A stretch of 63,925 nucleotides of DNA from Bacteroides sp. (GTDB lineage Bacteria > Bacillota > Clostridia > Oscillospirales > Ruminococcaceae): positions 1 to 63,925 of the forward strand of contig JAMPHV010000005.1 of the NCBI GenBank assembly GCA_023663265.1, read 5' to 3'. A program made the translations under genes and the position numbers. Shown piece by piece: positions 1-63,925 of this stretch; position 1 is the stretch's first letter, and each line of letters starts with the position of its first letter. The notes beneath the pieces were generated by a model. It was not told the origin of the DNA. It saw only the letters and a list, made by a program, of their open reading frames with translations, and made no database searches.

Positions 1-205
1 CCCCGCCCTCCCCCTTTTGGTGTCACCTTAAGCCCCGCGCGGGAGCGCACACTGCTCTCGCTTCCGAGCAAAAGAGAACATCACATAATATGCAATATTA
101 AGAATTAGTAAATCGGTACTTTTATAAAAGTTAAGCATTATTTTAAACGCAGTCATAAAAAACATTATCTCTGATTTAGAAATTTTGGGAGAACTTAAAA
201 TTATG
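1..205. repeat. Interspersed repeat A, left copy
   Basis: Non-coding stretch that reappears in reverse orientation at the far end of the window (about 63660-63865). Reading the right copy backwards, the two match almost base for base through the GCAATATTAAGAATTAG core (93-109) and the GATTTAGAAATTTTG block (172-186), with scattered substitutions and small indels near the GC-rich outer edge. It has no ORF and no transposase. It is probably a multicopy intergenic element; its placement at both ends may mean the contig was broken at copies of it. Confidence 0.85.
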
Positions 206-227
206 ATAGTGTTATACTGACATAAAG

Positions 228-319
228 CCTATAAATTTGCACCGCAAAAATCAAAATTTGTCGGCGAAGCCGACACCTTAATTGTCAATTATCAATTATC
301 AATTGTCAATTATTATGAC
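228..319. repeat. Interspersed repeat B with AATTGTCAATT array, copy 1
   Basis: Contains a GTCGGCGAAGCCGAC palindrome followed by a run of alternating AATTGTCAATT/AATTATCAATT units. An inverted copy lies at about 49933-50030, sharing the same AAAATCAAAATTTGTCGG lead-in. The array is low-complexity and AT-rich and has no coding potential. Confidence 0.8.
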
Positions 320-323
320 TGTA

Positions 324-353
324 AAAACGACCTGTCAAACGGGTCGTTTTTTT
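324..353 (+). terminator. Hairpin terminator-like site
   Basis: AACGACC-CTGTCAAAC-GGGTCGTT followed by a T run. The same hairpin design occurs at 49896-49927 after nfnB. No gene inside the window ends into this copy, so it may serve a gene left of the window. Confidence 0.6.
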
Positions 354-396
354 AACGCAATAATATCCAAATTATAAAAAAATTTTTCTAACCCCC

Positions 397-425
397 TTGA
401 CAAATCCCAAAAAAAGGTTTATACT
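397..425 (+). promoter_or_regulatory. Sigma-A promoter of the GntR-ABC operon
   Basis: -35 TTGACA at 397-402, exactly 17 bases, then -10 TATACT at 420-425. Both hexamers are close to consensus. Because the -35 box would otherwise be read as a TTG start codon, the long version of the downstream ORF is not credible. Confidence 0.85.
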
Positions 426-447
426 GTTAATACAGAACATAAACAGT
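423..447. promoter_or_regulatory. Probable operator of the GntR regulator
   Basis: Inverted repeat ACTGTT (423-428) and AACAGT (442-447) separated by 13 bases, overlapping the -10 box and the expected start of transcription. A smaller CTGT-N4-ACAG palindrome is nested at 424-435. YtrA-type GntR repressors usually control their own ABC operon, so an autoregulatory operator is likely; binding is inferred. Confidence 0.5.
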
Positions 448-510
448 ACAAACACAATAAACAGCATAAACGGTATAACAGACCCGTTTGAGAAAAGGAG
501 GCGAATACTT

Positions 511-876
511 ATCAAAATACTTCAAAACAGCGACGTGCCTATCTATAAGCAGATCGCGGCGCAATTCAGGGATCGGATCATGAAAGGCGAGCTGAAGGAG
601 GGCGAATATCTTCCCTCTATCCGCGGACTGGCGCGCGATCTTAAGATCAGCGTTATCACCACTATGAAGGCATACGAGGAATTGGCGGAGGAGGGGCTTA
701 TAGCGCCCATTCAGGGCAAGGGCTACGTGGTAAACCCCCAGGACCGCGAAATGATCAGAGAGCAGCACCTGAGACGTCTGGAGCAGCACTTGCAGGAGGC
801 AATGGACTGCGCGAGACTGGCGGAGGTGTCCCGAGAAGAGCTTATCAAAATGATAAGCGTATTGTACGAGCTTTAG
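511..876 (+). CDS. GntR-family (YtrA subfamily) transcriptional repressor
   Basis: Short winged-helix regulator of the YtrA type: an N-terminal GntR HTH (motifs DVPIYKQIAAQFRD, LPSIRGLARDL, GKGYVV) and only a short helical tail instead of a large effector domain, about 121 residues. It begins an operon with an ABC ATPase and a permease, the usual YtrA context, and probably represses that operon until a cell-envelope or antibiotic stress signal appears. The start is odd. A strong AGGAGG (496-501) is followed by no ATG, GTG or TTG in frame; the best-placed codon is ATC at 511 (9 bases from the SD), giving M-KILQNSDVPIYKQ. The next canonical start upstream is the TTG inside the -35 box. Either a non-canonical start or an ATG-to-ATC base error is implied. 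Confidence 0.85.
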   Translation: MKILQNSDVPIYKQIAAQFRDRIMKGELKEGEYLPSIRGLARDLKISVITTMKAYEELAEEGLIAPIQGKGYVVNPQDREMIREQHLRRLEQHLQEAMDCARLAEVSREELIKMISVLYEL

Positions 877-884
877 GAGGAACC

Positions 885-1769
885 ATGGAAAGCATACTGA
901 CCGCAAAAAAACTTACAAAAAAATATCCCAAATTTACCTTGGGCGAGTTGGATATCGAAATACCGAAGGGCTTCGCCGCCGCCCTTATCGGAGCTAACGG
1001 AGCGGGAAAAACGACTCTTATAGACGCGCTTTGCGGCGTTATCCGAAAAACCTCGGGAGAGGTAACGTATTTCGGCTCGGAAACGGATATAGAAAACGCC
1101 GACCTAAGGGAGCGGATCGGCTACTGCGCCTCCCAAAGCTTCTTTCCCGCGGGCTGGAGAGTTAAAGATATCGCCGAATCCATGTCCGTCGCCTACAAAG
1201 GCTTCGACCGCGATAAATTCAACGCCGTCTGCACCGAGCTGGAGGTGGAAAACGAATTTGTGAAAAAGGGCAAGCGAATGCAGGAGCAGTCCGACGGAAA
1301 CCGTATGAGGATATCTCTTGCGGCGGTGTTCGCAAGAGATACCGATCTGCTGATACTGGACGAGCCGGGAAGCTCCTTGGACCCGCTTATGCGGGACAGG
1401 CTGTGCGACAGGCTTCGCGGGTATTTGGACGACGGAAACGGCGAAAGGTCGGTGATATTTTCCACCCATAATATCGCCGATATGGAAAACGCGGCGGACT
1501 ACGCCGTTTTTATGGATATGGGAAAAATCATTGAAAAAGGCTTTGTGGAGGACCTGAAGGACAAGTACATAATTGTCCGCGGCGACCCCGAAGCTTACGG
1601 CAGCGCCAAGGGCTTAATGCTTTCTCATAATGTAAACGGCACTGCCTTCGAGGGCTTGGCGCCGTCGGATAACATATCCGAGCTTGAAAAGCTTTCGGCG
1701 GTATGGGAACGCCCCACCTTGCAGCAATTGAGCATAGGTCTTTTAAAAAGCGCGGAGGAAAAACGATGA
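885..1769 (+). CDS. ABC transporter ATP-binding protein (YtrB-like)
   Basis: ATP-hydrolysing subunit of a probable exporter or bacitracin/lantibiotic-type stress transporter; 294 residues. Walker A GANGAGKTT lies at residues 36-44, the Q-loop near CASQS, Walker B LLILDEP with a D-loop SSLD, and the switch histidine in STHN. The signature region reads EQSDGNRMR rather than LSGGQ, a weak match that is common in this subfamily. The start is ATG at 885 behind GGAGG, eight bases after the GntR stop. Its stop overlaps the permease start (ATGA at 1766-1769), so the two are translationally coupled. The substrate is unknown. Confidence 0.9.
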   Translation: MESILTAKKLTKKYPKFTLGELDIEIPKGFAAALIGANGAGKTTLIDALCGVIRKTSGEVTYFGSETDIENADLRERIGYCASQSFFPAGWRVKDIAESMSVAYKGFDRDKFNAVCTELEVENEFVKKGKRMQEQSDGNRMRISLAAVFARDTDLLILDEPGSSLDPLMRDRLCDRLRGYLDDGNGERSVIFSTHNIADMENAADYAVFMDMGKIIEKGFVEDLKDKYIIVRGDPEAYGSAKGLMLSHNVNGTAFEGLAPSDNISELEKLSAVWERPTLQQLSIGLLKSAEEKR

Positions 1770-3160
1770 TCAAGTCATACAGAATTTTTATAGTCAAGGA
1801 ATTTACAAAAAAACAGCTTCTGTATTCCCTTGTCCTGTTCGTGATAACGGTATTATCGGGGCTGTGCGGGAGCCTTGTCCCCGACGGAACGCTTAAAAAT
1901 TTGGCGAATACTCTGCTCCCCGTGTTTTGCGTCTGCCTTTTCCCCATATGCTCCCTGACCTCTATGGCGCAGATATATAACGCCAACCTGGCGGATCAGC
2001 CCTGGGGCTATAAATATTTTCACTCTCTTAAAAACTCGGCGAAGCATTTCAAAAGGGCGATAATTTTCGGGAATCTGCTTTCCCTTGCCGTGTCGGCGCC
2101 TGTCGCGGCGGCGCTTATGCTTTTGTTTCCCGCCGACAGGATAATACTTATGGTCGCGTTCTCGTTTTTCGCCCTCGGAATAATGAATTTTTTCGGGCAT
2201 CTTCGGTCGGCAACGGCGCGAGCAGTGCCTTTGGCCGTGCTTGGCGGCTGTCTTGGCGGATTTTATTTCGGCGCCGAGATGTATTTTTCACGTCTTGCGG
2301 TAACGATTGCGTCGGCAATAGCCGCCGCGGTCTATATCGGCGGCTTTGTCTTCACCGCCGCAGGAGCGGAGACGGCATGGAACAGGGACGGCGGAAAAAA
2401 GGAAAAAATGTCGGAAAAAAAGGAAAAAAACGCCCCCGCCGATTCGGAAACGCGTTCGGTCAAAAAAAGAAAAAAGCCCTCCGCTCACAGCAGTGCGGCT
2501 CTTCTGATGAGCAGCGTCTCACGCTCGAGCAAGGCCGCCGTTATCGCCGTGACCGTTCTGTCCGCGGTAATGACCGTGCTGCCGTTTTTGGTTCACGAAG
2601 CGACGGGCGGCGGAGACTATATGTTCCCCAAGCTCTTTATCTTTACCCCGGGTGTTTTCCTTGCCGAGTTTGCCGTGATTATATTTTACCGTGATTGGGA
2701 CGGAAATAAATTCGCCCGTTCGATCCCTGCGGCGAAGACCTTGTACTGCCGTTCGCTGCCCGCCGCGATATCGCTTCTGACGGCGGGAACGTCAACGCTG
2801 CTGACGGGCTGTTACTTTGTTTTTCTCGGCTTGATACACGCTGAGCTAACCCATTATTCCGACACTCTGATAATAGGCGCCGTGATAATCGGAGGCGTTC
2901 TGCTGGCTGTTCCGATCACGGTAAGCTCTCCCGTGGGGGGAGTGTTTACGGTCTACGCCGCGGCTTTGCCGATAATAGCGTTAATATGGTTGACGGGCGA
3001 AGAGGCGCGGCATTTCGGCTTCGGCGTTCCCTTGTACATATCGGTCGTCATATTTATTTTGACTGCGGCATTGGGAACGGCATGGGCGTTTTATATCTGC
3101 CGCCGCCGATACATGAAAAGAGACGTAAGGCTTTATCCGACGGTCGGCGTCGGACGCTGA
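1766..3160 (+). CDS. ABC-type transporter membrane subunit
   Basis: Integral membrane partner of the ATPase just upstream, 464 residues when started at the ATG overlapping the upstream stop (preceded by CGGAGGAAA). Several hydrophobic segments occur in two blocks (roughly residues 15-200 and 265-450). They are split by a very lysine-rich hydrophilic loop of about 50 residues (KKEKMSEKKEKN, VKKRKKPSAH), presumably cytoplasmic. The arrangement suggests a YtrC/YtrD or ABC-2 type permease, but no diagnostic motif was found. It is the last gene of the operon and converges with the oxidoreductase gene. Confidence 0.75.
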   Translation: MIKSYRIFIVKEFTKKQLLYSLVLFVITVLSGLCGSLVPDGTLKNLANTLLPVFCVCLFPICSLTSMAQIYNANLADQPWGYKYFHSLKNSAKHFKRAIIFGNLLSLAVSAPVAAALMLLFPADRIILMVAFSFFALGIMNFFGHLRSATARAVPLAVLGGCLGGFYFGAEMYFSRLAVTIASAIAAAVYIGGFVFTAAGAETAWNRDGGKKEKMSEKKEKNAPADSETRSVKKRKKPSAHSSAALLMSSVSRSSKAAVIAVTVLSAVMTVLPFLVHEATGGGDYMFPKLFIFTPGVFLAEFAVIIFYRDWDGNKFARSIPAAKTLYCRSLPAAISLLTAGTSTLLTGCYFVFLGLIHAELTHYSDTLIIGAVIIGGVLLAVPITVSSPVGGVFTVYAAALPIIALIWLTGEEARHFGFGVPLYISVVIFILTAALGTAWAFYICRRRYMKRDVRLYPTVGVGR

Positions 3161-3164
3161 TCGG

Positions 3165-3196
3165 AGTAAAAGCAATGACTCAAAATGCTTTTACTG
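3165..3196. terminator. Bidirectional hairpin between convergent genes
   Basis: AGTAAAAGCA and TGCTTTTACT form a 10-bp stem between the permease stop and the oxidoreductase stop; the right arm overlaps the end of the minus-strand gene. Confidence 0.55.
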
Positions 3197-4246
3197 CTTC
3201 CACATTCCTATACTGTTGATCCCGCTTTTCATAACGAGACCTCTCAAAAAGGGATTATACATAAACGGGCATTTTATCACCTTTCCCAACAGCTTGAGCC
3301 TCAGCCCTCTCGTCGCCGCGGCATACCGCCTCTCCACATCCCGCTCTCCCTTTAAGAAGCAGCGGGCAAGGGCAAAGCCGCTGTCTATAGCATAGCTGAA
3401 GCCCTCCAGAGAGCTTGGGCTGATAAAGCCCGCCGCCTCGCCGATAAGCAGAACGCCTCTTTCCCCGCACACAAAATCTCTCTTCCTCTCGGGTCGATAC
3501 ACAAGGCACGCCTCGGTTTTCTCCGCTTCGCCGAATTTGAAGCCCTGATACCGTTCCAGGCGTTCCTTTTGTTTTTCAAATCTTTCGCGGCTGTTGTCTC
3601 TCGGAAAGGCTCCGCCGAAAATAAAATGCTCGTCCTTGCTTATGGACCATGAGCAGCAGTCGCCGGTTTCCCTGTCAAATATGCAGGAATAAAAGGGATT
3701 GGGGTTGTTTTCGGGGAACCACTGCTGGATCGCGGTGTAGGTGCGTATTTTCCTGCTCGGAAAAAAGCTTCTGCGGACAAGGGAGCCCGCGCCGTCCGCT
3801 CCCGCAACAAAGCGGGAGGTGATCGACTTTCCGCCGCTTAAGGTTATCTCAAATAAATTTCCCCTGCGTTCTATCCTGCGCGCTTTTTCGTTTATCATCG
3901 CCGCCGTTTCGGGGATAAGGCTTTTAAGCCACATATCGAAGCGATGACGGTCAAGGTTTATGTAAAATCTCTGATAGTGCCTTACAAGCCCCGCCGCAAG
4001 ATCGATGGTCCTAACGGCAAATATTTGGGGGTCAACCAGCACGGATTTGGGCAGGGTAAGATCGAAGCGCGCCAGCGATTTCTGCGCGTCGTCGGACAGC
4101 AAGCCGCCGCAGGGCTTATGAAAGCCTCCGTCGGACTCGGTTTTCGGATCGATCACCGCGATTCGGTACCTGTCCGCTGCGAGCCGCGCAAAAGTGGAGC
4201 CCGCGGGACCCGCGCCTATTACCGCTATATCAAAATCGGCGTTCAT
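3191..4246 (-). CDS. FAD-dependent oxidoreductase, geranylgeranyl reductase-like
   Basis: Flavoprotein of the geranylgeranyl reductase / PHBH-like superfamily, 351 residues. The N-terminal dinucleotide-binding fold has GAGPAGS at residues 11-17, an acidic end to the second strand (AVIDPK), and the second FAD motif LLIGEAAGF near residue 270, followed by SPSSLEGFSYAIDSG. Family members reduce isoprenoid or other lipid double bonds or hydroxylate aromatics; the substrate here cannot be read from sequence. The ATG at 4246 overlaps the stop of the upstream Abi gene, so the two are cotranslated. A cysteine-containing HKPCGG motif near residue 45 is typical of GGR-like enzymes. Confidence 0.8.
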   Translation of the reverse strand: MNADFDIAVIGAGPAGSTFARLAADRYRIAVIDPKTESDGGFHKPCGGLLSDDAQKSLARFDLTLPKSVLVDPQIFAVRTIDLAAGLVRHYQRFYINLDRHRFDMWLKSLIPETAAMINEKARRIERRGNLFEITLSGGKSITSRFVAGADGAGSLVRRSFFPSRKIRTYTAIQQWFPENNPNPFYSCIFDRETGDCCSWSISKDEHFIFGGAFPRDNSRERFEKQKERLERYQGFKFGEAEKTEACLVYRPERKRDFVCGERGVLLIGEAAGFISPSSLEGFSYAIDSGFALARCFLKGERDVERRYAAATRGLRLKLLGKVIKCPFMYNPFLRGLVMKSGINSIGMWKQ

Positions 4247-5220
4247 TCCCTTGCGACACCGCCCTCGTCCTCCGAAAGCAGGTCCAGCCAGTTCTCGGGG
4301 AAGCCGAGCATTGCCAGATCCACAATATCGGTATAATCGTAATAAAGCCGCCTAAACTGCTTCAAAAAGCCGTCTCTCCACTTGCGGGGGCGGCGGTATA
4401 TCTCCTTCATAATAAGGATATACTCAAAAACGGTGCCCTCGGCGGAATGTATGTCTCCTATCTCCCAGTCGTAGAGCCTATGATAGTGGGCGCAGTGATT
4501 GCGCAGATCGGACAGCATTCTGAGCTTCATTTCGAGAGTGCCCGAGGATAAGCCGTAATATTGCTTTGAAACGGTCATTTTATCCTGCGGCTTTAAGTCG
4601 GAATAAAAAAGATTTACCCCTCCGAAGCTGAACAGCTCCATAATTACCCACAGCGGAAATTCTCCGTTGTGTTTTTTTATGTAGTGCTGCACCATCTCGC
4701 TTTCGCGGTTGGTTTCGATGAGCTTCTGTATTTTCGAGAGGAAGCTCTGATGCTTATGCACGTGGCTGAAGGTGTCGGCGTTAAGGTAGCCCGTTGCGCC
4801 GTAGCGTATGGCATGATAGTTGGAGCAGTGTGCGCGCAGGGTTATCTCTATTTCCTCCAGAACCTCCATCAAAAGGTGCCTCAGTCTTCGGTCAAAGTCG
4901 TATACCCTTATCACCTGTCCGAATTTGGTGCCCTCGCGGTATTTTCCGTTTTCCTCCAAAAAAAGCGAAAAATAGTGAGCCAAACGGAAGTAGTTGATAT
5001 CGGTCAAGGTCTCCCTCGCCTGCTCCTCGTCCTCCACTATACAGCCGCGCTCCTTAAGCTTTTCTATCTGCTCCTCTACGGTGGCGGGCACCTTTTCCCT
5101 GTGCGGCTTCTGCGGGGGCGGAGCCGTTTTTTTTCGGCGGTTCATCTGCTCCTTTTCAAAGGGATAATCCGTTTCCTGTAGGTTTTTTCGGTATGAATTA
5201 TTTTTATAGCCTTGACTCAT
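4243..5220 (-). CDS. Abi family protein (Abi_2, HEPN-like RNase)
   Basis: 325-residue protein of the Abi_2 (AbiD/AbiF) family, whose members cause abortive phage infection in lactic acid bacteria and are thought to be HEPN-fold RNases. Visible family features are the block EEQIEKLKERG, the INYFRLAHY motif, YDFDRRLRHLLMEVLEEIEI, and the C-terminal SDLRNHCAHYHRLY containing an Rx4H motif (R240, H245) as in HEPN nucleases. The N-terminal 45 residues are basic and proline-rich and look disordered. Its stop overlaps the start of the FAD oxidoreductase. No antitoxin-like gene is adjacent, so a solitary abortive-infection role is the working assumption. Confidence 0.85.
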   Translation of the reverse strand: MSQGYKNNSYRKNLQETDYPFEKEQMNRRKKTAPPPQKPHREKVPATVEEQIEKLKERGCIVEDEEQARETLTDINYFRLAHYFSLFLEENGKYREGTKFGQVIRVYDFDRRLRHLLMEVLEEIEITLRAHCSNYHAIRYGATGYLNADTFSHVHKHQSFLSKIQKLIETNRESEMVQHYIKKHNGEFPLWVIMELFSFGGVNLFYSDLKPQDKMTVSKQYYGLSSGTLEMKLRMLSDLRNHCAHYHRLYDWEIGDIHSAEGTVFEYILIMKEIYRRPRKWRDGFLKQFRRLYYDYTDIVDLAMLGFPENWLDLLSEDEGGVARE

Positions 5221-5265
5221 AGGCTCCCCCTTTTACGGTAAATATTGTAATACTACAATTGGATA

Positions 5266-6279
5266 TTATTCGTCCTGCACAAGCAGCTCCGCGATCTTCG
5301 CCTCGTCAACGTTCATATAATCCGACGCGGTGCCCGTTCCGAAAAGACCTCCGTCGATATCCTCCGTCTCCTGCTCCTCGCCGCTTACCAGCATATCGGC
5401 AAGAGAGGGATCGTTCAGGTCTCCCATTGGCTGCCAGTCCGAGCTGTTTCCCGTGCCGAAAATATCGTCGTCTCCACCGTCGGACGTCTTTTCCTCCTCA
5501 ATGGGCTTAGGCGGCTCCTCCTGTATCAGCAGGTCCTCCATTTTCGCTTCCTCTTCCTTGCTCACGCTGCTTAAGTAACCGATGGACGCGCCCGTTCCGA
5601 AAATGTCCTCGTCCCTTACCTTGCCCGCGGAGCTCTTCCCCGCGCCCGACACGGCATTTTCGTAATAAGCGTCAAAGCTGTCGCTCATATTCCGTATCTG
5701 ATTTGGGGAAACCGCCGAGCCTGCGGAATAAGTAAGATCGGGACCCTTGTTTGAGCCGTAAAGAGCCTCGCCCACTCTTTTCGGCTCCTCCACGTCTATA
5801 ACGGGCAGCGCGCCGTTGGGATACATGGAGAAAAACAGCTTTTTTGTATTATGATACATATTCCAGACGAACAGAGAAGCTCCGCAGGCTAAAAACGGCA
5901 GCACGATCTGTACCGCTATGGGGAATATAAAAGCGCTTGCGGGAAAAACGGGGAAAATCTGCTTCGCCAAATTTACCGCGTCTATCAGAGAAAACAGCCT
6001 TGTCAGACTGAACACGGCGTCGATCGCAAGAAAGATCGTGATGACCTCAACGCCCTTGGCAAGCTTTCCAGAGCCCGCAAAATCATTGTACGCCCTTGTT
6101 TTCCGAAATTTCATACATCTGAAAAGCATCAGCCCCAAAACGGTAAGATCGATAAGAAATACCGCTATGTTGATAAGCTCGGTGACGGAATCTCTGAGCG
6201 TGCTCTTGGCAAAGATATCCAAAGCCTCCGGTGAATTTAAATACTCCGAAATATAGTCGGCAATGTAGTTTTCTTCCAT
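5266..6279 (-). CDS. Membrane protein with three C-terminal FGTG motif repeats
   Basis: Unrecognised 337-residue protein. The first about 170 residues contain four hydrophobic segments (around residues 30-50, 75-95, 110-135 and 135-155) and look like a small membrane domain. The remaining half is hydrophilic and acidic and carries three copies of a motif: DIFGTGAS then AKMEDLLIQEE; DIFGTGNS then SLADMLVSGEE; GLFGTGTAS then AKIAELLVQDE, the last ending the protein. Each unit pairs an (I/L)FGTG turn with a short acidic amphipathic helix, suggesting a multivalent docking tail. ATG at 6279 follows a GAAAGGA SD. It lies downstream of tyrS but shows no functional link to it. Confidence 0.75.
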   Translation of the reverse strand: MEENYIADYISEYLNSPEALDIFAKSTLRDSVTELINIAVFLIDLTVLGLMLFRCMKFRKTRAYNDFAGSGKLAKGVEVITIFLAIDAVFSLTRLFSLIDAVNLAKQIFPVFPASAFIFPIAVQIVLPFLACGASLFVWNMYHNTKKLFFSMYPNGALPVIDVEEPKRVGEALYGSNKGPDLTYSAGSAVSPNQIRNMSDSFDAYYENAVSGAGKSSAGKVRDEDIFGTGASIGYLSSVSKEEEAKMEDLLIQEEPPKPIEEEKTSDGGDDDIFGTGNSSDWQPMGDLNDPSLADMLVSGEEQETEDIDGGLFGTGTASDYMNVDEAKIAELLVQDE

Positions 6280-6342
6280 AATTACCTATCCTTTCAATTT
6301 ATAGACAAGGCTTTTCTCTCTCTGCCGCCTTTTGTTTTTTCT

Positions 6343-7554
6343 TTATGCTTTGACCTTCATCATGCTTTTTTTGCCCTTTTTGACGATAACGAAACCGTTT
6401 ATCTCGATCATTTCCGCGGGGTCGGATATTTTTCTGTCGTCAACGCTCGCGCCGCCTTGCTGAATTACCGTTCTTGCGTCTCTTTTAGAAGGACAGAGAC
6501 CCGTTTTCACAAGCAGATCGGCGATACATATCCTGCCCTCCGTCATATCCTCCGCCGCAAGGGTAAATTCGGGCATATTGTCGCTTACGCCCTTTCCGCC
6601 GAACAAGGCTTTTGCCGCCTCAAGCGCCTTTTCGCCCTCCTCCTTGCCGTGTACGAGAGAGGTGAGCTCGTAGGCCAATATCTCCTTTGCCCTGTTAAGC
6701 TCACTGCCCTCCCACTTTTCCATTTCCTCTATCTCCTCAACGGGCAGGAAGGTAAGCATTTTAAGACACTTTATAACGTCCGCGTCCGCGACGTTTCTCC
6801 AATACTGGAAAAACTCGAAAGGCGTCGTCTTTTCGGGATCGAGCCACACCGCGCCCTTTTCGGTCTTGCCCATTTTCTTGCCCTCGCTGTTCAAGAGCAG
6901 GGTGATAGTCATGGCGTGAGCGTCCTTGCCCAGCTTTTTGCGTATAAGCTCGGTGCCGCCCAGCATATTTGCCCACTGATCGTCTCCGCCGAACTGCATA
7001 TTGCAGCCGTATTTTTGGAACAGCATATAGAAGTCGTAGCTCTGCATTATCATATAGTTAAATTCAAGGAAGGTGAGCCCTCTTTCCATTCTCTGCTTGT
7101 AGCACTCGAAGGTGAGCATTTTATTTACCGAGAAGCATGCGCCCACCTCGCGGAGCAGCTCCACATAGTTGAGCCCCAAAAGCCAGTCGGCGTTGTTCAC
7201 CATTATAGCCCTGTCCTCCGAAAAGTCGATAAAACGGCTCATCTGCTTTTTAAAGCAGCTTATGTTATGGTCGATATCCTCCTTGGTGAGCATTTTCCGC
7301 ATATCCGATTTGCCCGAGGGGTCGCCTATCATGCCCGTACCGCCGCCTAACAGCACTATTGGCTTGTTGCCCGCCATTTGAAGCCTTTTCATAAGGCAAA
7401 GCGCCATAAAATGCCCCACGTGAAGACTGTCGGCTGTGGGGTCGAAGCCGATATAAAAGGTGGCTTTCCCCTCGTTTATCATTTTGCTTATTTCATTTTC
7501 GTCCGTTACCTGCGCGATAAGTCCGCGCCTTTGGAGCTCGCTGTAAAGTTCCAT
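6343..7554 (-). CDS. tyrS: Tyrosyl-tRNA synthetase
   Basis: Class I aminoacyl-tRNA synthetase charging tRNA-Tyr in the cytoplasm; 403 residues, normal family length. The HIGH-type motif is HVGH at residues 45-48 within GFDPTADSLHVGH. The KMSKS-type loop is KKMGKT near residue 229. The tyrosine pocket region YDFYMLFQ and a C-terminal S4 RNA-binding domain (KRDARTVIQQGGASVDDRK) are also present. It is preceded by a GNAT gene 37 bases upstream, and both lie behind a T-box leader that should sense uncharged tRNA-Tyr. Confidence 0.97.
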   Translation of the reverse strand: MELYSELQRRGLIAQVTDENEISKMINEGKATFYIGFDPTADSLHVGHFMALCLMKRLQMAGNKPIVLLGGGTGMIGDPSGKSDMRKMLTKEDIDHNISCFKKQMSRFIDFSEDRAIMVNNADWLLGLNYVELLREVGACFSVNKMLTFECYKQRMERGLTFLEFNYMIMQSYDFYMLFQKYGCNMQFGGDDQWANMLGGTELIRKKLGKDAHAMTITLLLNSEGKKMGKTEKGAVWLDPEKTTPFEFFQYWRNVADADVIKCLKMLTFLPVEEIEEMEKWEGSELNRAKEILAYELTSLVHGKEEGEKALEAAKALFGGKGVSDNMPEFTLAAEDMTEGRICIADLLVKTGLCPSKRDARTVIQQGGASVDDRKISDPAEMIEINGFVIVKKGKKSMMKVKA

Positions 7555-7591
7555 TTTTTATTCCGCCTTTCTTTTTTTTCGATTTATGCTA

Positions 7592-8053
7592 TTACTTGAT
7601 GTTCTTCGCCATTATTATCGATCTCGGGACCAGCCCCATTTTTTCGTAAAATCCCACCGCGCTTTCGTTTTCGGCGTCAACGCCGAGCTGGATAGCGTCG
7701 CAGCCCTTTTGCAGAGCGTATTCCCTTATCCCCTTGAACAGCGCGGAGCCCACTCCCTTTCGCCGAGACTTTTCCGCCACCGCGAAGCAGTCGATAAAGC
7801 ACACCCGACGCGGCTGCTTTTCCTCCGACGTTACGTTTATTATTTTAAATACTCCGTAGCCGTTTATCCCGTCCTCGTCGCTCACCATGACCGTCTGAGC
7901 TTCGTCTGCGGCTATCGAAGCGATACGCTGCGCAAAAAAATCCTCCTTGGGCATACGGTGTTTTTCGGGAGCAATTTCGCAGTGGTGACGGTGAAGCTGT
8001 GAAAAAAGCTCCGCCAGCTTCGGTATATCATTTGCTTCCGCTTTTCTTATCAT
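7592..8053 (-). CDS. GNAT family N-acetyltransferase
   Basis: 153-residue GCN5-related acetyltransferase. The acetyl-CoA pyrophosphate loop is visible as EKSRRKGVGSALFKGI, followed by the typical C-terminal NESAVGFYEKMGL. ATG at 8053 is chosen because AAAGGAG lies 10 bases upstream; the longer reading adds residues lacking an SD. The gene stands between the T-box and tyrS, so it should be induced together with tyrS on tyrosine starvation. The substrate is unknown. Confidence 0.88.
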   Translation of the reverse strand: MIRKAEANDIPKLAELFSQLHRHHCEIAPEKHRMPKEDFFAQRIASIAADEAQTVMVSDEDGINGYGVFKIINVTSEEKQPRRVCFIDCFAVAEKSRRKGVGSALFKGIREYALQKGCDAIQLGVDAENESAVGFYEKMGLVPRSIIMAKNIK

Positions 8054-8195
8054 TGTATAAATACTCCTTTTCGTTTTATTGTTCGGCAAAGGAATATTCG
8101 GCATAGAACGCGGAATTTTTTATTTCAAAAAATCCCACTGATAACACCCTCTTTCATATATAACCATTCCTGTTTTTTCTTATGTTGAAATGGTT

Positions 8196-8479
8196 ATTAC
8201 TATAAAACGCCCTCTGTCAGCTGTTGACAGAGGGCGTTATTAAACGCGGTACCACCTCGATTTACGGCACAAGCCGCCTCATTGGCGGCAAAAACCGCCG
8301 CCGTAAGCTGTAACGGGCTGACCCGTACCCCGCTACGTCCGACATTTACGTTTTCTCACAGGGTCGCTCGGGAACGTATTTCCTCTCCTGCCGCTCTCCC
8401 TCTTTCACCGACCGAGGGCTCTCTGACAGCGGCGGGGGGAGAGTACTTTTTTCCCTCGGCGCGTTGTGTTATTTACATT
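8196..8479 (-). ncRNA. T-box riboswitch leader (tRNA-Tyr type) of GNAT-tyrS
   Basis: Untranslated leader on the minus strand. The T-box core AGGTGGTACCGCG lies at 8257-8245 (minus reading), followed directly by an intrinsic terminator stem at 8238-8206 (TGACAGAGGGCGTT paired with AACGCCCTCTGTCA) and TTTT. Upstream is a long structured stem I region. A TAC triplet in GGAAATACGTTCC (about 8376) is the likely specifier, matching tyrosine and the downstream tyrS. Uncharged tRNA-Tyr would stabilise the antiterminator. The specifier assignment is by position and context, not by folding. Confidence 0.93.
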
Positions 8480-8508
8480 AGTATAACACAGATACTGCGG
8501 TTTGTCAA
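8480..8508 (-). promoter_or_regulatory. Sigma-A promoter of the T-box-GNAT-tyrS unit
   Basis: On the minus strand: TTGACA (8508-8503), 17 bases, TATACT (8485-8480). Confidence 0.88.
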
Positions 8509-8539
8509 TGATTTTCTTTTTTTAAGCCCAAATAAAACA

Positions 8540-8576
8540 CGCAGCCGACCGCATTAAGCTTTTGCGATCGGCTGCG
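8540..8576 (-). terminator. Terminator of the ATP synthase operon
   Basis: Downstream of atpC on the minus strand, 13-base arms CGCAGCCGATCGC and GCGGTCGGCTGCG (one mismatch) enclose a short loop and are followed by TGTTTTATTT. Confidence 0.75.
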
Positions 8577-8611
8577 AATTATTCCGAATTTTTCCGAACG
8601 TCGGAGAAAAA

Positions 8612-9016
8612 CTATCTCGATTCCCAGGCTTCGATCCTGTTTATCGCTCTTTTCAGCTTGTACTCCGCAATAAGGTATTCCTTATCCTCGCTCTTAGCCT
8701 GCTTCATTCTTCCCTCCGCAAGCTCCTTTGCCGCCTTTGCGCGCTCAACGTCGATTTCGTCCGCCCACTCGCAGCTTTGAACAAGAATAACGGTTTTGTC
8801 ACGTCCTACCTTTACCACGCCCTCGGAAACGGCGGCGGTGCGGAATTTTCCGTCCTGCTTGACCTTCAGCTTTCCTATGGGAAGCGCGGCGACGTATTCC
8901 TCGTGCCTCGCAAGGATACCCTTATCGCCAACGGTGGTCCTTACGATAAGGTTTTCGGTTTCGCCGTTGAAAAATTCCTTGTCGGGAGTAAGTATTTGCA
9001 GCTTAAATGGAGTCAA
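8612..9016 (-). CDS. atpC: ATP synthase F1 subunit epsilon
   Basis: Central-stalk subunit that transmits rotation and inhibits ATP hydrolysis; 134 residues, standard length. The N-terminal beta-sandwich (FKLQILTPDKEFFNGE, LARHEEYVAALPIG) is followed by the helical hairpin (VERAKAAKELAEGRM...AINRIEAW). The start is TTG at 9016, seven to eight bases after AAGGAGG, giving M-TPFKLQILTP. The longer reading runs into an interspersed repeat and lacks an SD. It is the last gene of the operon. Confidence 0.93.
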   Translation of the reverse strand: MTPFKLQILTPDKEFFNGETENLIVRTTVGDKGILARHEEYVAALPIGKLKVKQDGKFRTAAVSEGVVKVGRDKTVILVQSCEWADEIDVERAKAAKELAEGRMKQAKSEDKEYLIAEYKLKRAINRIEAWESR

Positions 9017-9029
9017 TGTCCGATCCTCC

Positions 9030-9089
9030 TTTTGCTCTTCGACAAGATTTGCGCCGATGTCCGCGCGCAAATCTTGTAAAGACAGGTTA

Positions 9090-9091
<2 letters not shown>
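9030..9091 (-). repeat. Repeat C fragment at the atpD/atpC junction
   Basis: Read on the minus strand this matches the left end of the palindromic element at 35828-35989: both begin AACCTGTCTT(T/C)ACAAGATTTG and continue into GCAAAT(C/T)TTGTCGA. It is itself nearly palindromic (CAAGATTTGCGC against GCGCAAATCTTG) and would form a hairpin between atpD and the atpC SD. Confidence 0.7.
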
Positions 9092-10511
<1,420 letters not shown>

Positions 10512-10517
10512 CTAAGT

Positions 10518-11375
10518 TTATTGTAACGCATTTGCGCCGGAAACGATCTCGTTGATCTCGTTGGTGATCTTTTCCTGTCTGGCACGATTGTATTTTAAGC
10601 TCAATTCCTCGGTCATCTTCTCGGCGTTGTCCGTCGCGCTCTCCATAGCGTTTCGTCTGGCGGACTGCTCCGAGGCGTACGCGTCGCTTAAAGCGCAGTA
10701 AATCAAGCTCATGGTAAATTTTGGTACAATACGGTTGAAAACCGCTTCGGGCGAGGGGTCGTATGTAATGACGCCGGGTATCTCCTCGCTGTCCTCGTCC
10801 CTGTAAATTGGCAGAATATCCATTGAAACGGGATTCTGCACCAAGGGGGAAACAAAGGTGGTGTAGAATATCTTCACCTCGTCTGCCTCGCCCTTTTTGA
10901 ACATCTCAATGGCGATAGTGGCAATGTCGGAGCAGTCGGCTGTCTTAGCGGTCTCGGCAAGAAGCGGGTATTTTCCCACTATGTCAAATCCGCGTTTTTC
11001 AAAAAACTCTATGGTCTTTTTTCCGATAGCGATCACCTTGGGCTTTCCGCCGCCGTCCTCGCTTTCCGAAAGCGCCATTTTAAGCAGGTTTCCGTTATAT
11101 CCACCCGCAAGACCTCTGTCGCCCGCGATAACGATAAACAGGCGGTTTTTTACCTCCCGTCTTTCGGTAAAGGGCGAGCTGAAGTCCTTTTTCGATTCGG
11201 CTATCTCCGTCATCATCTCGTAAAGCTTTTCAAAGTAAGGTCTGCCCGCTTCGGCTTTTTCCTTGGCTTTTCTCAGCTTACTGGACGAAACCAGCTCCAT
11301 TGCCTTGGTGATCTGCATAGTTGAGCCTACGCTCTTTATGCGGCGCTTTATCGCCTTCATATTTCCTGATGCCAA
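10518..11375 (-). CDS. atpG: ATP synthase F1 subunit gamma
   Basis: Rotor shaft of the F1 motor, 285 residues. The conserved N-terminal helix (MKAIKRRIKSVGSTMQITKAMELVSSSKLRKA) and the C-terminal helix (YNRARQEKITNEINEIVSGANAL) form the coiled coil; the Rossmann-like middle contains AGDRGLAGGYN. The length is normal. Two small ORFs separate it from atpA. Confidence 0.97.
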   Translation of the reverse strand: MASGNMKAIKRRIKSVGSTMQITKAMELVSSSKLRKAKEKAEAGRPYFEKLYEMMTEIAESKKDFSSPFTERREVKNRLFIVIAGDRGLAGGYNGNLLKMALSESEDGGGKPKVIAIGKKTIEFFEKRGFDIVGKYPLLAETAKTADCSDIATIAIEMFKKGEADEVKIFYTTFVSPLVQNPVSMDILPIYRDEDSEEIPGVITYDPSPEAVFNRIVPKFTMSLIYCALSDAYASEQSARRNAMESATDNAEKMTEELSLKYNRARQEKITNEINEIVSGANALQ

Positions 11376-11399
11376 TTTATCACCTCTTAACAGTTATTA

Positions 11400-11522
11400 T
11401 CAGTAGTATTTTTTAATCGGCAGAACGTTTTCCTTGCAGAAAAAGCAAAGCAGGGAAAATGCCAAATTAAGCACTGATAAAGAAAGTGCTACTATACTTA
11501 TTGCTAATGCGGCTTTTTTCAT
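11400..11522 (-). CDS. Small single-pass membrane protein in the atp operon
   Basis: 40-residue ORF started at the ATG (11522) behind AGAAAGGAG. It has a lysine pair, then one long hydrophobic segment (residues 4-29, rich in Ala/Leu/Ser with a CFFC at its end) and a short basic tail ending KKYY. It lies between the 85-residue ORF and atpG, same strand, in the middle of the ATP synthase operon. No family recognised. It may be a small membrane accessory peptide or a chance ORF; the good SD and clean hydrophobic pattern favour a gene. Confidence 0.5.
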   Translation of the reverse strand: MKKAALAISIVALSLSVLNLAFSLLCFFCKENVLPIKKYY

Positions 11523-11580
11523 ATTTTCTCCTTTCTGTTCGGAAAAGTTCCTGCGATCACGGTACGGCTGTTCCGCTGCG

Positions 11581-11838
11581 CTATTTACAGAGCTTGTCAA
11601 AGCGGTACACCTTGCCGGGATTTGCTTCCAAATAGTCCGACACTCTTTCGAGGGCGGCTATCGCCTTATCCTCCTCGGAAAAGTACGCACAGGCAACGCC
11701 CGTAAGCGTTACCGAGGCTGTGGTCTGCGAAAAGGCGACTATGGCGTATTTTTTATCCTTGCCGCCTCCGACGTTTTTCGTCACGGTAAAGTATTTCGCA
11801 TCGCAAAGGCTCTTGCCGTCAAATCCCATTATCCACAT
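11581..11838 (-). CDS. Hypothetical 85-residue protein between atpA and atpG
   Basis: Small soluble protein with ATG at 11838 following AAAGGAG. It reads as a compact alpha/beta domain: MWIMGFDGKSL, a strand-rich middle (KYAIVAFSQTTASVTLTGVACAYF) and a helix EEDKAIAALERVSDYLEAN before a C-terminal FDKLCK. No F-type ATPase subunit has this sequence, and atpA and atpG are normally adjacent, so this is an insertion in the operon. The function is unknown; co-expression with the ATP synthase is expected from strand and spacing. Confidence 0.7.
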   Translation of the reverse strand: MWIMGFDGKSLCDAKYFTVTKNVGGGKDKKYAIVAFSQTTASVTLTGVACAYFSEEDKAIAALERVSDYLEANPGKVYRFDKLCK

Positions 11839-11860
11839 AACAAAGCTCCTTTAAATTGAA

Positions 11861-13375
11861 TTACAGCGCTTTAACAAAGCTTTCGGTAAAGCTTCTGAGA
11901 ACCTCCTTAAGCTTCTCCTCGTTTTCGGGAGAAAGCACCTTATCGTTTTTGATGCCGTCGGTGATCTCGCTGTGCTTTTCATTGATATCGGCGAGCAGCT
12001 CCTTTTGGTACTGCGCGGTCTTGTCAACGGGCACCTCGGCAAGATAATTGTTGATAACGGCGTAAATGATCACTACTTGATCCTGAACGGTAAGAGGCGA
12101 GCTCTGAGGCTGCTTCAATACCTCCACTATGCGCTCGCCCTTCGCAAGACGCGCCTTTGTGTCCGCGTCAAGGTCGGAGCCGAACTGAGAGAACGCCTGT
12201 AATTCACGGTACTGAGAGTATTCGAGCTTAAGGGTGCCCGATACCTTTTTCATCGCCTTGATCTGCGCGTTGCCGCCTACACGCGATACGGAGATACCGG
12301 GGTTAACGGCGGGTCTGATACCGCTGTTGAAAAGCTCGGTCTCCAGGAATATCTGACCGTCGGTAATAGAGATAACGTTGGTGGGGATATACGCCGAAAC
12401 GTCGCCCGCCTGGGTCTCGATGATAGGCAGCGCAGTCAAAGAGCCTCCGCCGTACTCCTCCGTAAGGTTGGCGGCTCTTTCGAGCAGTCTGGAATGGAGA
12501 TAGAAAACGTCGCCGGGATAAGCCTCGCGTCCGGGGGGTCTCTTAAGGAGCAGGGAGAGTGCACGGTAAGCTACGGCGTGCTTCGACAGATCGTCGTATA
12601 CCACAAGAACGTCCTTGCCCTTTTCCATAAAGTATTCGCCCATAGCGCAGCCCGAGTAGGGAGCTATGTACTGCAAGGGGGCGAGCTCACTCGCCGCGGC
12701 GGAGACCACTATGGTGTAATCCATGGCGCCCGCCGACTTAAGCTGCTCAACTACCGTGGCGACGGTGGAAGCCTTTTGCCCGATAGCGACGTAAATACAA
12801 AGAACGCCCGAGTTCTTCTGATTGATGATGGTGTCGATGGCGATAGAGGTCTTACCCGTCTGACGGTCGCCGATGATAAGCTCGCGCTGACCTCTTCCTA
12901 TGGGTATCATACTGTCTATCGCCTTGATGCCTGTTTGAAGCGGCACGCTTACGGGCTCTCTTGTGATGATGCCCGAGGCGATCTTTTCGATAGGTCTCCG
13001 CTCCTCGGTAAGCACCGCTCCCGCGCCGTCTATAGGCTCGCCCAGCGGATTGACTACTCTTCCGAGAAGAGCCTCGCCTACGGGCACGGAAATGATCTTG
13101 CCCGTGCGCTTAACGGTGGCGCCCTCCTTGATATCATCGTCGGGACCGAGCATTACGGCGCCCACGCTGCTCTGCTCTAAGTTGAGAGCCATACATTGTA
13201 CGCCGTTTTCAAACTGGAGCAGCTCGTTGATCATACAATTCTCGAGTCCGTGGATATTTACAATACCGTCGCCTACGGTAACGACCGTGCCGGTGTCGGT
13301 AAGAGAAATTTTGCTGTCAAATTCCTTGATTCTGTTTTTAAGTATTCCCGTTATTTCTTCGGGGCGTAATTCCAT
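11861..13375 (-). CDS. atpA: ATP synthase F1 subunit alpha
   Basis: Non-catalytic nucleotide-binding subunit of F1, 504 residues. P-loop GDRQTGKT is at residues 169-176; the ATP synthase alpha/beta signature [14 protein letters not shown] follows. The N-terminal barrel starts [16 protein letters not shown], the usual delta/b-binding helix. Standard length. Confidence 0.98.
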
Positions 13376-13409
13376 TTGTGACCTTCCTCCTTTCGGTGGT
13401 CTCGGACGG

Positions 13410-13955
13410 TTAGCCTATAAGCTGCGAAAAGCTGTCTCTCAGCCCCTCCAGCCTTGTCCTGACGCTTCCGTCCATTCGGGTGTCGCCGTAGTCCACTACG
13501 ATCCCGCCCATTATAGCCTTGTCCAGCTTCTCGGACATCAAAACCTTTTTTCCGATCATCTGCGACATTTTTCTCTGTATCTGCTCCCGCTGGACGGAGG
13601 TGAGAGGAAACGCCGTCGTTACGGTGATCTCCGCTATGCCCAAACGCTCGTTGCAGAGCGCCGAAAAGGCGGCGGCGATCTTTTCAAATCTGTCCCAGCG
13701 TCTGCCCTCGGTGACTACGCAAAGAAAATTGTAAACGCATCTTGAAAGCTTTCCCTCGAAAGCCTCCTTAATGACCGATATTTTTTCCTCATTGGATACG
13801 GTGGGGGTGTTCATCAGCTTCACAAAGCCGTCCGCAGCGTTAACGACATCCCTTACGGAGTTCAGCTCGGCGCGGGCGGACGCCAAGTCCTCCCCCTCCT
13901 CGTTTATTGCGTCAAAAAGAGCCAAAGAATAGTTTTTTTCAACCGTTCCCGTCAT
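13410..13955 (-). CDS. atpH: ATP synthase F1 subunit delta
   Basis: Stator subunit (OSCP) linking b subunits to the alpha crown, 181 residues. The C-terminal hallmark [25 protein letters not shown] and the N-terminal helical bundle ([23 protein letters not shown]) are visible. The start is one base from the atpF stop, so coupled translation is likely. Confidence 0.96.
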
Positions 13956-13956
13956 A

Positions 13957-14514
13957 TTAACCCTCTTTTCCTACGCCGGCAAGAAAACCCTCGATAAGCA
14001 CCGCGTTGTCTTTTTCGGAGATTTCCTTTTCGCATACCTTGGAAGCCGCCAAAACGACTACCTCGGATATCTGATCCTTTACCTCGTTGAGAGCGCGGCG
14101 TTTTTCCTGCTCGATGCTCTCCTGCGCCTGCTGCTTCATATGAGCGGCGCTGGCGTTGGCTTCGGCGATTATCTCGGCTTCCCTGTCGGAAGCTCTTTTT
14201 ACTGCCGCCGCAACGATCTGTTCAGCCTCCTCCTTGGACTGCTGAAGCTTTTCGGTATATTCCGCCTTGGTTTGCTCCGCTTCCTTTTTGGCTGTGTCGG
14301 CAGCCTCAAAGTCGGCGTTTATCGCCTGCTGCCTTTGGTCGAGTATCGCCATTACCTTGTTGTGCAGCAAAAAGCGGTACAGCAGAAAAATAATAAGCGT
14401 GTTGATCAGCGTGAAGACAATGGTAGAGGGATTGATGTCCACGAAGGAAAGATAGGTTTTACCTTGCTCTGCGACTTCTCCCGCCGTTTCGGCAAGTAAT
14501 TCCATATACAACAT
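13957..14514 (-). CDS. atpF: ATP synthase F0 subunit b
   Basis: Peripheral stalk subunit, 185 residues from the ATG at 14514 (SD GAAAGGA, MLYMELLAETAGE). One N-terminal transmembrane helix (STIVFTLINTLIIFLLYRFLL) is followed by a long charged coiled-coil (about residues 55-165) rich in Ala, Glu and Lys, typical of AtpF. A longer reading adding five residues is possible. Confidence 0.96.
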   Translation of the reverse strand: MLYMELLAETAGEVAEQGKTYLSFVDINPSTIVFTLINTLIIFLLYRFLLHNKVMAILDQRQQAINADFEAADTAKKEAEQTKAEYTEKLQQSKEEAEQIVAAAVKRASDREAEIIAEANASAAHMKQQAQESIEQEKRRALNEVKDQISEVVVLAASKVCEKEISEKDNAVLIEGFLAGVGKEG

Positions 14515-14709
14515 GATCAGTCCTTTCAATAGAATAAAAAACTTACACCTCTTGTGCGCGCCGTCAGCGTCGTATTGACAAAACTGCTTTGCAGTTGCGT
14601 TTGCTTTATTTAAGCTTTAAAATATGTAAAAGTCGATCTTAAAGCCGACGAAAGGTCATAAAGCAGCTAAAGCACCCTTGCGCGGGCTGTACGGCTGCGC
14701 CCCTTAGTC

Positions 14710-15009
<300 letters not shown>

Positions 15010-15094
15010 TTATGTTTTTAACGTCCGCTTTTTTATAATGTTAAACCCTTTTGGGGAAAAACCTTGTTTAACGGTCATTGAATCTCGAACTCGC

Positions 15095-15180
15095 GTCCAA
15101 CGAGCGGTTTTGTGAAGCAAAATTTCGGACGGAGTCCGAAAAGCTTGTTGGACATACATTTGAGCGTCAGCTCAAATGTA
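15095..15180. other. Structured atpB-atpE spacer (two hairpins)
   Basis: Directly after the atpB stop, TACATTTGAGC (15155-15165) and GCTCAAATGTA (15170-15180) form a perfect 11-bp stem with a 4-base loop. Next to it GTCCAACGAGC (15095-15105) pairs with GCTTGTTGGAC (15143-15153), enclosing a small TCGGAC/GTCCGA hairpin. With no T run, these look like mRNA stability or processing elements rather than a terminator. They could help raise c-subunit output, which the ring stoichiometry requires. Confidence 0.6.
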
Positions 15181-15888
15181 TTAGTCGCATTCCGCCATAG
15201 AAACATAGCTCATGGTCAGAGTTACGAATATGTACGCCTGCAAGAACGACGAGAAGAGGTCGAAGTACAGCGAGAGAACGGCGGGAATACCTATCGCGAA
15301 GTAGCCCAAGGCAAAGTAGACCAAGCCCCCGATAACCATACCCGAAACAATGTTGCCGAAGTGACGGAGCGCCTGGGAAAGGGGGTTGGCAATTTCGCCG
15401 ATTATATTAAAGGGGAGCATAAAGGGGATAGGGTCCACAAAGCTCTTGAAATAGCCCTTTACGCCGCCCGTTTTACCCTTGTTCCTCTGAACCAGCACAA
15501 AGGTGATAAGCGCCCAGGACCCCACCACGGATATATCCGCCGTAGGTGCGCGGAGCCCCAAGAGACCCATAAGGCTCGAAATAATGGAGAAGCAGAACAG
15601 TGCGCCTATGTAAGGCGTATATTTCTTATACCTTACGCCCATGGTGTCCTTGACCATTCCGCTGAACAGTCCCACAAGGTATTCCGCCGCCATTTGCCGC
15701 CTTGATTCGGGCTTCACCTTAAGATTGCGCCCCAAAACAAAGAAAGCTATACCCAAAAGAACCATTACTATCCATTCCACCACCACCGACTCGGACAGGT
15801 GGAAGGTCGTTCCGAACAGCTCGAAGGAGGTAACCTCCATTGGTCCGTTAACGGTAAAGCTTTTTTCCGCTAAAATTTTCATTCCCAT
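15181..15888 (-). CDS. atpB: ATP synthase F0 subunit a
   Basis: Stator half of the ion channel, about 235 residues from the ATG at 15888 (upstream alternatives exist within 9 bases). Five to six transmembrane segments; the essential arginine sits in NPLSQALRHFGNIVSGM, and the C-terminal helix ends YVSMAECD. The length is within the bacterial range. Confidence 0.95.
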   Translation of the reverse strand: MGMKILAEKSFTVNGPMEVTSFELFGTTFHLSESVVVEWIVMVLLGIAFFVLGRNLKVKPESRRQMAAEYLVGLFSGMVKDTMGVRYKKYTPYIGALFCFSIISSLMGLLGLRAPTADISVVGSWALITFVLVQRNKGKTGGVKGYFKSFVDPIPFMLPFNIIGEIANPLSQALRHFGNIVSGMVIGGLVYFALGYFAIGIPAVLSLYFDLFSSFLQAYIFVTLTMSYVSMAECD

Positions 15889-15941
15889 AAAAATCACAGC
15901 CTTTCGTATATGTTTTTTTATGATAATTATTTTTTAGACAA

Positions 15942-16352
15942 TTAAAATTCGTCGAAGCTCTTTCCTTGAAGAGCATATTTAAAAGTATAGTGCAGCTTTG
16001 GTATAAAGAGAGGCGCAAAGGCGGGCAGGATATCTATAAGGTCGAGCATTATCCCCGCCGCCAAAAGCAGGAAAAGCCCGATATAACGTCCGCCGTAGGA
16101 CATATTGGCAAAAAACTGCCCTTTTTTGGCGGTAGCCTTGGTGAGAGTGCTTGCGGCGGAGGCGCCCAGCAGGATAAAATTTCCCGCCGCCAGCAGGTCG
16201 CCGTACAAAAGCCCGGTCACCGCTCTCCAAGTGATCCCCTCAAATATTCCGTAAACGGCGATACACACCAAAGCAAGCCCGTTTACTATCAGCGCCGCGG
16301 GTATCATATCGCGCAGCTCCTCAAAGGCGGGGTTTTTCGGTTTACGCTTCAT
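15942..16352 (-). CDS. atpI: ATP synthase subunit I-like membrane protein
   Basis: 136-residue protein with four predicted membrane segments (around 20-40, 48-70, 85-105 and 108-125). Its position immediately before atpB, its size and its topology match the ATP synthase I chain family, which assists c-ring assembly or Mg2+ uptake. No catalytic motif. The symbol is by position and topology. Confidence 0.72.
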   Translation of the reverse strand: MKRKPKNPAFEELRDMIPAALIVNGLALVCIAVYGIFEGITWRAVTGLLYGDLLAAGNFILLGASAASTLTKATAKKGQFFANMSYGGRYIGLFLLLAAGIMLDLIDILPAFAPLFIPKLHYTFKYALQGKSFDEF

Positions 16353-16394
16353 AATCGTTTCCCTTAATGCAGATAATATATTGCTGTATTGCTT

Positions 16395-16685
16395 TTAATC
16401 GTCGTAATAATCGTGATCCCTTACGTCGTGGTGCAGCTCGGACGTTTTCGGAGCGTCGCTTTTGCCGTATTTTTTCATGAGCTTGCCCAAATAGGCGCCT
16501 ACGGAGGACAGCATCGTTATAATGCCGAGGGCGACAAACACCGCCATTGCCCATTGGGGAAGCGCAAAGCGTTCCACCAGCCGCGAGCCGCCCCATATGA
16601 ACACGAGCAGGGGTAGTATCACCATAAAGCCGATCTGGCTCACCACCGCGTAAACAGAAAAGGGGTTGTCCTTTTTTCCGCTCAT
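16395..16685 (-). CDS. AtpZ/AtpI-type small membrane protein
   Basis: 96 residues from the ATG at 16685, which overlaps the stop of the preceding gene (TGATG), so it is translationally coupled. Two transmembrane hairpin helices (YAVVSQIGFMVILPLLVFIWGG and WAMAVFVALGIITMLSSVGAYL) followed by a charged tail LMKKYGKSDAPK and an acidic/His end, HHDVRDHDYYDD. This is the pattern of the F0F1-ATPase AtpZ/'Ca2+/Mg2+ transporter' family found upstream of atpB in many clostridia. Confidence 0.78.
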   Translation of the reverse strand: MSGKKDNPFSVYAVVSQIGFMVILPLLVFIWGGSRLVERFALPQWAMAVFVALGIITMLSSVGAYLGKLMKKYGKSDAPKTSELHHDVRDHDYYDD

Positions 16686-17344
16686 CAGCCTATCATCTCC
16701 GACAGCTTCCATCCGCCGTTTTCGAGCACCATTTTGATATTCCTGTCAACGTCATTTCCGTCCTTGTCCTGCAAGGTCACCTTAACGTCGCACTCGGTGT
16801 CGGAAACGGGAGTGCACAGAAAGCTTACGTTAGCCCATGAAAGCCCCGAATCGGGGTCGGGGACAAACTCGGAGGAAAGACCCAGCGCGCCCGTATCGTC
16901 AACGCCGTAAACGGCGCCGCCGCCGAAGGGATCGGTCAGCAGCTTTTCCGCCGTCTCCTCCACGTATACGGAGCGGACATAGGCGCTGAAATCGTCAAAG
17001 CTGTTGAAATCGTCGCTGACGCAGGTATAGAAGCCGTCCTCGGGAAGATTGCCGTAAGGCTCCTCCTCATGGGTCATACCGCGGGTAAGATACTGATACA
17101 CCTTGTAATTTTCGGGGAGCAGATCGTAAGCCGCCTGCTGCGTTTGATCCACCAGCTCCTGCGTAGCCTGGAACACCGGCGCGGTGTAGACGGTGACCTC
17201 GGGTTCCTCCGCGGGATTCTCGTCGGAGCTCATGGTCATTATCAAAAAAACGACCGCTCCTATCGCCAAAACGGCGGCTATTACAGTAATGATAAGCGAT
17301 GGCAGGTTTATGCTGTTTTTCTTCTTTTTCTTTTTACTTGCCAT
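16685..17344 (-). CDS. Membrane-anchored extracytoplasmic protein heading the atp operon
   Basis: 219 residues: a lysine-rich start (ASKKKKKKN), one transmembrane helix (residues 13-41), an acidic linker and an extracellular domain of about 160 residues. The domain pattern, with a helix DDFSAYVRSVYVEETAEKL, a middle GALGLSS and a strand-rich C-terminus ending NGGWKLSEMIG, faintly resembles IseA-type (DL-endopeptidase inhibitor) or DUF-type beta proteins; I do not regard that as established. It is the first gene after the operon promoter and overlaps the AtpZ-like gene. Confidence 0.7.
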   Translation of the reverse strand: MASKKKKKKNSINLPSLIITVIAAVLAIGAVVFLIMTMSSDENPAEEPEVTVYTAPVFQATQELVDQTQQAAYDLLPENYKVYQYLTRGMTHEEEPYGNLPEDGFYTCVSDDFNSFDDFSAYVRSVYVEETAEKLLTDPFGGGAVYGVDDTGALGLSSEFVPDPDSGLSWANVSFLCTPVSDTECDVKVTLQDKDGNDVDRNIKMVLENGGWKLSEMIG

Positions 17345-17443
17345 GTCGTTCCCTTTCCTTGGCTTTTTCTCATTTTTATATTTATCGTGTTATTTTTCGG
17401 TAAAAACAATACGGTCAACAAAATCCGTGCGCTTGTAAGTAGT

Positions 17444-17472
17444 ATTATACAACTTTTATCTAAAAAATGCAA
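17444..17472 (-). promoter_or_regulatory. Sigma-A promoter of the ATP synthase operon
   Basis: Minus strand TTGCAT (17472-17467), 17-base spacer, TATAAT (17449-17444), about 100 bases before the first gene of the operon. Confidence 0.8.
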
Positions 17473-17589
17473 TAGTTAGGCAAAAAATTTCACATTTTTT
17501 TGCAGAAGCGAACAAATTTTTTAGCGGAAAGCGTGTAATACTATTGAAACAGTTTATAATCACTTTCCCCAAAGAAAGGACAAAATAAA

Positions 17590-20500
17590 ATGTCAGACAA
17601 CATTCTTGTAAACGGCAAAGCATTGCTGAAGACCTTAAAGCAGACCGAAAGACAGCTTCGCGGCGATAAGCTCCTAAACGAGAATCACCTTTTTGAAAGA
17701 GAGCTCAAGGGCTTGATAAAATCCGCTCCCTATCAGCACCTTACGGTATCGGAGGGGGCGCCGCTTTTGGGCAGGGAGATATTCGCGCTGGAGGAAATAA
17801 ACGACAAAACCGTTTCCGAGCTGATATATACCCTGTCTCAGACCCGCTATATAAAAGAAGAGGACCTGATAAGTCTTATATGGCAGTGTAAGCTTTATAT
17901 CGTTCTTCGGGCGGCGGGGGACAGGGAAAATCCGCAGCTTTATCTCGATAAAATGTATAAGATAAAGGAGCTGGACGAGGAGGCTCTGGAGGAGCTCAGC
18001 CCTCTTCACCGCGCCTTTTCCTTCGACGAGGTGTATAAAAGCTCCTCTCGGGAAACAAGAGGTATCTGCCGCGGAAAGGCGGCTTTGATATCTCGGCTTA
18101 CGGAAATAGACGAAAGGCAGTACACGGGCGAGCTGATCAAAAGAGCGGTGCTGGACGACCTGCACGTGGGCGAGGTGATCGAGGAGGATTACCGCAACAT
18201 ATATCCTTATGTAAGCTCAAGCCTTTATATTTCCGTGCAGCTGTGCGCCGCCCTTGCGCTTTCCCTTGCGGCGGGAATTTTCACGCGGCTGTGGACGGTC
18301 CCGCTTACCTTTTTCCCGATCCTCGGCGCGGTAAAGTGCGTCGTCGATCTTATCGCCTCGGGATTTTCCCGCGCGCAGCCGCTTCCGCGGATAGAAATAG
18401 GGGAGGAGCTGCCGCAGAACGGGCGGACGCTTTGCGTCATGTCCGCTCTCGTTTCCGGCTCCGACGGCTTGAGGGACGCTTTGGAAAGGCTCAAGACCGC
18501 AAAGCTGAAAAATCCTCAAAAGGGGATATTTTTCTGCCTGCTGTGCGACCTGTCCCCCTCCGATACCGAAACAAGACGGGAGGACGAAAAGCTGTTTGCG
18601 GAGGGGGAAGCCTTAAGGCAGAGCATATTCCCCGATTGCAGCGTTATATTCCGAAAAAGAGCTTACAGCAGGACCATGAGAAAATACCAGGGCTTCGACC
18701 GCAAGAGAGGGGCGATCGAGGAGCTCGTCAAATATATGTGCGGTATGGGAGAAGGCTTTTACCGCGTTTTGGGGGATATATCCGAGCTTCCCGAATGCGA
18801 GCTTATCGCCGCTCTCGATCTGGACACCGTGCCCTTGATGGACAGCATAAGAGAGCTTGCCGCCATTGCCCTGCACCCCCTAAACAAGGATTACGGGATA
18901 ATCGCTCCCCGCTGCACCTCCTCCCTCGGCTCCACTCTCAAAACGCCCTTTTCCCGCGCTATGGCGGGCAACGGAGGAGTAAGCGGCATTTCGGCTTACG
19001 ACAGCTTCGGCGGAGAATTTTACTTCGATATGTTCGGCGAGGGGATATTCTGCGGGAAAGGGCTTATCAGAAAGCGGGCTTTTCTTAAGCGCTGCTGCGA
19101 CAGGTTCCGCCCCGAAAGAGTGCTGTCTCACGATATTTTGGAGGGGGGACTTGCGGGGGTCGCCTATGCGGGGGACGCGGAGTTTTCCGACAGCTTTCCG
19201 TCCTCGTCAAGGTCTTATTTCAAAAGGGCTCACCGCTGGATAAGAGGGGACCTTCAAAATTTCCGCTTTTTGTTTTTCAAGGAATTTTCCCCTCTTACCA
19301 AGTACAAGCTTTTTGATAATATAAGACGGGGCTTGGACCCTGTTTTTGAGCTTGCGCTGTTTTTTCTGTCCTGCTTTGTAAGAAACGGCTTTATTTTGGG
19401 CATCGCCGCCTACGTCTCCCTGCTTTTGCCCTTTATCCCGCCCTTGGTCTCATCGGCGGCGAGGGGGCTTGCGTTCGGGATAAAAAGACGGTTTTATTCG
19501 CCTATAGTAAGCGAAGTCAAGCAGCTTGCCTCAAAGGCGCTGCTGGAAATAATGACGCTTCCCAAGGCGGCGGCGGTTTCCTTTGACGCGCTTGTAAAAA
19601 CTCTTTGGCGCGGTCTGGTGACTAAGAGGAACCTTTTGCAGTGGACCACCAGCGGGTTCCTCGAAAAGACCGCCTTTAAGGGAGGCTTTTGGCATCTGCT
19701 TTTTCCCTTTGCGCTGTCGGCGCTGCTTACAGCCTCCTGCATATACGGATCGGGAATGTCCGTTCTGCCCGCCGCCCTGCTGATGTGCGCGGCTCTGCCT
19801 TTTTTCGTCTACGCCGACAAGCCGCGAAGCAGCTTTTCGCCCGAGCTTAACGAGGCCGCCAAAAAGGAGCTTTTGTCTCAAGTACAAAAAATGTGGAGCT
19901 TCTACGCCGATCACGTAAACGAAAAGACCTCGTGGCTCCCTCCCGACAACGTTCAGCTCAAGCCCGTTTACAGGGTCTGCAAGAGGACCTCCCCAACCAA
20001 CATCGGAATGTATATGCTGTCCGCCGCCGCGGTTTTCGAGCTGGGGCTGATCTCCGCGGAGGAGCTTGCCGACCTTGCGGAAAAAACCGTCTCGACGGTG
20101 GAAAAGCTGCCCAAATGGCGGGGCAATCTCTATAACTGGTATGAGACGGACACGCTGAAAACCGTTTCGGGCTTTGTGTCCTCGGTGGACAGCGGAAACT
20201 TTTTCTGCTGTATTATCGCGGTCAAGGAGTGCTTAAGGCTCAATAAGCTTTCGCCCGAGCTTTGCCGACGGCTGGAGACTATTATAAACAATACGCGGCT
20301 GTCGGAATTTTATCAAAAGAAGCATAAGCTTTTCAGCATAGGCTTTGATACCGAAAAAAACGAAATGTCGCCCCACAAATACGATATGCTGATGTCGGAG
20401 GCGCGGCTTCTGAGCTACGCCGCCATAGCCACGGGACAAGCCCCCAAGGCGCATTGGCGCGCCCTGTCCCGAACCATGTCCCGCAGCGGAGCTTACGCGG

Positions 20501-23500
20501 GGGCGGTTGCGTGGACGGGCACTATGTTTGAATTTTTTATGCCCGAGCTTTTGCTCGCTTCAAAGGAGGGCAGTATGTGCTACGAAGCTTTAAAATACGC
20601 TTTTCACTGTCAAAAGCGGCGTCATACCCCCTTCGGGATATCCGAAAGCGGCTATTACGCCTTTGACGGAGAGCTCAACTATCAGTATAAGGCTCACGGC
20701 GTTCAGAAGACCGCCCTTAAGGGAGGCATGGACAAGGAGTGCGTGGTAAGCCCTTATTCAAGCTATCTTACCCTGGCTATGGAGCCGCTTGAAAGCTACA
20801 ACAATCTTTGCCGCCTTGAAAAGGAGGGGGCGTTCGATCCTCAATACGGCTTTTACGAGGCTGTGGATTACACAAGGCGAAGAGTGGGGCGCACGGGCGG
20901 CGCGGTGGTAAAAAGCCATATGGCGCACCATGTGGGAATGAGCATAGCGGGAGCGGCAAACGTATTAAAGGACAATATCTGCTCGAAATTATTCCTGAGC
21001 GACGAAAGGATAAAAAGAGCGGAGGAATTATCGGAGGAAAAGATAATGGCAGGAGAAAAGGTGTTAAACGCGGATTACCGCTGCGGCGAGGAAAAAATGC
21101 CCGCGGAAAGAGAGGAGATAAAGGAACAGACGGTAAGCTGCTCCCCCGTGAATCCGCTGTGCGGCGGAAGCCTTACCCTGTTCACCTCCGCCAACGGCTT
21201 GTTCAGCGGAAGCTACAAGGGCGCGCAGACGGTGCACAAGACCCGCGATTATCTGAACCGTCCCCATGGTGCGTTTTACGGCTTTTGCGACGAAAACGGA
21301 GTATATCCCCTCTTTTATCACCCGAAATTCAAAACCAAGCTGCGCGCCGTTTTTTCGGAAAACGAAACACTGTATGCAAGCGAGGAAAAAAGCTTCGGTC
21401 TTGAAATGACGGTCAGAGCCGTTCATAACGCGGAGATACGCTCATTTTCGGTAAAAAACAGGACCCGTTCAAAAAAACAGCTCACCCTGTGCCTGTACAG
21501 CGAGCCGACGCTTGCTCCCGAAGCGGATCATGCCGCCCACCCCATGTTTTTGGACCTGTTTTTAAAGATAGAGTACGACAGCGATGCGAGGCTCTTTGTT
21601 TTTTACCGAAAGGACAGAGACGGCGGGCGCACCGTCGCCTGCGCGGCGGGCTTTATCGAGGAGGGAGCCGATTTCACCTACTGCTTCTCCAAGGAAGCCT
21701 GTCTTAATTACGCGCCCTTTTCCTTTTTTGAAAAGGCGTTGATAAGAGAGTGCGCCGACCGATGCGTTCCCTCCCCCTGCCTTTTCGTGAAAAACGATAT
21801 CACCCTGGACAGCGGTGAAACGAAAAGGCTGACCTTCTTTTACTGCTACGCCGACAGCGCGGAGGAAGCTAAAAAAGCGGCTGCCGAGCTGAGACTGAAG
21901 GGAATGGAGGATATCGGGCAGCTTCGGGAGCAAAACGCGCCGTCTCCCCTCTCCCTTTCCACCGTTCACGGACGTATGGCGTCCGCCGCTCTGCCCGCCC
22001 TGCTTTACGGCGAGATCGGAGCCGAGGAGGGAAGAATATCGGACGCCCGAAGAAAAAACTCGCTGAATCGGCGCGAGCTGTGGAAATACGGAATATCGGG
22101 AGACTTGCCGCTTCTTGTGACGGAGGAGCCTCAGGTCAGGTCTGCGGCGCTTTTGAAAAGAGGGCTTGACCGCTGCAATGTGGGAAGCGACCTTATAGTA
22201 TTATGCGAAAACGGGCTTGAAAAATCGGCGGCGGAAGCCGAGCTGGCGGGCTGCGGCTATGCTTTTATAAAATCGGAGCTGCCGGAGGATATACTGACCC
22301 TTATGTACGCCCTGGCGGCGAAAACCGACTTGCAGGCTTTGCCGCTTCAGCCCTCGGCAGGAGAAAAGCAGCCGCTTCCCGTGCTTCCCTGCACCCATAC
22401 GAAAGAGGAGAGCGGCTTCACCGACGAGGGATACGTGATAAGCGGAGAGGAGAACACATGGTGCAATATCCTGTCAAATTCCCAATTCGGCACGCTTTTG
22501 TCTCAAAACAGCCTCGGCTTCACATGGGCGCTGAACAGCCGCGAAAACAAGCTTACCCCATGGGAAAACGATCCTATCGCCGACAACGGGAACGAGCTTT
22601 TGCTGCTTAAGCTCGGAAGCTCCTACTGCGATATGATAAGAGGGAGCAGGGCGGAGTTCACGCCGCAGTATTGCAGCTATACGGGCAGGACGGCGGCGGT
22701 GGAGTTCAAGACCGACGTAAGAGTCTACGAAAGGGGCTTGGGAAAGGAGCTTTCCGTTACCCTTTCAAACAGCTCCGACAAGGAGCAAAGGCTTCATCTT
22801 GTGTACAAGCTTTCGCCTCTGCTCGGGGACCGCAGGGAAATGTCGATGCCCACGGCGAGAACGGACAAGGGCGTTTTGCTTATAACAAATCCCCAAAATC
22901 CCGAATATCACGGAGCCATGGTTTTGCATTGCAGCAAAAAAGCCTTATATTCCTTTTCGGAGCTCGATACGCTGGCAGGGGATTTTTCCGCCTGTCTCGA
23001 GGAGGTCCGAAACGTCAATGCCGAATCCGCCGCGGTAATAGTGCCCTTAATCCTGCCCCCGAGGGAAAAGCTCCGTGTGCGCTATATTTTGGGCTACAGC
23101 GAGAGCGTTAACGAAGCGGCAAGCGATATAAAAGCCTTAGACGGCTCTCCCTGCGGCTTTCGGCTCGAAAACAGCATAGAAATATCCACCCCCGACGGCA
23201 GGCTGAACAGGCTGTTCAACACCTGGCTGCCTCATCAGGCGCTGTCCTGCCGCCTTTGGGGACGCACGGGATTTTTCCAGAACGGCGGCGGCTTCGGCTT
23301 CCGCGATCAGCTCCAGGATTGTCTGTGTATAATGTACCTTTCGCCCGAGACCGCCTCGGAGCATATTTTCCGCTGCTGTCAAAGTCAATTCCCCGAGGGA
23401 GACGTGCTGCACTGGTGGCATGACTTGAACGGAAAAAAGGTCGGGGTAAGAACAAGGTGCAGCGACGACCTGCTTTGGCTCCCCTATGTCGCGAGCGAAT

Positions 23501-24603
23501 ACGCCGAAAGCTTCGGGGACAAGGATTTTTGGAGCACCGAGGCGGAGTACTGCGCAGGTAGGGCATTGCCCGACGGCAAAAACGAGCTGTATATGGAGGC
23601 GGAAAGCAGCGGCTTAAAGGAAAGCCTTTTCCTGCACTGCAAAAGAGCTATGGAAAAAGCCTTCAATAAAGGAAAAAACGGTCTTCTCACCATTGGGAGC
23701 GGCGACTGGAACGACGGATATAACAAGGTGGGCGCCGAGGGAAAGGGCGAAAGCGTGTGGCTGTCCATGTTTTACGTTTTGTGCGGCAGAAAATTCGCGC
23801 CCGTGGCAAGAGAACAAGGCGAAGGCGCTTACGCGGAGGAGCTGGAAAAGAACGTCGCCGATCTGTGCGTCGCAATCGAAGAAAACGCCTGGGACAACGA
23901 CCGATATTTAAGAGCGTTTTACGACGACGGCAAAAAAATGGGCTCCGACAGCAGCGAGGCGTGCAGGATCGACCTGCTCCCGCAAGCCTTCGCTGCGCTT
24001 TGCGGGCTTCCCGACACCGCAAGGACGGTCATTGCCTCAAACACGGCATGGGAACGGCTCGTGGACGAAAAAAACGGGATAATAAAGCTGTTCAGCCCGC
24101 CCTTTGACGGTGAAAGCTCCTCGGAGGACCCGGGCTACGTTAAGTCCTATCCGATAGGCGTAAGGGAAAACGGCGGACAGTATACCCACGGAGCCGTATG
24201 GTACTGCCTGTCCTGCTTTGAGCTCGGTCAGAACAAGAGGGCGTTCGAGCTTCTTAATATGCTCAACCCAGCCTATAAGGACAAGCGCTTCGGCAGGGAG
24301 CCGTATTTTATGACGGCGGATATTTACACGAACCCTCACTGCTACGGCAGAGGAGGCTGGTCGATGTACACGGGCGCCGCCGCCTGGTACTGGAAATGTA
24401 TTTTTGAGGGGCTGTTCGGCGTTAAGATAAGCGGAGACAAGGTTATCTTCGCCCCTCGGCTGCCCGCAGAATTTGACGGAACCAAAATGAAGCTCGTCAT
24501 CGGCGAAGCGGAGATAAACGCCGTGTTCAAGTATAAGGGAAACGGAGGAAACGAGGTCAAGGTAAAATTGGACGGGGTCAAGGAGGTCGAGGTGGAATTT
24601 TAA
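17590..24603 (+). CDS. GT84-GH189-GH94 type beta-glucan synthase/phosphorylase (NdvB-like)
   Basis: Giant 2337-residue membrane enzyme related to cyclic beta-1,2-glucan synthase. The N-terminal third has membrane segments (about 205-260, 585-645, 690-745) flanking a GT84 domain with DLDTVP near residue 409 and HRWIRGDLQNF near 546. The middle (about 750-1130) is the glycoamylase-like cyclisation domain now classed GH189, with NWYETDTLKTV and SSVDSGN near 850. After beta-rich linkers the C-terminal GH94 domain shows GFRDQLQD near 1902, RCSDDLLWLP near 1958 and GDWNDGYN near 2037. The family makes cyclic or linear beta-1,2-glucans from UDP-glucose and trims them by phosphorolysis. It is shorter than proteobacterial NdvB (about 2800). 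The ATG follows AAAGGA. Confidence 0.9.
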   Translation: MSDNILVNGKALLKTLKQTERQLRGDKLLNENHLFERELKGLIKSAPYQHLTVSEGAPLLGREIFALEEINDKTVSELIYTLSQTRYIKEEDLISLIWQCKLYIVLRAAGDRENPQLYLDKMYKIKELDEEALEELSPLHRAFSFDEVYKSSSRETRGICRGKAALISRLTEIDERQYTGELIKRAVLDDLHVGEVIEEDYRNIYPYVSSSLYISVQLCAALALSLAAGIFTRLWTVPLTFFPILGAVKCVVDLIASGFSRAQPLPRIEIGEELPQNGRTLCVMSALVSGSDGLRDALERLKTAKLKNPQKGIFFCLLCDLSPSDTETRREDEKLFAEGEALRQSIFPDCSVIFRKRAYSRTMRKYQGFDRKRGAIEELVKYMCGMGEGFYRVLGDISELPECELIAALDLDTVPLMDSIRELAAIALHPLNKDYGIIAPRCTSSLGSTLKTPFSRAMAGNGGVSGISAYDSFGGEFYFDMFGEGIFCGKGLIRKRAFLKRCCDRFRPERVLSHDILEGGLAGVAYAGDAEFSDSFPSSSRSYFKRAHRWIRGDLQNFRFLFFKEFSPLTKYKLFDNIRRGLDPVFELALFFLSCFVRNGFILGIAAYVSLLLPFIPPLVSSAARGLAFGIKRRFYSPIVSEVKQLASKALLEIMTLPKAAAVSFDALVKTLWRGLVTKRNLLQWTTSGFLEKTAFKGGFWHLLFPFALSALLTASCIYGSGMSVLPAALLMCAALPFFVYADKPRSSFSPELNEAAKKELLSQVQKMWSFYADHVNEKTSWLPPDNVQLKPVYRVCKRTSPTNIGMYMLSAAAVFELGLISAEELADLAEKTVSTVEKLPKWRGNLYNWYETDTLKTVSGFVSSVDSGNFFCCIIAVKECLRLNKLSPELCRRLETIINNTRLSEFYQKKHKLFSIGFDTEKNEMSPHKYDMLMSEARLLSYAAIATGQAPKAHWRALSRTMSRSGAYAGAVAWTGTMFEFFMPELLLASKEGSMCYEALKYAFHCQKRRHTPFGISESGYYAFDGELNYQYKAHGVQKTALKGGMDKECVVSPYSSYLTLAMEPLESYNNLCRLEKEGAFDPQYGFYEAVDYTRRRVGRTGGAVVKSHMAHHVGMSIAGAANVLKDNICSKLFLSDERIKRAEELSEEKIMAGEKVLNADYRCGEEKMPAEREEIKEQTVSCSPVNPLCGGSLTLFTSANGLFSGSYKGAQTVHKTRDYLNRPHGAFYGFCDENGVYPLFYHPKFKTKLRAVFSENETLYASEEKSFGLEMTVRAVHNAEIRSFSVKNRTRSKKQLTLCLYSEPTLAPEADHAAHPMFLDLFLKIEYDSDARLFVFYRKDRDGGRTVACAAGFIEEGADFTYCFSKEACLNYAPFSFFEKALIRECADRCVPSPCLFVKNDITLDSGETKRLTFFYCYADSAEEAKKAAAELRLKGMEDIGQLREQNAPSPLSLSTVHGRMASAALPALLYGEIGAEEGRISDARRKNSLNRRELWKYGISGDLPLLVTEEPQVRSAALLKRGLDRCNVGSDLIVLCENGLEKSAAEAELAGCGYAFIKSELPEDILTLMYALAAKTDLQALPLQPSAGEKQPLPVLPCTHTKEESGFTDEGYVISGEENTWCNILSNSQFGTLLSQNSLGFTWALNSRENKLTPWENDPIADNGNELLLLKLGSSYCDMIRGSRAEFTPQYCSYTGRTAAVEFKTDVRVYERGLGKELSVTLSNSSDKEQRLHLVYKLSPLLGDRREMSMPTARTDKGVLLITNPQNPEYHGAMVLHCSKKALYSFSELDTLAGDFSACLEEVRNVNAESAAVIVPLILPPREKLRVRYILGYSESVNEAASDIKALDGSPCGFRLENSIEISTPDGRLNRLFNTWLPHQALSCRLWGRTGFFQNGGGFGFRDQLQDCLCIMYLSPETASEHIFRCCQSQFPEGDVLHWWHDLNGKKVGVRTRCSDDLLWLPYVASEYAESFGDKDFWSTEAEYCAGRALPDGKNELYMEAESSGLKESLFLHCKRAMEKAFNKGKNGLLTIGSGDWNDGYNKVGAEGKGESVWLSMFYVLCGRKFAPVAREQGEGAYAEELEKNVADLCVAIEENAWDNDRYLRAFYDDGKKMGSDSSEACRIDLLPQAFAALCGLPDTARTVIASNTAWERLVDEKNGIIKLFSPPFDGESSSEDPGYVKSYPIGVRENGGQYTHGAVWYCLSCFELGQNKRAFELLNMLNPAYKDKRFGREPYFMTADIYTNPHCYGRGGWSMYTGAAAWYWKCIFEGLFGVKISGDKVIFAPRLPAEFDGTKMKLVIGEAEINAVFKYKGNGGNEVKVKLDGVKEVEVEF

Positions 24604-24616
24604 ATTTTGAGTAAGC

Positions 24617-24645
24617 TTTACAAAAGCAAAAAAATATGTTATACT
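24617..24645 (+). promoter_or_regulatory. Sigma-A promoter of darA-holB-ricT
   Basis: TTTACA (24617-24622), 17 bases, TATACT (24640-24645), 36 bases before the darA start. Confidence 0.75.
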
Positions 24646-24681
24646 TGATACACTAAGTCCACGAGAAAGGCAGACCGCAAT

Positions 24682-25005
24682 ATGAAGCTGATATACGCAA
24701 TTGTAAACAATGACGACTCCCACGCCGTTTCCACCGCGCTCACAAAGGAGGGCTTCTCCGCCACCAAGCTCGCTTCCACGGGCGGCTTCCTTATGGCGGG
24801 CAACACCACCTTTTTGGTTTGCTCGGAGGACGATAAGGTGGACGAAATAATCGAGATCATCCGCCTGCACAGCCGCAGGAGAAAACAGTTCGTGCCCTCG
24901 AGCGCGTCCTACGGGGTAGGCAGCTACACCAGCTTTCCCGTCGAGGTGAGCGTGGGCGGAGCCACCGTGTTCGTTACCGACATAGAGCGCTTTGAAAAGG
25001 TCTGA
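24682..25005 (+). CDS. darA: Cyclic-di-AMP receptor DarA/PstA (PII-like)
   Basis: 107-residue PII-like trimeric protein that binds c-di-AMP. Family marks are the N-terminal MKLIYAIVNNDD, the STGGFLMAGNTTFLVC strand-turn and the C-terminal GGATVFVTDIERFEKV. It is cytosolic; its downstream target in Firmicutes is not settled. Position ahead of holB and ricT matches the conserved Firmicute yaaQ-holB-yaaT neighbourhood, here without tmk and yaaR. Confidence 0.95.
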   Translation: MKLIYAIVNNDDSHAVSTALTKEGFSATKLASTGGFLMAGNTTFLVCSEDDKVDEIIEIIRLHSRRRKQFVPSSASYGVGSYTSFPVEVSVGGATVFVTDIERFEKV

Positions 25006-25007
25006 TA

Positions 25008-25988
25008 ATGAGAATTTACGGCAATAAGGGCGCGCTGGAGCGGCTTTCGAAATACCGTCGGTCGGGGCGTATGCCCCATTCGCTGCTGTTTTTCGGGGAG
25101 CCGGGCACGGGAAAAAGGACCCTCGCGGATTATACCGCCATGCTTTACTTTTGCGCGGAGGGCGGAACTGAGCCCTGCATGAGCTGCCTTAACTGCAAAA
25201 GAGCGGAAAAGCATATACACCCCGACGTGATATACGTGGACTGTGAAAATACCGCGGTCCTTAAGCTGCGGGAAATACTGAGGGATTCGGCGGGCGCCTC
25301 GGTGGAGGGCGGGATAAGGGTCTATATCCTTTCCGAGCTCCAATTTTTCAACCGAGAGTGTCAAAACGCCCTGCTGACATATTTGGAGGAGCCCTCCGAC
25401 AAAACGCGGTTCATTCTTACCGCCTCCAACAAAAACGGGATACTGCCCACAATACTTTCGCGCGCTGCGCTGATACAAACCGAGCCGACGACCGTGTCGG
25501 AATGCGAGGCTGCGCTTAAGGACAGGGGAGTCTCCGAGGAGGAAGCGTCAAAACTGGCAAGCATTTACAAGGGCAATCTCGGCAGGTCGCTCAAGGCGAT
25601 GAACGACGAAAACGCGGCGGCATATTTCGAGCTTGCGAGGGAATATGTCGAAGCGATATGCAAGGGAGAGGAATACGCGGCGTTAGCGGCGGTACAAAAG
25701 CTTCCGCAGCCCAAGGAGGACAAGAGAGAGCCGACCCGCGCGCTCGTGGCGGAAACGGCTAAGCTTTTTCACGACGCCCTTTCCATGGCGTGCGGAGGAA
25801 AGGCGCGCTGCGGCTGCGACGAAGCGCTGGCGGAGAGCTTGTCGAAAAAATATCCCATGTCGGTTTTAAACGAGCTTTGCCAAGCCTCTCAGCGTTTCGG
25901 AGGGATCGTTTCGAGCGTGTATTTTAATTCAAGGATCACCTTAAACGCCTTTACCTCAAATCTTTTTGAGATAACGGAAAAGGGCTGA
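25008..25988 (+). CDS. holB: DNA polymerase III delta' subunit
   Basis: Clamp-loader subunit, 326 residues. AAA+ fold with the loop GEPGTGKR (residues 30-37), a zinc site CMSCLNCKRAEKHIHPD, the helix following NALLTYLEEPS and the sensor motif SRAA (ILSRAALIQ). It starts two bases after darA. A variant Walker B without the acidic pair is normal for delta'. Confidence 0.93.
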   Translation: MRIYGNKGALERLSKYRRSGRMPHSLLFFGEPGTGKRTLADYTAMLYFCAEGGTEPCMSCLNCKRAEKHIHPDVIYVDCENTAVLKLREILRDSAGASVEGGIRVYILSELQFFNRECQNALLTYLEEPSDKTRFILTASNKNGILPTILSRAALIQTEPTTVSECEAALKDRGVSEEEASKLASIYKGNLGRSLKAMNDENAAAYFELAREYVEAICKGEEYAALAAVQKLPQPKEDKREPTRALVAETAKLFHDALSMACGGKARCGCDEALAESLSKKYPMSVLNELCQASQRFGGIVSSVYFNSRITLNAFTSNLFEITEKG

Positions 25989-26028
25989 GGCGGGAGCACA
26001 GACATAAACAGGAAAGGATCGGTATAAA

Positions 26029-26895
26029 ATGACCGAAGTAATAGGAGTAAGATTCAAGGAAGTCGGCAAGATATATTATTTTTCGCCCAAGGGCTTAAAG
26101 GTGCAGGCGGGGGAAAAGGTCATTGTCGAAACCGCAAGGGGCGTCGAATGCGGGGACGTGGTAATAGGCTGCTTTATGGCGCAGGACGATGAAATAGTTC
26201 ACCCCCTTAAAGAAATTTTTCGCATCGCCACCGCCGAGGACCTTGAAGCGGTAAAGAAAAATATTGCCAGAAAAGCGGAGATCATGAAGGTGTTCGGCGA
26301 CAAGATAGCGGAGCATAAGCTGAATATGAAGCCGATAGACGTTGAGTGCACCTTCGACAACGGAAAGATAATGTTTTATTTCACCGCCGAAAGCAGAGTG
26401 GATTTCCGCGACCTTGTAAAGGACCTGGCGTCAATTTACCGCACGCGTATCGAGCTGAGACAGATCGGCGTGCGCGACGAAGCGAAAATGCTGGGGGGAC
26501 TCGGCATCTGCGGCAGACAGCTTTGCTGCTCCTCGTTCCTGGGAGAGTTCCAGCCAGTGTCGATAAAAATGGCTAAGGAACAGTCCTTGTCCCTTAACCC
26601 CACAAAGATATCGGGCACCTGCGGCAGATTGATGTGCTGTCTCAAATACGAGCAGGACAGCTACGAGGAGCTTCTGAAAATTACCCCCAAGATAGGCGCC
26701 TTAGTCGAGACCTCGGAGGGGAGGGGGATAGTTACCGACGCCAATCTGCTGACGGGAGAGCTTAAGGTGCAGCTCGACAAGAACAAGGAGGCTCCGCCCG
26801 TTTCCTTTAACCGAAGCGACGTTAAGCTCCTTAAGGATTCGAGGATCAAGGTCAACCGCGACGAGATCGCGGCTTTGAAATCGCTCGAGGATTAA
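26029..26895 (+). CDS. ricT: PSP1 domain protein RicT (YaaT)
   Basis: 288 residues with the PSP1 C-terminal domain. RicT forms the RicA/F/T complex that promotes RNase Y dependent mRNA maturation and, in Bacillus, competence and sporulation. Conserved cysteines that bind Fe-S clusters with its partners are seen in GLGICGRQLCCSSFLG and SGTCGRLMCCLKYEQD. The ATG at 26029 follows GGAAAGGA. Last gene of the darA operon. Confidence 0.93.
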   Translation: MTEVIGVRFKEVGKIYYFSPKGLKVQAGEKVIVETARGVECGDVVIGCFMAQDDEIVHPLKEIFRIATAEDLEAVKKNIARKAEIMKVFGDKIAEHKLNMKPIDVECTFDNGKIMFYFTAESRVDFRDLVKDLASIYRTRIELRQIGVRDEAKMLGGLGICGRQLCCSSFLGEFQPVSIKMAKEQSLSLNPTKISGTCGRLMCCLKYEQDSYEELLKITPKIGALVETSEGRGIVTDANLLTGELKVQLDKNKEAPPVSFNRSDVKLLKDSRIKVNRDEIAALKSLED

Positions 26896-26924
26896 AAATC
26901 GAGAAATAAAAAGCCGAAAAACGC

Positions 26925-26951
26925 TAAAGTTTTTACACTCCCTGCCGATAT
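26925..26951 (+). promoter_or_regulatory. Sigma-28 (SigD/FliA) promoter
   Basis: TAAA (26925-26928), 15 bases, GCCGATAT (26944-26951), an almost perfect sigma-28 consensus. The same arrangement, including the flanking GC before TAAAG, stands in front of flgM at 60123-60149. It directs the unknown gene starting at 26999. Confidence 0.88.
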
Positions 26952-26998
26952 AATACAGGGTATTACACCGAATAATACTTTGCAAAAGGAGTGGTATA

Positions 26999-27952
26999 GT
27001 GAAGATCACCGGCAGCATTAACGCTCAAAGCACGATTTTTTCAAGAAAGCCCTTAGGCTCGCCCGCGGAGAAAGGTAAATCTCCCTTTGCTTCCCGCACC
27101 TACGATCTCGGGAAGTATGATACCTTTACAATGGTCGGCGGAGAAGTGAAAACCGAAAAGCAGTCCTTTGCCGAACGCTTCAAGGCGAATAATGCCGAGC
27201 TTATAAGAAAGCTCGAGGGCATGTCTGAAGAGGAAAAAGCCGAGACCGCCGCAGCCTCCTATCTTGATATGCAAAAAACGGTTCTGCACAAAATACAGTC
27301 ACACGAGAACAAAATAGACTATTTTAACGAGCTTAAGGACGAAGAGGCTTATTATAACGGGCTCTTGAACGGCGACGGCAAGGTGCGGGAGCTGTATAAG
27401 CGGGGAGACACCGTCGGGGGCTACGCTCATCTTGATCTTAAGATAGGCGAGACCGCCAATAAGGACGAGCTTCTCGGCGCGGTCGCCCGTATCCGAGAAA
27501 GGCTCGACGCTCTTGTCAATCCCAAGGAAAGCGGCTTCACCGATCTGAGCGCAAAAGCGTACACGGCGTCAGGCGTTATTTTCGGTATCGTAACGGGAAT
27601 AAGCGACGACGTATTGTCCGCCGACGGCGATACCGACCTATTGGACCGCATCGAGGGGATAAACGAGGATAACTTTGTCGAGAAGCAAAGGGAAACGATA
27701 AACAAACTGGAAAACCGTTCTCAAAAGCTAAAGGACGTAATGACCGACTACATTAAGCACAACGATTCCGCCAAGGAGCTGATGAAGGACCCCGCAAGGA
27801 TCTTCAAGAACAACGACAAGGAGGAATCCCTTAACGCCATGAGGCGGCTTAAGGAGCTTGAACAGCTTAAGGAGCTCGCGTTTGCCCGCAAAGACCCCGA
27901 GAAGGACGAGCGGGAAGAGGAAAGCGAGGAGGAAGAAGCGGCTCATATATAA
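26999..27952 (+). CDS. Unknown protein of the sigma-28 (flagellar) regulon
   Basis: 317 residues starting at GTG 26999 behind AAAGGAG. There is no signal peptide or membrane segment. Mostly helical and charged: an N-terminal flexible section (1-55), helical stretches (LIRKLEGMSEEEKAET; MQKTVLHKIQSHENKIDYFNELKDEEAYYNGLL; KQRETINKLENRSQKLKDVMTDYI) and a very acidic tail (EREEESEEEEAAHI). The N-terminus lacks a recognised export signal, but MKITGS starts resemble those of FlgM-like or rod/hook-associated proteins. The perfect sigma-28 promoter ties it to motility: a flagellar chaperone, an exported structural protein or a motility regulator are options. No known family recognised. Confidence 0.8.
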   Translation: MKITGSINAQSTIFSRKPLGSPAEKGKSPFASRTYDLGKYDTFTMVGGEVKTEKQSFAERFKANNAELIRKLEGMSEEEKAETAAASYLDMQKTVLHKIQSHENKIDYFNELKDEEAYYNGLLNGDGKVRELYKRGDTVGGYAHLDLKIGETANKDELLGAVARIRERLDALVNPKESGFTDLSAKAYTASGVIFGIVTGISDDVLSADGDTDLLDRIEGINEDNFVEKQRETINKLENRSQKLKDVMTDYIKHNDSAKELMKDPARIFKNNDKEESLNAMRRLKELEQLKELAFARKDPEKDEREEESEEEEAAHI

Positions 27953-28012
27953 AGTCACGCCGCTGCGGTACGGTTTTTTCTCCAAAATATTTTATAAAAT
28001 TTCGGCGTTTGC

Positions 28013-28041
28013 TTGACTTTTCTTTAAAATAATGTTAGAAT
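28013..28041 (+). promoter_or_regulatory. Sigma-A promoter of the ferredoxin gene
   Basis: TTGACT (28013-28018), 17 bases, TAGAAT (28036-28041). The leader then has a CCGAGCG/CGCTCGG hairpin at 28061-28078 before the SD AGGAGG. Confidence 0.75.
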
Positions 28042-28121
28042 AACAATAACAATATCAATTCCGAGCGTTCACGCTCGGGGGCGTTTGTTACATTGACTAA
28101 AATTTTAGGAGGAACTTGAAA

Positions 28122-28292
28122 ATGGCATATCAGATCAGTGATGAGTGCATCTCTTGCGGCGCTTGCGCGGACGGCTGCCCCGTAAACGCTATCTCCGAGG
28201 GCGACGGCAAATATGTTATCGACGCCGACGCTTGCATCGACTGCGGCGCCTGCGCCGACACCTGCCCCGTAGGAGCACCCCAGCAGGCATAA
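28122..28292 (+). CDS. 2[4Fe-4S] ferredoxin, clostridial type
   Basis: 56-residue electron carrier with two classic motifs, [12 protein letters not shown] and [12 protein letters not shown], each holding one [4Fe-4S] cluster. It is the low-potential donor/acceptor for clostridial enzymes such as hydrogenase, PFOR and the NfnAB complex encoded later in the window. It is monocistronic between a good promoter and a terminator. SD AGGAGG is 9 bases upstream. Confidence 0.97.
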
Positions 28293-28325
28293 GCTTTAAC
28301 GACGATACTTATGAACATTTTCCCG

Positions 28326-28355
28326 ATCGGAACGCCTATGGCGTTCCGATTTTTT
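28326..28355 (+). terminator. Rho-independent terminator of the ferredoxin gene
   Basis: ATCGGAACGCC-TATG-GCGTTCCGAT followed by TTTTT. Confidence 0.9.
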
Positions 28356-28418
28356 GCTCCTCGTCTAATTGCACAAAAACCGATAAGAAATTTTTATCAT
28401 TTGAACCTGTCCTTATAA

Positions 28419-28448
28419 TTGACAAAACGGCTCGAAATATAGTATAAT
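28419..28448 (+). promoter_or_regulatory. Promoter of the comFB gene
   Basis: TTGACA (28419-28424), 18 bases, TATAAT (28443-28448). Confidence 0.82.
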
Positions 28449-28481
28449 TACTGTAGTATAAATTCAGGAAGGTAAAATAAA

Positions 28482-28751
28482 ATGTCGGTTTATAACGTAA
28501 TGGAGCAATTGGTCAGCAGCAAGCTTGAAGAGCGATTGGCAAAAACCGATTGCTGTAAATGCGAAAAGTGTATTGACGATATGATGGCTATCGCATTGAA
28601 CAGACTTCCCGCCAAATATGTAAGCACGCCGATAGGAGAGCTTTTTTCAAGAGTGGGTTCATCGTTGGAAAAGCAGAGTACTCTTGACATTGAGTTTGCG
28701 GTAGTGAGCGCGATCGAATTTGTTTCAACGCACCCTCATCATGATGATTGA
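28482..28751 (+). CDS. comFB: ComFB family protein
   Basis: 89 residues of the late-competence ComFB family: N-terminal NVMEQLVSSKLEERL, the cysteine group CCKCEKCIDDMMAIALNRLPAKYV and a C-terminal helix DIEFAVVSAIEFVSTHP. Recent work on the family reports binding of cyclic dinucleotides (c-di-GMP, c-di-AMP) and a role in motility or competence control. It is monocistronic with its own promoter and terminator. The role here is inferred from family. Confidence 0.9.
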   Translation: MSVYNVMEQLVSSKLEERLAKTDCCKCEKCIDDMMAIALNRLPAKYVSTPIGELFSRVGSSLEKQSTLDIEFAVVSAIEFVSTHPHHDD

Positions 28752-28806
28752 TACCGTTGACCGAATAAAGCTTGAATCGGCATCGGCGTACGATCCCGTT
28801 TTATAT

Positions 28807-28848
28807 TCGCTGCCGTTTGGACTTGTGCCGAAACGGCAGCGATTTTTT
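28807..28848 (+). terminator. Terminator after comFB
   Basis: TCGCTGCCGTTT and AAACGGCAGCGA form a 12-bp stem, then TTTTTT. Confidence 0.88.
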
Positions 28849-28912
28849 GGAAAAACGGCAGCCGACGCTGAATTTTATCGGTATGCGAAGCGTATCTCAC
28901 GGAGAAAAGCAG

Positions 28913-29647
28913 ATGAACAATAAGACTAACCGAACGGTGATCACGCCGCTGGGCGAAATATGCTACGAGCTTGAGCGAAAAAGAATAAAGAGGCTCAATC
29001 TTCATGTCAGACGGGACAAAACCGTTTATCTTTCCGTTCCGTTCCGCACCTCCTGTGCCTATGCCGACAAATTTGTATCGGACAACGCCGCGTTTGTAAT
29101 TGAAGCAAGGTCAAGGATCGCCGAAAGGACCGCTTTGGACACAAGCTGTACTTATTTTTTGGGTCAGCGCCTTAAGGTTGAAATAAAGCCCTCCCAAAAG
29201 CTCGGAGGAGAGCTGTCGGCGGACGGAGAAGACCTGCTGACGCTGTTTTTGCCGCCCGATACCGAAAACGAAGAGGAAGGAGAGCTTTTGTTCAAGAGAG
29301 CCTTGGCGCTTTGGCAGAAGGAAAAAGCTTGGGAGCTTCTGCCGCAGGCTTTGGAGCTTGCGAAGAAAAGATTTGACTCAGCGGGCTTAAGGGTGCCTTA
29401 CCCCTCGCTTTCCATACGCTCCATGACCTCCCGCTGGGGAAGCTGCGCGGCGTTTAAGAATAAGGTCACCTTGAACGCCCTGCTGGTGGAAAAGCCGTTC
29501 ATTTGTATGGAGCAGGTAGCCTGTCACGAATTGGCGCATTTTATAGTGCCGAATCACTCGGCGAATTTTTACAGAGTAATGGACGCCGTAATGCCCGAGC
29601 ATAGGTCGGTGAACGCCATGCTTAAGGCTGATCCGAAAAAACGCTAA
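28913..29647 (+). CDS. YgjP/M48-like zinc metallopeptidase
   Basis: 244 residues from the ATG at 28913. The C-terminal DUF45/YgjP-like metallopeptidase shows SMTSRWGSCAAFKNKVTLNALL and the zinc motif HELAH near residue 205 in CHELAHFIVPNHSANFY. The N-terminal half begins with beta strands (YELERKRIKRLNLHVRRDKTVYLSVP), the usual family layout. Family members sit in the cytosol with unclear substrates. The SD is GGAGA; the longer upstream reading runs into the comFB terminator. Confidence 0.88.
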   Translation: MNNKTNRTVITPLGEICYELERKRIKRLNLHVRRDKTVYLSVPFRTSCAYADKFVSDNAAFVIEARSRIAERTALDTSCTYFLGQRLKVEIKPSQKLGGELSADGEDLLTLFLPPDTENEEEGELLFKRALALWQKEKAWELLPQALELAKKRFDSAGLRVPYPSLSIRSMTSRWGSCAAFKNKVTLNALLVEKPFICMEQVACHELAHFIVPNHSANFYRVMDAVMPEHRSVNAMLKADPKKR

Positions 29648-29651
29648 AGGG

Positions 29652-29680
29652 TTGATTTTTTGTTGAAAATGGTGTATTAT
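29652..29680 (+). promoter_or_regulatory. Promoter of glycosyltransferase copy 1
   Basis: TTGATT (29652-29657), 17 bases, TATTAT (29675-29680); the following GGTGTATTATATA block is nearly the same as in front of copy 2. Confidence 0.65.
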
Positions 29681-29774
29681 ATATAAAGAGCCTTTGAAGT
29701 TTCACTGTGGGCAAAAACAGACAGAAAAACGGATCGGCGGCGTTTACACTTTATATAGAGGAGCGGTGTGTATC

Positions 29775-30158
29775 ATGATCTTATCGATCGGCATGATAGT
29801 CAAAAACGAAGAGAAATACCTGGAGCGGTGTCTTACCGCCTTAAAGCCGCTGCTCGACGAAGTGGACAGCGAGCTTATTATCGCCGATACGGGTTCGACG
29901 GACGGCACGGCGGAGATAGCGAAAAGGTTCACCGACAACGTTTATTCGTTTGAATGGGTAAACGATTTCTCCGCGGCAAGAAATTCCACTCTCGAAAGAG
30001 CCAAGGGAGAATGGTATATGTTTATCGACGCCGACGAGATACTCCAAAGCTGCGGCGATATTATAAGGTTTTTTAAATCGGGAGAATATAAGCGGTATAA
30101 TTCGGCTACATATGTTCAACGGTCCTATCAGAGCATGGTGAACGGGGAGATAGATTAT
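29775..30158 (+). repeat. 384-bp perfect direct repeat, unit 1
   Basis: Identical base for base to 32066-32449. It starts exactly at the ATG and ends at codon 128, after which the two genes diverge strongly. It encodes most of the sugar-nucleotide binding half of the GT domain. Confidence 0.97.
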
Positions 30159-31889
30159 GGGAGCTTTTCCGATTTTAGGGTCCTGCGTCTTACGAAAAGG
30201 CTTGACGGCATTGTCTTTAAAAATCCTATCCATGAAGCTCTTACGCCTTTTTATGATCCGATAAAGCATCTTGACGCGGTCGCAGATCACTTCGGATATG
30301 TTTTTTACAGCGACGGAGCCGTTACGGAGGAGGCTATAGCCAAAAGCAAGCGGAATCTGGTCCCTATGCTTAAGATAGCGGACGGACTTAAACCGGGCGA
30401 AAAGCCGGATATGTCCCTTTATAAAGAAATTGCCGATTGCTATTTGCTTTCCGAGGATTACGACGCCGCAATAAAATACCTTGATCTCGGTTTAAAAACA
30501 TTAAGCAGAAGCAATGCTGCCATCGTCGCTTATTTCGTAAAAAAAGCCGCGCTGCTGCTGCATTTAAATCGGTTTGACGAAACGGTCAAGATATGCGAGG
30601 AGTATTTTGACCCCAAGAATCCCGCTCGAAGCGCAAAGCTTGCTTCGGACGCCGCCATGCACTGCTATTGCGGAGAAGCGTATTATCGATTAAGCCGATT
30701 TGACGGCGCGATCGCCGAGTGGAGCTTGTTTTTTGAAGCTTACAAGGAATATAAGGACAACAAGATCAATACAAGAGATCTGCTTTATGTTACGGTCTCT
30801 TTTTCCGATATACAGCTAAAAACCGCGCTGCTGTGTTTTTACGAAAGCTGCGTAAAAACGGGACGATACGACGCTGCGGTCAAATATGCGGATCCGCTCC
30901 CCGAATTTAAGTGGAACGGCGATCCGGAAAACGTTCTGCTGTACATTAAATTAAAAGCGGAAATTATGAAAAACACCGATTATAATAATGCTCCGACTTT
31001 ATACGATCGGCTTGACGAATTCGGAAAAAAGCAGCTTATTTGCCTGCTTCGGTGGAGACTTTTTGAAGCCGACGCGAACGAACGCAAAAGTATAACGGAA
31101 AAATTGGATATAATTTCAAGGGACGACGCAAAAGCGTCGGAAGCGGAAGATATTTGCCGTGAATATTTTTTGAACGGCAATATAGACGCAGTTAAGACGG
31201 AAAAATATCTGAGGAAATATCAAACGTCATTTAACGCGGATATTCTTTGTATGATGCTGGACAAAAACGTTGATATTACGGAATTTGTAAATGCGGCGGA
31301 TTTTTTGGCGGACGAATGTGCATACGTTGTTTTTTCAAGCTGCAAAAACGTTCGGTCAATGCTCGAAAACTATGATACGAATGTTATCTCTCCCTTTGGT
31401 CTGGAAAAAGCCGCCGAATTATACAAGTTTTCGATGGCTCAGACCGTAAGAACGAAAACAGAGATTTTCGGGCTCTTTAACAAATATGGAAGCATAGGTC
31501 TGAAATGGCAAAGCGAATTTAAAGAAAAAAGCGCTCCGAGAGAAATCCAAGCCGCGCTTATGGCGGCGTCCGTCTCCTCCGCTTTTGAAAAAAGGGATCA
31601 TAAGCTTTGCGCGGACGAAGCGCAAAGATTTTTAACTGCATTTTCGGAATTTTCACCTATTATAAATGCGTATCGGCAAGCTGTCAAAGACAAAAACGAA
31701 TCCGAAGCCGATAAAAATCAAAACGCCCTTTCCGAATTTGAAAAAATGGCGATAACGGTAAAGCGGAACATCCGCGGAATGATACAAGCGGGAAGCCTTG
31801 CGGAAGCGGAAAGTCTGCTGGCAGAATACGAGCTGCTGTGCCCGAACGATGTCGAGGTAAGGATACTTAGGGAGCAGATAGGAAGATAA
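29775..31889 (+). CDS. GT2 glycosyltransferase with helical-repeat C-terminus, copy 1
   Basis: 704 residues. The first about 230 form a family-2 GT-A domain: MILSIGMIVKNEEKYLERC, the nucleotide-binding ADTGSTDGT and the metal motif FIDADEIL near residue 85. The rest is all-helical with TPR-like units (EIADCYLLSEDYDAAIKYLDLGL, EAYYRLSRFDGAIAEWSLFF). The architecture is common in clostridial protein O-glycosylation loci. Codons 1-128 are identical in DNA to the next paralogue. The flagellar context suggests flagellin glycosylation, but other surface polymers are possible. Confidence 0.85.
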   Translation: MILSIGMIVKNEEKYLERCLTALKPLLDEVDSELIIADTGSTDGTAEIAKRFTDNVYSFEWVNDFSAARNSTLERAKGEWYMFIDADEILQSCGDIIRFFKSGEYKRYNSATYVQRSYQSMVNGEIDYGSFSDFRVLRLTKRLDGIVFKNPIHEALTPFYDPIKHLDAVADHFGYVFYSDGAVTEEAIAKSKRNLVPMLKIADGLKPGEKPDMSLYKEIADCYLLSEDYDAAIKYLDLGLKTLSRSNAAIVAYFVKKAALLLHLNRFDETVKICEEYFDPKNPARSAKLASDAAMHCYCGEAYYRLSRFDGAIAEWSLFFEAYKEYKDNKINTRDLLYVTVSFSDIQLKTALLCFYESCVKTGRYDAAVKYADPLPEFKWNGDPENVLLYIKLKAEIMKNTDYNNAPTLYDRLDEFGKKQLICLLRWRLFEADANERKSITEKLDIISRDDAKASEAEDICREYFLNGNIDAVKTEKYLRKYQTSFNADILCMMLDKNVDITEFVNAADFLADECAYVVFSSCKNVRSMLENYDTNVISPFGLEKAAELYKFSMAQTVRTKTEIFGLFNKYGSIGLKWQSEFKEKSAPREIQAALMAASVSSAFEKRDHKLCADEAQRFLTAFSEFSPIINAYRQAVKDKNESEADKNQNALSEFEKMAITVKRNIRGMIQAGSLAEAESLLAEYELLCPNDVEVRILREQIGR

Positions 31890-31919
31890 AACGCAAACAA
31901 TTCGTATGAAACTTACGAC

Positions 31920-31948
31920 TTGATTTTTTTCGACAAATGGTGTATTAT
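31920..31948 (+). promoter_or_regulatory. Promoter of glycosyltransferase copy 2
   Basis: TTGATT (31920-31925), 17 bases, TATTAT (31943-31948). Confidence 0.65.
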
Positions 31949-32065
31949 ATAAGATGATCGAAAAACAATCGTAATAAGAAAAGCTTTTGAGGTTTGATTT
32001 GAGACGGTCGCATTTATTTGCGGTTTCGGATCGGTAATATTGTTGTATAAGGAGCGTCAGAAGTT

Positions 32066-32449
32066 ATGATCTTATCGATCGGCATGATAGTCAAAAACGA
32101 AGAGAAATACCTGGAGCGGTGTCTTACCGCCTTAAAGCCGCTGCTCGACGAAGTGGACAGCGAGCTTATTATCGCCGATACGGGTTCGACGGACGGCACG
32201 GCGGAGATAGCGAAAAGGTTCACCGACAACGTTTATTCGTTTGAATGGGTAAACGATTTCTCCGCGGCAAGAAATTCCACTCTCGAAAGAGCCAAGGGAG
32301 AATGGTATATGTTTATCGACGCCGACGAGATACTCCAAAGCTGCGGCGATATTATAAGGTTTTTTAAATCGGGAGAATATAAGCGGTATAATTCGGCTAC
32401 ATATGTTCAACGGTCCTATCAGAGCATGGTGAACGGGGAGATAGATTAT
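32066..32449 (+). repeat. 384-bp perfect direct repeat, unit 2
   Basis: Second copy of the block at 29775-30158; no mismatch seen over the whole length. Confidence 0.97.
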
Positions 32450-34012
32450 AAGAGCTATAACGATTTCAGACCGCTAAGACTTACCAAAAGGTTTGAAGAG
32501 ATCGCTTTTATCGGGATTATTCACGAGAACCTGACGCCATTTTACAAGCCTGTCAAGCACCTTGACGCAATAGCCGATCATTTCGGATATATTTTTTACG
32601 AGGACAGAAAAACCGCCCCGTTTGCAGCGGAAAAAAGCAGACGAAATCTGATTCCCTTGCTTAAGACTTTAGACGAGCTTAAACCCGATGAAAAGCCCGA
32701 TAATTCCATATATAAAAAAATTGCCGACTGCTACACTATCTCGGAGGACTATGAAAAAGCTCTGGAGTATTTGGACAAGGGGCTTAACACGGTAGACAAA
32801 AGCAATATAGGCATTATACCCTATTATTCCGATAAAATATATATGCTGTTTTACCTTAAAAGGTATGATGAAATGCTTTCGCTGAGCGATGAATATTTCA
32901 GCGGAGCCAACGCTGCAAGAAAGACTCCGCTTGCTTCCGATATTTTAGTGCATTTTTTCAGAGGCGGAGCATACTATCGCGTATATCGCTTTAAAGAGGC
33001 AATAGCGGAGTTTGGTGCGTTTTTTGATCTGTATGATAAATACAAAAGCGGAAAGCTTAACACAGAGGACATGCTTTACAGCACGCTATCTCTTTCCGAT
33101 TTAAGATTAAGAAGCGTCTTGCTGTGCTTTTATGATAGCTGTATAAAAATCAAAGACTACTACTCCGCCGTAAAGTATAAGGCGCCGTTTTCGGTTTCGG
33201 GTCTGTTTGACGATCCCAACGATGCAATCGAGTATACCCGAATGAAATTGGATATCATGAGGAATACCGATTACAGCGAGCTTACTGCACTGTACTCTCA
33301 ATTGGACAGCGACTGTCAAAGGCAGATCTTATTTAATTTGCGCTGGGAACTGTTCGGCGCGGATTCAGAAAAACAAAGAGAAATGATTGACGGTCTTGTT
33401 GCAGCCACATCGGGCTGTCCCAAAGAAGCCGAAGCAATTGATATATTCGGAAACGCTCTCTTGAACGGCAACGTTGATTTTAATAAAATCGAAAAGTATC
33501 TGCAAAAATACGGTACTGCATTCAATGCTGATATTTTATATATGATGATAGATAAAAACGTTGATATAACGCCCTTTGTCAATGCGAAGGATTTTTTGGC
33601 AAACGAATGCGTGCACGCCGTTTTTGCAATGCGGGACGATTTCTTTGATCTGCTTGAAAAATATGATGTTGACGTTATATCGGAAAAGGGCTTGGAAAAA
33701 TCCGCGGAGCTGTATAAGTACGCGATAGCCAAGGCTGCAAGTCTTAAAATGAGAATAACGGGGCTTTTGGCAAAATACGGAAAAATCGGCTTGAACCGAC
33801 AGGATTCGGTCGGCGAAAACGAAATGCCAAAGGAAACAGAAGCTGCGGTCATGGCGAGCCGTATCGCGTCTGCCGCCGAGAAAAACGACTACAAGCTTTG
33901 TATAAATGAAATGAACAGGCTTTTAGCAGCGTTCCCCGAGTTTTCTCCGATCATAAAGGCGTATTTGACCGAAGTTGAAGCAAGAATACTTAAAAACAGA
34001 TCAACGGTTTAA
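32066..34012 (+). CDS. GT2 glycosyltransferase with helical-repeat C-terminus, copy 2
   Basis: 648 residues, paralogue of the preceding gene. The GT-A half (ADTGSTDGT, FIDADEIL) is identical for 128 codons, then similar; the helical C-terminus is recognisably homologous (KIADCYTISEDYEKALEYLDKGL; FNADILYMMIDKNVDIT) but widely diverged and 56 residues shorter. The ATG at 32066 follows AAGGAG. It has its own promoter. A donor domain kept identical with a diversified acceptor-side domain suggests the same sugar added to different sites or proteins (inference). Confidence 0.85.
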   Translation: MILSIGMIVKNEEKYLERCLTALKPLLDEVDSELIIADTGSTDGTAEIAKRFTDNVYSFEWVNDFSAARNSTLERAKGEWYMFIDADEILQSCGDIIRFFKSGEYKRYNSATYVQRSYQSMVNGEIDYKSYNDFRPLRLTKRFEEIAFIGIIHENLTPFYKPVKHLDAIADHFGYIFYEDRKTAPFAAEKSRRNLIPLLKTLDELKPDEKPDNSIYKKIADCYTISEDYEKALEYLDKGLNTVDKSNIGIIPYYSDKIYMLFYLKRYDEMLSLSDEYFSGANAARKTPLASDILVHFFRGGAYYRVYRFKEAIAEFGAFFDLYDKYKSGKLNTEDMLYSTLSLSDLRLRSVLLCFYDSCIKIKDYYSAVKYKAPFSVSGLFDDPNDAIEYTRMKLDIMRNTDYSELTALYSQLDSDCQRQILFNLRWELFGADSEKQREMIDGLVAATSGCPKEAEAIDIFGNALLNGNVDFNKIEKYLQKYGTAFNADILYMMIDKNVDITPFVNAKDFLANECVHAVFAMRDDFFDLLEKYDVDVISEKGLEKSAELYKYAIAKAASLKMRITGLLAKYGKIGLNRQDSVGENEMPKETEAAVMASRIASAAEKNDYKLCINEMNRLLAAFPEFSPIIKAYLTEVEARILKNRSTV

Positions 34013-34078
34013 GTAGTTTGATATGTTTGGTGAAGCTCATTGACTTTTTATTTTAAAAAAGAAAAGGAAAAAGCAAAA

Positions 34079-34849
34079 ATGAAGGTTGTGATTCTTGCGG
34101 GCGGTTACGGGACGCGTCTTTCCGAGGAGACGCATTCCCTGCCCAAGCCAATGGTAACAATAGGCGGAATGCCGATTCTGTGGCATATTATGAAATACTA
34201 TTCCGCCTTCGGCTTTAACGAATTTGTTATTTGTCTCGGCTACAAGGGCTTTGTTATCAAGGAATATTTCTGCAATTACTGGCTCAGGCAATCCGATGTT
34301 ACCGTAAAAAATTCCGAGACGGGAGCCGACATAAAGATACATAAGAGCAGCACCGAGAATTGGGAGGTTACTCTTGCCGATACGGGAATCGATGTTCAGA
34401 CGGGCTTGAGAATAAAAAAGATCCAGTCCTACATAGGAGACGAGCCGTTTTTGCTGACCTACGGCGATGGGGTGAGCAATGTGGACCTTAACGCGCTTAT
34501 CGCTCAGCACAAGGCGTCGGACAAGATCGTTACGATATCTGCGATACAGCCTCAGGACAGATTCGGCGCGGTGGATTTTAAGGGAGATACCGTAACCTCC
34601 TTTAACGAAAAGGGAAAGAGCAGGTATATAAACGCAGGCTTTATGGTCGCCGAGCCTCGGCTTTTCGATTATCTCGGTAAGAACGAGCCGTTGGAGTTCG
34701 CGCCCTTTGAGCAGCTTGTTCGGGATAAAAAATTAGGCGTATACAAGCATAACGGCTTTTGGAAATGCATGGACACCTTAAGCGACTTGAAGGCTCTCGA
34801 AAGCATATGGAAGCGCGGCGACGTGCCGTGGAAGATATGGAACGACTGA
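34079..34849 (+). CDS. rfbF: Glucose-1-phosphate cytidylyltransferase
   Basis: 256 residues. It makes CDP-glucose from CTP and glucose-1-phosphate. The nucleotidyltransferase signature is ILAGGYGTRLSEETHSLPKPMV at the N-terminus, followed by the family-specific GYKGFVIKEYF, NWEVTLADTG, LTYGDGVSNVDL and FEPFEQL-like (FAPFEQLV) motifs. The usual partners for CDP-dideoxysugars (rfbG dehydratase, rfbH) are absent from the window, so CDP-glucose may be used directly or processed elsewhere. The ATG at 34079 follows AAAAGGAAAA. Confidence 0.93.
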   Translation: MKVVILAGGYGTRLSEETHSLPKPMVTIGGMPILWHIMKYYSAFGFNEFVICLGYKGFVIKEYFCNYWLRQSDVTVKNSETGADIKIHKSSTENWEVTLADTGIDVQTGLRIKKIQSYIGDEPFLLTYGDGVSNVDLNALIAQHKASDKIVTISAIQPQDRFGAVDFKGDTVTSFNEKGKSRYINAGFMVAEPRLFDYLGKNEPLEFAPFEQLVRDKKLGVYKHNGFWKCMDTLSDLKALESIWKRGDVPWKIWND

Positions 34850-34919
34850 AAATATGTCTGCGCAGGATAGGCGCACATGTTCCGACCGATAAATATCAAA
34901 AGCGGAGGGAGGTCGAGCC

Positions 34920-35822
34920 ATGATCTCTGTGCTGATGCTTACTTACAACCGCGAAGGGTTAGTGAGCCGCGCAATTGAAAGCATACTTAAACAGACCTGC
35001 GGGGATTTTGAGTTTATTATAGTGGACAACGGCTCCTCCGACCGAAGCGGGATTATCGCCGAGGAATATGCGGCAAGGGACGGCAGGATAAGGGTGATCC
35101 ACCGAGAAAAGGGAACGATAGCGGCGGGAAGAAACACCGCTCTTGACGCGGCAAAGGGCGAATACATAGCCTTTATCGACGACGATGATTGGGCGGAGAG
35201 CGATTTTCTGGAATTTCTGTTAAGACTTATAACGGAAAACGCTTCGGATATAGCGATATGCGGAGCGGCGGATAAGGCGTTTGACGAAAAAAAGGTCATG
35301 AATACCGAGGAAGCTCTTATTGAGCTGATGTGGAGAAAAAAATACAACGTCGCCTTTCCCGCGAAGCTTATAAAAGCCCGCCTGTTTGAGGGGCTGCGTT
35401 TTCCCGAGGAGGCTTGCTTCGACGATATAGCGCTTATGTATAAGCTTATGGCAAGAGCCGAAAGGGTCGCTTATCACGGACTGCCGAAATATACGTTTTA
35501 CCGCCACGATACAAACAACTCGGCGTGGACGACCAACCACAGCCTGCTGAACGGAAAAATTCTCGACGAATATCTTCGCAACTACCGAGCGCGCACCGAA
35601 ACGCTGTCCGAACAATTTCCGAACAGCGCGAACGCTTTCCGCTATTTTGAATGGTCCTTTATGATATCCATGGTGGAGAAAATAAACAGGCTAAAGCTTA
35701 CCGACTGCCAAGGACAGCTTGAATATATGACGGACGCGCTTAAGAAAAACCGCGAAAAATTTTTGGCTTCTCCCGAAATCCTTGATTTTGAAAAGGAATG
35801 GGTGGAGAAATATATAGTATAA
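34920..35822 (+). CDS. GT2 family glycosyltransferase
   Basis: 300-residue GT-A enzyme: MISVLMLTYNREGLVSRAI, VDNGSSDRSG, and the DxD-type metal motif FIDDDDWAE near residue 85. A short C-terminus (LKKNREKFLASPE) without helical repeats. SD GGAGGGAGG. It probably extends or caps the glycan built by neighbouring enzymes. Confidence 0.9.
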   Translation: MISVLMLTYNREGLVSRAIESILKQTCGDFEFIIVDNGSSDRSGIIAEEYAARDGRIRVIHREKGTIAAGRNTALDAAKGEYIAFIDDDDWAESDFLEFLLRLITENASDIAICGAADKAFDEKKVMNTEEALIELMWRKKYNVAFPAKLIKARLFEGLRFPEEACFDDIALMYKLMARAERVAYHGLPKYTFYRHDTNNSAWTTNHSLLNGKILDEYLRNYRARTETLSEQFPNSANAFRYFEWSFMISMVEKINRLKLTDCQGQLEYMTDALKKNREKFLASPEILDFEKEWVEKYIV

Positions 35823-35827
35823 ATTAG

Positions 35828-35989
35828 AACCTGTCTTCACAAGATTTGTGCGTGGATTTTCGAGCAAATTTTGTCGAGGACAAGGCGGAAAGCCGCAGGA
35901 ATACTTGATGTATTTCAAGGATTTCCAACGCAGTCATCGGCAAAATTTGCCGAAAAGACGCGTGCAATATCTTGTGAAGACAGGTTCTT
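35828..35989. repeat. Repeat C: MITE-like palindromic element
   Basis: About 160 bp with terminal inverted repeats: GAACCTGTCTTCACAAGAT at the left and its complement ATCTTGTGAAGACAGGTTC at the right, with further imperfect pairing inward (GCAAATTTTG region). No ORF of its own. A partial copy lies at the atpD/atpC junction (9030-9091). It would fold into a long hairpin between the GT2 and pyruvyl transferase genes. Confidence 0.82.
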
Positions 35990-36014
35990 ACTGCGGAGAA
36001 CGGGAGGGAAAAAG

Positions 36015-37100
36015 GTGAAGCACTATTTGCTGTACGCTCACGGAGGCGCATACAACCACGGGTCGGAGGCGTCGGTCAAATGCGATATAGCGCTTTTGCG
36101 GAAAATCTCCCCCGACTGCAAAATAACCCTGTCCTCTCATTTTCCCGAGCAGGACAGGCAATTTAACATAGACGCCGACGAGATAATCGGAAGAGACCTA
36201 AACGGAAAAACCAACGAGGAGATATACGCGGAAACCATAAGCCGCATTACTCCCGAAACGGTTTGTTTGAGCGTCGGCGGCGACTGCTACTGTTATCCCA
36301 ACTGGCAAAGATATGCCTGCATACATAAAAAAGCAATTGAAAAAGGCGCGAAAAGCATTTTGTGGAGCTGTTCCGTCGAACCGTCGATGATAGACGGGGA
36401 AATGCTCGAGGTCCTGCGCTCCCACACGCTGATTACGGCAAGGGAAAGCGTTACCTTCAACGCCCTAAAGGAGCTTGGTCTTACAAACGTTGTTCTGACG
36501 TCGGACATAGCTTTCACGCTGGAGCCGATAAAAACCGATATTCCGCCCGAGCGGTACGTCGTACTGAATTTAAGTCCTTTGGTCGTACGCAGGAATCCCA
36601 AGGTCTTAACGGCTTACCAAAGGCTTGTCGATGAAATATTAAGCAAAACGGACCTTAATATCGCCCTTTTGCCCCATGTGGAGGTGTCGGTGGACAACGA
36701 TTTTGAAGCGCTGTCGCAGCTCCACAGCGTCAACGGTTCGGAGGACAGGATATACCGAATACCCGTGGGGCTTTCCGCGGCGGAGTATAAATATATCATT
36801 TCCAAATCTGAGGTCTGCGTCGCCGCAAGGACTCATGCCTGCATTGCGGCATGGTCAAGCGGAGTGCCCGTCCTTGCGGTAGGTTACAGCGCCAAGGCTA
36901 AGGGGATCGCGAGGGATTTGGGGCAGGAGGAGTATGTGGCGGATTTGAGTTGTGTTGACGAAGAGCGGATTTGCAAACTTTACTCAGACATAACTAACAG
37001 TAGCGAACATATTCGTGCATTGCTTTCCAAAAAAGCCGCGAGCTGCAGAAAAGGAGTTATTTCCGATCCAGTGATAAATATGTTAAAAACGGAGCGCTGA
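36015..37100 (+). CDS. Polysaccharide pyruvyl transferase family protein
   Basis: 361 residues from GTG at 36015. Family marks are the N-terminal [13 protein letters not shown], the middle [49 protein letters not shown], and the C-terminal [31 protein letters not shown]. CsaB-like enzymes transfer pyruvate from PEP to a sugar to make a negatively charged ketal on surface glycans. It starts right after the palindromic repeat, which has replaced the normal spacer. The acyltransferase gene follows after two bases. Confidence 0.9.
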
Positions 37101-37102
37101 GA

Positions 37103-37729
37103 ATGAAGCACAATGAGTACCGTCCACTCTACACATGGCTTGTAAATCGCAGCAGCCGCATACATTCTGACGGCGGAAAAAAAATTATTTGCTGCGGAAA
37201 CGCCATAATAGACATATGTAAAAATGCGGTCGTCTGTCTTAAAAACGATTTGATTATCGGAGATAATCTTCGTAAGGGCAGTAAAGCCGAAAGCTACCTA
37301 AAAATAAAGAATAACGGGAAATTAAATGTAGAGGGATATTTTAAAGTTTTTTTCGGCGGCAGCTTAGAGGTTTTTGACGGCGGAGAGCTCACTCTCGGAA
37401 GCGGTTATATAAATACGGGCGGCGCTATTGCCTGTGCGAAATCCATTACAATAGGCAACGGCGTTTTTATCGGACGAAACACTTATATTACCGACAGCGA
37501 TCACCATAGCTTGATGAATGAAAAGGGCGAGATCGTCAACAAACCCAGGGCTGTTAAAATAGGAGACCATGTTTTAATAGGCTTCGGTGCCGTTGTCCTT
37601 AAAGGAGTAACGATCGGAAGCGGCGCAATCATCGCGGCGGGAGCGGTCGTAACAAGCGACGTTCCTCCCGGCTGTGTTGCCGCGGGCGTGCCTGCAAGAA
37701 TCGTAAAGGAGGGCGTGATTTGGAAATAA
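37103..37729 (+). CDS. Left-handed beta-helix acyltransferase
   Basis: 208 residues. N-terminal beta repeats ([42 protein letters not shown]) lead to a typical hexapeptide acetyltransferase end: [61 protein letters not shown]. It likely O- or N-acetylates a sugar. Its end overlaps the next gene's start by 10 bases. The catalytic histidine pair is in DSDHHS. Confidence 0.9.
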
Positions 37730-38856
37730 AAACCGTTGAAAATACACCTCATGATTTATGCACAGGCTGTTTTGCCTGTATGAATATTTGCCCGGTCAAC
37801 GCAATAAAAGCGGAAGCCGATCCCGAGGGTTTTCTTTGCCCTTTGATCGATAAAAGCAAATGTATAAGCTGCGGGAAATGCGCAAGGATATGCCCTATAC
37901 TAAGAAAAAAGAAAATTGGCGGCTGTGCCGAGCCAAAATGCTATGCGGCTTGGTCCAAGGACGAAAATATAAGATTTCAGAGCACGTCGGGCGGCGTCTT
38001 TACCCATTTGGCGGAAAGCATCATCGACGAAGGCGGCGCTGTTGCGGGAGCAAGATACAGAAGCGATAACTTGGTCGAGCATGCCTTGATACGAAAAAAA
38101 GAGGACATTGAACAGCTTAGACAGTCTAAGTATGTGCAAAGCGATATCGGTCTTCTTTTTCGCGAGGTAAAGGACGAATTAAAAAACGGCAGACCCTTAT
38201 TGTTTTCGGGAACGCCGTGTCAATGCGCGGGGCTTCGGTCATATTTGGAAAAGGAGTACGATAACCTTTACTTATGCGATTTTATCTGCCGAGGCGTGAA
38301 CTCGCCTTTGGTATATTTAAAATACTTAAATGAATTGGAAGAAAAATACGGATCGAAGGTGAAGCGCGTTTGGTTCAAAAATAAAACCTTCGGGTGGAAT
38401 AATTTTGCCACCAAGATAATTTTTGAAGACGGTCAAGAATATATTGCCGACCGCGAAACGGACCCGTTTATGTTGGGATATATCAAGTCAAAAACCACGC
38501 TGTATATGAGAGCAAGCTGTTATCAGTGCCATTTTAAAGGCGTTTCGAGAAATGTTGATATAACCCTGGGGGACTTTTGGGGAGTAAATAAAGTTGATCC
38601 CAAAATAGACTCGTATAACGGTGTTTCGGTTGTTATGCTGCATTCATTTAAAGGAGATGAATTATTTCAACTTATATTAAAAAATCTTTCATTTGAAAAT
38701 AGCAGTTTAATAGAAATAATACATAGTAATCCTTGCATTGAAAAAAGCGTTACGCGGCAAGATGTTTATAACCGATTTTGGAATAATATTAATTATACTT
38801 CTTTTTCTAAAAATATTAAATCTTGTATAAATAATATTAAAGTATTTGATAATTAA
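37720..38856 (+). CDS. Fe-S / F420 hydrogenase beta subunit-like oxidoreductase
   Basis: 378 residues starting at TTG 37720 (AAGGAGG seven bases upstream). Two N-terminal [4Fe-4S] motifs, [12 protein letters not shown] and [12 protein letters not shown], precede an FrhB/FdhB-like C-terminal domain ([33 protein letters not shown]-like [24 protein letters not shown]). Such proteins regularly accompany pyruvyl transferases in surface-polysaccharide loci; their reaction is undefined. Base composition turns AT-rich in the last about 70 codons, marking the edge of a foreign-looking segment. Confidence 0.88.
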
Positions 38857-38962
38857 AATATATTATATATTCTACACTAAATTATAAATTCATATTTCAA
38901 CATATTTTTATGTGAAATAAATTTAATTCAGAAACAATTAAATTAAACAGGAGGATATTATA

Positions 38963-39988
38963 ATGAAAGCAACTGTTACAGATATTTACCCTAAAGACCG
39001 AGTATTATTATACGAGCAAGTTCCTCTTGACACACCGTTTGCATTTAAAATTGAACCATCTTCGTATTGCAACTTAAAATGTAAATATTGTGCCCACGCA
39101 TTATCAAAAGAAGAAATGAAAAAACACAAACATATTTTTGCCAACATGAGTGATCAAACTTTTGATTTGGTTGTTGAGCAATTAAAGGAATTCCCTCGAC
39201 CTGTAAAAGCGTTAACGTTTGGCGGACTTGGCGAACCTATGCTGCACAATAAGTTACCGGATATGATTTATAAAATACACGAAAATCACGTTGCTGAAAG
39301 AATACACTTGATAACGAACGGCACATTATTGACACATGAACTGACTCATAAACTGATTGATGCTAAACTAAATACTATGAAAATTTCCCTCCAAGGCTTG
39401 TCTGACGAATCATATTACAAAAATTGCGGTGTAAAAATAAACTTTAAAGAATTGCACCAAGAAATTAAGTATCTATTTCAAAATAAGGGGGATTTAAAAA
39501 TAGGTATTAAAATTCCCAACACATGTTTAAATGATGGTGAAGAACCGTTATTTTACGATTTGTTTGGTGATTGTTGTGATGAAATAGGAATTGAAAAAAT
39601 CATTCCTATTTTTCCCGGGGTTGATTATTCTAAAATTATTTCCGGTGAAACTCCTTTAAGCAGATTTAATTTGGAACAAACAACTAAAAGAAAGGTTTGC
39701 TCGGTTACGTTTTATAGATTATCTGTATGTGCTACAGGAAAAGTTATGGCATGCTGCGTTGATGTTGGTTTAACAAGTGACAATATGGATATATATAAAC
39801 AGAGCCTTGTTCAAATTTGGAATGGTTCAGAACATCGGGAGATGATGAAAAACAATCTTTTGGGAATTAGATCCGGCATAACCGAGCCTTGCCAAACATG
39901 TGTAATTCGAGATGATACTGCATATAAAGAAGATATGCTTGATGAACACGCTGAAGAAATATATGAAAGGCTATGTAAGTTGGATTAA
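38963..39988 (+). CDS. Radical SAM/SPASM protein
   Basis: 341 residues. The radical SAM cluster motif is CNLKCKYC in EPSSYCNLKCKYCAHALS, followed by the glycine-rich FGGLGEPML and LITNGTLLT. A C-terminal SPASM-type group of cysteines is seen (CSVTFYRLSVCATGKVMACCVD and CQTCVIRDD). Substrate unknown; SPASM enzymes often modify peptides or sugars. The gene is strongly AT-rich compared with the rest of the island. SD AGGAGG. Confidence 0.9.
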   Translation: MKATVTDIYPKDRVLLYEQVPLDTPFAFKIEPSSYCNLKCKYCAHALSKEEMKKHKHIFANMSDQTFDLVVEQLKEFPRPVKALTFGGLGEPMLHNKLPDMIYKIHENHVAERIHLITNGTLLTHELTHKLIDAKLNTMKISLQGLSDESYYKNCGVKINFKELHQEIKYLFQNKGDLKIGIKIPNTCLNDGEEPLFYDLFGDCCDEIGIEKIIPIFPGVDYSKIISGETPLSRFNLEQTTKRKVCSVTFYRLSVCATGKVMACCVDVGLTSDNMDIYKQSLVQIWNGSEHREMMKNNLLGIRSGITEPCQTCVIRDDTAYKEDMLDEHAEEIYERLCKLD

Positions 39989-40036
39989 AAACTATTATCT
40001 AAAAGTAACTATATAACATAAATTTTATATCCTTTT

Positions 40037-40065
40037 TTAACAAATAATAAAAAATATTTTATAAT
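40037..40065 (+). promoter_or_regulatory. Promoter of the radical SAM-GT2 pair
   Basis: TTAACA (40037-40042), 17 bases, TATAAT (40060-40065) in an AT-rich spacer; caution because AT richness raises chance matches. Confidence 0.55.
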
Positions 40066-40094
40066 ATAAAATGGGTATAGAAAGGAGATTATAA

Positions 40095-40940
40095 ATGCAC
40101 ACTGATGAGAAGCTGTTTGAATTGGAACGCTCTGCTATTGCAACAAGCTTACGCTGTAATTTTAAATGTAAATTGTGTGGCGCTTATTCCCCGTATTATA
40201 ATAACGCACCCATTTTTAGCTATGAAAATTTAACGCGCTCCATAGAAAAAATTTTTTCTATGGTTGATAGGATCAATAAGTTTACGATTACGGGTGGAGA
40301 ACCCTTTTTGCATCCACAATTATCAGAAATAATCAGCTATATTTTATTATATAAAAAACAAATTGGCACACTGGAAATTATAACAAACGGAAGCATAGCA
40401 GCAAATACTAATTTAATAAATGTGTGTAATGCTTCAAATCAAATTGAAATTTTAGTTGACGATTATGGACCTGATTTATCAAAAAATGTACTGTCTTTGA
40501 AGGAATCTTTTGAAAAAAATTCCATTTCATTTCGTATTCGTAAATATTATGGTGAAGATGCATATTGTGGAGGATGGATAGATTACGGCAGTCTTACTCA
40601 GAAGCTGTTTACAGATGAAGAGATCACTGAGAATTTTAATAAATGTTTTCAGCACAGTAAATTACATTTTTGTTGGACCATTGTTGACGGAAAAATGTAT
40701 CCTTGTTCTGTGACACGAAGGTGTTTAGAATTAGGTATTACTAATTATGACAATAGTGAATATATAGATTTATTTGACGAGCGTAGTTCAACAGAAAAAA
40801 AACAAAATCAAATTAAAAATATTGTTTCTAAAAAATACTTATCGGCTTGTGCATTTTGCAATGGATTTAATGAAAATTCTCCTCGTTTTCCTCCTGCGGA
40901 GCAGCTTACTTATGAAGAAATTTTAAAATTAAATAGTTAA
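40095..40940 (+). CDS. Radical SAM protein with PPAEQL C-terminal motif (pair 1)
   Basis: 281 residues. Radical SAM motif CNFKCKLC near residue 21, then FTITGGEPFLHP and LEIITNGS. The C-terminus has a second set of cysteines (CWTIVDGKMYPC, ACAFCNGF) and ends RFPPAEQLTYEE. The same Cys pattern and PPAEQL ending occur in the radical SAM protein at 60747. In both places a GT2 gene with a similar helical tail follows directly. AT-rich. SD AAAGGAG. Confidence 0.88.
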   Translation: MHTDEKLFELERSAIATSLRCNFKCKLCGAYSPYYNNAPIFSYENLTRSIEKIFSMVDRINKFTITGGEPFLHPQLSEIISYILLYKKQIGTLEIITNGSIAANTNLINVCNASNQIEILVDDYGPDLSKNVLSLKESFEKNSISFRIRKYYGEDAYCGGWIDYGSLTQKLFTDEEITENFNKCFQHSKLHFCWTIVDGKMYPCSVTRRCLELGITNYDNSEYIDLFDERSSTEKKQNQIKNIVSKKYLSACAFCNGFNENSPRFPPAEQLTYEEILKLNS

Positions 40941-41037
40941 AGCAATTTAAAAAAGGTTGTGTCTGATAGCCCATTTTGTATGCACATAATGAATTTCTAC
41001 ATTCTCCTAATTTACTTAAAGAAAGGTATTGCTTTTA

Positions 41038-42576
41038 ATGAAAATCACGGTTGTTACTCAGGTGTATAATTCTAAACAGTATATTGATAAATGCATAAAA
41101 AGTGTCTTAAATCAGAGCTACCGAAATTTTGAATACATAATTATAGATAATGGCTGCAATGACGGTACGGAAAAAATTATACAAGAATACTCACAGCAGG
41201 ACAGCAGAATCAAAGTAATACATATCGAAAAAAACACTATTTCCGCCATTTGGTACGAGGCTTTAATTAAGTATGCTACAGGCGAATATATGACAGTCCT
41301 TGACGGTGATGATTGGTTTGAATGTGATTACCTTAAACGCATGACAAAAATTATTGAGGAGACTGATTCCGATATAGTAACTACAGGAAGTTTTATGCAT
41401 ATTGGCACAACAAACAAAGTTTCTAAAAGAATGTGTGAAAACAGTCTCTTCTTGAACAAGAAAGAATTCGCACAAGGCTTTATATACTATCATGTTTTTT
41501 TTCGTGCCACGTGGGCTAAAATTATTCGTATGGATATAATAAAAAATACGCCCATCCTGTCTCCGAATGAAATTGGAGTTGCCTATGGAATAGATACTTT
41601 ATTTTGCTTTTCATGGCTAAGGAAAGCCAATAAAATATATATAGACAACTCCGTCCTCCACCACTACCGCATTCATGCGAAATCAAGCTCCCACCAATAC
41701 GACCCCCGTCAATCCTACTCCGACCTCTACCTCTTCAACGACGCCCTTGACTTTCTTGCCCCCTACGGTCCCATAAGCGAAAACAACCTTTTCTTTCTAC
41801 ACCTTGTTTACTCCAACGCCATAAACGACACCTTGCAGAATATTGTAGGCTCAACGCTGTCTCCCTCCGAAAAGCTGGAGGAGTATTACAAAATCTTGGA
41901 GCGGCAGGTAACCAAAGAGTGCTATGGGAGAAGGGACGAGAATATAACGAATAATAAGCTCAGGCTGTTTTACGAGGTGTTCAGAACGTTTTCCGAGCTT
42001 GAAGAGATACCTCAAAAGTGGAACGGTATTTTTTCCGCCTATCTTCCGAAATGCTGCGGGGCGGTCTCGATACAGTCTATGAGGTTAGCCGCTGCGGAGC
42101 CGAGCTTTTTTACGGCGCTTATGAACGACTCCCCGGAAACGGTTATCGGAAAGCTCCTCGCCCTGCTCTCCCAAAACAAATACACCAAGCAATTCGATCT
42201 CCCTTTGATCCTTCTTTCCCTTTCCCATGATCACCCTCTTTTGTCCGCCGTTGACGACCCCAAATTCCTTAAAAAATACGGGGATATATACCTTATGCTG
42301 TACAGGAACAAATACGGGGAGGCGCTGGACGCTATGACCGATATTTTGCTTAAAGACAAGGTGAATAACGAGACCTTCTTGCTGCTGTACGTCAATATCG
42401 CCGCGCTGCTGGAAAAGATAGACGAGTTTATTTTCGGCAAGATCAAGACCGCAAGCTTCCTCCTTTCGGCAAAGCGCTTTGACGAGTGCAGAGAGATTCT
42501 CGCCGATCTTGAGGAAATGGGAGTTCAAGATAACGACGAAATAAGCGATATTAAGGCAAGGCTTAATGAACAGTAA
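41038..42576 (+). CDS. GT2 glycosyltransferase with helical C-terminus (pair 1), mosaic
   Basis: 512 residues from the ATG at 41038 (GAAAGG upstream). GT-A motifs: TVVTQVYNSKQYIDKCI, IDNGCNDGT, VLDGDDWFE near residue 88. The helical C-terminal region (YGEALDAMTDILL, NIAALLEKIDEFIFGKI) matches the end of the GT2 at 62013. The base composition switches abruptly near 41640: AT-rich with A/T third positions before, GC-rich afterwards like the chromosome. The gene looks like a recombinant of an imported GT half with a resident tail. Confidence 0.88.
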   Translation: MKITVVTQVYNSKQYIDKCIKSVLNQSYRNFEYIIIDNGCNDGTEKIIQEYSQQDSRIKVIHIEKNTISAIWYEALIKYATGEYMTVLDGDDWFECDYLKRMTKIIEETDSDIVTTGSFMHIGTTNKVSKRMCENSLFLNKKEFAQGFIYYHVFFRATWAKIIRMDIIKNTPILSPNEIGVAYGIDTLFCFSWLRKANKIYIDNSVLHHYRIHAKSSSHQYDPRQSYSDLYLFNDALDFLAPYGPISENNLFFLHLVYSNAINDTLQNIVGSTLSPSEKLEEYYKILERQVTKECYGRRDENITNNKLRLFYEVFRTFSELEEIPQKWNGIFSAYLPKCCGAVSIQSMRLAAAEPSFFTALMNDSPETVIGKLLALLSQNKYTKQFDLPLILLSLSHDHPLLSAVDDPKFLKKYGDIYLMLYRNKYGEALDAMTDILLKDKVNNETFLLLYVNIAALLEKIDEFIFGKIKTASFLLSAKRFDECREILADLEEMGVQDNDEISDIKARLNEQ

Positions 42577-42577
42577 A

Positions 42578-42622
42578 AAATAACCGTTTTAAAAGCGTTA
42601 CCCGCTTTTAAAACGGTTATTT
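42578..42622. terminator. Bidirectional terminator between GT2 and lipoprotein genes
   Basis: A perfect long stem, AATAACCGTTTTAAAAGCG with its complement around a 5-base loop, placed between convergent stops. Confidence 0.85.
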
Positions 42623-42631
42623 ACTTTTTTA

Positions 42632-44104
42632 TCAGCCTACGGACGCGTTTATCTCGTTTACGCGGTCCATTATCCTGCCCTCGTTGGCGGCTCTTAAGGT
42701 GGTAAAGGTCGCGGGATTGTTGTCAACGTCCAAGCAATTCAAGTAGGGTATTTCCGTGAGACAGGTGACGGGGTTGTAAACCGTGTTTCCGTCAACTACG
42801 TCCTGTCCGATACCCGCCTTAAAGTCAAATACGGGAGTTAAAACGCCCTCGAACTGTATCTCGTGGAAAAGATCGCAAAGCTCGTCGGAATAGCCTACGT
42901 AGTCGTGCTGAAGCTTCTCGCGTCCCAGCTGCTGGGTCTCAGGGTCGTTTTGAGTAGCTAACAGGCACTGGGTCCAGGCGCTAAAGCCCGCGGTGTTCTG
43001 CGAGCCGTCGCACAGCATAAAGGAGTCGATCTTCATGGTATTGTAATACTTGTCGCTCTGAGGGTCCTTGGGATAGGGAACGCAGAATATCTCGTCCTCC
43101 TCCCACTTGTAGCGGGTGATATAGGACTGGAAGCTGTCCTTAAGCGCGGTGGTAAGATCGCACATAAACAGCGTATCGCCGGTCACCCAACTATTGAGAC
43201 TTATCGACCAGCCGTTGAGCTCGTGGCGGGGATAGCGGTAATTTTGCTTGTACAGTACGTCGATAACGTTATTCATGGCTCTTTCGATATCGGCGTTGTA
43301 AAGATTGGATTTAAGCTTTCCGTCCTCTATGCCGATAAAGGGAACGCCCGTCGTGCTGACTAACTTTTCGGCGACGGACCAGCCGTCAACGCAGTACTTG
43401 TTGTTGTCGGGATCGCTGAACTTGTCGCACATTTCGAGGAAGGTGTCCCAGGTCCAATTGCCCGCCTTGTAGAGCTCGTAGGGATTGGTGAGACCCGCTT
43501 CCTCAATAACGCTCTTTCTGTACCACATTACCTGGTCGTTGTTGACGACGGTCACGGCGCAATAGTTTTCGCCGCCCCACTCGAACATTTTCATAACGTC
43601 CCTTGTGGCGTCCCATACGGGGTCGCTGAGATCGATATAGGGGTCGATTGGCTGGAGCAGATTTTTCCACGCGGTGTAGGGATAGTTGGAAATTTCAAAT
43701 TGGAAAATATCGGGAGACTGTCCGCTTACCACTAACTTTCCGAGCTGGTCGTATCTTGCGGCGTAATCCACCTTTATGTAGTCGAAAATATTGTTGGCGT
43801 CATTGCCGTAGGACTCGTCGCCATACTCGGGTATGCCGTACACCTCCTTGAACAGCTCCGAGGGAGCCTCCGTTTCGTCAATGGGCCAGTGAGAGAGCCA
43901 GCGTATTTTTTTCTCCACCTTGATGGAGCCGTCTACCTTGTCTGCAAGCCCCTTTACGTGCTCCGACAAAGGCTCGTATTCCGCATTGGTGGTCACGGGA
44001 GTGTCGTCCTCAACGGAAGTGCTTGTTTGGCTGCACGCCGAGACGGACAGCAGCATTGCCGCGCTTAAGACCGCCGACAAAGCAATTTTTGCATTTTTCT
44101 TCAT
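42632..44104 (-). CDS. Solute-binding lipoprotein, tandem copy 3
   Basis: 490 residues with a lipoprotein signal (KKNAKIALSAVLSAAMLLSVSAC, lipobox VSAC). Mature protein is of the extracellular solute-binding type: SGQSPDIFQFE, NYPYTAWKNLLQPIDPYIDL, NWTWDTFLEMCDKFSD and a C-terminal repeat of the family pattern (FTTLRAANEGRIMDRVNEI). Probably binds a sugar or oligosaccharide outside the membrane. Very close to the two upstream copies; differs mostly in the signal peptide linker and in the loops around residues 50-65. No permease or ATPase is linked. Confidence 0.88.
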   Translation of the reverse strand: MKKNAKIALSAVLSAAMLLSVSACSQTSTSVEDDTPVTTNAEYEPLSEHVKGLADKVDGSIKVEKKIRWLSHWPIDETEAPSELFKEVYGIPEYGDESYGNDANNIFDYIKVDYAARYDQLGKLVVSGQSPDIFQFEISNYPYTAWKNLLQPIDPYIDLSDPVWDATRDVMKMFEWGGENYCAVTVVNNDQVMWYRKSVIEEAGLTNPYELYKAGNWTWDTFLEMCDKFSDPDNNKYCVDGWSVAEKLVSTTGVPFIGIEDGKLKSNLYNADIERAMNNVIDVLYKQNYRYPRHELNGWSISLNSWVTGDTLFMCDLTTALKDSFQSYITRYKWEEDEIFCVPYPKDPQSDKYYNTMKIDSFMLCDGSQNTAGFSAWTQCLLATQNDPETQQLGREKLQHDYVGYSDELCDLFHEIQFEGVLTPVFDFKAGIGQDVVDGNTVYNPVTCLTEIPYLNCLDVDNNPATFTTLRAANEGRIMDRVNEINASVG

Positions 44105-44138
44105 CTTACACTTTCTTCCTTTCACATTTTATAAATAA

Positions 44139-44168
44139 CTGCAACCCGCCTTTTAGAGCGGGTTGCAG
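44139..44168 (-). terminator. Intercistronic hairpin after lipoprotein copy 2
   Basis: CTGCAACCCGC and GCGGGTTGCAG, an 11-bp stem, between copies 2 and 3. No long T run, so partial termination or transcript stabilisation are both possible. Confidence 0.6.
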
Positions 44169-44185
44169 AATATTACGAAAAAATC

Positions 44186-45667
44186 TTATGACCCGATAGA
44201 AGCGTTTATTTCGTTTACGCGGTCCATTATCCTGCCCTCGTTGGCGGCTCTTAAGGTGGCGAAGGTGGCGGGGTTGTTATCAACGTCGAGACAGTTGAGG
44301 TAAGGTATCTGCGTAAGACAGTCAACGGGGTTGTAAACGGTGTTGCTGTCTACGATATCTTGACCGATTCCGCCCTTGAAATCAAAGACGGGAGAAAATA
44401 CTCCGCCGTACTGTATCTCGTCAAGAAAGTCGCATATCTCGTCGCTGAAGCCCACATAGTTGGTTTGCTGCTGTTCGCGGCTTATCCTTGCGGTCTCTTC
44501 GTCATATTGGGTAGCCAAAATACACTGGGTCCATGCATTGAAGCCCGCGGTGTTCTGAGAACCGTCACAAAGCATATAGGAGTCGATCTTGGCTGTCTGA
44601 TAGTACTTGTCGCTCTGAGGATCCTTGGGGAAAGGCACAAAGAACACCTCGTTCTCCTCCCATTTATAGCGCTTAATGTACGCCTGGAAGCTGTCTCCGC
44701 TAAGAGCGGTGGTAAGATCGCACATAAAGAGCGTATCGCCTGTCACCCATGCGGCAAGGTTAATGCCCCAGCCGTTGAGCTCGTGGCGAGGATAGCGGTA
44801 ATTCTGCTTGTAAAGGGTGTCGATAATGGTATTCATGGCTCTTTCAATATCGGCGTTAAAGAGGTTGGATTTAAGCTTGCCGTCCTCGATGCTGATAAAG
44901 GGAACTCCCGTGGTGCTGACGATCCTGTCGGGCACCTGCCAGCCGTCAACACAGAACTTGTTGTTATCGGGATCGCTGAATTTGTCACACATTTCAAGGA
45001 AGGTGTCCCATGTCCAGTTTCCCGCTCTGTAAAGCTCATAGGGATCGGTAAGACCGTTCTCGTTGATGACGCTTCTCTTGTACCACATTACCTGGTCGGG
45101 ATTTACAACGGTGATGGCGCAGTAGTTTTCGCCGCCCCACTCAAACATTTTCATAACGTCCCTCGTGGCGTCCCAAGCGGGATCGCTGAGGTCGATATAG
45201 GGATCGATGGGCTGAAACAGGTTTTTCCATGCTGTATAAGGATAGTTTATGATCTCGAATTGGAAAATATCGGGAGACTGTCCGCTTACCACCAGCTTGC
45301 CGAGCTGATCGTATCTTGCGGCATAGTCCACCTTAAGGTAGTCGAAAATATTGTTGGCGTCGTTTCCGTAGGACTCGTCGCCGAGCTCGGGAATACCGTA
45401 CACCTCCTTGAACAGCTCGCAGGCTGCCTGCGTTTCGTCGATAGGCCAGTGAGAGAGCCAGCGTATTTTCTTTTCTACCTTAATGGAGCCGTCCACCTTG
45501 TCGGTAAGGGTCTTGACATGCTCCAGCAAAGGAGTGTACTGGGCGTTGGTGGTAACCGTGACGTCGTTCTCCACCCCGCCGCTTTCGTTTGAGCTGCACG
45601 CCGAGACGGACAGCAGCATTGCCGCGCTCAAGACCGCCGACAATGCGATTTTAACGTTTTTCCTCAT
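44186..45667 (-). CDS. Solute-binding lipoprotein, tandem copy 2
   Basis: 493 residues. Signal and lipobox as in its neighbours (MLLSVSAC then SSNESGGVEND). The mature part shares long identical stretches with copies 1 and 3, such as QYTPLLEHVKTL, NWTWDTFLEMCDKFSDPDNN, YRYPRHELNGW and DSYMLCDGSQNTAGF. It has a two-residue insertion in TTALSGDSFQ compared with TTALKDSFQ in the others. Same presumed role in binding an extracellular carbohydrate. ATG behind GAAAGGA. Confidence 0.88.
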   Translation of the reverse strand: MRKNVKIALSAVLSAAMLLSVSACSSNESGGVENDVTVTTNAQYTPLLEHVKTLTDKVDGSIKVEKKIRWLSHWPIDETQAACELFKEVYGIPELGDESYGNDANNIFDYLKVDYAARYDQLGKLVVSGQSPDIFQFEIINYPYTAWKNLFQPIDPYIDLSDPAWDATRDVMKMFEWGGENYCAITVVNPDQVMWYKRSVINENGLTDPYELYRAGNWTWDTFLEMCDKFSDPDNNKFCVDGWQVPDRIVSTTGVPFISIEDGKLKSNLFNADIERAMNTIIDTLYKQNYRYPRHELNGWGINLAAWVTGDTLFMCDLTTALSGDSFQAYIKRYKWEENEVFFVPFPKDPQSDKYYQTAKIDSYMLCDGSQNTAGFNAWTQCILATQYDEETARISREQQQTNYVGFSDEICDFLDEIQYGGVFSPVFDFKGGIGQDIVDSNTVYNPVDCLTQIPYLNCLDVDNNPATFATLRAANEGRIMDRVNEINASIGS

Positions 45668-45712
45668 CTTACTCTTTATTCCTTTCTTATTTTTTAAAAT
45701 AGGCTTAATAAA

Positions 45713-45739
45713 CGTGACCCGCCTTAAAAGCGGGTCACG
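45713..45739 (-). terminator. Intercistronic hairpin after lipoprotein copy 1
   Basis: CGTGACCCGC and GCGGGTCACG, a 10-bp stem between copies 1 and 2, at the same relative place as the hairpin after copy 2. Confidence 0.6.
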
Positions 45740-45758
45740 GAATATTGCGAAAAGATAT

Positions 45759-47240
45759 TTATGACCCGATAGAAGCGTTTATTTCATTTATACGGTCATT
45801 TATTATTCCTTCGTTAGCCGATCTGAGCATGGTGAAGGTAGCGGGCTCGTTGTTAAGGTCGAGGCAGTTCAGATAAGGAATCTGAGTAAGGCAGTCAACG
45901 GGGTTGTAAACGCTGTTGCTGTCTACGATGTCCTGACCGATGCCGCCCTTGAAGTCGAATACGGGGGAAAGCACTCCGCCGTACTGTATCTCGTCAAGGA
46001 AGTCGCAAAGCTCGTCGGTGTAGCCCTTATAGTTGGTCTGGAGCTGTTCGCGGCTTATCCTTGCGGTCTCCTCGTCGTTCTGAGTAGCCAACAGGCACTG
46101 AGTCCAAGCGTTGAAGCCCGCGGTGTTCTGAGAACCGTCGCAAAGCATATAGGAGTCGATCTTTGCGGTCTGATAGTACTTGTCGCTCTGAGGGTCCTTG
46201 GGGAAGGGAACAAAGAATATCTCGTCGTCCTCCCACTTATAGCGGGTGATGTAGGACTGGAAGCTGTCCTTAAGCGCGGTGGTAAGGTCGCACATAAACA
46301 GCGTGTCGCCCGTTACCCAGTTAACAAGGCTTATACCCCAGCCGTTGAGTTCATGACGGGGATAACGGTAATTCTGCTTGTAAAGAGTATCGATAATGGT
46401 GTTCATGGCTCTTTCGATATCGGCGTTGTAGAGGTTGGATTTAAGCTTGCCGTCCTCAATGCTGATGAAAGGAACGCCCGTTGTGCTGACGATCCTGTCG
46501 GGTACCTGCCAGCCGTCAACGCAGTACTTATTGTTGTCGGGATCGCTGAATTTGTCGCACATTTCAAGGAAGGTGTCCCAAGTCCAGTTGCCCGCCTTGT
46601 AAAGCTCGTAGGGATCGGTAAGGCCGTTCTCTGCAATAACGCTTTTCTTGTACCACATAACCTGGTCGGAGTTTACAACGGTGATGGCGCAGTAGTTTTC
46701 GCCGCCCCACTCAAACTGCTTCATAGCGTCTCTTGTGGCATCCCATACGGGGTCGCTGAGGTCGATGTAGGGATCGATAGGCTGGAACAGATTCTTCCAA
46801 GCGGTGTAGGGATAGTTGATTATCTCAAACTGGAAAATATCGGGGGACTGTCCGCTTACTACCAGCTTGCCGAGCTGCTCGTATCTTGCGGCGTAATCGA
46901 CCTTAAGGTAGTCGAAAATGTTGTTTGCGTCGCTGCCGTAGGAGGTGTCGCCCTCCTCGGGGATACCGTACACCGACTTGAACAGCTCGCAGGAAGCCTG
47001 CGTTTCGTCGATAGCCCAGTGAGAAAGCCAACGAATCTTCTTTTCCACTTTAATGGAGCTGTCCACCTTGTCGGTAAGGGTCTTGACATGCTCCAGCAAG
47101 GGTGTATACTGCGCGTTGGTCGTAACGGTCACGTCGTTCTCTACGCCGCCGCTCTCGTTCTGGCTGCATGCCGAAACGGAAAGCACCATAGAGAGACAAA
47201 GCGCAGCCGATACCGCCGTTTTGAAAAGTTTTTTCTTCAT
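45759..47240 (-). CDS. Solute-binding lipoprotein, tandem copy 1 (promoter-proximal)
   Basis: 493 residues; lipoprotein signal KKLFKTAVSAALCLSMVLSVSAC differs from the other two copies while the mature domain is nearly the same, which suggests triplication followed by exchange. C-terminal wording differs slightly (FTMLRSANEGIINDRINEI). SD CAGGAGGACAT. Driven by the good promoter at 47352-47380, which is divergent from nfnA. Likely substrate class: carbohydrate. Confidence 0.88.
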   Translation of the reverse strand: MKKKLFKTAVSAALCLSMVLSVSACSQNESGGVENDVTVTTNAQYTPLLEHVKTLTDKVDSSIKVEKKIRWLSHWAIDETQASCELFKSVYGIPEEGDTSYGSDANNIFDYLKVDYAARYEQLGKLVVSGQSPDIFQFEIINYPYTAWKNLFQPIDPYIDLSDPVWDATRDAMKQFEWGGENYCAITVVNSDQVMWYKKSVIAENGLTDPYELYKAGNWTWDTFLEMCDKFSDPDNNKYCVDGWQVPDRIVSTTGVPFISIEDGKLKSNLYNADIERAMNTIIDTLYKQNYRYPRHELNGWGISLVNWVTGDTLFMCDLTTALKDSFQSYITRYKWEDDEIFFVPFPKDPQSDKYYQTAKIDSYMLCDGSQNTAGFNAWTQCLLATQNDEETARISREQLQTNYKGYTDELCDFLDEIQYGGVLSPVFDFKGGIGQDIVDSNSVYNPVDCLTQIPYLNCLDLNNEPATFTMLRSANEGIINDRINEINASIGS

Positions 47241-47351
47241 ATGTCCTCCTGTTGATTAAGATAAAAACAAACTCGCTTACCCTTTATCGGGTGCGTCCGT
47301 TTGCCTGTTTTTACCGAGCATAACGCAATAAGTACAGTTACTTATATTATC

Positions 47352-47380
47352 ATTATAGCCGCAATATCCGAAAAAGTCAA
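47352..47380 (-). promoter_or_regulatory. Sigma-A promoter of the lipoprotein triplet
   Basis: Minus strand TTGACT (47380-47375), 17 bases, TATAAT (47357-47352), leaving a leader of about 105 bases. Confidence 0.85.
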
Positions 47381-47499
47381 TTTGCTATACAGCTAATTTT
47401 AAAAAAGCATTTTAGGGTATTTTACACAAATATAAAAGTAAAATTTAAGTTTATTTCCTTAATAAACCATAAAAGCCAAAAAAATAATAACGAAAAATC

Positions 47500-47528
47500 T
47501 TGATTTTAGGGCGGTTATCTGCTATAAT
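47500..47528 (+). promoter_or_regulatory. Sigma-A promoter of nfnAB
   Basis: TTGATT (47500-47505), 17 bases, TATAAT (47523-47528), about 100 bases before nfnA. Confidence 0.82.
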
Positions 47529-47633
47529 ACTTGTTGTAATTTTAATGCGGTCCGCTTATGGGAGCAAGCCGCGAAAATTCGGACAGGCAACAGGTAATAT
47601 TAAAAAATTAAATATAAAGAAAGGAACGATCCA

Positions 47634-48467
47634 ATGTATAAGATTTTAAAAAAACGTCAGCTTAACGAAAACGTTGTGTTGATGGATATTGACGCGCCGT
47701 TTGTCGCCAAAAAGGCATTGGCGGGTCAGTTCATTATCCTCAGAGTTGACGAGTACGGCGAAAGGATACCCTTGACCGTCGCGGATTACGACAGGGAAAA
47801 GGGCACGGTCACCATTATTTTCCAGATAGTGGGCGCTACCACTCAGCTGTTGTCCACGCTTAAGGAGGGCGACTTTCTTAAGGATTTCGCGGGACCTCTC
47901 GGCAAGGCTACCGAGCTTGAGGGCTACAAAAAGGTATGCGTTATCGGCGGCGGCGTAGGCTGCGCTATCGCTTACCCCTCGGCTAAGGCGCTTTTTAAAA
48001 GCGGCGCGGAGGTGGACGTCATTGCGGGCTTCAGAAGCAAGGACATAGTTATCCTCGAGGAGGAGTTCAAGGCGGTAAGCACCAACTTTTACCTTACCAC
48101 CGACGACGGAAGCTATGGCGAAAAGGGGCTTGTCACCGAAAAGCTCCAAGCGCTTATCGACGCGGGGAACAAGTACGACCTGGTGCTCGCCATAGGACCT
48201 ATCCCCATGATGAAGTTTGTCTGCAAGACCACCGAGCCCTATAACATAAAGACGCTGGTTTCCTTGAACCCCATTATGATAGACGGCTCGGGAATGTGCG
48301 GCGGCTGCCGCGTAAACGTGGGCGGAGAGATCAAGTTCGCCTGTGTGGACGGTCCCGACTTTGACGGACATGCGGTAAACTTTGACGAGCTGATGAAGCG
48401 CAATTCCACCTACAGAGAGGCGGAGGCTCACGACAGAGCCAACTGCCGCCTGTACAAGGGCGTATAG
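47634..48467 (+). CDS. nfnA: NADH-dependent ferredoxin:NADP+ oxidoreductase small subunit
   Basis: 277 residues. The small FAD subunit of the electron-bifurcating NfnAB transhydrogenase, which couples reduced ferredoxin and NADH to NADP+ reduction. FAD-binding barrel at the N-terminus (GQFIILRVDEYGERIPLTVAD), the NAD(P) fold VCVIGGGVGCAIAYP, and a [2Fe-2S] site formed by D217, C222, C225 and C237 in DGSGMCGGC...FAC. The Asp ligand is a hallmark of NfnA. SD AAAGGAAC. The nfnB gene follows after 26 bases. Confidence 0.95.
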   Translation: MYKILKKRQLNENVVLMDIDAPFVAKKALAGQFIILRVDEYGERIPLTVADYDREKGTVTIIFQIVGATTQLLSTLKEGDFLKDFAGPLGKATELEGYKKVCVIGGGVGCAIAYPSAKALFKSGAEVDVIAGFRSKDIVILEEEFKAVSTNFYLTTDDGSYGEKGLVTEKLQALIDAGNKYDLVLAIGPIPMMKFVCKTTEPYNIKTLVSLNPIMIDGSGMCGGCRVNVGGEIKFACVDGPDFDGHAVNFDELMKRNSTYREAEAHDRANCRLYKGV

Positions 48468-48493
48468 CTCTATCGAAAGAAAGGAATATTAAA

Positions 48494-49879
48494 ATGGCAA
48501 ATATGAGTTTGAAAAAGGTACCTATGCCCGAACAGGCTCCCGATATAAGAAACAAAAACTTTTTGGAGGTAGCCGAGGGCTATACGGAGGAAATGGCGAA
48601 GGAGGAGGCGGCGCGCTGCCTCAACTGCAAGAACAAGCCCTGCGTCGGCGGCTGTCCCGTCAACGTGCGTATCCCCGAGTTTATCGCCAAGGTCGCCGAG
48701 GGAGAATTTGAAGAGGCGTATAAGATCATCACCTCCACCAACGGACTGCCCGCCGTATGCGGGCGCGTCTGCCCCCAGGAAAGCCAGTGCGAGGGAAAAT
48801 GTGTAAGAGGCATAAAGGGCGAGCCCGTAGCTATCGGCAGGCTGGAGCGCTTCTGCGCGGATCGGCATATGAAAAACAGCGCCGCCAAGGCGGAAAAGCC
48901 GAAAACCAACGGAAAAAAGGTTGCGGTCATCGGCGCGGGTCCCTCGGGGCTCACCTGCGCGGGCGATCTGGCGAAGTTAGGCTACGAGGTAACGGTCTTT
49001 GAAGCGTTTCACACCGCGGGCGGCGTATTGGTCTACGGTATCCCCGAGTTCAGACTGCCCAAGGAAATAGTTCGCAAGGAGGTCAAAAGCCTTGAGGACC
49101 TGGGCGTTGAGATACAGACCAATATGATAATCGGAAAGACCCTTTCGGTGGACGAGCTGTTTGAAATGGGCTACAAGGCGGTATTTATCGGCTCGGGCGC
49201 GGGGCTTCCCTCCTTTATGGGCATCGAGGGCGAGGACCTGATAGGCGTTTATTCCGCAAACGAGTATTTGACCCGCACCAATCTTATGAAGGCGTACCTT
49301 GACGAATACGATACTCCCATCATCAAGAGCAAATCGGTGGCGGTGGTAGGCGGCGGCAACGTCGCCATGGACGCAGCCAGATGCGCCAAAAGATTGGGCG
49401 CGGACAAGGTCTATATAGTGTACAGGCGCGGTCTTGAGGAAATGCCCGCCCGCAGGGAGGAGATACACCACGCCATGGAGGAGGGCGTGATCTTCCGCAA
49501 CCTCAACAACCCCGTCAAGATAAAGGGCGACGAAAACGGCAGAGTTTGCTCCATGGAATGCGTTGAAATGGAGCTTGGCGAGCCCGACGAAAGCGGAAGA
49601 CGCAGACCCGTGGTCAAGGAGGGCAGCAGCTTCGAGCTGGAGGTCGATACCGTTATCATGGCGATAGGCACCTCTCCCAATCCCCTTATCAGAAGCACCA
49701 CCGAGGGCTTGGAGACCAACCGCAGAGGCTGTCTCGTGGTCAACGAGGAAACGATGCAGACCACAAGAGAGGGCGTTTACGCGGGCGGCGACGCGGTCAC
49801 CGGCGCGGCAACGGTCATCTTGGCTATGGGCGCGGGAAAACAGGCGGCTAAGTCCATTGATGAGTACTTAAGTAAGTAA
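48494..49879 (+). CDS. nfnB: NADH-dependent ferredoxin:NADP+ oxidoreductase large subunit (GltD-like)
   Basis: 461 residues. The N-terminal ferredoxin-like part carries two [4Fe-4S] sets (CLNCKNKPCVGGCP and CGRVCPQESQCEGKC). FAD motif VIGAGPSGLTCAGDLA and NADP motif VVGGGNVAMDAARCAKRLG follow, with the C-terminal YAGGDAVTGAATVILAMGAG closing the FAD site. It is often misannotated as glutamate synthase beta; pairing with nfnA decides the call. Confidence 0.95.
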   Translation: MANMSLKKVPMPEQAPDIRNKNFLEVAEGYTEEMAKEEAARCLNCKNKPCVGGCPVNVRIPEFIAKVAEGEFEEAYKIITSTNGLPAVCGRVCPQESQCEGKCVRGIKGEPVAIGRLERFCADRHMKNSAAKAEKPKTNGKKVAVIGAGPSGLTCAGDLAKLGYEVTVFEAFHTAGGVLVYGIPEFRLPKEIVRKEVKSLEDLGVEIQTNMIIGKTLSVDELFEMGYKAVFIGSGAGLPSFMGIEGEDLIGVYSANEYLTRTNLMKAYLDEYDTPIIKSKSVAVVGGGNVAMDAARCAKRLGADKVYIVYRRGLEEMPARREEIHHAMEEGVIFRNLNNPVKIKGDENGRVCSMECVEMELGEPDESGRRRPVVKEGSSFELEVDTVIMAIGTSPNPLIRSTTEGLETNRRGCLVVNEETMQTTREGVYAGGDAVTGAATVILAMGAGKQAAKSIDEYLSK

Positions 49880-49895
49880 AAAACAAAAGCTGTAA

Positions 49896-49927
49896 AAAAC
49901 GACCTGTCGAAAGCGGGTCGTTTTTTT
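49896..49927 (+). terminator. Terminator of nfnAB
   Basis: AACGACCtgtcgaaagcGGGTCGTT followed by seven T; same hairpin type as at 324-353. Confidence 0.85.
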
Positions 49928-49932
49928 GTAAT

Positions 49933-50030
49933 AATAATTGACAATTGATAATTGATAATTGATAATTGATAATTATGGTGTCGGCTTCGCCGACAAATTT
50001 TGATTTTTGTGGTTCCGATTTATAAGCTTT
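49933..50030. repeat. Interspersed repeat B, copy 2 (inverted)
   Basis: Five tandem AATTGATAATT-type units, then GTGTCGGCTTCGCCGAC and the AAATTTTGATTTTTGTGG tail; the reverse complement of 228-319. Confidence 0.82.
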
Positions 50031-50094
50031 GATGTTCATACGACATTATCATAATAACTTCAGTTAAATAATGCGTAAACGTAAATTTAAATAA

Positions 50095-50145
50095 TGCGGC
50101 GAAGCCGCTCCACAATTATCAATTGTCAATTGTCAATTATCAATT
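50095..50145. repeat. Repeat B-like array, copy 3 (partial)
   Basis: GCGGCGAAGCCGC palindrome plus four AATTGTCAATT/AATTATCAATT units, just downstream of the late flagellar operon. The long lead-in of copies 1 and 2 is missing. Confidence 0.7.
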
Positions 50146-50168
50146 TTTTGCAGCCCCTTCGATAACTC

Positions 50169-50600
50169 TTAATTTCTTCGTATCCTTTCCAAATATTCTC
50201 CGTAATCCCTAAGATTATCCTCGGGAGACCTCCAGCCCTCCGCCACGCTTTCCACGGTCAGCCTTATCCTTTGTATATTGAGCGGCGGCTCCCAAAAATC
50301 AAATACTCCCGTAGAAATAAAATCCTCCGCTTCGCGTTCGTCAAAGCCGTCTCCGATGATAACAAAAGGAGAGACCCCGTCCGACAGTCTTTTTCTGAGG
50401 CTGCGGGCGGTTTTTAAGCCGTTGAAAAAGCTTAGGTCCTTATCTATGATTATAAGATCGAAGCGCTTTAATTCGATAGCCTCGATAGCCGTATATCCCG
50501 AATCCACTATAGCCAAATGATAGCGGCTCCTGTCCGACAGCGCCGCATAAATGACCGAGGACGTTCGGCGGTCGTTTTCTACTGCGAGTATGTTTATCAT
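50169..50600 (-). CDS. Stand-alone degenerate receiver-domain protein
   Basis: 143 residues forming a CheY-like receiver without an output domain. The putative phosphoacceptor is D53 in DLIIIDKDL and the acidic pair is E9/D10 (ILAVENDRR). The conserved Thr/Ser is replaced (IIGDG at 81-85) and the invariant Lys of the KP motif is replaced by Glu (FWEPP, E104), so normal phosphorylation switching is doubtful. It lies at the end of the late flagellar operon, 54 bases after the FliT-like gene, which suggests a motility or flagellar-assembly signalling role. Confidence 0.78.
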   Translation of the reverse strand: MINILAVENDRRTSSVIYAALSDRSRYHLAIVDSGYTAIEAIELKRFDLIIIDKDLSFFNGLKTARSLRKRLSDGVSPFVIIGDGFDEREAEDFISTGVFDFWEPPLNIQRIRLTVESVAEGWRSPEDNLRDYGEYLERIRRN

Positions 50601-50654
50601 AAAAAATCAACCTCTTATGTGAAAAATTTAATTTTCCGTTTCATTGCCCTCGAA

Positions 50655-51146
50655 TCAGAAGCTGCTGTCCAGCGATCCGCCCAGCTTCCCCGAGGGGTTG
50701 ACGCTTGAATAATAATCGATCTTTTTCTTGTCGTTTTTGAGCTGTACAAGCTGCTCCTTTGCCTCGTTGGCTCTCGAAGCAAATTGGACCTGCAAAGCCT
50801 TATCGTTTTCCGCTGCCTGGAGCTGAGCCGAGCGGAGACTTACTATCACGTTCTGCAAGGGAGCCAGCTCGCCGCCTATGCGCTGATTGGTGTTGGTGCC
50901 CGTGAGCATTCCGCGGATAAGGGCGCTCTCCTCGGGCTCAAAGCTGTCGATAAGCTGAGTGCACAGGCTTTTCACCTTCTCCATTTCCTCGATGATATCG
51001 TCCCTCTGCTGTACCTTTTCGGTCAGCTCCTCCGTTTTTTCGCTTTCTATCTGCATTATCGACGCGCCTATCTCGTTGTATTTCAAAAGATACTGCTCTA
51101 ATTTTCCAAAGCTTTCCGACAGCAATTTCACGTTTTCGTTTTTCAT
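50655..51146 (-). CDS. FliT/FlgN-like flagellar chaperone, putative
   Basis: 163 residues, wholly helical: a first helix FGKLEQYLLKYNEIGASIM, a strongly charged one (EKTEELTEKVQQRDDIIEEMEKVKSLC) and a Gln/Ala-rich one (VSLRSAQLQAAENDKALQVQFASRANEAKEQL). There is a disordered Gly/Ser C-terminus ending GGSLDSSF. Size, fold and position after fliS match export chaperones such as FliT or FlgN; sequence similarity is too weak to choose. ATG behind AAAGGAATT. Confidence 0.6.
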   Translation of the reverse strand: MKNENVKLLSESFGKLEQYLLKYNEIGASIMQIESEKTEELTEKVQQRDDIIEEMEKVKSLCTQLIDSFEPEESALIRGMLTGTNTNQRIGGELAPLQNVIVSLRSAQLQAAENDKALQVQFASRANEAKEQLVQLKNDKKKIDYYSSVNPSGKLGGSLDSSF

Positions 51147-51175
51147 AGGTCAATTCCTTTCATTGAAAAATCAAT

Positions 51176-51216
51176 AATATCGGTTTAAAAAGCGAATTGC
51201 TTTTTAAACCGATATT
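51176..51216. terminator. 18-bp perfect hairpin between fliS and FliT-like gene
   Basis: AATATCGGTTTAAAAAGC, GAATT loop, then its exact complement. It may attenuate or stabilise the operon mRNA, since the next gene starts 30 bases on. Confidence 0.7.
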
Positions 51217-51287
51217 AGCTTTTGATGCTTGCTTCCAAATCAAAGCGATAATTTGAAAGCTGCGCTTTGAGAGTGCTTTTTTTGCGG

Positions 51288-51686
51288 TCACTTCGCCGAG
51301 CGCGCGCTTTGCGCCGCGATCTCGTCCTTGGACATAGTGGATATTTGCGTAAAGGCGTCCTTGAGCTCCCCGATCATGGGCAGCAGTGTTTTTATCAGCT
51401 CCACGTCCTTTTTAACGTTGGCGTTTATTATCTGCCTCTCCAAAAAGGTATAGATCGAGTCGAGATTTTTTCCTATGGGCAGATTAACGTCAAGCACCGA
51501 TCTTAAAGCCGCTATCAAGTCCACCGATTTGTTGAGGGATTTGTTGGCGCTTTCATAGTTTTTGTTTTCAATGAAGACCGCCGCCCTGTTCAGCTCTCTT
51601 TCGGTCTCGCTGTAAAGCTTTATAACGATCTCTATCGGGGTCATGGTGCTGACCGACTGTTTTTTATACGCTGCGTAGGGATTCAT
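51288..51686 (-). CDS. fliS: Flagellar secretion chaperone FliS
   Basis: 132 residues. It binds the C-terminus of newly made flagellin and keeps it unfolded for export. Family start MNPYAAYKKQSVSTMTPIEIVIKLY is clear and is followed by the four-helix bundle. C-terminal extension EIAAQSARSAK. Cotranscribed after fliD with a hairpin in between. Confidence 0.93.
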   Translation of the reverse strand: MNPYAAYKKQSVSTMTPIEIVIKLYSETERELNRAAVFIENKNYESANKSLNKSVDLIAALRSVLDVNLPIGKNLDSIYTFLERQIINANVKKDVELIKTLLPMIGELKDAFTQISTMSKDEIAAQSARSAK

Positions 51687-51707
51687 ATGGTCAATATCCT
51701 TTCGTAT

Positions 51708-51739
51708 AGCAAAAAGCCGTGTTTACGCGGCTTTTTGCT
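51708..51739 (-). terminator. Hairpin between fliD and fliS
   Basis: AGCAAAAAGCCG and CGGCTTTTTGCT form a 12-bp stem 42 bases after fliD, with no strong T run; may set fliD:fliS output. Confidence 0.65.
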
Positions 51740-51780
51740 GGTGACATACATTTGTTGGAATTTTTCCGAAGCAGCTCCGA

Positions 51781-54700
51781 TCACATTCCCATAAGCTGGT
51801 TGATGTAAGAGGACTGTCCGTTGATGTTGCCTAAAAGGGTCTCCATATTGGAGTATATCTTCCAATAACGATCCTGCTGCTGGTCGTAACGCTTCTGAAG
51901 CTTGGTAATGGTGGATTTTAAGCTTTCGATCTGCTTATAGATCGAGTTGTTGGTAGCGGAAGCGGTGCCCGAAACGCCCGCCTTTTCTACCAATGTACCT
52001 CTCTCGCCGGGACCTCCCGAGGTCTTGACCGCGGAGTTGATAATGCTCTCAAACTGAGCGGAAATACCGTTTTCGGAATCGGTAAACAGCTTGCAGAATT
52101 CGTCCGCGTACTGAGCGAAAATGCTTTCAAATTCCTCGTCGCTTATATCGCCGTCAAACTGAAGCTTGCCGTGATTGGTCCAGTTGCTGGAGGTGGTGAT
52201 GCCTAAGGTATAAAGACCTACCTTTGTGCCGTCCGCCGCGTCAACGGTGTTGTAAATAACGCTTCTGAGCTTGGACATAATGCTGGTCAAGGTCGAATCT
52301 CTGTAAAGAATACCTTTCTTGGCGAGGTTTTCCCACTTGGTCTGCTGGCTCTCGGAAAGGTCCATTTCCTCGATATCGTCGTCGGTGAGGAAATAGTAAT
52401 CGGTGTTGGGCTCGTCGTCCACATATCCGAATACCTCGTCGATAAGCTTGTTGTAATCCTCAACGAAGCTCTTTATAGCTTCGATGGGCTTTGAATAGTC
52501 GCGGGTCACCTCGTTGGTGAACTCGGTGCCTTCCGCCGACTGGGAGAAGGTGAAGGTGGTGCCGTCTACGGTGTAGGCGTTGGAGGTGGTCTCTACCTCA
52601 ACATCGTTTACTTCAAGGATAGTGTTCTTGCCCTGTGTGAAGTTTTCGCCCGGAGTGAAGCCCAATGCGGAAAGCAAGCCCTCGCTGCCGTCCTCTATCT
52701 CGATGGTGGTGTCTCTGCCGTACTCGTTGGCGGTAATGGTGAACTGATTGGTCAGCGTGGTGTGGGTCATCTTAACGCCCGCGTCGGAGGCGTTGATCTG
52801 CTTCATCATATCGGAAACGGTGGTCTCTCCGCTGAAAGAGAAGTCGTGACCGTTAATGGAGAAGTTGTAGTTTCCGTTGCCGTCCGCGGTAAGACCAAGC
52901 TCGTAAAGCTTCGAGGTGGTGTCCACCTGGCTGGTGATGCCCGCGGTGTTGGTCGTATCCAAGCCGAAATCGCTTACGCTGATAGCGGACTGGGTGATGG
53001 CGAAATCCTTGGGGCTGCCCGTATACGCGCCCTTGCCCTGCAAGGTTATGCTTCCGTCGGCGGCTACCGTCGCCTCTAAGTTTACAAGCTCGTTTCCGAA
53101 GGACAAAGCGCCTAAGTTGTTTTCGATATTGGCCTTGTTAAAGTCGAATACCGCCTGCTCCTTGGTATATGCGGCTATGTAGTCGTCCTCGTCCGCAACG
53201 GTGTGGAGCCCTGCCTCATCGTAAAGCGCCATTTTCTCGGATTCGCTGAGGCTGTCGTAATCCAGGGACATGATCCCGTCGTAGCTGTCCGCGATATCCT
53301 GAGCCTCCTGCTCGTATGCGGTATACTGCGCCGTGGTCTTAAATTCATCCTCGGTATATTCAAAATCCTCAAGAGCAACGTAATTTTCATCGCCCTCGTC
53401 GGAGGAAATTTCGCCGCTCGCCACCTTTGCGTCGTACGCCGCCTGCTTTGCGGAAGCGAACTGAGCGTCGTACGCAGCCTTCTGCTCCTTTTCAATGACC
53501 TTGTCGGTATTTGCCTGGGCGCCGTCCTTGATCGCCTGGACCTCCGTCTGATAATTCTCGTACAGTTTCTGACCGTATTCATCGTTAGCGATATAGGAGT
53601 CGATATCCGCCTGGGTGGTTGCCGACTTAACGATATCGGTATATTTTTCCTCAAAATAGTCCTTAAAGGAAACAAAGCCCTCTTCGGCGGAGTCCGCGGG
53701 GATCTCGCCGCTTACCGTTTTATCGTTGTATTCGGTACAGATCGCGTTGAAAATATCCTTCTGCTCCTGGGACATGGCGTTAAGGTCCGCTTCCCATTCC
53801 TGGTGCGAGCCCTCCACGGGCTTAAAGGTGATATGCTCCTCGATATCCTTGAGCATATCGTTGGCAATGCTGTTCTTTGCCTTTTCCATGAGGGAATCCG
53901 TTGCCTTGTTCATGGAGGCGTTGAATCTCGCAAGCGCCATATTTTCGGAGAAAGCCTTCTTATCGCTGTCGCTGAGGTTATTATCCCATTCCTTGAACTG
54001 GTCGTATATATCTCCCTCGCGCTGATTCAAAGCGATCTCCTTGAACAGCTCCACCTTGTCGGCGTTGGCGTCCGCCTTGATGCTGCCGTCGGCTTCGAAT
54101 ATATCGTCAAAATAATCCGCGGAAATGGTGGTAAAGGAAACCGTCTTGGAGGTATCGCCCACGGTGACCGTAAAGCTGTTGTTGCCCGTTTTCATATCGG
54201 CGATATTGCCCAAGCTGCGGGTGTCCTTATAAAGAGTGGGGTTGCCCGTAACCACCGCAGATTTGTCGGAGGAGGTGAACTTGTTGTCGGAGCCGATGGA
54301 AACGATGTTGCTGCCGTCGGTCCTGGTGCCGAATACGGAAAGCTGAGCGTTTATGTTGGCTCTCACCTCGTCCTCGGTGCCGCCCTGGAAGGTGATGTTC
54401 TTGCTCTTTCCGTTTACGGATACGGACATGGTATAGGTCTCGCTGCTGTCGCTGCACTTGGACAGATCGGAAGCCTTGCCGTTGGTGCCCGAGGATTTAA
54501 GGGTAGCCTGGGTAGCCACCTGGTGCACCTTTACCTTATATGTGCCGGGGTTGGCGTTTACGTTGCTGGACACCTTAACGCCGTTTACGTTGGTGCCCAT
54601 GGAATTTGTGAGAGTGCTCTTGAAGGAGTTGAAGAGACCCGTGGATTTCAAGCTGGTGGTGCCGTTCAGTATGTCGAAATACTTATCCTTGAAATTGGTG

Positions 54701-54873
54701 AAGCTGGTGATCAAGGAACGGTAAGCCTCCTGCTGCGCCTGAAGCTTGAGCACCTTTCTTTCGTTGGTGTTGATCTTGCTCTTGGTGGTGGACGTTAAGG
54801 CGTTAACTATCGCCTCGGTATCCAATCCCGAGTTCATACCGCTCATTCTGAGAGCGCTTGTTGCATTAGCCAT
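51781..54873 (-). CDS. fliD: Flagellar filament cap protein FliD (HAP2), expanded
   Basis: 1030 residues; usual FliD is about 450-700. The N-terminal domain (RMSGMNSGLDTEAIVNALTS, coiled-coil VLKLQAQQEAYRSLI) and the C-terminal domain (KPIEAIKSFVEDYNKLIDEV ... TITKLQKRYDQQQDRYWKIYSNMETLLGN) are normal. Between about 252 and 590 there is a large acidic, helix-rich insertion (EALFKEI, YDQFKEWDNNLSDSDKKAF, many D/E/K/A and Tyr), followed by the beta domain. FliD caps the growing filament and may bind host mucus. The insert would form an extra exposed domain. Confidence 0.93.
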   Translation of the reverse strand: MANATSALRMSGMNSGLDTEAIVNALTSTTKSKINTNERKVLKLQAQQEAYRSLITSFTNFKDKYFDILNGTTSLKSTGLFNSFKSTLTNSMGTNVNGVKVSSNVNANPGTYKVKVHQVATQATLKSSGTNGKASDLSKCSDSSETYTMSVSVNGKSKNITFQGGTEDEVRANINAQLSVFGTRTDGSNIVSIGSDNKFTSSDKSAVVTGNPTLYKDTRSLGNIADMKTGNNSFTVTVGDTSKTVSFTTISADYFDDIFEADGSIKADANADKVELFKEIALNQREGDIYDQFKEWDNNLSDSDKKAFSENMALARFNASMNKATDSLMEKAKNSIANDMLKDIEEHITFKPVEGSHQEWEADLNAMSQEQKDIFNAICTEYNDKTVSGEIPADSAEEGFVSFKDYFEEKYTDIVKSATTQADIDSYIANDEYGQKLYENYQTEVQAIKDGAQANTDKVIEKEQKAAYDAQFASAKQAAYDAKVASGEISSDEGDENYVALEDFEYTEDEFKTTAQYTAYEQEAQDIADSYDGIMSLDYDSLSESEKMALYDEAGLHTVADEDDYIAAYTKEQAVFDFNKANIENNLGALSFGNELVNLEATVAADGSITLQGKGAYTGSPKDFAITQSAISVSDFGLDTTNTAGITSQVDTTSKLYELGLTADGNGNYNFSINGHDFSFSGETTVSDMMKQINASDAGVKMTHTTLTNQFTITANEYGRDTTIEIEDGSEGLLSALGFTPGENFTQGKNTILEVNDVEVETTSNAYTVDGTTFTFSQSAEGTEFTNEVTRDYSKPIEAIKSFVEDYNKLIDEVFGYVDDEPNTDYYFLTDDDIEEMDLSESQQTKWENLAKKGILYRDSTLTSIMSKLRSVIYNTVDAADGTKVGLYTLGITTSSNWTNHGKLQFDGDISDEEFESIFAQYADEFCKLFTDSENGISAQFESIINSAVKTSGGPGERGTLVEKAGVSGTASATNNSIYKQIESLKSTITKLQKRYDQQQDRYWKIYSNMETLLGNINGQSSYINQLMGM

Positions 54874-54878
54874 AGCGG

Positions 54879-55109
54879 TTAATCCTCCTTTTTGAATTTG
54901 AACAGTCCCTCAAGCGTTTCCTTTGAAATCTCTCTTGAGGAATCCTCGTTTATATTTTGCGTATCGAGAAGCTCGTTTCGGATAATTTTAACATCCTTCG
55001 GAGCAGAAATACCTATCTTGACGCGGTCCTTTGAAACCTCTAAGATGGTGACCTCTATGTGGTCGGCAATGATAACGCTTTCTTCGGTTTTTCTTGTCAC
55101 AACTAACAT
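54879..55109 (-). CDS. csrA: Carbon storage regulator CsrA
   Basis: 76-residue RNA-binding dimer that represses flagellin translation. N-terminal MLVVTRKTEESVII and the core VTILEVSKDRVKIGISAPKDVKIIR are classic. The tail is longer than in proteobacteria, as usual with FliW partners. It begins two bases from fliW. Confidence 0.97.
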   Translation of the reverse strand: MLVVTRKTEESVIIADHIEVTILEVSKDRVKIGISAPKDVKIIRNELLDTQNINEDSSREISKETLEGLFKFKKED

Positions 55110-55111
55110 TA

Positions 55112-55555
55112 TCAGCCCTCCTTTTCGGTCTCGCTGTTTTTAAATATGGGCTGACGGTAGGGATAGTTGCTCGGAAGAATAACCTGCATAGCCTTCTTCG
55201 TGTCCATATTTATTACTATCGGGGATTTCAAATTAACGGTGGTTTCCTTGTAATCCTCGGGGACTCTCGCAATACAAAGCACCTGCAAATTGGTCTTTTC
55301 GTTCACCTCGAGCATTGCTTTTTCGCCGCTGTTCAAGGTTATCTCATAGTCCTTGCAGATGAGCCACGGGTCGAACACGATAAAGCAGGGCTTTATCGAA
55401 TCGATACACTGGAGCCATACGGGAAACTGACCCTTTTCGATCTCAATAAGCGCGAATCTTTTTGCGTCCTCGAAGGCGTATATTCCGTTGGGAAATTCCA
55501 ATATCTGCTCCTCGCCGATCTCCATTGTCCCGAAATCTCTTGTTTCTATTTTCAT
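55112..55555 (-). CDS. fliW: Flagellar assembly factor FliW
   Basis: 147 residues. FliW binds flagellin and CsrA in a partner switch that couples flagellin translation to export. Family landmarks: ILEFPNGIYAFEDAKRFALIE, FLVQ-like PVWLQCIDSIKPCFIVFDPWLI, and MKSPIVINMDTKKAMQVIL. Adjacent csrA supports the call. Confidence 0.96.
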   Translation of the reverse strand: MKIETRDFGTMEIGEEQILEFPNGIYAFEDAKRFALIEIEKGQFPVWLQCIDSIKPCFIVFDPWLICKDYEITLNSGEKAMLEVNEKTNLQVLCIARVPEDYKETTVNLKSPIVINMDTKKAMQVILPSNYPYRQPIFKNSETEKEG

Positions 55556-55577
55556 TATACACCTTCCTTAACGTTGG

Positions 55578-56183
55578 TTATGCCCAAGACTGAAATTCCG
55601 GATCGGGGAAAAACATAGGGTCTCCCAAATAGGTTATGTCCACGTAAGCCTTCTGCACTATATCAAAATTAACTGTGCCTCTCTGAAGCTGATACGGTAC
55701 GATCTGCGTGTTTTCCCAGTCTATGTTTACCTGCGTCGGACGCTGGGAAATATCCGTTGTTCCGGGATTGACCGTTATTTCGGGCGGCACCGAGGGGTAA
55801 AAGGCTATATTGGCGTCCACGGGCTCGTTTTTTCGCATAAACTCGGATTTTGCTATCTGCGCGGGGGGAGTGCGGTTTTCCTCCACCATGTTCCCCTGCT
55901 GAACGATGCTTCTTGTCGCCTCGTCGGCCACTTGATAGCCCTTGTCCGCGTAGTACCTTACCAGCGACGCGTCGCTTAGCTGACCCACGCCCATGCTTTC
56001 CCTGCAAGGCTTTGTGTCCACCTCTATCAGCGCCCTTGTGGTATGCACCTCCAAGCCGCCCAAATCGGTGGTCTGTCTGAGAAACTGCTGATTTGTCCCG
56101 GGATTCACCATTCGGGGGTGATTTATGGTGGTGTTCATCACGGTGTCTTGTATGTTGTAGCTTAAAAGATTAAAGCCTACCAT
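55578..56183 (-). CDS. DUF6470/YviE-like protein of the flgL-fliW operon
   Basis: 201 residues. Not membrane-bound. N-terminal MVGFNLLSYNI and beta-rich centre; the phrase GGLEVHTTRALIEVDTKPCRESMGV and the end VQKAYVDITYLGDPMFFPDPEF fit the YviE/DUF6470 family that lies between flgL and fliW in Bacilli and Clostridia. Function is unknown; position suggests late filament assembly. SD AAGGAGG. Confidence 0.8.
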   Translation of the reverse strand: MVGFNLLSYNIQDTVMNTTINHPRMVNPGTNQQFLRQTTDLGGLEVHTTRALIEVDTKPCRESMGVGQLSDASLVRYYADKGYQVADEATRSIVQQGNMVEENRTPPAQIAKSEFMRKNEPVDANIAFYPSVPPEITVNPGTTDISQRPTQVNIDWENTQIVPYQLQRGTVNFDIVQKAYVDITYLGDPMFFPDPEFQSWA

Positions 56184-56224
56184 ATGATCGCCTCCTTTAA
56201 TGATCTATATAACTTGACAGGAGC

Positions 56225-57517
56225 TTAGCTTATAAAATCGAAGATCGACTGAGGAATTACCGAGCCGCTCATTTGAAGAGTAGCGGAGTAAATGCTGCCC
56301 AGCATTTTCCAGGTGGTGGTCTCGGAGGGGAAGTCGGTGGATTCCAGGTCGTTCTGACGGCTTGTGAGCGTCTCTAAGTTGTTTGTGATACGCTCCTGGT
56401 TGAACTCGATAAACTTTGTGGTATTGCCTATCTCGGCAAGGGTAAGAGATACCTTGGTCTGCAGGGAGTAGATATGATCCGCGTAGCGGGCGATCTCCTT
56501 GCCGTCGCCTCTTCTTATTACCTCGGCGGCGTCGAGAATGCTCTGCAAAATATTGTTGGAATAAGCGCTGCCCTGGTTTTCTGTCTTGAGCTCCGCGCCG
56601 TTTTCGCTGGTGTCCTTTATCTTGACCTGCTTTCCGTTAAGGTTGTTGACGATGGTGCCGTGCTCGTAAACGGTGATCTTGTCGCTTCCCACCGCGTCCT
56701 TTATCGCCGCGTTTATCGCGTCTCTGCTGGCGTTGGCGTCCGCGCCGCCCGTGAAAGTGACGTTGTATTTGTCGAGCTGATCGCCCTGGTTGCCTATCGT
56801 CAGCTCAAAGGAGTACTGCACGCCGTCCTGTATCTCGTCCAAATCGATAAAGGAGGTGGTGGGCTGCTTGCCGCAGCCTGTGCACTCAACGCCGTTCAAG
56901 GTGAGCTTTAACGCCGACTGCTCGTCAATTCTGCCGTCCGCGCCCAAGGTCATGCCCAAGCCGATATCGCAGTAGGAGGATACCGCGTCGGGGAACATTG
57001 CGGGATCGCTGTACTGGTCAACGGGCACTCCGTTATATGTAACGGTTCTGCCGTTTACTATATTGAAAGCCTTTTCGTCGTTATTAACGCCGCCGAATAT
57101 CCTTCTGTCCGCAACGGTAAGGTTCATAAGGCGGGAAATTTCGTCCGCATACGCCTCAACGCCCGTGGCGAGTATCTCCATATCCGAGGGGGAGTGGGTG
57201 TGCACCTCGGAGCTGGTGCCGTTGGCAGCCTCTATGCATTTTTCGTAGGTGGTCTGAATGATCTCGGAGATCGCCATTATCGAGGATTCCGCGTTGGCGT
57301 AGATATTGTCCGCGGTGGTAAGATTATCCTGGTAGTTGTTCAGATTGGCGATGGCTTTTCTTACTCTCATAGCGGAAGCCGCCTGGGCGGGCATTTCGCT
57401 TGCCTGCTGGAATTGGCGGTAGCTGGATATCTTCTGCTCCGATTTATACTTAAGGGAGTAGTTCTTTTCGAGGTTGCTTACATAATTTCGTGTTATTGTG
57501 GCGTTGGCTATTCTCAT
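56225..57517 (-). CDS. flgL: Hook-filament junction protein FlgL (HAP3)
   Basis: 430 residues. Flagellin-like N-terminal coiled coil (MRIANATITRNYVSNLEKNY, SEMPAQAASAMRVRKAIANL) and C-terminal helix (FNQERITNNLETLTSRQNDLES) surround a variable domain. Exported by the flagellar type III system and joins hook to filament with FlgK. Confidence 0.95.
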   Translation of the reverse strand: MRIANATITRNYVSNLEKNYSLKYKSEQKISSYRQFQQASEMPAQAASAMRVRKAIANLNNYQDNLTTADNIYANAESSIMAISEIIQTTYEKCIEAANGTSSEVHTHSPSDMEILATGVEAYADEISRLMNLTVADRRIFGGVNNDEKAFNIVNGRTVTYNGVPVDQYSDPAMFPDAVSSYCDIGLGMTLGADGRIDEQSALKLTLNGVECTGCGKQPTTSFIDLDEIQDGVQYSFELTIGNQGDQLDKYNVTFTGGADANASRDAINAAIKDAVGSDKITVYEHGTIVNNLNGKQVKIKDTSENGAELKTENQGSAYSNNILQSILDAAEVIRRGDGKEIARYADHIYSLQTKVSLTLAEIGNTTKFIEFNQERITNNLETLTSRQNDLESTDFPSETTTWKMLGSIYSATLQMSGSVIPQSIFDFIS

Positions 57518-57556
57518 TTTACGATCGTCCTTTCATTATTCGGCTTTACCTAAAGC

Positions 57557-59161
57557 TTATCTGCCCGCTAAGCCCGTGTTGTTGATAAGTCTGTCTACGC
57601 ATTCGTCCATGGTGGTGAGCATACGCGAGTTTGCGTTGAACCATTTTTGGAAGTTCATCATATTTACGCCCTCCTCCGTCTCGGAAACGCCCGAAATGCT
57701 CTGTCTTACGTCGAGTATGGAGTTTGCGTTGTCGGAGTTTAAGTCGTACTGCTCTTCATAGTAGCTTATGCTTTCGGCTATGCGGTCGTCCACGAACAGA
57801 CAGTAATCGTAAATGGAGCCCGTAAATTCGCCCGCTCTGCCTACCTTTATGGGATTATCCAAGCCCAAATACAATGTGTTCACCATATTGCCGTCCAAGG
57901 AAAGGTCCCATGTCAATTCGTCCTTGTCAACGTCGTAGGTGGGGTTCCTGCCTATCATGGTCGCCTCCGCCATCCACTCGTCGGAAATTCTGATGTTGGA
58001 GGCGGTGATAGCTACGTCCTTTATCTCGTTGCTGTCCTTGTCGTACTGCTTGTCGGCGGCGAACATTGTCCTTGAAAGGTCCGTTTCCGTCACCTTGTTC
58101 CCGTCCTTATCGGTGTAGGAATACTGACCGCAGAGATCGTTCATCAGCTTGGCGAAGGAGCTTGCAAAAGCGTCCAGCGTGGAGCGGTAATAGGGTATGC
58201 CGTATTCGCTGTTCTGATAAAACGCCGCGTAGGTGCCGTTGCCGTTGAGCATATCCATTCTTGCCTTAAGATCGCCCGTCAGAACGTTGCTGCTGACAAA
58301 TTCGCCGTTGGTGAACTGGAGCACCGCCGCGCCGTATTCCTCGTAATCCTTCATAATTACGTGCTCGTACTTGGTGCCGTTCACAATGGTGGTGCCGCCC
58401 ATCTCTATCTTGACCGAGCCGTCGTTGTTGTCGGAAACGCTGATGTTTCCGTAATAGGAAAGCTCGTCGATAAGCTGATTGCGCTGGTCGAGAAGCTCGT
58501 TGGGTCCGTAGGAGCCTATAACCGTTTCGCCGTAGTATATCTTGTCGGCGGCGGTAATGTTGTACTCGCCCGTGATAACGCCGTTGTAGGTCACGATTTT
58601 GTCGATAAGCTCGTTGACCTCGGAAACGGATTCCTGCAAGTCGATTATATTTTCGTTTTTGAGATTGTCAAGCTTGGTGGCGTAGTCTCTTAAGGTCTGC
58701 GTAACGGAGTAGCACTCGTTCCTTACGATGCTGGCAAGCTCCAAATTATAGGGGGAATCCGCCGCGTACTTTGAAAACGCGGTCTTTACGTCGTTAAGGT
58801 TCTTTATAAGACCTGTTTCGTCAATATCGCTCAGTATCTTTTCGGCTTCGCTCAAAACGCTTTTCTTAACGTCAAATTCCGCTACGTAAGCGGTAAATTC
58901 TCTGTACCGCTTGTCTACGTATTTGTCTCTTATCTGATTGACTCCGAAAGCGTTTACGCCCTGACCCGTAAGGGAAAGGCGCGCAAGCTTGGAGCCGTAT
59001 TTGCCCGAAAGGGGAATGAACGTGGAATTAAGATCCACGCGCTGTCTGCTGTAACCCTCGGTGTTTATGTTGGACAGGTTATTGTTGGTTATATCCAACG
59101 ATTTCTGCGAAATCTGAATGGTGCGTTTTGAAACCTCGTAGCCTACAAAAGTTGAGCGCAT
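57557..59161 (-). CDS. flgK: Hook-filament junction protein FlgK (HAP1)
   Basis: 534 residues. Axial-protein start MRSTFVGYEVSKRTIQISQKSLDITNNNLSNINTEGYSRQRVD is characteristic, and the C-terminus ends with GVNMMNFQKWFNANSRMLTTMDECVDRLINNTGLAGR. SD GGAGGATTTTT. Paired with flgL just downstream. Confidence 0.97.
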   Translation of the reverse strand: MRSTFVGYEVSKRTIQISQKSLDITNNNLSNINTEGYSRQRVDLNSTFIPLSGKYGSKLARLSLTGQGVNAFGVNQIRDKYVDKRYREFTAYVAEFDVKKSVLSEAEKILSDIDETGLIKNLNDVKTAFSKYAADSPYNLELASIVRNECYSVTQTLRDYATKLDNLKNENIIDLQESVSEVNELIDKIVTYNGVITGEYNITAADKIYYGETVIGSYGPNELLDQRNQLIDELSYYGNISVSDNNDGSVKIEMGGTTIVNGTKYEHVIMKDYEEYGAAVLQFTNGEFVSSNVLTGDLKARMDMLNGNGTYAAFYQNSEYGIPYYRSTLDAFASSFAKLMNDLCGQYSYTDKDGNKVTETDLSRTMFAADKQYDKDSNEIKDVAITASNIRISDEWMAEATMIGRNPTYDVDKDELTWDLSLDGNMVNTLYLGLDNPIKVGRAGEFTGSIYDYCLFVDDRIAESISYYEEQYDLNSDNANSILDVRQSISGVSETEEGVNMMNFQKWFNANSRMLTTMDECVDRLINNTGLAGR

Positions 59162-59206
59162 ATAAAAATCCTCCTAAAAATTTGAGTTTACCGTTTTCGT
59201 ATTGCG

Positions 59207-59689
59207 TTACACGTTTCCTATGATATCGCCGCCCGAGCCGCTTCCGCCCTTTACGAAGCGCGCGTCGCCCGAGTATGCGCCGATACCCGTCAGATCGTTT
59301 ACGCCGAGAAGCTTTGACTGTACCTTTATTTTTCTCTCCACCAGATCGTTGGATATCTCATTGATTCTTTTTATTTTGGCAATGGAATTGTTGAGCCGCT
59401 GGCTTTGAAGCTTAAACGCGGGGATATAATCCTCGGGAAAGCGATCGGTCAGATCCGCCAGCTTAACGCCCTTTATCCCGACCTGCTCGAAAAGGGCAAG
59501 CCTTTTGTCCTCTAACGAATTGCCCTTCATGATATAGCCCTGCTCGTCTACGAGCGCGCTTTCAAGCCATGCAAGATCGTCCTTGAGAATATGGTTCTGC
59601 TTCTCCAAGAGAAAATCGGCAAGTCTTTCAAAATGAGAGTTATACTGATCGAGAAATCTTATGATAATTTCGGCGGTCTGAACAGTCAT
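59207..59689 (-). CDS. flgN: Flagellar export chaperone FlgN
   Basis: 160 residues. A helical chaperone for FlgK and FlgL: helices FERLADFLLEKQNHILKDDLAWLESALVDEQGYI and LQSQRLNNSIAKIKRINEISNDLVERKIKVQSKLL, then a Gly-rich flexible end. It lies between flgM and flgK as usual. Confidence 0.93.
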   Translation of the reverse strand: MTVQTAEIIIRFLDQYNSHFERLADFLLEKQNHILKDDLAWLESALVDEQGYIMKGNSLEDKRLALFEQVGIKGVKLADLTDRFPEDYIPAFKLQSQRLNNSIAKIKRINEISNDLVERKIKVQSKLLGVNDLTGIGAYSGDARFVKGGSGSGGDIIGNV

Positions 59690-59701
59690 AGCGCCGCCCC
59701 C

Positions 59702-59983
59702 TTATTGCCCGAGAATAGCCTTGGCAATGATCTCGGAGCTGACGGGGCAGCTGTCGCCGCTGTAGGCGGCCTGAAGCTGTTCGATCTTGGCGGCGTTGGC
59801 TTCCGCCTCGACGCTGCTCGCCGTGTTGGCTTTGGCTGCGGCTAACGCGCCCGCAAAGTCGAAATCCACCTTGTCGGTATTGGCGGGAGCCCTGCCCTTT
59901 TCCTTTTTGCCCGCGGAAACGTTCGCGAATTTTTCGTATGAGCGTATCGCGCTTGCGTTAGGTATTAAATTCTTTATCTCCAT
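59702..59983 (-). CDS. flgM: Anti-sigma-28 factor FlgM
   Basis: 93 residues from the ATG at 59983 (AAAGGG upstream). N-terminal part disordered, Ala/Lys-rich; C-terminal helices with the family end AAYSGDSCPVSSEIIAKAILGQ. FlgM blocks sigma-28 until exported through the completed hook. Its own promoter is sigma-28 type, giving feedback control. Confidence 0.92.
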   Translation of the reverse strand: MEIKNLIPNASAIRSYEKFANVSAGKKEKGRAPANTDKVDFDFAGALAAAKANTASSVEAEANAAKIEQLQAAYSGDSCPVSSEIIAKAILGQ

Positions 59984-60122
59984 AATATCAACCCTTTCTG
60001 TGCGGTTTTGGGTAGGTCTGTTATTGCGAGAGAGGTTCCCGCGCCGCCGCACCTCCCTGTGCGGAAAACGCCTTTCGGAGCCCCTGTCCGATTTTTTTCA
60101 TAAAATCGTTTTTTCAAATATA

Positions 60123-60149
60123 ATATCGGCAAAGACGGGAAAATCTTTA
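60123..60149 (-). promoter_or_regulatory. Sigma-28 promoter of the late flagellar operon
   Basis: Minus strand TAAA (60149-60146), 15 bases, GCCGATAT (60130-60123), the same as the promoter at 26925-26951. Confidence 0.9.
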
Positions 60150-60198
60150 GCTTTTATATGAACAAAATTTGAAAATTTTGTGAAATTTCTGTGAAACA

Positions 60199-60570
60199 TC
60201 ATTTGACCGATCCCTTAAGAAGCTCCGCCGCGATATGTCCCAAAAGATTATACCGCTCCTCGGGGATACGGAGCGGGGAGCTGCCGTTCATTGCGGAAAA
60301 GGTATCCGCCAAATCGGAAAGTATCTTTTTCTGCCCGTCGGAAAGCCCCGCAGCCGAAACGGTGAACCGCTTTTCCATTCCGTAAAGCTCGTCGGCGGAG
60401 GTCCCCAGTATCGCCGCTATGGCGCGCACCGTTTCAAAGGGAGGGTATACCTGGTTGCTTTCGTATCTGCTGACGGTGCCCTCCGAAACCTCCAGCAGGG
60501 AAGCCAGCTTTTTCTGCGTCAGTCCCTTTTTCCTGCGAAGATTTTTTAACGTCAAACCGAAATCGTACAT
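60199..60570 (-). CDS. XRE-family transcriptional regulator
   Basis: 123 residues. N-terminal helix-turn-helix LKNLRRKKGLTQKKLASLLEVSEGTVSRYESNQVYPPFETV (residues 8-48), then a short helical C-terminus (SDGQKKILSDLADTFSAM) of the type used for dimerisation. SD GGAGG. It is divergent from the radical SAM-GT2 pair 2, whose promoter region contains a palindrome that could be its operator. Confidence 0.92.
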   Translation of the reverse strand: MYDFGLTLKNLRRKKGLTQKKLASLLEVSEGTVSRYESNQVYPPFETVRAIAAILGTSADELYGMEKRFTVSAAGLSDGQKKILSDLADTFSAMNGSSPLRIPEERYNLLGHIAAELLKGSVK

Positions 60571-60619
60571 TTTAAATCGCCTCCGTAACTTTCATTATAC
60601 GAAAATTATGCCAAAAAAT

Positions 60620-60650
60620 ACTTGCATTTTATGTAAGTTTATGATATAAT
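60620..60650 (+). promoter_or_regulatory. Promoter and possible operator of radical SAM-GT2 pair 2
   Basis: TTGCAT (60622-60627), 17 bases, TATAAT (60645-60650). The -35 box lies in the near-palindrome ACTTGCAT-TTT-ATGTAAGT (60620-60638), a plausible site for the divergent XRE regulator. Confidence 0.65.
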
Positions 60651-60746
60651 TCTTGAAAATGGCGTAAGTTGTTTTAAAAAAAGTTGCGTGTAGCTCAATT
60701 ATGATTTTGCAAGCTGCAATTATTTACAAAAACGGAGGATTAAGCT

Positions 60747-61991
60747 ATGCACTATAAATTCAGATACGAATATCTTTTCGACGGCGTTCCGAGACCCGAC
60801 TTTCAAAAGCTGAGCGGAAATTTGGCGCTTTACGGGGCGGGCTTTCAGGGGCTGCTGGCGGCGCATCTGCTGAAAAAGCAGGGGGTGGAGATACTTTGCT
60901 TCGGCGACAGGGACGTAAGGAAGCAGGGTACCTTATATTACGGTATTCCCGTTGTTTCGCCCGAGGAGATGAAGGAAAAATATCCCGAAGCCGCGGTCAT
61001 GGCGACCCCCTACGGGTTAAGCTCGGTATGGGACTATATAAAAAACGAATTGAAATACAAAAACGTTATAACCCCCTTTTCGCTTTTTTTGGAATTTGAT
61101 TCCGACGAGTTTGATAAGCTGCCCGAGCTGCCTTTTTGGTATCACTCCGAAACCCTTGACCTTAACATTGAAATGTTTCTTATCAGGTGCGCTATGATCG
61201 AGACCGACCGCTGTTTCTTTTCCACCGATCTTTCTGTTACCGAAAAATGTAATCTTAAATGCCGAAACTGTACAAGCTTAATGCCGTGCTATGATAATCC
61301 GAGGGATTTTTCGTACGAAGAAGTTCTTGAAGACATTTCAACCTTGATCAAAGACAAAATATTTTATCGAATATGGATCGAAGGCGGAGAACCTTTTTTG
61401 TGGGAGCCGCTTTACAAGCTGTTAAATGCGCTGAGCGAGCAGGAGGAAATAATGAACATTGCGGTGGTCACCAACGGAACGGTAATGCCGGACTCCCGCC
61501 TTTTAAAATCGCTTCAAAATCCAAAGGTACAAGTGCGCGTTTCGGATTACGGCAATCAGTCAAAGTTGAAAAAACTCGTTGATACTTTGACTGACAATGG
61601 TATATACGTCAGAGTTCAGCTCCAAAAATGGTACAAGCTCGCCGATTTATCCAAGGAGCCGAAAACAGGCGAGGATTTAAAAGAAATTATCGAAAGCTGC
61701 ACCAAGCTCCAACCCGAATGTTCATTTTATACCAAAAACGGAAAGCTTTTCAAATGTCCCTTGCAGGGAAATTTGCATGAGCTTGGATTATTTCCGTCAG
61801 ACCCGAACGAATATGTTGATCTGCGGGATAAAAACGATCTCGATATACACCGTAAGATAACCGATTATTTTACAAAGCCGAACGTCCCCAAAATCTGCGC
61901 TCACTGCAACGGCAGGGGCTATACGGGGGTCGAGGTCCCTCCCGCGGAGCAATTACAAAAAGGAGAAAGGCTTACCGTCCGCTTTGAATAA
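60747..61991 (+). CDS. Rossmann-radical SAM fusion protein with PPAEQL motif (pair 2)
   Basis: 414 residues. The first about 125 form a nucleotide-binding-like domain (LALYGAGFQGLLAAHLLKKQG, FGDRDVRKQG, YGIPVVSPEEM), similar in outline to NDP-sugar-type domains. Then a radical SAM core with CNLKCRNC near residue 170, WIEGGEPFLWEP and VVTNGTVMP. The C-terminal cysteines (CSFYTKNGKLFKC, ICAHCNGRGY) and VPPAEQL ending match the shorter protein at 40095. It starts behind GGAGGA. The GT2 gene follows after 21 bases. Confidence 0.88.
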   Translation: MHYKFRYEYLFDGVPRPDFQKLSGNLALYGAGFQGLLAAHLLKKQGVEILCFGDRDVRKQGTLYYGIPVVSPEEMKEKYPEAAVMATPYGLSSVWDYIKNELKYKNVITPFSLFLEFDSDEFDKLPELPFWYHSETLDLNIEMFLIRCAMIETDRCFFSTDLSVTEKCNLKCRNCTSLMPCYDNPRDFSYEEVLEDISTLIKDKIFYRIWIEGGEPFLWEPLYKLLNALSEQEEIMNIAVVTNGTVMPDSRLLKSLQNPKVQVRVSDYGNQSKLKKLVDTLTDNGIYVRVQLQKWYKLADLSKEPKTGEDLKEIIESCTKLQPECSFYTKNGKLFKCPLQGNLHELGLFPSDPNEYVDLRDKNDLDIHRKITDYFTKPNVPKICAHCNGRGYTGVEVPPAEQLQKGERLTVRFE

Positions 61992-62012
61992 AAGCGGCTC
62001 GGGCATAACACA

Positions 62013-63605
62013 ATGAGCAGAATATATTTTCGCACCACCGCCTATAACGCGGAAGAAACTGTTGCGCGCTGTATCGAGAGCGCGCTGAATCAAACGAAAT
62101 ACGGCGGCGATATCCTATATTACATATGCGACAACGGCTCGACCGACAGAACGGGGGAAATAATTCTTGAATACGCTTCAAGGGACTCGCGGATAAAAGC
62201 CTTTTCCAATAAGATAAACCGAGTATGGGAGCCCGAGGAAAGGGAATTTGCGGAGCTTTGCCGCAGCTTGGAGGACGACGATCTTTACTGTCTGTTGGAC
62301 GCGGACGATTCCTACGACCTTGATTTTTTGGAAAAAATTATCCCTTTTATGAAAGAGAACCGCTTGGACATTGCGGCTTGCGGCAACAAATTCATAGACG
62401 TCGGGACGAACGCCGTAACGGGGACCCGCGTTCTGCCCGAGCCGCTTATTATCGGCGGCTCGGCGGATTTCTCCCGTTATTTCCCCTATTATCACCAATT
62501 TATGAGAACGGTATGGGGCAAGCTGTACACGGGAAAAGCGGCGCGGCGTATCTATACCAACGAGACGGTGCCGCCGAAATACCGCGATATGGCGTACGGC
62601 TCGGACACTCTGTATGTTTTTGCCGCCTTACGCGGCTGCGAACGGGCGGGGATATATCCCGAGCCGCTGTACAACTATTATGTTTCAAGCGGATCGGCTT
62701 CATACAAATGGGATAAAAGGCGCGTTGACTCGGATCGGCTGCTTTACGAGGACGCGGCGGAATTCCTGTCGCTGCACGGCGGCTTGTCCTATGATAACCG
62801 CATGTTTTTGGATTTGGTGTACGCCAACGCCGTGACCGACACGCTTAACGTGCTTAATAACGCAGACGGAATGACGCCCGCCGAAAGGCTGACCGAGCTT
62901 AAGAAGATCGCCGACTGCCCTTACACCTCGGAAGCCTTTTCGGTCGAGCATCAACACTGCCGCGAAAGCAAGACCCGCTTTCTTTCGTCGGTCCTGCGCG
63001 CCGCGTCGGAGCTTGGAGCGGAGAGCGAAAGGGAGCTTCGGTCGGTTACGGAAAAATATACCCCGAGCTGCGCTCCCGCCGTTGACCCGCGCACGGCGGA
63101 GCTGTTCGCAAGGGAAAAGGAATTTTTGAAAATTCTGACCGAGGACAACAGACCCTTGCTGATCGAGCTGCTGATAAAATACATCGGCGAAAACAAATTC
63201 GTAAAGCAGTACGATCTTGCGGGAGCGGTTTTCGCTTTGACAAAGGAAAATCCGCTTCTCTGCGGGATAAAAAACGCAAAATTTCTGAAAAGATACGGCG
63301 GTATCTATCTTTCGGTGCTTGCGGGCAGATACGGCGAGGCGCTGGAGCAAACGGCGGATATCCTTGTAAAAAAATATCCCCGCGACGAGGAGCTTATATT
63401 GCTTTGCTGCAATCTTGCGGCTCTTCTCGAGCAGGCGGACGAATTTATTTTCGCCAAGACCAGACTCGCGGCGTTCTATTTTTACAACGACCGTATTGAG
63501 GAATGCATGACCGTGCTCGAGCACCTTGAATATATGCGGGTAGAGGACACGGAGGAGATCGGGAGGATAAAGGAGAGAATAGGCTTTTATGAGGGAAAGG
63601 AATGA
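62013..63605 (+). CDS. GT2 glycosyltransferase with helical C-terminus (pair 2)
   Basis: 530 residues. GT-A domain: FRTTAYNAEETVARCIESAL, CDNGSTDRTGEI, LLDADDSYD near residue 90. The C-terminal helical part (YGEALEQTADILVKKYP, NLAALLEQADEFIFAKTRLAAFYF) is homologous to the C-terminus of the GT2 at 41038. With the upstream radical SAM gene it repeats the pair seen at 40.1-42.6 kb. The acceptor is unknown. Confidence 0.88.
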   Translation: MSRIYFRTTAYNAEETVARCIESALNQTKYGGDILYYICDNGSTDRTGEIILEYASRDSRIKAFSNKINRVWEPEEREFAELCRSLEDDDLYCLLDADDSYDLDFLEKIIPFMKENRLDIAACGNKFIDVGTNAVTGTRVLPEPLIIGGSADFSRYFPYYHQFMRTVWGKLYTGKAARRIYTNETVPPKYRDMAYGSDTLYVFAALRGCERAGIYPEPLYNYYVSSGSASYKWDKRRVDSDRLLYEDAAEFLSLHGGLSYDNRMFLDLVYANAVTDTLNVLNNADGMTPAERLTELKKIADCPYTSEAFSVEHQHCRESKTRFLSSVLRAASELGAESERELRSVTEKYTPSCAPAVDPRTAELFAREKEFLKILTEDNRPLLIELLIKYIGENKFVKQYDLAGAVFALTKENPLLCGIKNAKFLKRYGGIYLSVLAGRYGEALEQTADILVKKYPRDEELILLCCNLAALLEQADEFIFAKTRLAAFYFYNDRIEECMTVLEHLEYMRVEDTEEIGRIKERIGFYEGKE

Positions 63606-63659
63606 ATAAGAGACTGAAAAACTATTCCAAAATTTCAAAAAATGATAATTGTCAATTAT

Positions 63660-63865
63660 TATAACCATTTAAGTTTTCTCAAAATTTCTAAATCAGAGAG
63701 ACTGTTTTTTATGATTGCGTTTAAGATAATGCTTAATTTTTATAAAAGTATCGATTTACTAATTCTTAATATTGCATATTATGTGATGTTAATTTTTGCT
63801 CGGAAGCGAAAGCAACACGCCTCCCGCGGGGCTTAAGGCGACACCAAAGGAGGGGCGGGAGGGGG
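63660..63865. repeat. Interspersed repeat A, right copy (inverted)
   Basis: Reverse-complement partner of 1-205. Outer edge GC-rich, inner part AT-rich. A short AATTGTCAATT unit lies immediately inside it at about 63644-63656. The final 60 bases of the window hold no gene I can support. Confidence 0.85.
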
Positions 63866-63925
63866 ACAAACAAACCCGTCAAAGCGAGGATTTTCCCCAT
63901 ACATGGTAACTTAAGGAAATAAATA

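Follow-up and report, generated by a model that had tools for sequence, protein, structure and literature searches.

The glycans carried by flagellin matter for motility and for recognition by host and phage. In PMC13317340, a family 2 glycosyltransferase (GT2) domain with TPRs is used to predict flagellin glycosyltransferases, and RfbF, RfbG, RfbH and RfbS are named; PMC5109656 reports FkbM genes in flagellin glycosylation islands. The main texts of these two papers and of PMC2674064 contain no occurrence of "Radical SAM". Radical SAM enzymes that act on sugar-like substrates include BtrN, an aminocyclitol dehydrogenase, and NeoN, the neomycin C epimerase, as described in PMC10991966.

Here we analyze two gene pairs, each encoding a radical SAM protein and a GT2, in a 63,925-nucleotide stretch of DNA (hereafter the window). 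Flagellin glycosylation islands are already known; radical SAM proteins as their recurrent members appear to be the new element, and our searches of open-access literature returned no description of them. Our main reading, to which we assign a probability of about 55%, is that a flagellin glycosylation island ends in pair A, that pair B serves the same function as a second element under separate control, and that the radical SAM enzymes act on sugar.

Two homologous gene pairs

An initial annotation had noted the same order, radical SAM then GT2, at two loci, and both the coordinates and the order were borne out:

40095-40940, + strand: rSAM A, stand-alone twitch-like radical SAM protein with CxxxCxxC and CxxCNG...PPAEQL
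41038-42576, + strand: GT2 A, ATG at 41038, open reading frame from TTG 41029; C-terminal tail of about 300 residues
60747-61991, + strand: rSAM B, predicted small N-terminal Rossmann domain (residues ~1-120), then a twitch-like radical SAM part
62013-63605, + strand: GT2 B, its C-terminal tail homologous to the GT2 A tail
40037-40065, + strand: sigma-A-like promoter 5' of rSAM A, a consensus match only (11/12)
42578-42622, + strand: long inverted repeat, terminator-like, 3' of GT2 A, 20-pair stem

rSAM A and B are identical at 75 of 277 positions (27%, E 3e-25) in an alignment that extends beyond the core and runs through the C-terminal CxxCNG...PPAEQL motif, as had been proposed. When rSAM B was searched against the 2.39-Mb assembly, it matched itself and A only, the next match having an E value of 0.02. 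Profiles of B-type and A-type radical SAM proteins aligned over 259 columns (hhalign E 5e-61). GT2 A and B are 34% identical (181/528, E 3e-94) from end to end. As judged by these alignments, both similarities are far above chance. The homology covers the GT2 tails, in agreement with the claim that they match, but we detected no relation of the tail to TPRs: TPR_19 appeared at 0.088 in one of seven members, Pfam gave no TPR in GT2 B, hhalign against a GT2-TPR profile returned a probability of 0.1%, and PDB sequences added nothing. A propensity count on the tail was too crude to decide its TPR nature. We also rejected the idea that one pair arose as a recent copy of the other, because rSAM A and rSAM B belong to distinct starred clades (99/98 each) and GT2 A clusters with L055, L061, L067, L068 and L070 (99/99), with GT2 B outside.

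Conserved cysteines and an additional domain

The Pfam Radical_SAM model matched rSAM A and B with 39.5 and 42.5 bits (cut-off 29.5). No model narrower than the superfamily exceeded its cut-off for either protein: N_Twi_rSAM (NF033640) gave 32.2 and 35.3 bits against a 170-bit cut-off, and SPASM (PF13186) had no match at E<=0.01. The three SAM-cluster cysteines (CxxxCxxC) are invariant in 23/23 and 11/11 aligned family members. The same holds for C184, C204, C252 and C255 (23/23) and their counterparts C318, C337, C384 and C387 (11/11). These four are spaced C-x~18-C-x~46-C-x2-C, as in one auxiliary cluster; this is twitch spacing, and the family very probably has a single twitch-type auxiliary cluster. 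In BtrN, four cysteines of near-identical spacing hold its one auxiliary cluster. PDB entry 7wzv matched along nearly the whole radical SAM part (E 4.8e-16). Among the matches listed, this "4Fe-4S cluster-binding domain-containing protein" (7wzv/7wzx/7x0b) was the only solved protein aligned through the C-terminal CxxCxG, and a literature search for its function returned nothing relevant.

The extra Rossmann-like domain of rSAM B proved real in profile comparisons. The B-type domain profile matched 3nkl, a UDP-D-quinovosamine 4-dehydrogenase (E 6e-11), and VioB (0.0017), as well as the NAD-binding proteins Rex (2e-5) and dihydrodipicolinate reductase (9e-4). PglD_N was found in 4 of 11 B-type members (best E 1.5e-4) and had no match in rSAM B itself. 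The same domain precedes FkbM methyltransferases (hhalign 99.4%, E 8e-22, five FkbM N-termini).

Flagellar genes and possible control of pair B

The pairs had been described as flanking the late flagellar operon. This holds for pair B, from which the operon is separated by the XRE gene alone, but pair A lies about 7.6 kb away, with three genes for lipoproteins and two for redox proteins in between (labels by eye). The features of this region are:

50169-59983, - strand: late flagellar gene block (some genes by Pfam, others by eye)
50169-50600, - strand: response regulator (Pfam)
51288-51686, - strand: FliS (Pfam)
56225-57517, - strand: FlgL (PF00669 match)
within 50169-59983, - strand: FliD, FliW, FlgK, FlgN and FlgM (labels by eye)
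60199-60570, - strand: XRE/HTH_3 regulator (PF01381, PF13560), divergent from pair B
60621-60650, + strand: imperfect palindrome and putative extended -10, between the XRE gene and pair B

Of the suggestion that pair B has its own XRE regulator, the adjoining, divergent gene is plain; regulation of pair B by its product is plausible because the palindrome CTTGCAT-TTT-ATGTAAG (60621-60637) adjoins the predicted extended -10 TGATATAAT (60642-60650). Sigma-D control was set aside, as no sigma-D-type site was found before pair A or pair B. A loose sigma-D pattern occurred at 7 places, compared with 1.9 expected from shuffles. Two stand before genes, at 60149 (- strand; FlgM-like gene) and 26925 (+ strand; gene 26999-27952), and the other five fall within genes, three being copies found in repeated lipoprotein genes.

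Pair A ends a sugar-gene island

Pair A forms the end of an island spanning 29.7-42.6 kb, whose other genes are:

29694-31889, + strand: GT2 with TPR tail (Pfam GT2, TPR_14), GmaR-like putative flagellin glycosyltransferase, copy 1
32066-34012, + strand: GT2 (Pfam; no TPR listed), putative flagellin glycosyltransferase copy 2, 60% identical to copy 1
34040-34849, + strand: RfbF, glucose-1-phosphate cytidylyltransferase (CDP-glucose); TIGR02623, 327.8 bits, cut-off 300.25
34920-35822, + strand: GT2b (Pfam GT2), conserved RfbF neighbor; relatives' copies adjoining or near RfbF are 50-73% identical
35871-37100, + strand: polysaccharide pyruvyl transferase-like (PF04230); counterparts in 9/15 core loci including the window
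37103-37729, + strand: hexapeptide acetyltransferase-like (PF00132)
37720-38856, + strand: FrhB/FdhB-like flavo-iron-sulfur protein (PF04432, PF04422, Fer4), putative redox partner
38963-39988, + strand: separate radical SAM/SPASM protein (PF04055, PF13186), outside the PAEQL family

The product of 29694-31889 combines GT2 and TPRs, and its best solved-structure match was GmaR (E 1.4e-24), the flagellin O-GlcNAc transferase of Listeria; the GT2 A/B profile matched GmaR weakly (E 9e-6). In genome G181 the counterpart order is flagellin, GT2-TPR, glucose-1-phosphate cytidylyltransferase, GT2, pyruvyltransferase-like, acetyltransferase, FrhB, three radical SAM genes and a tailed GT2. FrhB is fused to a family radical SAM protein at L072, and aldo/keto reductases with ferredoxin domains occur near radical SAM genes at L062 and L068 (Pfam) and L060 and L067 (similarity). 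Among 12 genomes selected for their RfbF-bearing islands, 9 had no RfbG match above cut-off and 3 did; in the window's genome the best RfbG score was 94.8 bits (cut-off 278.45).

Relatives link the family to flagellin

Counts at related loci exclude nine of 20 (L077-L085, unannotated), where the match covers ~70-120 core residues only, and merge L069 with L056, whose contigs are equally long and whose genes are 100% identical. Homologs proved to be associated with both partners proposed for them: tailed GT2 genes accompany the radical SAM gene in 9/15 core loci, and flagellar genes lie in the same stretch at 8/15, the window counted. At the other 7, some at contig ends, none was seen in the stretch. 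A fixed pair, as had been envisaged, did not hold up. Genomes G041 and G142 carry the tailed GT2 yet fall outside the 15 of 148 genomes that match the radical SAM protein (E<=1e-5); radical SAM genes outnumber tailed GT2 genes at L061, L067, L068, L070, L071 and L076; and L056 and L075 have radical SAM and flagellin genes with the tailed GT2 absent.

Flagellin lies near a family radical SAM gene in G181:C2 (L061), G181:C4 (L060), G147 (L056), Oscillibacter sp. 1-3 (L068), L072 and Chitinispirillia L075. The closely syntenic island at L061 starts at the flagellin gene, and FliD/FliS lie in the stretch of Vallitalea L067. Flagellin, glycosyltransferase and sugar genes occur together at L056, L060, L061, L068 and L072, and at L075 without RfbF. 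A PF00669 match lay within 15 kb at 6/14 non-window loci, compared with 0.47 expected by chance (P ~3e-6, uncorrected for kinship and with L060 and L061 from one genome). Flagellin was present in 10/10 named genomes with the core radical SAM protein, against 140/391 across the class (E<=1e-20). Among B-type relatives, the contig of the G334 member carries flagellin 14 kb upstream, and FliD lies ~4 kb downstream in G559. FkbM methyltransferases are also encoded in islands with the family radical SAM protein and tailed GT2.

No flagellin gene was found in the window's own assembly, and the placement of pair B on the flgM-flgK side was absent from all other stretches examined. In the wider family, radical SAM genes are on other contigs or distant from flagellin in G122, G179, G343, G456, G486, G606 and G731. 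A scan of named genomes by rSAM B alone gave 25 stretches and no relatives, and same-genus genomes (sets of 2, 8 and 1) had no radical SAM match. Two flagellin-bearing stretches of G015 had no radical SAM or GT2-TPR gene by similarity to the reference set. The flagellin stretches of G807, G808 and G813, examined for adjoining L070, L071 and L076, lacked the island.

Discussion

The island very likely serves flagellin in the case of pair A and probably does so in the case of pair B. Both pairs apparently lie in flagellum-decorating clusters, an arrangement that points to the building of unusual flagellar sugars by radical chemistry in some Clostridia. Radical SAM chemistry coupled to glycosylation had been put forward from the window alone; the relatives make the flagellin-glycan link firmer for pair A. 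Between sugar rearrangement and modification of a flagellin site, the evidence leans to sugar chemistry without separating the two. Oxidation or epimerization of a sugar, probably a nucleotide sugar, is the function that the sequence evidence best supports for the radical SAM enzymes. That the substrate is a sugar seems likely; that it is nucleotide-activated falls just short of an even call, and CDP-glucose itself is a doubtful candidate.

In the mechanism we envisage, the GmaR-like GT2-TPR protein would put the first sugar on flagellin. The radical SAM enzyme, reduced or re-oxidized by the FrhB-like protein, would make a 5'-deoxyadenosyl radical and abstract hydrogen from a sugar, most likely in its nucleotide-activated form, either as CDP-glucose or as something derived from it. 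The outcome might be BtrN-like, with formation of a ketone, or NeoN-like, with inversion of a center, and the tailed GT2 would transfer the altered sugar or extend the glycan with it.

An alternative that we consider unlikely, and that fits pair B best, is that both pairs contribute to a different surface polymer (capsule, teichoic or lipid-linked glycan) and that flagellar proximity reflects chance or shared island hot spots. The pyruvyltransferase-like, acetyltransferase and FrhB genes belong to surface-polysaccharide synthesis in general, the wider radical SAM family is found outside flagellar loci, and pair B has its own putative regulator with flagellin not nearby. However, flagellin lies upstream of sugar genes in G181 (twice), G147, G334, Oscillibacter sp. 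1-3, L072 and L075, and flippase and polymerase families were absent from the Pfam matches of the 11 genes at 28772-42576.

It is slightly less probable still that the radical SAM protein modifies the flagellin polypeptide, at a side chain or alpha carbon, with the GT2 glycosylating the new group as in RiPP maturation. Flagellin is a candidate substrate next door, and the curated matches include the peptide maturases WgkB, HxsC and PapB, although these are far below cut-off and confined to the radical SAM core. Arguing against this, family members turn up in genomes that have no flagellin match (G224, G487, G562 and G624), the B-type N-terminal domain is common to FkbM proteins and related to nucleotide-sugar enzymes, and SPASM is unmatched in A and B, whose conserved cysteines fit one auxiliary cluster only. 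Finally, although most weak family-search matches were MoaA and other generic radical SAM proteins, a coincidental pairing of unrelated superfamily members sharing a generic fold has a negligible probability, refuted by the radical SAM, GT2 and profile comparisons and by the recurrence of radical SAM and tailed GT2 genes in Vallitaleaceae, Christensenellaceae and Oscillospiraceae.

Should sugars prove to be the substrates, as our preferred reading holds, the reach of radical sugar chemistry would go beyond antibiotic pathways and take in a surface protein of common anaerobes; the bearers include an apparent isolate, Oscillibacter sp. 1-3. A wider proposal, which we regard as improbable, is that Clostridia and others build a flagellin sugar by this route: RfbF would supply CDP-glucose, twitch-type radical SAM enzymes with a dedicated FrhB redox partner would oxidize, epimerize or deoxygenate it in place of RfbG/RfbH, and matched tailed GT2 proteins would add the product. 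Each radical SAM enzyme would alter one position, so that the flagellin glycans would form a combinatorial code.

Flagellin glycosylation islands of Clostridium, Geobacillus and others likewise contain flagellin, GT2-TPR, RfbF, sugar-modifying enzymes and FkbM methyltransferases; those described here differ in their recurrent radical SAM proteins and in usually lacking RfbG. GmaR resembles the 29694-31889 product, whereas the tail of GT2 A and B is of another, unrecognized kind. The radical SAM family matches BtrN over the core alone, at positions 4-110 of a 284-position profile (E 8e-5). Sugar-nucleotide enzymes of the WbpM/PglD/VioB types appear to have an N-terminal domain like that of B-type radical SAM proteins; in those enzymes it precedes a dehydratase or acetyltransferase, whereas here it precedes a radical SAM enzyme.

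Two related rSAM-GT2 pairs of separate descent

We located two pairs in which a radical SAM (rSAM) gene precedes a glycosyltransferase (GT2) gene, with all four genes at the positions assigned by the initial annotation:

40095-40940, +, rSAM A (281 aa)
41038-42576, +, GT2 A
60747-61991, +, rSAM B (414 aa)
62013-63605, +, GT2 B

The intergenic gap is 97 bases in pair A and 21 bases in pair B. The kinship first read from shared C-terminal signatures was confirmed: the rSAM proteins aligned over 277 residues (27% identity, E 3e-25) and the GT2 proteins over 528, tail included (34% identity, E 3e-94). No third pair was detected in the assembly: rSAM B matched only itself and rSAM A below E 0.02; a search with GT2 B at E<=1e-25 likewise returned only itself and GT2 A. 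In trees, rSAM A and rSAM B fell in different clades and the GT2 A clade lacked GT2 B, ruling out fresh duplication of one pair. Judged by sequence, the pairs would be two old lineages within one genome. The G+C content of rSAM A (31%), compared with 44-46% in the preceding genes of its island (29.7-42.6 kb) and ~51% in the first 17 kb of the window, points to its recent arrival; the adjoining rSAM/SPASM gene has 34%.

Conserved cysteines and an N-terminal Rossmann domain

Both rSAM proteins passed Pfam Radical_SAM and neither matched Pfam SPASM. Their listed NCBIfam matches (the best 25 of 32 for rSAM A and of 40 for rSAM B) were confined to the core and far under cut-off, and in a scan of 23 family members the listed scores, all for rSAM A, included none above cut-off. 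We compared two alignments, A4 with 23 A-type or trimmed proteins and A6 with 11 Rossmann-fused ones; their profiles matched at E 5e-61, with trimmed rSAM B as one row of A4. Each held exactly seven invariant cysteine columns, three of them from CxxxCxxC and the other four from the C-terminal half (rSAM A, C184/C204/C252/C255; rSAM B, C318/C337/C384/C387). These four fit one putative auxiliary cluster of the twitch kind, for which we take the cysteine spacing of BtrN to be the yardstick. No further cysteine, as a possible hydrogen donor, was common to all members in either alignment; a tyrosine is invariant (Y124 in rSAM A, Y268 in rSAM B). PDB 7wzv was the one listed solved protein matched outside the rSAM core (E 1e-10 to 4.8e-16).

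The extra N-terminal domain noted earlier in rSAM B is a small Rossmann domain. A profile of 10 domains of this type matched 3nkl, annotated as UDP-D-quinovosamine 4-dehydrogenase (E 6e-11), and also Rex (2e-5), dihydrodipicolinate reductase (9e-4) and then VioB (0.0017). Pfam PglD_N was present in 4 of the 11 Rossmann-fused members, rSAM B itself having no match, and the same domain precedes FkbM methyltransferases (hhalign 99.4%, E 8e-22; five N-termini, from loci L056, L059, L067, L105 and L030). The occurrence of this module in sugar-nucleotide enzymes, methyltransferases and rSAM proteins suggests a common sugar-nucleotide or carrier ligand; alternatively, the domain in rSAM B may bind NAD. 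A 662-aa protein at locus L058 (G122:C56, 13883-15871, -) has two family rSAM domains with a Rossmann-like segment between them and adjoins genes that by eye are NeuB-like and NeuA-like.

The core family is linked to flagellin loci

The family is rare and patchy, occurring in 6/295 genomes of the order (E<=1e-15) and 9/391 of the class (E<=1e-25), own genome counted in both. Within the bacterial family, 15/148 genomes matched rSAM B at E<=1e-5, mostly through MoaA and other rSAM proteins when the ORFs were read; clear relatives, own genome aside, were in G147, G122 and G056. Among named genomes, 20 loci were found. Full members were present at 11 of them (L066-L076), which belong to Oscillospiraceae, Vallitalea, Christensenella, Peptococcaceae, one Chitinispirillia bacterium and bins named less closely. 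We defined as core those loci whose rSAM scored at least 300 bits against the A4 profile, itself largely built from them: 15 distinct loci including the window, with L069 merged with L056.

The proposed coupling to a tailed GT2 (>300 aa aligned to a reference pair GT2) recurred in 9/15 core loci but is not obligate. The two genes adjoin directly in both window pairs, L060, L061, L070 and L072, with other genes between them elsewhere; L056 and L075, which hold rSAM and flagellin genes, lack a tailed GT2, and in G041 and G142, where a tailed GT2 lies at or near the end of a contig, the E<=1e-5 search of the 148 genomes found no rSAM. Core loci also carried glucose-1-phosphate cytidylyltransferase (RfbF, 9/15), a GmaR-like putative flagellin glycosyltransferase (GT2-TPR, 9/15), the GT2 beside RfbF (GT2b, 10/15), pyruvyltransferase-like (9/15), FkbM (9/15) and FrhB/FdhB-like (FrhB, 5/15) genes. 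On contig G181:C2 the order is flagellin, GT2-TPR, RfbF, GT2b, pyruvyltransferase-like, acetyltransferase, FrhB, three rSAM and tailed GT2. The island of pair A closely mirrors it; there, flagellin is missing, GT2-TPR occurs twice, and the rSAM genes are one of the rSAM/SPASM kind and one of the family.

The flagellar association seen initially stood for the core loci but not for the whole family. Flagellin, FliD or FliS lay in the fetched stretch of 8/15 (window, L056, L060, L061, L067, L068, L072, L075); the window has FliS/FliD/FlgL/FlgK, at least 9 kb from pair A, and no flagellin. Among the others, L059, L066 and L074 are on contigs <7.5 kb, L070 and L071 are at contig ends, and L073 and L076 had no flagellar gene within the stretch seen. 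Given the number of PF00669 matches in each genome and a span of 15 kb either side, 6/14 non-window loci were linked to flagellin versus 0.47 expected (probability ~3e-6, kinship of genomes uncorrected). Flagellin was present in 10/10 named genomes tested and in G147, G181 and G056, compared with 140/391 in the class (kinship uncorrected; inapplicable to L075, from another phylum). Beyond the core loci, G334 carries a Rossmann-rSAM gene downstream of flagellin, GT2-TPR and RfbF, and in G559 such a gene lies between flagellins and FliD/FliS. Weaker members lie apart from flagellin in G122, G179, G343, G456, G486, G606 and G731, and G224, G487, G562 and G624, which also carry them, had no flagellin match. 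Collectively, these data indicate that the core group is flagellar, with a probable role of the wider family in surface glycans generally. Our own assembly has late flagellar genes and no flagellin gene, PF00669 being matched by a FlgL-like gene only, perhaps owing to an assembly gap across repeated flagellin copies.

Other features of the window were:

8227-8468, -, T-box leader (Rfam RF00230, 111 bits)
17590-24603, protein of 2337 aa bearing GH94 catalytic and glucoamylase-like domains, reminiscent of cyclic beta-1,2-glucan synthases
26925-27952, sigma-D-type site TAAA-N15-GCCGATA before the gene for a 317-aa protein without Pfam match, a possible new flagellar regulon member
42632-47240, three similar tandem genes resembling solute-binding lipoproteins by eye, with no transporter genes among them
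51781-54873, FliD-like protein of 1030 aa, ~2x the Vallitalea FliD-like protein (498 aa)

A candidate sugar-modifying enzyme

FrhB is likely the electron partner of the rSAM: a single 619-aa reading frame (L072:8969-10828) fuses FrhB (43% to the window FrhB, 37720-38856) to an A-type rSAM, and FrhB adjoins a family rSAM in L061, L067 and L071, with one gene between in the window. Aldo/keto reductases with ferredoxin domains recur near rSAM genes in L062 and L068 (Pfam) and L060 and L067 (similarity). The window GT2-TPR resembles GmaR and its RfbF exceeds the NCBIfam cut-off, yet RfbG over cut-off was absent from 9/12 genomes chosen for RfbF-bearing islands (several incomplete, weaker SDR matches present) and found in G147, G334 and G559, the three with RfbG on the same contig. 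Accordingly, CDP-glucose could be used directly or altered by another enzyme, for which the family rSAM is a candidate only; a divergent or missed dehydratase may act in the RfbG-less genomes.

A literature search for radical SAM together with flagellin glycosylation, largely outside subscription journals, matched only a Rickettsia genome paper, and "radical SAM" was absent from the main text of three flagellin glycosylation papers within that coverage (PMC13317340, PMC5109656, PMC2674064). In C. jejuni HS:19 capsule genes, as described in PMC8743553, an rSAM lies beside methyltransferase and glycosyltransferase genes, a hint that rSAM proteins in glycan loci may be more widespread.

It is unlikely that the rSAM modifies a peptide instead of a sugar. 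We favour radical modification of a flagellin-glycan sugar, in which the rSAM would oxidize or epimerize the sugar and the tailed GT2 would then transfer it. The neighbourhood, the common N-terminal domain, the redox partner and the aldo/keto reductases argue indirectly for such sugar modification, as do the precedents BtrN and NeoN, rSAM enzymes with sugar-like substrates (PMC10991966).
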